The position numbers and the translations under genes were made by a program. From positions 1 to 21,646 of IMG/VR virus record IMGVR_UViG_3300006752_000278: a stretch of DNA of 21,646 nt; one strand, 5' to 3'. The DNA comes from a virus. A model generated the notes under the pieces. The model was not told where the DNA came from. It ran no database searches and saw nothing but the letters and a program-made list of their open reading frames with translations. Shown piece after piece: positions 1 through 21,646 of the stretch (positions are counted from its first letter, which is position 1; each line of letters begins with the position of its first letter).

Positions 1-345
1 AAACAGACTGCGTTAGTGGATACGCTTGTAGCTACGGGATGCAGTATAACACACGCCGCGAAGGCAGCTGGCTACGCTGCAGGAGAGAGTGGGAGAGTGA
101 GTGCCAGCAAGGCTTTGAAGCTACCACATGTGCAGCAGTATATGATGCAACGTGTGGGCGAGGCTATCGGTCTGAATGCTACGGTTGCTGCTGCAAAGGT
201 TCTTGAGTTGTCACAGGCTGCCAAGTCTGAGTACGTCCAGCTGGAAGCGAGCAAGGATATACTGGACAGGGCGGGGTACAAGGCTGCCGACAAGCACATG
301 CATCTACATGCTGGTGAGATATCAGTCTCCATCGATCTTAGCTAG
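1..345 (+). CDS. Terminase small subunit, 5' end cut by window edge
   Basis: Likely DNA-recognition subunit of the packaging motor, which binds phage DNA and hands it to the large terminase at 3237. The frame is open to base 1. The residues before the first possible start (KQTALVDTLVATG) match the usual opening of small terminases (roughly 'KQ..FV..L..TGN'), so the GTG at base 16 is probably internal and the true start lies upstream. Next comes a helix-turn-helix-like stretch (SITHAAKAAGY) and the 'AS.ALK.P.V..YM' segment typical of the family. The C-terminus ends in SVSIDLS. About 115 residues are visible, a plausible near-complete length. The large subunit is 2.9 kb downstream, with six other genes between. 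The family call rests on pattern recognition of a short protein, so it is probable rather than certain. Confidence 0.72.
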   Translation, partial: KQTALVDTLVATGCSITHAAKAAGYAAGESGRVSASKALKLPHVQQYMMQRVGEAIGLNATVAAAKVLELSQAAKSEYVQLEASKDILDRAGYKAADKHMHLHAGEISVSIDLS

Positions 346-445
346 GGACATGCTCTTGACAGGACGGGTGGGGGGAAAAACCTGCGGCCTGTATATGCAA
401 TAGGTCTACAACAAACATTTTTCTTTCTCAGGGTTCGATGTTGCA

Positions 446-475
446 AATGTGCGTTGCGCAAAGTCAGTCGTTAGC
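446..475 (+). promoter_or_regulatory. Candidate promoter/operator, TGTGCGTTGCGCA box before the first virion gene
   Basis: The gap 346-489 carries TGTGCGTTGCGCA at 448-460, about 30 bases before the ATG at 490. The same 13-mer occurs at 8003-8015 ahead of the capsid gene. Its first nine bases recur at 4755-4763, and TGTGCGT recurs at 17891-17897. It contains TTGCGCAA (454-461... as overlapping palindrome from T455) and short TGCG/CGCA arms. Position and recurrence suggest a phage promoter or operator; function is inferred. No convincing Shine-Dalgarno sequence, terminator or sigma-70 pair is seen in the rest of this 144-base gap. Confidence 0.4.
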
Positions 476-489
476 CTGATATTGTCTGC

Positions 490-1497
490 ATGTTAAAAGA
501 TCATCAGTCATTCATGCTAAAGGCTTCGTTCAACTCATTGCTGCCAGAATTTATGGACAGCGATAGTACGCATCTTAACGATCATGTATCGCCTGAGTTC
601 ATTGCTGTAATGCGCAAGGTTGCGGATCATTACTACGGCACCCCTGAGATACACCAGAAGCATTTAGCAAAGGCCACGGGTCAGACTGCAAGAGCATTAC
701 GCGCTGGGCAGATCAGTTACTCTATGGTCAATGATTTATTTAAGCAGTCTTCCTATTACGGCACCCGTAAATATGAGGGCATCCCCACAGATATTAAGCT
801 AACTCTTGGCAACTTTTCTTTAACCAAGGACAAAGAGACTGGTTGGTATAGAGCCAAGGATGGTTCTTACAAGGGTCATGACATCTATGACTTTGCCAAC
901 AACGCAGACTTCTTAAAAGAGTATGCGCCGGAAGTAACTGAGGTGCTTCTTGATATGGGTCTGCCGAAAGAAACCATTCACGCACTATATGATAGTTCGA
1001 TAGGACAAGCTGCTGCTGGTGTTGGTGCAACAGTAATGACTGGGACATTGCACCCTGCCGCTCGTATGTTTGGCGGCATCTTTATGAGCGATGAGAAAAA
1101 TCCAGAAGAAAGTGGCTCACAGTTTGTTACCTTTGACATTCCGGCAGAAGATGCTGTTGCGTTTGAGCGTCCATCTCCTCGCCCTCTTTGGTTTGAGGAT
1201 GAGAACATCGAGCCAGTGTTCCCTAACACGCCAATGGATGAAGAGCGCAAGGGAATGCTTGATACATTCCTATCTAATGTCTCTGATATTTTTATTAGCC
1301 CAGCACAGGCTGAGCCAATGAATGACTCGCCTCCTTCAATGCAAAAAGAACAGATGGTGATGCCAACTCCTGCACCAGAGCGTCCTGAGTCTGGTCAAAC
1401 TGAAATGAGCTTTGGTGAAGCCTTTGCCAACAATCGCGCAGCTGGCAATGATGAATTTACTTGGCGCGGCAACAGATACACAACGGAGATCGCATAA
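490..1497 (+). CDS. Virion-like protein of unknown function with C-terminal FGEAF...FTWRGNRY motif
   Basis: A 335-residue protein whose role I cannot name. The N-terminal half has a region with LGNFSLTKDKETGWYRAKDG followed by GHDIYDFAN, an 'LG.F......D.YDF' pattern I have seen in large phage virion proteins. A small-residue segment around residues 172-190 (GQAAAGVGATVMTGTLHPAA) could be membrane-active or simply flexible. Residues 240-305 are rich in Pro, Glu and Met and look disordered. The C-terminus (F308 onward) is FGEAFANNRAAG plus FTWRGNRYTT, a short module recurrent at the ends of phage structural proteins. The start is uncertain: neither the ATG at 490 nor the one at 514 has a clear ribosome site. 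It ends at a TAATG junction with the next gene, so it belongs to the morphogenesis operon. A virion or assembly role is inferred. Confidence 0.6.
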   Translation: MLKDHQSFMLKASFNSLLPEFMDSDSTHLNDHVSPEFIAVMRKVADHYYGTPEIHQKHLAKATGQTARALRAGQISYSMVNDLFKQSSYYGTRKYEGIPTDIKLTLGNFSLTKDKETGWYRAKDGSYKGHDIYDFANNADFLKEYAPEVTEVLLDMGLPKETIHALYDSSIGQAAAGVGATVMTGTLHPAARMFGGIFMSDEKNPEESGSQFVTFDIPAEDAVAFERPSPRPLWFEDENIEPVFPNTPMDEERKGMLDTFLSNVSDIFISPAQAEPMNDSPPSMQKEQMVMPTPAPERPESGQTEMSFGEAFANNRAAGNDEFTWRGNRYTTEIA

Positions 1498-1637
1498 TGC
1501 CTATGGGTAAAGGAACTTACGGATCACAAAGAGGTCGTCCTGCAAAGAAAGCTGCGGGGGCTAAGATGACTGCTGCGCAGAAGAAACTGCCAGCTGCACT
1601 TCAGAAAAAAATTATGGCTTCAAAGAAGAAAAAGTAA
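1497..1637 (+). CDS. Very basic 46-residue phage protein (MPMGKGTYGS type)
   Basis: A short gene that begins at a TAATG overlap and stops directly before the next ATG at 1638. The product starts MPMGKGTYGSQRGRPAKK, a recognisable opening of tiny proteins in marine phage genomes. By my count it has 12 lysines, 2 arginines and no acidic residue, and ends in a run of lysines (ASKKKK). Such composition suits binding to nucleic acid or to an acidic protein, but no activity is known to me. Tight packing between its neighbours and an uninterrupted, phage-typical sequence support it as a real gene despite its size. Confidence 0.75.
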   Translation: MPMGKGTYGSQRGRPAKKAAGAKMTAAQKKLPAALQKKIMASKKKK

Positions 1638-1937
1638 ATGACTAAGAAAACACCTGCATGGACACGCAAAGAAGGTAAGAACCCATCGGGCGGTTTGAAT
1701 GCGAAAGGTCGCGCTTCTTATAAGGGCGGCACATTGAAAGCCCCTGTCAAGTCTGGTGATAACCCCCGCCGAGCCAGTTTCCTTGCGCGTATGGGAAACA
1801 TGAAAGGCCCAGAGCGGGATGAGAAGGGGCGTCCCACGCGGTTACTCCTCTCCCTGCGTGCGTGGGGCGCTTCTTCGAAATCTGATGCTAAGTCTAAAGC
1901 TGCTGCAATTTCTAAGCGTAACAAGGCGAAAGCGTAA
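1638..1937 (+). CDS. Basic conserved phage protein (TPAWTRKEGKNP...GDNPRRASFLARMGNM type)
   Basis: A 99-residue basic protein of unknown function. It starts on the base after the previous stop and ends at a TAATG junction. Recognisable blocks are AWTRKEGKNPSGGLNAKGRA (residues 7-26), GDNPRRASFLARMGNM in the middle, and a C-terminal RLLLSLRAWGASS followed by a Lys/Ala-rich helix with SDAKSKAAAISKRN. I recall this block order from a conserved family of unknown function in phages and some bacteria, possibly the one filed as DUF6321; the number is from memory. By my count it has 26 Lys+Arg against 6 Asp+Glu. Its place between terminase subunits, with other basic small proteins, suggests a packaging or virion role, which is only inference. 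Confidence 0.78.
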   Translation: MTKKTPAWTRKEGKNPSGGLNAKGRASYKGGTLKAPVKSGDNPRRASFLARMGNMKGPERDEKGRPTRLLLSLRAWGASSKSDAKSKAAAISKRNKAKA

Positions 1938-2641
1938 TGGCTGGCTTTGACGGACTTGGGGGAAGTAGAAGCCAAGGTGGGTTTGGCGGGCGCGGGCGTG
2001 ACTATGATGGCCCATCGAAGCAAACAAAGAAGCAAACAAAGACGATTGCCAATGAAAAGAAAAACGCAATGGCAAAGACTACTAGCACAGCTAGTAAGTC
2101 TTCACTTAGTCCGGGGCAAGCTACAGCAATGTTTGGTCAAAAGCTTGGCGCACAGATATCTGGCATTAAAGGCATTACTGCTGAAGCTGGATCGAACCTT
2201 GCACAGCGTATGAACATTGGTCAGCTTAAGATGCAGGTAGACTCGTCGATTGATAGTGATATTGGCAAGATGCTTGCCTACGGCCCACTCGCTGCTGCGC
2301 TAGATACACTTGGCAAATTTTCTGTAAAGAATGTTTTGAATGAGATCATCGCTGGCACTGGCAAGATGGTCTACAATGACAACGGGCAAATCACTGGCGT
2401 TGCCAAAGACGGTAGAATGATTGCTGGATACGGTTTGGAACGACCGGGGCCGCAAGGTGATGGCCCCAGTAAAGGCACTTTCACCAGCGCTAAGAGTACA
2501 GAGGTTGGTAAAGAATCTAATGTCAACACATCTGTAGACTCTGGCTCTAAAGCTTCGTTAATCCCTGTAAGTAAAGTAGGTGGCACACCAGATTCATCTG
2601 GGTCTGGACGACGCTCAATGTTTGGAAGGAAGGTGCGCTAA
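1937..2641 (+). CDS. Hypothetical phage protein with Gly-rich N-terminus
   Basis: A 234-residue protein I do not recognise. The first 25 residues are Gly/Arg/Ser-rich (GGSRSQGGFGGRGRDYDG). A Lys/Gln/Thr stretch encoded by a perfect 12-base tandem repeat (2018-2029 and 2030-2041) follows. The central part, about residues 55-165, looks folded, with an Ala/Leu-rich helix (GKMLAYGPLAAALDTLGKF) and VKNVLNEIIAGTGKMVY. The C-terminal third is Ser/Gly-rich and ends RRSMFGRKVR. TAATG junctions at both ends tie it to its neighbours. The low-complexity ends around a small core fit a minor structural or accessory virion protein, but nothing in the sequence proves that. Confidence 0.72.
   Translation: MAGFDGLGGSRSQGGFGGRGRDYDGPSKQTKKQTKTIANEKKNAMAKTTSTASKSSLSPGQATAMFGQKLGAQISGIKGITAEAGSNLAQRMNIGQLKMQVDSSIDSDIGKMLAYGPLAAALDTLGKFSVKNVLNEIIAGTGKMVYNDNGQITGVAKDGRMIAGYGLERPGPQGDGPSKGTFTSAKSTEVGKESNVNTSVDSGSKASLIPVSKVGGTPDSSGSGRRSMFGRKVR
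2018..2041 (+). repeat. Perfect 12-bp tandem duplication inside a coding region
   Basis: AAGCAAACAAAG occurs twice back to back. The unit is four codons long, so gain or loss of a copy would keep the frame of the gene at 1937. Confidence 0.9.
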
Positions 2642-2811
2642 TGTCCAAGGTCAACGAAGCTGGCAATTACACAAAACCGTCAATGCGAAAGAGCTTGTTC
2701 AATCGGATTAAAGCTGGCGGCAAAGGCGGTCGCCCCGGTCAATGGAGTGCGCGTAAGGCGCAGATGTTAGCCAAAGCTTATAAAGCAAAGGGCGGTGGAT
2801 ACACATCATGA
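2641..2811 (+). CDS. Basic 56-residue conserved phage protein (KGGRPGQWSARKAQ motif)
   Basis: A small gene starting at a TAATG junction and overlapping the next by ATGA. The product reads VNEAGNYTKPSMRK, then LFNRIKAGGKGG, RPGQWSARKAQMLAKAYKAK and GGGY. This block is widely conserved in phages (cyanophages, marine podophages) and some bacterial proteins, usually as a stand-alone small protein. By my count 13 residues are Lys or Arg and one is acidic. The function is not known to me; the motif GKGG-PGQWSARKAQ is distinctive enough that the family assignment is firm even though the role is open. Confidence 0.8.
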   Translation: MSKVNEAGNYTKPSMRKSLFNRIKAGGKGGRPGQWSARKAQMLAKAYKAKGGGYTS

Positions 2812-3053
2812 AGAAGCCGCAGAAGTCATTAGTAAGCTGGACGAAGCAGAAGTGGCGCACCAAGTCAGGCAAACCATCTACGCAAGGTTCGAAAGCAACA
2901 GGGGAGAGATACTTGCCAGCTAAAGCGATTAAAAATATGTCGGCATCTCAGTACGCCGCATCAACGGCAAAGAAGCGTAAAGATACTGCGGCTGGCAAAC
3001 AGCATTCAAAGCAGCCAAAGTCAGCAGCAAAGACTGCAAAGAAATACAGATGA
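2808..3053 (+). CDS. Basic conserved phage protein (WRTKSGKPS...ERYLPAKAIK type)
   Basis: An 81-residue, strongly basic protein (by my count 23 Lys+Arg and 2 acidic). It has KSLVSWTKQKWRTKSGKPS at residues 6-24, GERYLPAKAIKNMSASQYA in the middle and a tail of AGKQHSKQPKSAAKTAKKYR. The same series of blocks is familiar from small conserved proteins of cyanophages and other marine phages and from a few bacteria; no biochemical role is known to me. It overlaps both neighbours by four bases (ATGA), so it is translated as part of the run from 1497 to the terminase. Binding to DNA or RNA is plausible from charge alone. Confidence 0.8.
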   Translation: MKKPQKSLVSWTKQKWRTKSGKPSTQGSKATGERYLPAKAIKNMSASQYAASTAKKRKDTAAGKQHSKQPKSAAKTAKKYR

Positions 3054-3247
3054 GTGCTTTCTTACATATGCTCAAACCAGAAGAGCGTGAGATACTGCGC
3101 ACTGTAGTTAAGCGTGTTCATTTCTCTCATTATCCCAAAGATCACTGCACCGATTATGAAGCAGACAAGCTTATATCATCTATCGGCCCTGACGTAGTTG
3201 AAACGATGATCAAGATCGGCAAGGACTACAAGGTAAATGAAATTTAA
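3050..3247 (+). CDS. Small phage protein preceding the large terminase
   Basis: A 65-residue protein with a helical N-terminus (MLKPEEREILRTVVKRVHF), then SHYPKDHCTDYEADKLISSI and a final helix with ETMIKIGKDYK. I associate this pattern (LKPEER...YPKD..TD.EADKLI) with small proteins placed directly before terminase genes in marine podophages. Unlike the four before it, it is not strongly basic. It overlaps the basic protein gene by ATGA and the terminase gene by 11 bases, so the two are likely co-translated. An accessory role in packaging is inferred from position only. Confidence 0.72.
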   Translation: MSAFLHMLKPEEREILRTVVKRVHFSHYPKDHCTDYEADKLISSIGPDVVETMIKIGKDYKVNEI

Positions 3248-4751
3248 ATACAAGCCTGATGGCGAAGTCCTCAAAGCTTTCATGAAGGATGATACATTCT
3301 TTCGTGGCATTCGCGGCCCTGTTGGTTCCGGCAAATCTGTTGGTTGTTGCGTTGAAGTGTTCAGACGCGCACTACAGCAAAAGCCAAATGAAGAGGGTAA
3401 GCGTAAAAGCAGATGGGCAATCATCCGTAATACAAACCCGCAGCTTCGCACTACCACTATCAAGACTTGGCTTGACTGGTTTCCCGAACAAGAGTGGGGC
3501 AAATTCCAATGGTCTGTGCCATATACCCACTGGATTAAGAAAGGCGATCTTGAGTTAGAAGTCATCTTTCTCGCTCTTGATAGGCCGGAAGATGTTAAGA
3601 AGCTGTTGTCATTAGAGCTAACTGGCATCTGGATTAACGAAGCAAGGGAAATCCCAAAGTCAATCATTGATGCTTGCACAATGCGTGTTGGCAGATACCC
3701 GTCTATGCGTGAGGGTGGGCCTTCATGGACTGGTGTGATTGCAGATACAAACGCGCCAGAAGAAGATCACTGGTGGCCTATCATGTCTGGTGAAGTTCCG
3801 ATACCTGATCACATTAGTAAAGAAGAAGCCAAGATGATGGTAAAGCCAGACAACTGGCGTTTCTTTACCCAACCTGCTGGCATGGTTGAGTCAAAAGATA
3901 ACGAGGGCAATGTAAAAGAATACAAGCCAAGTAAAGATGCTGAGAACCAGAAGCATATGCTGGCAAGCTATTATACCAACCTTGTGCAAGGTAAGGGAAA
4001 AAGCTGGATTGATGTTTATGTAATGAACAGGCTGGGGGCGATACAAGATGGCAAACCTGTTTATAATATGTTCGCGGCAGATCAGCATGTTGCGAATGAA
4101 GAGATTCCTGTGGCTGATGGTATGCCTGTGTTTGTTGGTTTGGATTTTGGCTTAACGCCAGCTGCAGTGTTTGGTCAGAAGGTCAGAGGCCGCTGGCTTA
4201 TCTTGCAAGAGATTGTAGCGTTTGACATGGGCATTGTTCGCTTTGCTGAACTGTTGCGCCAAGAGGTTGCTGTGCGGTATGGCAACTGCGAGATCAATAT
4301 CTTTGGTGATCCAGCTGGTGATTTCCGTGCGCAAACAGATGAGTCAACTCCGTTTCAAGTGCTGCGCGGTGCTGGTCTAAGAGCTAGACCAGCCCCAAGC
4401 AATGACGTTTCGTTGCGTTTAGAATCTGTAAGTGCATCGCTAACTCGTATGGTTGATGGCTTGTCTGGCTTCTTAATTGATCCGCGCTGCAAGGAATTGG
4501 TTAAGGGATTTGAGGGTGGGTATCAATATCGCCGCATACAAGTATCTGGTGAGCGATATGATGATAGGCCAGAGAAGAACCGCTTCTCTCATATCCACGA
4601 TGCGTTGCAGTATTTAATGCTTGGCGCTGGTGAAGGGCGCGGTGTTCTCGGAAACAATCAACCCCAGCGCATTGTACAAGCGCGGCGTGACTTCGATGTA
4701 TTCAACAGACAACCAAAGCAACGCAGACAGGGGCTTTGGTCACGCATGTAA
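3237..4751 (+). CDS. terL: Terminase large subunit (packaging ATPase/nuclease)
   Basis: Motor of DNA packaging: it docks on the portal, hydrolyses ATP to drive DNA into the prohead and cuts concatemers. The ATPase half has Walker A GPVGSGKS at residues 27-34 and a Walker B-like LTGIWINEAREIP with the likely catalytic Glu at 135. The RNase H-like nuclease half shows three metal-ligand acids in the expected order: D303 in VGLDFG, D358 in IFGDPAGD, and D455 in the FSHIHDALQYL block that usually closes the domain. At 504 residues it is somewhat shorter than T7 gp19 but complete. AAGGA at 3221-3225 and AGGT at 3231-3234 precede the ATG. The gene starts inside its upstream neighbour, and the small subunit lies at the left edge of the window. 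Confidence 0.96.
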   Translation: MKFKYKPDGEVLKAFMKDDTFFRGIRGPVGSGKSVGCCVEVFRRALQQKPNEEGKRKSRWAIIRNTNPQLRTTTIKTWLDWFPEQEWGKFQWSVPYTHWIKKGDLELEVIFLALDRPEDVKKLLSLELTGIWINEAREIPKSIIDACTMRVGRYPSMREGGPSWTGVIADTNAPEEDHWWPIMSGEVPIPDHISKEEAKMMVKPDNWRFFTQPAGMVESKDNEGNVKEYKPSKDAENQKHMLASYYTNLVQGKGKSWIDVYVMNRLGAIQDGKPVYNMFAADQHVANEEIPVADGMPVFVGLDFGLTPAAVFGQKVRGRWLILQEIVAFDMGIVRFAELLRQEVAVRYGNCEINIFGDPAGDFRAQTDESTPFQVLRGAGLRARPAPSNDVSLRLESVSASLTRMVDGLSGFLIDPRCKELVKGFEGGYQYRRIQVSGERYDDRPEKNRFSHIHDALQYLMLGAGEGRGVLGNNQPQRIVQARRDFDVFNRQPKQRRQGLWSRM

Positions 4752-4752
4752 T

Positions 4753-4782
4753 TTTGTGCGTTGTAATGCATTAATGCAGGGG
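4753..4782 (+). promoter_or_regulatory. Candidate late promoter/operator with TGCATTAATGCA palindrome
   Basis: The 65-base gap between the terminase and portal groups holds TGTGCGT at 4755-4761, a 3-base spacer and AATGCATTAATGCA at 4765-4778, followed by GGGG. TGCATTAATGCA is a perfect 12-base palindrome. The same pair of boxes, with a 5-base spacer, precedes the tail fibre gene at 17891-17916. Recurrence in noncoding DNA ahead of two gene groups argues for a promoter of the phage polymerase or an operator. Which one is not decidable here. A ribosome site GAGGT (4808-4812) follows. Confidence 0.5.
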
Positions 4783-4816
4783 TTACATCTAGGATTGCAT
4801 ATTATTTGAGGTAGCC

Positions 4817-5032
4817 ATGTGCATTTTTAAAAGTCCAAGAGCGCCAGCACCAGACCCAGCTGTGGAGGCTGAGCGTCAAGAACGTAAGGAAGCTGAGACA
4901 GCTACAACTAAAGCCAACAAGCAAGCAAACTTACAAAAAGCTGTAACAAATAAGAAGAAGGGTGGCAGTGCTACACATTCTTTGTTGTCAGGCTCTGGCG
5001 GCGGTATCGGCTTCTATAACGAGTATCTGTAA
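4817..5032 (+). CDS. Small phage protein upstream of the portal (MCIFKSP...GGGIGFYNEY type)
   Basis: A 71-residue protein with three parts: MCIFKSPRAPAPDP at the start, a charged helix rich in Glu, Lys and Ala (residues 15-48), and a Gly/Ser C-terminus SLLSGSGGGIGFYNEYL. Small proteins with this layout sit directly ahead of the portal gene in many podophages; I know of no assigned function. Cys2 is unlikely to mark a lipoprotein since no signal peptide precedes it. GAGGT at 4808-4812 supports the start. It is the first gene after the candidate promoter at 4753 and joins the portal gene through TAATG. Confidence 0.75.
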   Translation: MCIFKSPRAPAPDPAVEAERQERKEAETATTKANKQANLQKAVTNKKKGGSATHSLLSGSGGGIGFYNEYL

Positions 5033-6567
5033 TGCATGATGGAATTGCGAAGGATTATCTACGGCGTTATGACAAAGCTCTGGCTCATCGTCTTAACTTT
5101 GAAGCGTTGTTTGATGAGTGCTACGAGTACGCTCTTCCGCAACGAGAAGGTTTTACAAAGCTTACAGCAGGTCAGCGAAGAGATGATCGCATCTTTGACG
5201 AGACTGCTGTTGTCGGTACTCAAGAGTTTGCATCACGCTTGCAATCGGGTTTGGTTCCGAACTTTGCGCGATGGGCAGACTTGGTTGCTGGTAGCGAGGT
5301 GCCGAGTGATCAGACTGAGGCTATTGATAATCAGCTTGAAGAGGTTACTGAATACGTCTTTCAGGTATTGCAGAACAGCAATTTTGGACAAGAAGCCCAC
5401 GAAGCATTCCTTGATCTTGCTGTGGGAACAGGCTGTTTGCTGGTTGAAGAAGGTGATGCGCTTAACCCGATAAGGTTTAATGCCATCCCGCTACCGCAAC
5501 TGGTTCTTGAAAACGGCGCAGATGATCGCATTGATCATGTGTATCGTGAGCGTGAGTTGCGCAACAAAGACATATTGATTGCTTACCCTAACGCTATTCT
5601 TTCCAAAATGATGATGGAAAAAATTGCAAAGGCTCCCGACACCAAGACCAAGATTATCGAAGTAGTTTGCAGACTCTACGACAAGCCTAACCAAGAGCGT
5701 AATGCTTTCTATGTCATCTGCAAAGAAACCCAAGAATTAATTCATCAGGATATATTTGAAGGTGCTGGCTCAAATCCTTTTGTGTGTTTCAGATGGTCAA
5801 AGGCAGCGGGTGAAGTCTACGGGCGCGGCCCACTTGTCAACGCGCTTAGTGCGATTAAAACAACTAACCTCACGATTGAGTTGGTTCTTGAGAATGCGCA
5901 GATGGCTATCTCTGGCATATACCAGATGGACGATGACGGAGTAATAAACACAGACTCTATTAATCTGGTTCCCGGAACCATCATTCCAAAAGCTCCTAAC
6001 TCTCAGGGCTTGCAGCCAATCCGTGCTGCTGGTTCGTTTGATGTTGCAAATCTTATTCTTGGTGACATGCGCAACAATATTAAACGTGCATTGTATAATG
6101 ATATGTTAGGCGACCCCAACAAAACACCAGCAACAGCAACCGAAGTTGCAGAGCGCATGGCTGATCTATCTCGCCGTATCGGTTCTGCCTTTGGCAGATT
6201 GCAAGCTGAGTTTGTTCAGCCAGTGTTGCAGCGCGTTGTTTTTATTTTGAAGAAGCAGGGGCGCATCGATGTCCCAACATTAAATGGCAGAGACGTAAAG
6301 GTTCGCTCAGTATCTCCATTGGCACAGGCGCAAGCTAATCAAGATATTGCATCAGTAGATCGTTTCTTAGAAATGGTTGGTGGTCGATTTGGGCCACAGA
6401 TGGTGAACCTGCTTGTCTCATCAGAAGAAGCATCAGCTTACTTGGCGAAGAAGTTTGGTGTGCCGGATAATCTAATCCGTGACTCGCATGAGCGTCAGGC
6501 TCTTGCGCAAGCTATGCAGCAGATGTCTGCACAGCAGCAAGGCATGGAACCGCCAACGCAGGGGTAA
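5032..6567 (+). CDS. Portal (head-to-tail connector) protein, T7 gp8-like
   Basis: Forms the dodecameric ring at one head vertex through which DNA enters and leaves; nucleates prohead assembly and binds the terminase and tail tube. At 511 residues it is close to T7 gp8 (536). Family signatures include the N-terminal helices with LFDECYEYALPQREGF (about residues 26-41), DDRIFDETAVVGTQEFASRL, FARWADLVAG, and the stem-region block YNDMLGDPNKTPATATEVAE (around residue 360), whose ATATEV part is very typical of these connectors. It starts at TAATG with no good ribosome site of its own, so translation probably depends on reinitiation from the small gene upstream. Confidence 0.94.
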   Translation: MHDGIAKDYLRRYDKALAHRLNFEALFDECYEYALPQREGFTKLTAGQRRDDRIFDETAVVGTQEFASRLQSGLVPNFARWADLVAGSEVPSDQTEAIDNQLEEVTEYVFQVLQNSNFGQEAHEAFLDLAVGTGCLLVEEGDALNPIRFNAIPLPQLVLENGADDRIDHVYRERELRNKDILIAYPNAILSKMMMEKIAKAPDTKTKIIEVVCRLYDKPNQERNAFYVICKETQELIHQDIFEGAGSNPFVCFRWSKAAGEVYGRGPLVNALSAIKTTNLTIELVLENAQMAISGIYQMDDDGVINTDSINLVPGTIIPKAPNSQGLQPIRAAGSFDVANLILGDMRNNIKRALYNDMLGDPNKTPATATEVAERMADLSRRIGSAFGRLQAEFVQPVLQRVVFILKKQGRIDVPTLNGRDVKVRSVSPLAQAQANQDIASVDRFLEMVGGRFGPQMVNLLVSSEEASAYLAKKFGVPDNLIRDSHERQALAQAMQQMSAQQQGMEPPTQG

Positions 6568-6570
6568 TCT

Positions 6571-6825
6571 ATGAACAAACTCAGATTGGATGGGTTTGCT
6601 AGAGGTGATGAGGAAGACAAACGTGTGTCGCTAGATATAGCGGCATTGTTTGCGTCACCTACTGGCGGCTCCGTTCTAAAGTATTTGCGCTCGATAACCA
6701 TTGAAGCAGTCAATGGCCCGAACGTAACGGACGCTGAACTTCGTCATATGGAAGGGCAGCGGTATCTTGTGGGGCTGTTAGAGCGCCGCATCAAACATGG
6801 ACAGAAGGTAAAACAAGATGAGTGA
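6571..6825 (+). CDS. Bbp19-like small phage protein
   Basis: An 84-residue protein with the pattern 'ALFASPTGGSVLKYLR' followed by 'EGQRYLVGLLERRI'. This resembles the Bbp19-like family found between portal and scaffold or capsid genes in BPP-1-type podophages. No activity is known to me; position suggests a head-assembly accessory role. AGGGG at 6560-6564, inside the end of the portal gene, is a good ribosome site for the ATG at 6571. Its last eight bases overlap the scaffold gene, so the two are probably translated together. Confidence 0.7.
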   Translation: MNKLRLDGFARGDEEDKRVSLDIAALFASPTGGSVLKYLRSITIEAVNGPNVTDAELRHMEGQRYLVGLLERRIKHGQKVKQDE

Positions 6826-7549
6826 AACAGATAATGTAGAAGCAGAAGGCTCAATGCTTTCAGCCGAAGCACCTGTTGACGGTAGCCAATCTGGAACCGT
6901 GGATAGGCCGGAGTGGCTGCCAGAAAAGTTTAAGACGCCAGAAGATTTGGTGACTTCATACTCTTCATTGGAAAGCAAGCTTGGCAAAGGCGAAGAAGAA
7001 TTACGCAAAACTCTTGCAGAAGAAATGTTGCAAGAGACATACAAAGACAGACCAGAGACTGTTGGTGACTATCAACTGCCAGAAATCTTAAACGATGAAG
7101 AAGCTGTCGATAATCAACTTTTAAATTGGTGGTCACAGTTTTGTTACGATCACGGGTATGGGCAAGACAAGTTTGCCGATGGCATTCAAAAATATGCAGA
7201 AGCATTGAATGGTGACATGCCTGATCTTGATGCCGAGCGTACAAGGCTTGGCGAGAACGCAGATGCGCGTATTGAGTCTGTGCAGCTGTGGGCAAATAAG
7301 TTTTTTGATGAAAGCCAGATGGGCGCTCTCGAAAGATTAGGACAAACGGCAGAAGGTATAGAAGTCTTGGAAAAGGTTATGGACGCATTAAAAGGATCAG
7401 GCATTGACAGTAATGCTGAAGCAAGCGCTCAGCTAACTGAGAATGATCTGCGTAGCATGATGAATGATGAGCGCTATTGGAAGCAAGGAGCCAGAGACAC
7501 AGCATTTATAAAGCAGGTGCAAGATGGCTTCTCTAAACTTTACAGGTAG
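6818..7549 (+). CDS. Scaffolding (capsid assembly) protein
   Basis: Acidic 243-residue protein placed between portal and capsid genes, as expected of the internal scaffold that guides prohead assembly and then leaves before DNA filling (T7 gp9 role). The segment RPEWLPEKFKTPEDLVTSYS (about residues 29-48) is a strong marker of this family. The N-terminus is acidic and disordered, the middle has alternating charged helices, and the C-terminus (DLRSMMNDERYWKQGARD...QDGFSKLYR) resembles the capsid-binding end of such proteins. AAGG at 6805-6808 precedes the ATG. It overlaps the next gene by 26 bases. Somewhat shorter than T7 gp9. Confidence 0.9.
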   Translation: MSETDNVEAEGSMLSAEAPVDGSQSGTVDRPEWLPEKFKTPEDLVTSYSSLESKLGKGEEELRKTLAEEMLQETYKDRPETVGDYQLPEILNDEEAVDNQLLNWWSQFCYDHGYGQDKFADGIQKYAEALNGDMPDLDAERTRLGENADARIESVQLWANKFFDESQMGALERLGQTAEGIEVLEKVMDALKGSGIDSNAEASAQLTENDLRSMMNDERYWKQGARDTAFIKQVQDGFSKLYR

Positions 7550-8066
7550 CGGTCAATACAATGAGATAGACATTGTTAAGTCTACCTCAGATCATTCAAG
7601 TTACTTGCAGCACACTCTGCGAAATACAGATCTGCGTGAATGCATGATCGCTGGTGCAACGCCTTGGAGGGCGTTGCATCTCCCTCTCTCAATAAAGGGA
7701 GCGGAAACATATACCGTACTGTCAAATGACAAACCAATATGCATGTTTGGCACGGTTCCAATAGACAATGAAGAAGCCACTATTGCATCTATATGGTTGT
7801 TGGGCAGTTACGATCTTAACGATCACAAAAGAACATGGATGCGTCTTACACATCCTGTCTTTGATTACTTCCAAGAAAAGTATGACATCCTAGAAAATGT
7901 AGTTCCTATCGACCACGAAAAAACAATTCGCTGGTTACAGTTTGCTGGCTGTTTGTTTTCAAACACAGCGACCGTTGTGAATGGCTACCCTGTAGCAAGA
8001 TTTGTGCGTTGCGCATATGACATAGAAGTGTCATTTGAAGAGGATGAACGGCCTATTTCTAACTGA
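7524..8066 (+). CDS. T7 gp13-like (DUF2833-type, GNAT-like) protein
   Basis: A 180-residue protein resembling the phage Gp13/DUF2833 family, which looks related to GNAT acetyltransferases but without a proven enzymatic role; T7 gp13 is a minor internal protein needed for virion morphogenesis. Visible marks are TDLRECMIAGATPWRALH (residues about 36-52), the core strands MFGTVPIDNEEATIASIWLL (from residue 74), and ENVVPIDHEKTIRWLQFAGC (about 124-143), which corresponds to the end of a GNAT-like fold. It starts 26 bases inside the scaffold gene, with AGGTG just upstream. In T7 this gene follows gp12; here it lies between scaffold and capsid. The candidate regulatory 13-mer at 8003-8015 lies in its 3' part. 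Confidence 0.72.
   Translation: MASLNFTGSGQYNEIDIVKSTSDHSSYLQHTLRNTDLRECMIAGATPWRALHLPLSIKGAETYTVLSNDKPICMFGTVPIDNEEATIASIWLLGSYDLNDHKRTWMRLTHPVFDYFQEKYDILENVVPIDHEKTIRWLQFAGCLFSNTATVVNGYPVARFVRCAYDIEVSFEEDERPISN
8001..8020 (+). promoter_or_regulatory. Candidate promoter/operator upstream of the capsid gene
   Basis: TGTGCGTTGCGCA at 8003-8015 is identical over 13 bases to the copy at 448-460, and TTTGTGCGTTG is identical to the copy at 4753-4763. It lies in the coding end of the gp13-like gene, 138 bases before the capsid ATG. This site could give the capsid gene its own promoter, as is common for the most abundant virion protein. Being inside a gene makes it weaker evidence than the intergenic copies. 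Confidence 0.33.
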
Positions 8067-8152
8067 CAGCCCCGACAGGGATAACTGGACGACGAGCGGA
8101 ATGGACAACCGGAACGAGTGTAATTTTAACTTTGATATAAGGACTGTAAAAA
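8067..8152 (+). other. Leader of the major capsid gene
   Basis: An 86-base noncoding leader, long for this compact region. It has a GC- and purine-rich first part (8072-8118) with short imperfect repeats (GGACGACGAGCGGAA and GGACAACCGGAACGAG) and an AT-rich second part. AAGGA at 8139-8143 is a good ribosome site nine bases from the ATG. No stable hairpin was found by eye. Confidence 0.5.
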
Positions 8153-8965
8153 ATGGCGAATACAATTGATGTAGCCTTCATTAAGCAGTTTGAGTCCGAA
8201 GTTCACATGGCTTATCAGCGCATGGGTTCTAAATTGAAGAACACTGTCCGCAATAACAATGTGAGTGGTAGCGTTGTTCGTTTCCAAAAGATCGGCTCAG
8301 GCACAGCTTCAACTAAAGCGCGTAACGGTAATGTGACTCCAATGGAGCTTGTACATACTACCGTAGAAGCAACCATGGCTGACTTCTATGCAGCTGAGTT
8401 TATCGACAAGTTGGATGAATTGAAAACCAACATCGATGAGCGTCAGGCTGTTGCTAAGTCATCTGCTGCTGCTCTTGGTCGCAAGACTGACGAGATCATC
8501 TACACAGCATTGGACGCTGGTGCAAACGCAACACAGATCAACGATACTGGTAGTGCGATTGGAAAAGCTGACATCCTTACACTGTTTGAAACCTTCGGTG
8601 CAGCAGACCTGCCAGAAGACGGACAGCGGTATCTGGCTATGTCACCTGCTGGTTTTGCTGACTTGTTTAATATCGACGAGTTTGCATCATCCGATTATGT
8701 CGGTGATCAGAACCTGCCGTTTGCTGGTGGTATGACCATGAAGCAATTCATGGGCTTTAACATCTTCTCAACTTCAGCAATCACTGCTGGTAAGAACATT
8801 GCTTACCACACATCTGCTGTTGGCCTTGGTATCAACTCAGACGTTAAGACTGAGCTGAACTATGTGCCTGAGAAAGTTGCACACCTTGCAACTTCAATGA
8901 TGTCAATGGGCGCTGTTGTTATCGATGATAACGGTGTCTATGAAGTCCTCGACGACAATACATAA
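8153..8965 (+). CDS. Major capsid protein
   Basis: Head shell subunit, 270 residues, placed directly after the scaffold/gp13-like pair. It starts MANTIDVAFIKQFESEVHMA and has GSKLKNTVRNNN, a run VRFQKIGSGTASTKARNG near residues 43-60, DELKTNIDERQAVAKSSAAALGRKTDE in the helix region, then AMSPAGFADLF and SSDYVGDQNLPFAGG. The order fits the HK97-fold capsid family used by BPP-1/HMO-2011-like podophages rather than T7 gp10 itself, which is longer (345). It has the best ribosome site in the region (AAGGA), a long leader and a strong hairpin after the stop, all consistent with high expression. Confidence 0.9.
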   Translation: MANTIDVAFIKQFESEVHMAYQRMGSKLKNTVRNNNVSGSVVRFQKIGSGTASTKARNGNVTPMELVHTTVEATMADFYAAEFIDKLDELKTNIDERQAVAKSSAAALGRKTDEIIYTALDAGANATQINDTGSAIGKADILTLFETFGAADLPEDGQRYLAMSPAGFADLFNIDEFASSDYVGDQNLPFAGGMTMKQFMGFNIFSTSAITAGKNIAYHTSAVGLGINSDVKTELNYVPEKVAHLATSMMSMGAVVIDDNGVYEVLDDNT

Positions 8966-8972
8966 GGATGTG

Positions 8973-8998
8973 GGGAGGGGCAGAAGCCCCTCCCTCAA
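8973..8998 (+). terminator. Strong hairpin after the capsid gene (terminator or RNA-processing/stability element)
   Basis: GGGAGGGGC (8973-8981), loop AGAA (8982-8985) and GCCCCTCCC (8986-8994) form a perfect 9-bp, GC-only-but-one stem that starts eight bases after the capsid stop. No real U-tract follows (TCAACTTAATAT), so intrinsic termination would be partial. It sits where T7 has its capsid terminator and probably limits read-through into the tail genes or protects the capsid mRNA 3' end. Confidence 0.75.
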
Positions 8999-9006
8999 CT
9001 TAATAT

Positions 9007-9591
9007 ATGAGTACAGCAGCAAATTCAGCAATTGATATAGCGGCAAGAGCATTAACGCTTATTGGCGCTAACCCTATTTCTTCTTTTGCTGACGCTAGTA
9101 CCGAAGCAACTATAGCTAACAACATGTATGAAGATGTGGCTCGCTCATCTCTTTGTGCTACTCGTTGGCGCTTTGCTACTAATCAAGCGCAACTTAATGC
9201 ATTGACCGCCACTCCTACTGGGCGTTTCGATATAGCGCATCAATTGCCAAACGATTTGCTGATGTTACATGCGGTAACTGTAAACGACTTACTTGTTCAG
9301 TATTCTGTATATGGTGACAAAGTGTTTTCGGATACGACCGCGAGTGATGTGGTTGTTGCTGATTACACATTCCGTGCAAGCGAAGTTGATTGGCCTTCTT
9401 ATTTTACATTGGCTGTGCAGTTTCAACTGGCAGCAATCTTTGCATCATCGATTGCAAGAGATGATGGCCTCACACAAGTCATGGAAACAAAGGCTGATCG
9501 CCTTATGGCAAAGGCTAGAAACTTAGATAGCCAACAGCAAACAACAAGAAAGCTAGTTACGAATAGGTTTAGAACTGAAAGGTTAAGTTAA
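9007..9591 (+). CDS. Tail tubular protein A (T7 gp11-like)
   Basis: Gatekeeper/adaptor ring that joins the portal to the nozzle of the short tail. The length of 194 residues matches T7 gp11 (196). Family marks are the N-terminal helix SAIDIAARALTLIGANPISS (about residues 7-26), NNMYEDVARSSLCATRWRFA (residues 38-57), PNDLLMLHAV, and the C-terminal helices YFTLAVQFQLAAIFASSIAR followed by a Gln/Thr-rich basic end. No Shine-Dalgarno sequence is visible before the ATG (CTCAACTTAATAT); the only GGAGG-like run is locked in the hairpin at 8973. The stop overlaps the next start as TAATG. Confidence 0.94.
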   Translation: MSTAANSAIDIAARALTLIGANPISSFADASTEATIANNMYEDVARSSLCATRWRFATNQAQLNALTATPTGRFDIAHQLPNDLLMLHAVTVNDLLVQYSVYGDKVFSDTTASDVVVADYTFRASEVDWPSYFTLAVQFQLAAIFASSIARDDGLTQVMETKADRLMAKARNLDSQQQTTRKLVTNRFRTERLS

Positions 9592-11828
9592 TGGCGAGGA
9601 TAAGAGTGCCGCTGACTAGCTTCGATTTCGGAGAAGTCAGCCCGTCATTGACATCACGAACCGATGTTTCAGTTTATACTCATGCTGCTGCGCGTGTGCG
9701 CAACTTCTTTATCAAATCAGAAGGCGGTGTTGAGAAACGCAGCGGCACACAAAACTGGTACACTTTCAATAATACATATTCATCAAGCTTAATTGGATTG
9801 CAGGTACGCATTGAGCCGTTCATCTTTAGCGATGATGAGCGGTATATTATTGCATTCAGTGCTGGTGAAATTGATATCTTTATACTTGATCCTGCTAACA
9901 GCTTTCAGCCTACACATATTCAAAACATAACTGCTGATGTAAACAGCGCAGCCCTGCCTTGGACACAAGCGCAGGTGATAGAACTGTCGTTTGCACAACA
10001 GGCTGACGTTATGTTTTTGTGTCATAGGTTGTACCCAACACAGAAGCTTGTGCGCACAGGACTGCAAACATTTCAAATAGAGCCATTTGAATTTGAAGAA
10101 TCAACTGATGGCAATCTAATATTCCAGCCATACTTCAACTTCCAAGGTAACGGTGTAACGATTACATCAAGTGCAACAACTGGATCAACAACACTGACAA
10201 CAAGTGCTGCGTATTTTGAGGCAAATCATGTCGGTGTAAATTTACGAATTGGTGATACTGATGTTCAGATTACCGCTGTAACTAACAGCACTACAGCCAC
10301 TGGTTCAATTAGTGGTGCAATCAGACAGCAACTAGATATCGATGCGTTAGAAACAATCCAAGGGTCAAACAAGGTTCTGGTTACTCATGCACTACATGGG
10401 CTGGCTCCTAGTGCAAGCATATCTATAGATCGCGCGTCTAGTATTGGCGGTTTGTCTGCTGGAAACCTTAATGGCACTCGTACAGTTAGTGCTGTAATTA
10501 ACGAGAACGTATATGAGATTACAGCTGGCGCAAACGCAACAACGAGTGCTGTTGGTGGTGGCTCTCCTCGTATTCAAACTGGTGCTGCTACTACTAAATG
10601 GGAAGAGCAATCATACTCATCTTTGCGTGGCTATCCTAGCACAGTTACTTTTCATGAAGGGCGGCTATGGTTTGCTGGATCATTAGCGCAGCCATCAAAT
10701 CTGTGGGCATCAAAGAGTAACAACTACTTTAACTTTGATATTGGTGATGGCGAAGATGATGATGCTATTGATCTGTCTGCAAACGTAGGATCGTTCGATC
10801 AGATCAGGCACCTTATATCTAATCGTGATTTGCAAGTGTTTACTTCTGACTCTGAATTTTATGTGCCATCGTTTGCAAACAGTCCAGTTACGCCAGCTAC
10901 TGCACAGGTAAAACGCCAGACACCATTTGGTGCTAACTTTGTAAAGCCTGTACCGTTTGATGGTGCGACTTTGTATGTACAAAAGACAGAGAGCGCGATC
11001 AGAGAATACATCTTCTCAGATACTGAAGGTGCGTATGTTTCAACAAACATATCTACCTTGTCTCCGCATTTGATTCGTAATCCAACTCAACAAGCTTTGA
11101 TCAAAGGAGCTTTGAACAAGCCAGAGAGTTATGCGTTCTATGTAAACAGAGATGGAACCATTGCGGTATTCTATTCGCTGCGGTCTGACAAGAAAGCTGG
11201 TTGGAGTTTATGGGACACACAGGGCAAGTTTCACAGCATCTGCTCTGTTGGTGAAAGATTGTTTACAGTAGCTGTTAGAGACAACGGATCTGGTACTGAT
11301 ACATTCTATTTGGAAGAGTTTAACAACTCCATGCCAATGGATCATTGTAATCTATACACTGGGACTGCTGGTGTGTTGTCAGGATTAGACAGTGACTTTT
11401 CAAATGGTGCTAATGTCAAAGCTGTTAGCGGTACAGATTATCTTGGCGCATATACGGTTGCTAATACTGAGGTAGATGTTTCGGCTATCGATGCTGCTGT
11501 TACATCTGCTTACGTTGGCTATTCATTTATTCCAGAATTGACAACACTTCCTATCGATGGGCAGGTTAGTAACGGCCCCCTTACTGGAACACCACGCAGA
11601 ATTACATCTGTAATCCTAGACTTGTTCGACACATTGTCTGTGTCTGTTGATGGCACTGACATGATTATTCGTAATGTGAATGATGACTTTGCTTCGGGGC
11701 GTTCTTCGTTCTCAGGCAAAAAAGAGTTCTTTGTTCTTGGCTTTAGCCGTGACCCGCAAGTAACGATATCACAAACTGTACCATTAGACTTGCAGCTTAA
11801 CGGCATGGTGCTAGAGGTGGCGTTCTAA
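9591..11828 (+). CDS. Tail tubular protein B / nozzle (T7 gp12-like)
   Basis: Forms the hexameric nozzle at the tip of the tail tube, on which fibres are mounted. The length of 745 residues is close to T7 gp12 (794). The N-terminus RVPLTSFDFGEVSPSLTSRT and ARVRNFFIKSEGGVEKRSGT are the classic opening of this family. The central block SLRGYPSTVTFHEGRLWFAG, followed by LWASKSNNYFNFDIG and DAIDLSANVGSFDQIRHLIS (about residues 343-410), is equally typical, as is SDSEFYV just after. Residues 180-330 form a Thr/Ser/Ala-rich insertion. It is joined by TAATG to both neighbours, so gp11- and gp12-type proteins are probably made in a coupled ratio. Confidence 0.95.
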   Translation: MARIRVPLTSFDFGEVSPSLTSRTDVSVYTHAAARVRNFFIKSEGGVEKRSGTQNWYTFNNTYSSSLIGLQVRIEPFIFSDDERYIIAFSAGEIDIFILDPANSFQPTHIQNITADVNSAALPWTQAQVIELSFAQQADVMFLCHRLYPTQKLVRTGLQTFQIEPFEFEESTDGNLIFQPYFNFQGNGVTITSSATTGSTTLTTSAAYFEANHVGVNLRIGDTDVQITAVTNSTTATGSISGAIRQQLDIDALETIQGSNKVLVTHALHGLAPSASISIDRASSIGGLSAGNLNGTRTVSAVINENVYEITAGANATTSAVGGGSPRIQTGAATTKWEEQSYSSLRGYPSTVTFHEGRLWFAGSLAQPSNLWASKSNNYFNFDIGDGEDDDAIDLSANVGSFDQIRHLISNRDLQVFTSDSEFYVPSFANSPVTPATAQVKRQTPFGANFVKPVPFDGATLYVQKTESAIREYIFSDTEGAYVSTNISTLSPHLIRNPTQQALIKGALNKPESYAFYVNRDGTIAVFYSLRSDKKAGWSLWDTQGKFHSICSVGERLFTVAVRDNGSGTDTFYLEEFNNSMPMDHCNLYTGTAGVLSGLDSDFSNGANVKAVSGTDYLGAYTVANTEVDVSAIDAAVTSAYVGYSFIPELTTLPIDGQVSNGPLTGTPRRITSVILDLFDTLSVSVDGTDMIIRNVNDDFASGRSSFSGKKEFFVLGFSRDPQVTISQTVPLDLQLNGMVLEVAF

Positions 11829-12244
11829 TGGCTGATCCATTTACCATAGGCTTAATGGCCTTTTCTACTTTGTACTCAATGAAAGCTGCATCTGATCAGG
11901 CATCGATGCAAGCGCAGCAATATGAGCAAGCGCGTAAAGATGCAATCCTGCAAGGCAAGGAACGGCATAACCAAGCCATATCTAATATGTCTGCTCATCT
12001 ATCAGCCAACAATGCAATGGCTGGCTTTATGTCTGGTGACAACAGAAGCATCAATCGTATCAGAGAAAAGATAAAGCGTGATGCTGCAACTGATGCTGGT
12101 CGCATCAATGCAAGCACTGTGGCTGCTGCTTCTCAGAACAGATTGGCAGGACAGATTGCTGTGCTTCAAGGCAGGAACAGAAGCACGGCAAGTCTAATTG
12201 ATGGCGTGTCATCTGCCTATGCACATGCATCATTGTTCAAATAG
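11828..12244 (+). CDS. Internal virion protein, T7 gp14-like
   Basis: A 138-residue, Ala/Gln/Ser-rich helical protein in the gp14 position between the nozzle and two large internal proteins. T7 gp14 is ejected first and forms a pore in the outer membrane. The N-terminus DPFTIGLMAFSTLYSMKAAS is moderately hydrophobic, as in these proteins. The rest is a long helix region with AQQYEQARKDAILQGKERHN and the C-terminal QNRLAGQIAVLQGRNRSTAS. It is shorter than T7 gp14 (196). The assignment rests on position, composition and general pattern, since the family is poorly conserved. Confidence 0.78.
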   Translation: MADPFTIGLMAFSTLYSMKAASDQASMQAQQYEQARKDAILQGKERHNQAISNMSAHLSANNAMAGFMSGDNRSINRIREKIKRDAATDAGRINASTVAAASQNRLAGQIAVLQGRNRSTASLIDGVSSAYAHASLFK

Positions 12245-12251
12245 GTGACAC

Positions 12252-14402
12252 ATGGTTGGCGTTATTAAATCTAAAGGCCCACAAGAACAGACTAGAGCAG
12301 CTGGTGTTCTGCAAATAAACACAGGGGCTGATCAGGTTGCGTCTGCTATTGGACGCGCTGCTGATCGTGTTGGTCAGGTTGCTTATCAAAAGTTTGAAGA
12401 TGAGCAAACCGAACTTGGCAGACAAACTGCCAAGAACATGAAGATGCGTGATGTTGACGGTAATATTGTTTATACAGACCCAACACAAGATATGAGCCGT
12501 GTTGCGCGTAACGCAGCAAGACCAATCATTGAGGATAATTATCAACGACAACTAGCTATCGATTTTGATGGCGCATTACTTGATCTTCGGCGTGATACAG
12601 CAGCGCATCAAAACAATCCTGAGAAGTTTAGAGAGCTTGCGCAGCTGAAGCTTGAAGGAATGATGAATGCCATTCCGCAAGATTTTGCTGGGGTTGGCTC
12701 TGCTGTTCTTGACCGTGTTGGTGCTGAACGCACTATGGATCATTATAATCAATTAACACGCGCAAAGATAAGAGAAGAAGAAGCTGTTGCTATTAGCAAC
12801 ATGGCTATTGATATCGGTGATGATATCAAAAACATATCGGCTCTGATTAGAAGTGGCGATGCAGACATTGCAAAGGATGTGGCTGAGAGTGCGCGGCGCA
12901 AAGCTGAATTAGTTATTGGTATGGGCGGCACACTGCAGCAGCAGAAAGCTTTAATCCGCTCTATCGATACTGTTGTATATGGCGAAGCTGCTACAGCTAC
13001 TGCTAATGCTATGATTAATGAGGGTCTTTATGAATTGCTTGACCCAATGGCTGAAGCTTTTGAGGGCGGTCAAGTTCTTCGTGCTGATATGGAAATTGAA
13101 GTTAATGGCGAGAAGACAACGCTTGGTGCTGCCTTTAATGCTAGGGGCATATCAGATGAGGCTCTTGCTAACATTGAAGATATAGAAGTGCGCGGCGCTG
13201 TTGCTGCTGCTATCCGCACCAGAGCAAACCAATACACTCAAGACAGATCAGCTGACGCTAAGATGGTTGCCATGATGTCTGAGGTAAACAATCAGCTGAC
13301 TGGCAATGGCCTCGGTGGTACTGGCAGTAAAAACGAAGACCTTATGCAAGACTACTTTACTTCTAAAGGTCTTGATATGGCGAACATCACAAGTGCAGAA
13401 GCTGCTGCTATGGCGCAAGACCCAAACTCAGAGCTTGGCAAGTTCTTGCGCAATGGTCAGGTGTTTCCTACTGGTATCAAACGTCAGCTTGTAAATGCTT
13501 ATACTGCTGGTGCTTTACCTAAAACATCTGACGAGCTTCGCAACTTGCTTACTCTGTGGGGTACCGGGTCTATGGGTATAACGCCTCAAGGCCCAGTTGT
13601 AAGAGACAAGATTAATAATTCAGATGCTAATGCATTCTGGGCTAACGTAAGTAACTACGCTCAGACTTATGGAATGGAAGCTGCTACAGAATACGCAACA
13701 TCTATGACAGAAGCTTCTACTATACGCGCTGACCTTGAGGGGCAAGCGCGTAACAAGCTTGGCAATCCAAACAAAGATGCTTACGCACAGATTAGGCAAA
13801 GATGGATTGATGATGGTTGGATAGAAGGCACAAATCCACGCGCAATGTCTCGTTTGAAAACGATTGCTATTCGCGCCTATGCTTCACTGCCAATCGATGA
13901 AGCTGATGATTATGTGAACACTGCATATGAAACATTATTTGCGCCAACAGATTACATCATAACCCCTGCTATTATGGGGGCTGCGAGACAGGATCGTTCT
14001 GAGTTTGCGCCAGAGCGTTTCTATCCTGATGACATGATGTCTACCTTTACCCAGCATGTGAACAAGAAGCTGTCAAAGGCTAGTGGTTTTTATGAGCTTG
14101 GTGAGACTGCGTTCTTGTATCCATCACCCGACTCAACCAACTCATCTGTTACATGGCAGGTGCTGGATCGCCAAGGCAAGCCAATCTTAAATTCAAATGG
14201 CTCAATCCTTATTAGATCGCAAGAGTTAAATCAGAACAACACTATGGCAAAGAAGTTTGCTGATGCTGTGGCTCAGAAGATTGAGGATGCTCAAGCTATC
14301 CGTAACAGAGCCATGACATATGGCAACAACTTAGCTGAGACAAAAGGCAAGGGCCTTAACATTGGTTCTGGATTAGTCGATTCACTGCTTGGTAGACAAT
14401 AA
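12252..14402 (+). CDS. Internal virion protein, T7 gp15-like
   Basis: A 716-residue, mostly helical protein between the gp14- and gp16-like genes; T7 gp15 (747) forms part of the internal core and, after ejection, the periplasmic tube. The N-terminus has INTGADQVASAIGRAADRVG (residues 22-41), a pattern seen at the start of gp15-like proteins, followed by long amphipathic helices. The C-terminal third contains SVTWQVLDRQGKPILNSNGS, a small beta unit resembling the 'W.V.D..G.P..D..G' piece of related phage proteins. No enzymatic motif is seen. AGGTGA at 12243-12248 precedes the ATG. It joins the next gene via TAATG. Identification is mainly by position and size. Confidence 0.8.
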   Translation: MVGVIKSKGPQEQTRAAGVLQINTGADQVASAIGRAADRVGQVAYQKFEDEQTELGRQTAKNMKMRDVDGNIVYTDPTQDMSRVARNAARPIIEDNYQRQLAIDFDGALLDLRRDTAAHQNNPEKFRELAQLKLEGMMNAIPQDFAGVGSAVLDRVGAERTMDHYNQLTRAKIREEEAVAISNMAIDIGDDIKNISALIRSGDADIAKDVAESARRKAELVIGMGGTLQQQKALIRSIDTVVYGEAATATANAMINEGLYELLDPMAEAFEGGQVLRADMEIEVNGEKTTLGAAFNARGISDEALANIEDIEVRGAVAAAIRTRANQYTQDRSADAKMVAMMSEVNNQLTGNGLGGTGSKNEDLMQDYFTSKGLDMANITSAEAAAMAQDPNSELGKFLRNGQVFPTGIKRQLVNAYTAGALPKTSDELRNLLTLWGTGSMGITPQGPVVRDKINNSDANAFWANVSNYAQTYGMEAATEYATSMTEASTIRADLEGQARNKLGNPNKDAYAQIRQRWIDDGWIEGTNPRAMSRLKTIAIRAYASLPIDEADDYVNTAYETLFAPTDYIITPAIMGAARQDRSEFAPERFYPDDMMSTFTQHVNKKLSKASGFYELGETAFLYPSPDSTNSSVTWQVLDRQGKPILNSNGSILIRSQELNQNNTMAKKFADAVAQKIEDAQAIRNRAMTYGNNLAETKGKGLNIGSGLVDSLLGRQ

Positions 14403-17400
14403 TGCCAGTTAAATTAGAGAACAGCTACACGCCGCCACTTGATACAGGTGAATTAGACGGGCCTTTATCGACACCTTCTTTTGGTGAAGCGTTCCGCGCT
14501 ACCTTTGCTTATCAATACCAGCCGTTGATTGATCAGGTTGAGGAGATGTCTCTCTTTAATAATCGATCATACGACCCAGAGTTTGATCCGTTTGCACAAG
14601 CTGGTGGTTATGAGCAGTACCTCGATGAGATAGCTGTTGCTAAAGATCAAGAGCATCTTGATTACATCAAACGCAATATCGATGAGCGTTTGTATGAGAA
14701 AGACATACTGAACAGATCAGGCATTAGTGCTGGTACTGTTATCGCTAGTTTGATTGACCCACTTAACATTGCGTTTGCGCTGCCTATCTTTGGGCAACTT
14801 GGCTTGTTGGCTAAAGGCGGGATGACTATACGTCAGGCTGCGATGGCTAGTGCAAGGGGCGGCTTTGTTACTGGGGTTGCATCAGAAGCTATTCGTGCGC
14901 CATTTGATAAGACGGTGACTGATGTTGAGGTTGCTAATAACCTGTTAGCAACAACAGCATTTGGTGCTGCACTTGGTTCTATTCCTGCTGTGGCACGCGC
15001 TGGATACAACTATGCACGCAAAACAAAAGAGATGCGTGACGCAGAGTTTCAAGGGCGTGGTTCTTTGCCTGATAAAATAGATGGCATGCGCGTCACCAGA
15101 AAAGAAACACCGAAGAATAGTGATCGCACTAATGCTGTGTCTGCCAAAGGCAAGACAATTAACATTGATGAGGAGTTGTTAGACATTGAGTTTAATAAAC
15201 GTCCTTGGACACAGCCAGAAGTCGAAGGGGCTACCCCTCTAAGAGAAACAGACTTTCTCACACCCGAACAATGGGGTGAGTTTTCAGTTATAAAAGAGGT
15301 AGTCAAATCCCAAAACAAGCGTAAACGCGGTGAGTCACAGGCAGCATACGTTGATAGGACTAATAAGATAGCCCTAGATCGCTCTAGGAGCGGCAGGGAG
15401 CTTGAGGAAACGCCTCTGACTAGGACTAATGCATGGCGTATGTTAAGCACCCCTAGCAAGCGAATCCTGGACGATGGCGATAACACGATGAAAGAGTTTG
15501 TTCACCGTGTTGTTGGCGTTGATCACATATCAACACAGAACCTAGCCAAAGGTCAGGCATCTACGCAGTCTATTAGCCGCAGATCAAAGACACACATTGG
15601 TAGATTCATTGGTCATCGCAACAGAATGATGGAGCATTGGGCGCAAGATCAGCTAGGTCGTTCTCAATCTACTCGCTTGTTTGGATACAACACAGATAAC
15701 ATCGTGGCTAAATGGACTAACGCTAAGACATTTGACGAATGGTACGAAGCTGTCAACGAAGCGCGTCTTGTGCAGCAAGCTGGTCAGTTTAATAAGTATG
15801 ATTCTACCTTTAGCAAAGACTTCCGTGCAGCAATGCGCGATGTGGATGCGTTCTTTGATGAATACAAACTAGACTTGCAGCATCATAACTTGCTTGCCAC
15901 GACTGAGGCTTTGCAAACTAAGAGAGCAAGAGCGCGAGTTGACATTGAATACTTTGAGAACATGCAGAAAGACCGTGGCTTAACCAAGGGGCAAGAGCTA
16001 CGCCTTGATCGGTTGCGTGATCAAGAAGCTTTCTATGATGACTTGATTAAGAACTCAATCACTGAAAACTACACAATGCCGATCTACTACGACAAGGCAA
16101 AGCTGAGTAGCGATCCTGCACTGCGTGAGCGTCTTGTTCGTGTGTTTGAAGAATGGATTAGGAACAATCCTATTACGTCTGTCTGGGATGACAAGGCTGG
16201 CAAGTTTGTAATGATTGATCCAAAGGAACGGTCTGACCCACGCATTACTGCTGAGAATGCTGTGGCTTCTATTATGGAAGAGGGTGATCCTGTTCTTATT
16301 GGTGAGATGAATGCTGTGCCAAAAGGCAAACACCTGCGTCACAGACAGATTAACATACCTGAGTATTTGATCTCTGACTTTATAATCAAAGACAGCCGCA
16401 TTGCTCGTTCTTATTCTGCGCGTGTTGGTAAGCGCATTGAATGGGCGCGGCAGTATGGCAATCAAACGATTGATGACATCCTCGATGACGCTGAAGTACG
16501 CATGCGTGAGAAAGGATTGGATGAAAAGAAGATTGTTTCGCTTCGTGCTGACATGGCGTTTGAGTATGAGCGTGTGATGGGTGAGCATTTGAAAGACCCG
16601 TCACGCTTGGATGCGCAGACTGCAAGAGTAATTAAAGAAGCTACTGGTATTGCTTACCTTGATACTGCTGCTTATGCATCTGTGACTGACGCTGGCATGA
16701 TTGTTATGGAGCGCGGCTTTAACAAGATATATCAGGGGCTGCGCTCTGAGGTTGACCGCAACATGCTGCGCAAGAATGCAAAGCTTATCCCTGCCACTGG
16801 TGAGAGGACTGAGCTTGCGCTTGGTGGTGCGCAGCAACGTCTGATTGCTGACAACATTGACGGGCTTGAGCCTACTGCTGTTGAGCGTGTTCTTAATCCT
16901 ATAACCAGAGCTTACTACAACATACCGATCATCGGTAACGGACTTGGCACTGTTACACATATCTTCAAAACTATTGATGGTTCATATCGTGCCAGTGATT
17001 TGATGGAGCATGTAGTCAATATGGCTAACGGCACTATCAAGGAAGCTGATGCACGTTACCTGCTTCGCATGGGTATATCTGAAAGTGATGCTAGAATTAT
17101 GGCAAAGCTGCCATATGAAAAGGGTGACAATATTCTGCACCCCAACATAGACAAGTGGCCTAACAAAACTAAAGCAGAGCGTGAGCTTGTTCTTAAATGG
17201 AACACAGCTATGAATGCTGGCATTGGTAACACCATCTTACATGCCACATCATTTGATAAGCCGCGCGTTATGGATGGTGTGGTTTATGCACGGTATCGCC
17301 CATGGATGAACAAGATCGGATTTAGTGAAGCAGATATCGATCAACGTGCTTCAAGCTCAAGCATCAAACTAGTGCGCATTGAGTCACAGGCTATGACGTT

Positions 17401-17890
17401 TCCGTTCCAGTTTTATAACTTCATGCTTGGCGCAACATCACGCATAACCGCAGGCATGGCAGACCCGATGCGCAGGCATCGTGTATCAGGTGCAGTTGCG
17501 CTACTTGGCCTCGGCTACGTTTCATTGCAGTTAAAGAAAGACAGCTGGTGGTTCGATGCACGTTCAGATGAAGAAGTATTTCAGCGGGTAATAGATCAGT
17601 CTGGCATCTTTGCCGTATATGCAGACCTAGCTTACACAGCAACACATGCAGCCATAGGCACAGGTATGCTGAGTGCAGACGATTCATTGCTAAAGCCAAA
17701 GTATAATCCGACACTCTTCGATGCCATTACAGAGCCGTTAGGCGCTGGCCCCGGAATGATATTCAGCAACCTAAAAGGCGCTATGGATTACATAAACGGC
17801 GACACAACAGAAGCTGCAAGAGAGTTCAAATACAATCTGCCAATACTTCCAATAATGGCAATGGCAGCAGACTTCTTCAGTGACGATTAA
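14402..17890 (+). CDS. Large internal virion protein, T7 gp16-like, without visible transglycosylase domain
   Basis: The largest product (1162 residues) and last of the three internal virion genes, the place of T7 gp16 (1318), which crosses the inner membrane and helps pull in DNA. The N-terminus has PSFGEAFRATFAYQYQPLID (about residues 25-44), followed by a hydrophobic stretch SLIDPLNIAFALPIFGQLGL (about 116-135) and an Ala/Gly-rich one, VANNLLATTAFGAALGSIPA. These are candidate membrane-active segments. The long middle is charged and helical (for example residues 500-560). Near the C-terminus are MNKIGFSEADIDQ, PFQFYNFMLGATSRITAG and another hydrophobic pair, as in gp16-like proteins. T7 gp16 begins with a lytic transglycosylase domain; I see no such catalytic motif here. 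The gene overlaps the previous stop as TAATG. Confidence 0.85.
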   Translation: MPVKLENSYTPPLDTGELDGPLSTPSFGEAFRATFAYQYQPLIDQVEEMSLFNNRSYDPEFDPFAQAGGYEQYLDEIAVAKDQEHLDYIKRNIDERLYEKDILNRSGISAGTVIASLIDPLNIAFALPIFGQLGLLAKGGMTIRQAAMASARGGFVTGVASEAIRAPFDKTVTDVEVANNLLATTAFGAALGSIPAVARAGYNYARKTKEMRDAEFQGRGSLPDKIDGMRVTRKETPKNSDRTNAVSAKGKTINIDEELLDIEFNKRPWTQPEVEGATPLRETDFLTPEQWGEFSVIKEVVKSQNKRKRGESQAAYVDRTNKIALDRSRSGRELEETPLTRTNAWRMLSTPSKRILDDGDNTMKEFVHRVVGVDHISTQNLAKGQASTQSISRRSKTHIGRFIGHRNRMMEHWAQDQLGRSQSTRLFGYNTDNIVAKWTNAKTFDEWYEAVNEARLVQQAGQFNKYDSTFSKDFRAAMRDVDAFFDEYKLDLQHHNLLATTEALQTKRARARVDIEYFENMQKDRGLTKGQELRLDRLRDQEAFYDDLIKNSITENYTMPIYYDKAKLSSDPALRERLVRVFEEWIRNNPITSVWDDKAGKFVMIDPKERSDPRITAENAVASIMEEGDPVLIGEMNAVPKGKHLRHRQINIPEYLISDFIIKDSRIARSYSARVGKRIEWARQYGNQTIDDILDDAEVRMREKGLDEKKIVSLRADMAFEYERVMGEHLKDPSRLDAQTARVIKEATGIAYLDTAAYASVTDAGMIVMERGFNKIYQGLRSEVDRNMLRKNAKLIPATGERTELALGGAQQRLIADNIDGLEPTAVERVLNPITRAYYNIPIIGNGLGTVTHIFKTIDGSYRASDLMEHVVNMANGTIKEADARYLLRMGISESDARIMAKLPYEKGDNILHPNIDKWPNKTKAERELVLKWNTAMNAGIGNTILHATSFDKPRVMDGVVYARYRPWMNKIGFSEADIDQRASSSSIKLVRIESQAMTFPFQFYNFMLGATSRITAGMADPMRRHRVSGAVALLGLGYVSLQLKKDSWWFDARSDEEVFQRVIDQSGIFAVYADLAYTATHAAIGTGMLSADDSLLKPKYNPTLFDAITEPLGAGPGMIFSNLKGAMDYINGDTTEAAREFKYNLPILPIMAMAADFFSDD

Positions 17891-17920
17891 TGTGCGTGGA
17901 GCAATGCATTAATGCATGAT
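17889..17920 (+). promoter_or_regulatory. Candidate late promoter/operator before the tail fibre gene
   Basis: The 41-base gap after the gp16-like stop contains TGTGCGT (17891-17897), spacer GGAGC and AATGCATTAATGCA (17903-17916). Here the palindrome extends to a perfect 14-mer, ATGCATTAATGCAT (17904-17917). It matches the element at 4755-4778 with a spacer two bases longer. GAGG at 17923-17926 is the ribosome site for the fibre gene. Confidence 0.5.
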
Positions 17921-17931
17921 ATGAGGCTATT

Positions 17932-19773
17932 ATGACAATTAACTTAGCAGATAACGACCCCAGAATATCGTATGTAGTTGCAGCTAGTGCGACACAAAGT
18001 TCGTTTACCGTTCCGTTTGAGTTTTTCGAAGATGCTGATTTAAATCTGTATGTCGATGGAACATTAAAAACTTTAGCTACGCACTACAATGTTTCTGGTG
18101 GGTCTGGTTCTACTGGCACGATAACTATGACCACAGGAAATGAGGTCATTGGTATATCTGGCAACAGTACAGTCGTTGTTACACGCTCTATTAATTTAGA
18201 ACGTACTACAGATTTTCAGACATCAGGCCCATTTGCTATCGCTGCTTTGAACGAAGAGCTTGATAAGATTGTTGCTATTCAAGCTGACTTAAAAGACAGC
18301 CAAGACCGCTCTTTGCAGCTTACAGATTTTGACGCTGACGCATCGTTGACTTTGCCAGATGTGAACACACGCAAGGGAAAGCTGCTTGCTTTTAATGCAA
18401 CGACTGGTGCTGTTGAGGCTGGTGCTTCTATTGCTGGCACGAACACAGTTGCTGGTCTTTCTGCTGACATTGAAACACTGGCTGGTATCGAAGATGGAAC
18501 TGTAGCTACAAATGCTGTGTCTGGTCTTGCCGCCATATCAAGTGATGTGACAGCGGCTGCTGCTATTACATCTAATATTACTAGTGTCGCAGGTATCGCC
18601 TCTAATGTAAGCGCGGTTGCGGCTGACGCTACTGACATTGGAACTGTGGCAACAAACATTGCTAGTGTGAACACTGTGGCAACAAATATTGCTGACGTTG
18701 TTACTGTTGCAAATGATTTGAACGAAGCTATTTCTGAAATAGAAACAGCAGCAGATGATCTGAACTTGGTGTCATCTAACATTGAGACTGTTGCTACCAA
18801 CATTGCAAACGTAAATGCTGTTGGTGCTATTGATAGCGACGTTACTACTGTTGCTGGTATTGCAAGTAACGTGACTTCAGTTGCTAGTAACGCAACAAAC
18901 ATTAATTCTGTTGGCGCAATCTCTGCAAATGTAACTACAGTTGCTGGTATTGCATCTGATGTTACTGCAGTTGCCGGAGATGCAACAGACATTGGCACAG
19001 TTGCTACTGATCTTGCTGGCTCTGACACGATTGGCACAGTTGCCGGATCAATTGCAAATGTAAACACAACGGCTGGTTCGATTGCTAATGTCAATTCAGT
19101 AGCATCAAATGAAACAAACATTAACAGTGTTGCCTCTGTTTCAAGCAATGTAACGACTGTCGCTGGATCAATCAGCAACGTCAACACCGTGGCAGGTTCC
19201 ATTGCCAACGTGAACTCTGTTGCTGGTTCGATTGCAAATGTAAACACGGTTGCCAGCAACCTAACCGACATCAACAACTTCAACGATCAGTACACAATCA
19301 GCGCATCTGCACCATCAAGCCCTGCTGCTGGTGATCTGTGGTATGACAGCACATCCAATGTTCTTAAATATTATACAGGCAGCATATTCTCATCTATCTC
19401 TGCTGGTATATCTGACGTTGTTTCAGATACAACTCCGCAGATTGGTGGCGATCTTGATCTAAATAGCAACGATGTTACTGGTACTGGCAACATCAACATT
19501 ACAGGCACGGTAACAGCAACAAGCTACAACGGTGATGGCTCTTCTTTGACAGGCATCAGTACCGATCTTGTTGGTGATACAACTCCACAGCTTGGTGGCA
19601 GCCTAGACACAAACGGTAATGCAATTTTGTTTGGTAGCAGTGCTTGGTCAATCGAACTTGATACAGGTGATAACGATCTGTTGTTCAAGTACAATGGAAC
19701 AACTGTTTTCAAACTTGCTTCTAGCGGCGCTGTTACTAGCGCAGATGACATCACAGCCTTTGGAACTCCGTAA
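17932..19773 (+). CDS. Tail fibre protein with T7 gp17-like N-terminal domain and decapeptide-repeat shaft
   Basis: Trimeric fibre attached to the tail nozzle, 613 residues. Residues 1 to about 130 match the T7 gp17 attachment domain: ISYVVAASATQSSFTVPFEF, NLYVDGTLKTLATHYNVSG, VVVTRSINLERTTDFQTSGP and the helix ALNEELDKIVAIQADLKDSQ. Residues about 171-447 are a shaft of some 27 ten-residue units close to TVAxxIANVN. The C-terminal part has PAAGDLWYDSTSNVLKYYTG and two related TPQ(I/L)GGxLD blocks about 50 residues apart, with ITGTVTATSYNGDGSSLTGI between. It ends without a recognisable receptor-binding head or chaperone; that role probably falls to the next gene, joined by TAATG. GAGG precedes the ATG. 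Confidence 0.92.
   Translation: MTINLADNDPRISYVVAASATQSSFTVPFEFFEDADLNLYVDGTLKTLATHYNVSGGSGSTGTITMTTGNEVIGISGNSTVVVTRSINLERTTDFQTSGPFAIAALNEELDKIVAIQADLKDSQDRSLQLTDFDADASLTLPDVNTRKGKLLAFNATTGAVEAGASIAGTNTVAGLSADIETLAGIEDGTVATNAVSGLAAISSDVTAAAAITSNITSVAGIASNVSAVAADATDIGTVATNIASVNTVATNIADVVTVANDLNEAISEIETAADDLNLVSSNIETVATNIANVNAVGAIDSDVTTVAGIASNVTSVASNATNINSVGAISANVTTVAGIASDVTAVAGDATDIGTVATDLAGSDTIGTVAGSIANVNTTAGSIANVNSVASNETNINSVASVSSNVTTVAGSISNVNTVAGSIANVNSVAGSIANVNTVASNLTDINNFNDQYTISASAPSSPAAGDLWYDSTSNVLKYYTGSIFSSISAGISDVVSDTTPQIGGDLDLNSNDVTGTGNINITGTVTATSYNGDGSSLTGISTDLVGDTTPQLGGSLDTNGNAILFGSSAWSIELDTGDNDLLFKYNGTTVFKLASSGAVTSADDITAFGTP
18442..19275 (+). repeat. About 27 tandem 30-bp (decapeptide) repeats in the fibre shaft
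   Basis: Units of ten residues with consensus near T-V-A-G-x-I-A-N-V-N, most regular at the 3' end (for example NVNTVAGSIANVNSVAGSIA). At DNA level the copies are diverged. The repeat also produces a long open frame on the opposite strand (18279-19283), which is an artefact of the composition. Copy number could change by recombination and alter fibre length. Confidence 0.85.
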
Positions 19774-20849
19774 TGGCAATAGCGGCATCAGGTGCAGTAT
19801 CGTTTAGTGACTTACGCTCGGAGTTTGTAGGTGGCTCTGGGGCTGTTAGCTTTTCTGATTTGTATCGTGGTGGTTCTAATGTGCCAACTAAAGCTGCTAA
19901 TAATCTGAGTGATAACCTAGCAGCTTCTGTTCCTGCTTCTGGTACAGTAAATTTTACTAACTTTAGAAGTACGGCTAAAGGATTTCGTTACACATATACT
20001 GCTGGTGCAACTAATCAGAATGCGTCAGCTTTGTTTGGTGATGATTATTCTGCTGCTTTTTTAAAAGAAATTGTAATCGATTCTGGCGTGGAGCTAGGCG
20101 CAACTTCTACTGCTGATGAAGCATTGCAGATTGATTCTGGTGGTGCTGGCACAATTACAATTACAAACAATGGCATACTTACTGGGGCTGGCGGCGCTGC
20201 AAACAGCGGTGCTGGTGGTGATGCGTTTGAAGCCAATGTTGCTTGTACATTTATTAATAACGGAACCATTCGCTCTGGTGGTGGTGGAGCTGGTCGAGGC
20301 GGCAACGGCGGCACAGGTGGTGGCGGTCGATATACAACGACCAGCACAGGCGGCAACATGCGCTATCTTACAGCCTCTAGTGGTAGTTGTTCTGGGTATA
20401 CATGCCCATCATCGTATGGCGGTTATCTTTATGTTAACCGTTATCAAACTTGTTCGACGATGATGGATTCAGCCACTTACCAATGTTATGGCCGACGAAG
20501 GACTACATCAACTGTTAACACGAGCGGCGGCGGCGGCGGTGCAGGCGGCAATGGTGGTCGGGGCGAAGGCTATAATCAAACTCGTGCATCTGGTAATGGA
20601 GGTTCTACTGGTGCGAACGGCGGCACAAACGCTGGTCGTGGCGGTACTGGCGGGACTGGTGGTACTGGCGGTTTGTTTGGTGCCAATGGCGCAAATGGCA
20701 ATAACGGTGCATCAGGTAATAACGGAAATCGTACAAACGGTTCTGGCGGTGCTGGCGGTTCTGGCGGTGGTGCTGCTGGCAAGTCAATTAGAGGCATTGC
20801 AAATGTAACCTTGACTAACTCAGGCACTATTACAGGGCCTCAAGCATGA
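19773..20849 (+). CDS. Glycine-rich tail-fibre tip adhesin
   Basis: Likely receptor-binding tip, 358 residues. The N-terminus has three related units: GAVSFSDLRSEF, GAVSFSDLYRGGSNVP and GTVNFTNFRST. This 'SFSDL..EF...YRGG..VP' opening is frequent in marine phage tail proteins and may be the fibre-docking part. Residues about 70-170 look like beta strands (IDSGVELGATS, TITITNNGILTGAGG, CTFINNGTIRSGGGG). From about residue 170 to the end, GGxGG runs dominate, as in polyglycine-II adhesins such as the gp38 adhesin of T-even-like phages. A glycine-poor insert (about residues 190-252) carries Cys206, Cys211, Cys227 and Cys238 and many Tyr; it is a good candidate for the receptor-contacting loop. 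It ends SIRGIANVTLTNSGTITGP, a C-terminus typical of this class. TAATG coupled to the fibre gene. Confidence 0.78.
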   Translation: MAIAASGAVSFSDLRSEFVGGSGAVSFSDLYRGGSNVPTKAANNLSDNLAASVPASGTVNFTNFRSTAKGFRYTYTAGATNQNASALFGDDYSAAFLKEIVIDSGVELGATSTADEALQIDSGGAGTITITNNGILTGAGGAANSGAGGDAFEANVACTFINNGTIRSGGGGAGRGGNGGTGGGGRYTTTSTGGNMRYLTASSGSCSGYTCPSSYGGYLYVNRYQTCSTMMDSATYQCYGRRRTTSTVNTSGGGGGAGGNGGRGEGYNQTRASGNGGSTGANGGTNAGRGGTGGTGGTGGLFGANGANGNNGASGNNGNRTNGSGGAGGSGGGAAGKSIRGIANVTLTNSGTITGPQA

Positions 20850-21316
20850 CCAGATACTATAATGCTGATGTATACAGAAACATGTTTGAGGATGGGTATG
20901 TAAAGTACCTGTGGAATAGTTATAGGAATTTAAAAAAACTTATACCAAATAATGTAAATAAAATACTTAGTATTGGCTGTGGCACAGGTGAAATAGAACA
21001 GCTTATGCCTTTTGAGTTTGCTTTATATGACCCATACGGCCCTGTTGTTGAGTACAGGCAGAAGCCAACAGGTCAGTATGATTATTCTATTGCACATGGT
21101 TGCGTTATGTCAGCCGCAAAGCCTAATGAAAAGCGTGAGATGATTAAATTAGCGTTGTCTCATGCCCCAGCATTTCTGGTTCATACTGGCTACAAAGACA
21201 TTCCACACACTGATGACTGTATAACCTATTACGGGTGGGATGAGCAGACGATTTTCCAAGACTTTAATTGGTCGAGAGTGAACAAAAGTTATATAGAGGT
21301 TCGCAATGGAATCTAA
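20846..21316 (+). CDS. SAM-dependent methyltransferase-like protein
   Basis: A 156-residue protein with a class I methyltransferase motif I, ILSIGCGTGEIEQL (residues 40-53), and a following acidic-residue strand FALYDPYGP (D62) where the ribose-binding acid is expected. Later strands read YDYSIAHGCVM and APAFLVHTGY. The protein is short for the fold, which usually needs about 200 residues, so it may be a minimal or reduced enzyme. The substrate is unknown: DNA, a virion protein or a host cell-surface molecule are all possible. It overlaps the adhesin gene by ATGA and the next gene by 11 bases. Its base use looks more AT-rich than the structural genes, for instance at 20926-20960. Confidence 0.7.
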   Translation: MTRYYNADVYRNMFEDGYVKYLWNSYRNLKKLIPNNVNKILSIGCGTGEIEQLMPFEFALYDPYGPVVEYRQKPTGQYDYSIAHGCVMSAAKPNEKREMIKLALSHAPAFLVHTGYKDIPHTDDCITYYGWDEQTIFQDFNWSRVNKSYIEVRNGI

Positions 21317-21449
21317 AGATCGTCTCGCTGTTTGTAAGAGTTGTGAATGGTACAGAAAAGCAATCTCACAATGTAAAAAGTGCGGCTGCATTATGAAATT
21401 GAAAGTGCATCTTAAAGATGCCAAATGCCCTTTAAGGAAATGGACATGA
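21306..21449 (+). CDS. Small zinc-ribbon protein
   Basis: A 47-residue gene overlapping both neighbours (11 bases upstream, ATGA downstream). The product has CKSC at residues 10-13, CKKCGC at 23-28 and a final Cys41 in KCPLRKW, plus many Lys. This arrangement, C..C then C..C.C then CP..KW, belongs to a small protein family common in marine phages including T4-like cyanophages. The cysteines suggest zinc binding. The role is not known to me. The short length, conserved cysteine spacing and tight overlaps make it a convincing gene. Confidence 0.8.
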   Translation: MESKDRLAVCKSCEWYRKAISQCKKCGCIMKLKVHLKDAKCPLRKWT

Positions 21450-21646
21450 CCCAATACACAGTAGAAAAAATTGAAGATGGAATAGCGACATTGCGTTATG
21501 CGGACAATAGCTGGGCAGAGATTGTTCTTTCGTCTGACATGACGCAAGAAGATCTTGATGATCAGGCTTGGGAGTTTCGTCCGAAGACTGGCGTTGCTCC
21601 ATCATTTGTATCTGCTGGCTCAATCAGTACAGCTAGTCAAAAGCCT
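21446..21646 (+). CDS. Hypothetical phage protein, 3' end beyond the window
   Basis: An open frame of 67 codons starting at an ATGA overlap with the zinc-ribbon gene and still open at the last base. It begins MTQYTVEKIEDGIATLRYAD and continues NSWAEIVLSSDMTQEDLDDQ, then WEFRPKTG and a Ser/Ala-rich stretch. The first 50 residues suggest a small beta-rich domain (TVEKIEDGIATLRYADNSWAEI) followed by a helix. I do not recognise the family. Overlap and unbroken frame support a real gene. Confidence 0.65.
   Translation, partial: MTQYTVEKIEDGIATLRYADNSWAEIVLSSDMTQEDLDDQAWEFRPKTGVAPSFVSAGSISTASQKP

Follow-up and report, generated by a model that had tools for sequence, protein, structure and literature searches.

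The repeats described here probably belong to late promoters that are served by the host RNA polymerase, activated by a phage protein through the word TGTGCGTTG and, in temperate members of the family, overlaid with operators of the prophage repressor. In the genomes compared, the word is conserved, its spacing to downstream elements is constrained, the palindrome found behind two of the copies is identical to predicted immunity operators, and these operators are lost together with the repressor and integrase. The window, by which we mean the whole stretch analysed, is a 21.6 kb virus-record fragment from a small podovirus. Open reading frames and protein matches place its terminase, portal, capsid, tail, internal virion and fibre genes all in one direction. 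The closest isolate is Pelagibacter phage Hodr, with 62% portal identity, and no near match at the DNA level was found among annotated phages. Relatives were gathered by portal, internal virion, terminase, gene-2 and fibre protein scans, giving more than 250 related loci. One of these, L129, is 100% identical to the window in gene 2, where the two overlap, and extends ~7.5 kb past its left end. A second, G009, has an internal virion protein 100% identical to that of the window and carries the same repressor as L129 plus an integrase.

TGTGCGT lies on the + strand at 448, 4755, 8003 and 17891, as the original prediction had placed it. The longer matches it had listed also hold: TGTGCGTTGCGCA is exact at 448 and 8003 (copies 1 and 3), AATGCATTAATGCA is exact at 4765 and 17903 (copies 2 and 4), and TTTGTGCGTTG is common to copies 2 and 3. 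Copies 1, 2 and 4 are intergenic, and copy 3 falls in the end of an ORF (7524–8066), ~138–150 bases before the capsid ORF. The full word TGTGCGTTG is exact on the + strand at 448–456 (copy 1, site B), 4755–4763 (copy 2, site C) and 8003–8011 (copy 3, site D), and the variant TGTGCGTGG occupies 17891–17899 (+) (copy 4, site E). Downstream of copy 1 is an ORF of no assigned function with homologues in relatives (490–1497, +). Copy 2 comes right after the TerL stop, and the first ORF of the portal group (4817–5032, +) starts 62 bases past the motif, with a GAGG ribosome site. Copy 3 precedes the major capsid gene (8153–8965, +; PHROG major head protein, 3e-58), and copy 4 the tail fibre gene (17932–19773, +; PHROG tail fibre, 3e-46), whose ATG lies 41 bases past the motif. 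A fifth TGTGCGT, at 13783, is antisense within a gene. The extra GCGCA of copies 1 and 3 means little, as it is not conserved.

By themselves the window repeats are not above chance, and their significance comes from the relatives. The window holds 5 TGTGCGT against 4.2 expected, and its 16 repeated 13-mers (fibre repeats left out), compared with ~4.5 in a Markov model, are mostly unrelated to the motif. Such counts are what four chance matches in a short window would give. However, among the sites sampled in relatives, TGTGCGT is present at 83/183 portal-group sites (TerL ends), 90/136 capsid sites and 76/94 fibre starts. Across a large section of the family TGTGCGTTG stands directly behind the TerL stop codon, invariant within that clade, and the DNA beyond diverges. 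Motif-bearing near-complete genomes mostly hold 3–5 late-strand copies of TGTGCGTTG, and their opposite strand has hardly any, the chance expectation being 0.1–0.35 per strand per genome. Further sites were found before terS (site A; L129:7493, beyond the left edge of the window) and before a lysis-type gene (site F). At the capsid site, carriers spell the word as TTT GTG CGT TGY, encoding FVRC in the preceding gene, whilst FVRC relatives without the word use other Val codons, GTT or GTA. Site D thus fixes synonymous codons, which we count in favour of a late promoter. Both the predicted enrichment ahead of late gene groups and the predicted retention in relatives are borne out: the word recurs at the same boundaries with a late-strand bias, and is conserved at syntenic sites down to ~69% portal identity. 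This refutes coincidence as the source of the repeats and leaves it a negligible probability. Eight related contigs have zero or stray copies of TGTGCGTTG, and Hodr has none. In motif-less genomes no alternative shared word was prominent before late genes, in a search that did not rank the true word top in 2/4 control genomes.

The original prediction of late promoters or operators is thus supported by the position of the word at late-group boundaries, on the late strand, across relatives, and the DNA that follows it is promoter-like in several classes. Numbered from its first T as 0, the word itself is invariant to position 6, a result of how the sites were collected, and nearly invariant at 7–8. 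Fibre sites carry TG at 26–27 and TA at 29–30 (TGnTA at offset 26 in 13/17), terS sites carry TGnTA at 28, and gene-2 sites (B) carry NATATT at 30–35, with TGnTA at offset 29 in 6/14. Pooled, TGnTA falls within positions 24–35 at 26/81 sites, compared with 4.2 ± 2.0 in shuffles. The −10-like box stands out at A, B and E but is weak at C and D, class C being without a clear TGnTA. In the window we identify GATATT at 478–483 (+), with a predicted transcript start at ~489–490, at the ATG and so leaderless; a weak TACATC at 4784–4789 (+; positions 29–34); and the extended −10-like TGATATGAG at 17917–17925 (+; TGnTA at offset 26), with a predicted transcript start at ~17932. Moreover, start codons in classes B, C and E lie mostly either 41–43 bases or 53 bases and more from the motif (mostly +41 to +43 at site B, and +41 in 11/17 fibre sites), and the interval 44–52 is empty. 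Such an empty interval is consistent with transcription starting at 41–42, the mRNA being either leaderless or provided with a leader that has room for a ribosome site. Counting against this, fibre sites with an ATG at +41 also have a ribosome site, which would be missing from a leaderless transcript; the spacing from motif to −10 also differs by 2–3 bases among classes.

For the four copies we hypothesise the following. Each would act as a late promoter for the host RNA polymerase, with TGTGCGTTG spanning ~−41 to −33 and replacing the −35 element (or containing it, as TTG), followed 17–20 bases later by a −10 box that is often extended (TGnTA). Transcripts would begin 41–42 bases past the motif, often with the start codon's own A as their first base, and several mRNAs would be leaderless. 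Both promoter activity and start sites are predicted here from sequence. A sigma-70 consensus scan of the window missed all four sites, and only site A has TTGAC; an activator-free host sigma-70 promoter was rejected, the sites lacking a near-TTGACA −35 and a near-TATAAT −10. A promoter for a T7-type (single-subunit) polymerase was likewise rejected, as the early regions of G001 and G005 contain no ORF above ~350 aa and so have no room for such a gene. A PF00940 profile search for this polymerase gave zero matches, its positive control also being unmatched. At the terS promoter (L129:7493–7555, left of the window) we observe two conserved G-runs downstream, AAAAGGGGGGAACACAAGGGGGG, the first at the expected discriminator and the second at the position of a ribosome site.

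The palindrome in copies 2 and 4 is distinct from the word: it is a predicted prophage-repressor operator that is added in temperate members only. L129 encodes a repressor-like gene (4011–4583, +) and a divergent cro-like gene (3705–3923, −), and the interval between them holds TGCATTTATGCA, TGCACATGTGCA and TGTATTAATGCA. Repressor-bearing relatives similarly have one to several TGCAnnnnTGCA sites between repressor and cro. A weight matrix trained on ten repressor-cro sites of relatives, with late promoters excluded, picks out just two positions in the window, 4766 and 17904, against 0.7 expected. These are copies 2 and 4, where TGCATTAATGCA occupies the promoter spacer at 4767–4778 (+; score 20.4, +11 from the motif) and 17905–17916 (+; score 17.5, +13). 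Because this is the same sequence as the repressor-cro palindromes, we assign it as a predicted operator. The offset of the motif-linked operators is fixed across genomes, at +11 before the portal group (C), +13 before the fibre gene (E) and +15 before the lysis gene (F). The original prediction had proposed two subtypes of element; two forms do exist, but the matrix and the repressor-linked distribution indicate a single kind of late promoter, either bare or with an operator superimposed.

Motif-linked late operators occur in 8/9 records with repressor and integrase, the window being scored as repressor-bearing on account of its sister contigs, which have the gene, and in 0/13 repressor-less motif-bearing genomes, whilst TGTGCGTTG is retained in both groups. 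G004 was scored from its fibre and lysis sites, since its portal site falls off the contig, and G030 is repressor-bearing yet has no late operator above threshold. The eight genomes with a repressor are also the eight with an integrase. A tree built from portal plus TerL requires four changes of the repressor label, and operator change tracks repressor change in 3–4 of the four independent pairs, never in reverse, a number of events that falls short of significance (p ~0.125–0.25). In temperate members, the phage of the window included, the palindromic operator TGCAnnnnTGCA would lie between the motif and the −10 at the portal-group, fibre and lysis promoters, and in the window at copies 2 and 4. 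The prophage repressor (and/or Cro), bound at TGCAnnnnTGCA, would then silence the early promoters and these late promoters directly; binding to TGCATTAATGCA itself is deduced from its sequence. The joining of the late word to a repressor operator suggests a mechanism for keeping virion genes silent in dormancy. Three genomes (G001, G006 and G042) are without repressor, integrase and late operators and resemble natural virulent derivatives of temperate phages. In one subclade, extra perfect operators follow the capsid-site motif and precede the capsid gene (G004 3290, G007 20492 and G029 5999). A TGTGCGTT word also occurs before cro, on the early strand and with an operator in the spacer, at G005 10505 (−) and in the cro promoter of G030.

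We sought an activator by comparing gene-family distribution over 21 motif-bearing and 8 motif-less genomes. The best fit is an XRE protein of ~84 residues encoded after cro, present in 20/21 motif-bearing and 2/8 motif-less genomes. It is absent from the other six motif-less genomes, and its recognition helix is replaced in the remaining two and in Hodr. Among motif carriers the helix-turn-helix GCxSSLIHKWEQxKRxPSGF is near-invariant, G041 being the most divergent. An AlphaFold model (pLDDT 87) places the recognition residues in helix 46–53 and resembles C.AhdI, the nearest solved structure, and P22 C2. Since gene and helix both track the motif across the family, we propose this 84-residue protein as the best candidate for a putative activator that would bind TGTGCGTTG and recruit polymerase in lytic growth. 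Its co-occurrence with the motif amounts to only two or three independent losses, and weaker similar profiles are seen for the cro-like gene (18/21 vs 3/8) and the Erf gene (19/21 vs 3/8).

A host activator or alternative sigma factor could instead read TGTGCGTTG, given that these phages depend on the host polymerase and that several related contigs are held in alphaproteobacterial assemblies, though others are binned in unrelated taxa. Alphaproteobacterial phage-like clusters under host-driven control offer a parallel, in which GafA acts with RNA polymerase omega (PMC9638019). However, bacterial assemblies with related contigs are not enriched in TTTGTGCGTTG outside the phage contigs, and where the motif is lost the phage XRE gene is lost or altered too, so that a host factor appears unlikely. 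Within the phage, a small protein resembling DnaA domain IV (L129:5847–6215, −; PF08299, 4.8e-10) adjoins a DUF932 gene in the phage of the window and in some other members, TGTGCGTTG resembles the 9-base DnaA box TGTGGATAA, and GafA provides a precedent with a DnaA-like domain (PMC9638019). The distribution of the small protein tells against it as the activator: fewer than half of the motif-bearing genomes tested encode it, as do the motif-less G012–G015, and we regard this candidate as very improbable.

The word might alternatively work in RNA, as a leader element for antitermination, processing or translation. In several gene classes the start codon lies 41–42 bases away, which would suit such a role, as would a potential hairpin, TGCA-N4-TGCA, behind the word at sites C, E and F. 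However, the palindrome arms keep their sequence beyond what pairing would require, the palindrome is missing from late sites of repressor-less genomes, and the distance is variable at sites A and D and in a distant site C clade. The hairpin was dropped because the palindrome matches the immunity operators, and an Rfam search of the window found no known RNA element. We consider a function in RNA quite unlikely and retain the activator-dependent late promoter.

Single phage activators of several dispersed late operons, acting with host polymerase through a common word near −35, are found in P2 (Ogr) and Mu (C). Their sites are two-fold symmetric or larger. Mu C transactivates four late promoters (PMC4461284). 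The regulon proposed here shares with these systems its single activator, dispersed late operons, word near −35 and use of host polymerase, but its word would be 9 bases, asymmetric and overlapping the −35, and some promoters would also carry a prophage operator. T4 middle promoters have a 9-base MotA box in place of the −35, plus an extended −10. The proposed late promoters would share both elements, but the T4 promoters are middle rather than late, word and fold differ, and T4 has no repressor operator. In fold, the modelled candidate activator resembles the small XRE controller (C) proteins of restriction-modification systems, such as C.AhdI. C proteins bind two-fold symmetric sites, whereas here only one half-site-like word is conserved. 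L5-type stoperators of mycobacteriophages are also prophage repressor sites outside the immunity region (PMC9283540), but they are asymmetric, numerous and stop elongation, whilst the predicted sites here are few, palindromic and at a fixed offset in late promoters. The P3 promoter of GIL01 is a temperate-phage late promoter controlled by a phage-encoded regulator; unlike here, it involves LexA-type regulators and one late promoter, and is not described as having a repeated late word (PMC6182141). GafA/GafYZ of alphaproteobacterial phage-like clusters likewise pair a dedicated activator with host polymerase, but have DnaA-like and sigma-like domains rather than XRE, and a family-wide repeated word is not described in the sections of those reports consulted (PMC9638019, PMC11150451).

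Late promoters and repressor operators are each known; the combination, prophage operators at fixed offsets in activator-type late promoters that are absent from sisters without repressor and integrase, was not found in the literature searched, and a search on prophage repressors acting on late promoters and on isolate Hodr returned little. In Skadi, another polymerase-less pelagiphage, only few sigma-70-like promoters are reported, near replication genes (PMC10504331). Late gene control in these polymerase-less marine podoviruses appears undescribed, and the word and candidate activator make it directly testable. At its broadest, the proposal is of a family-wide late regulon with one small XRE activator, a 9-base asymmetric word and several leaderless virion mRNAs, in which temperate members repeatedly lay or lose a fixed-position prophage operator that puts early and late genes under one repressor. 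In this full form it is tentative, and we hold it at slightly below an even chance. The word offers a handle on predicting transcription units in uncultured genomes, and helps to recognise temperate members by their sequence and to judge if the prophage repressor governs their late genes.

Lastly, two features of gene content were observed. An ArdC-type anti-restriction protein that includes a metallopeptidase domain is encoded in G005 (L097:2836–3687). The fibre gene of the window and the glycine-rich protein behind it contain degenerate 30-base (10-residue) repeats, at 18448–19247 and 20279–20780.
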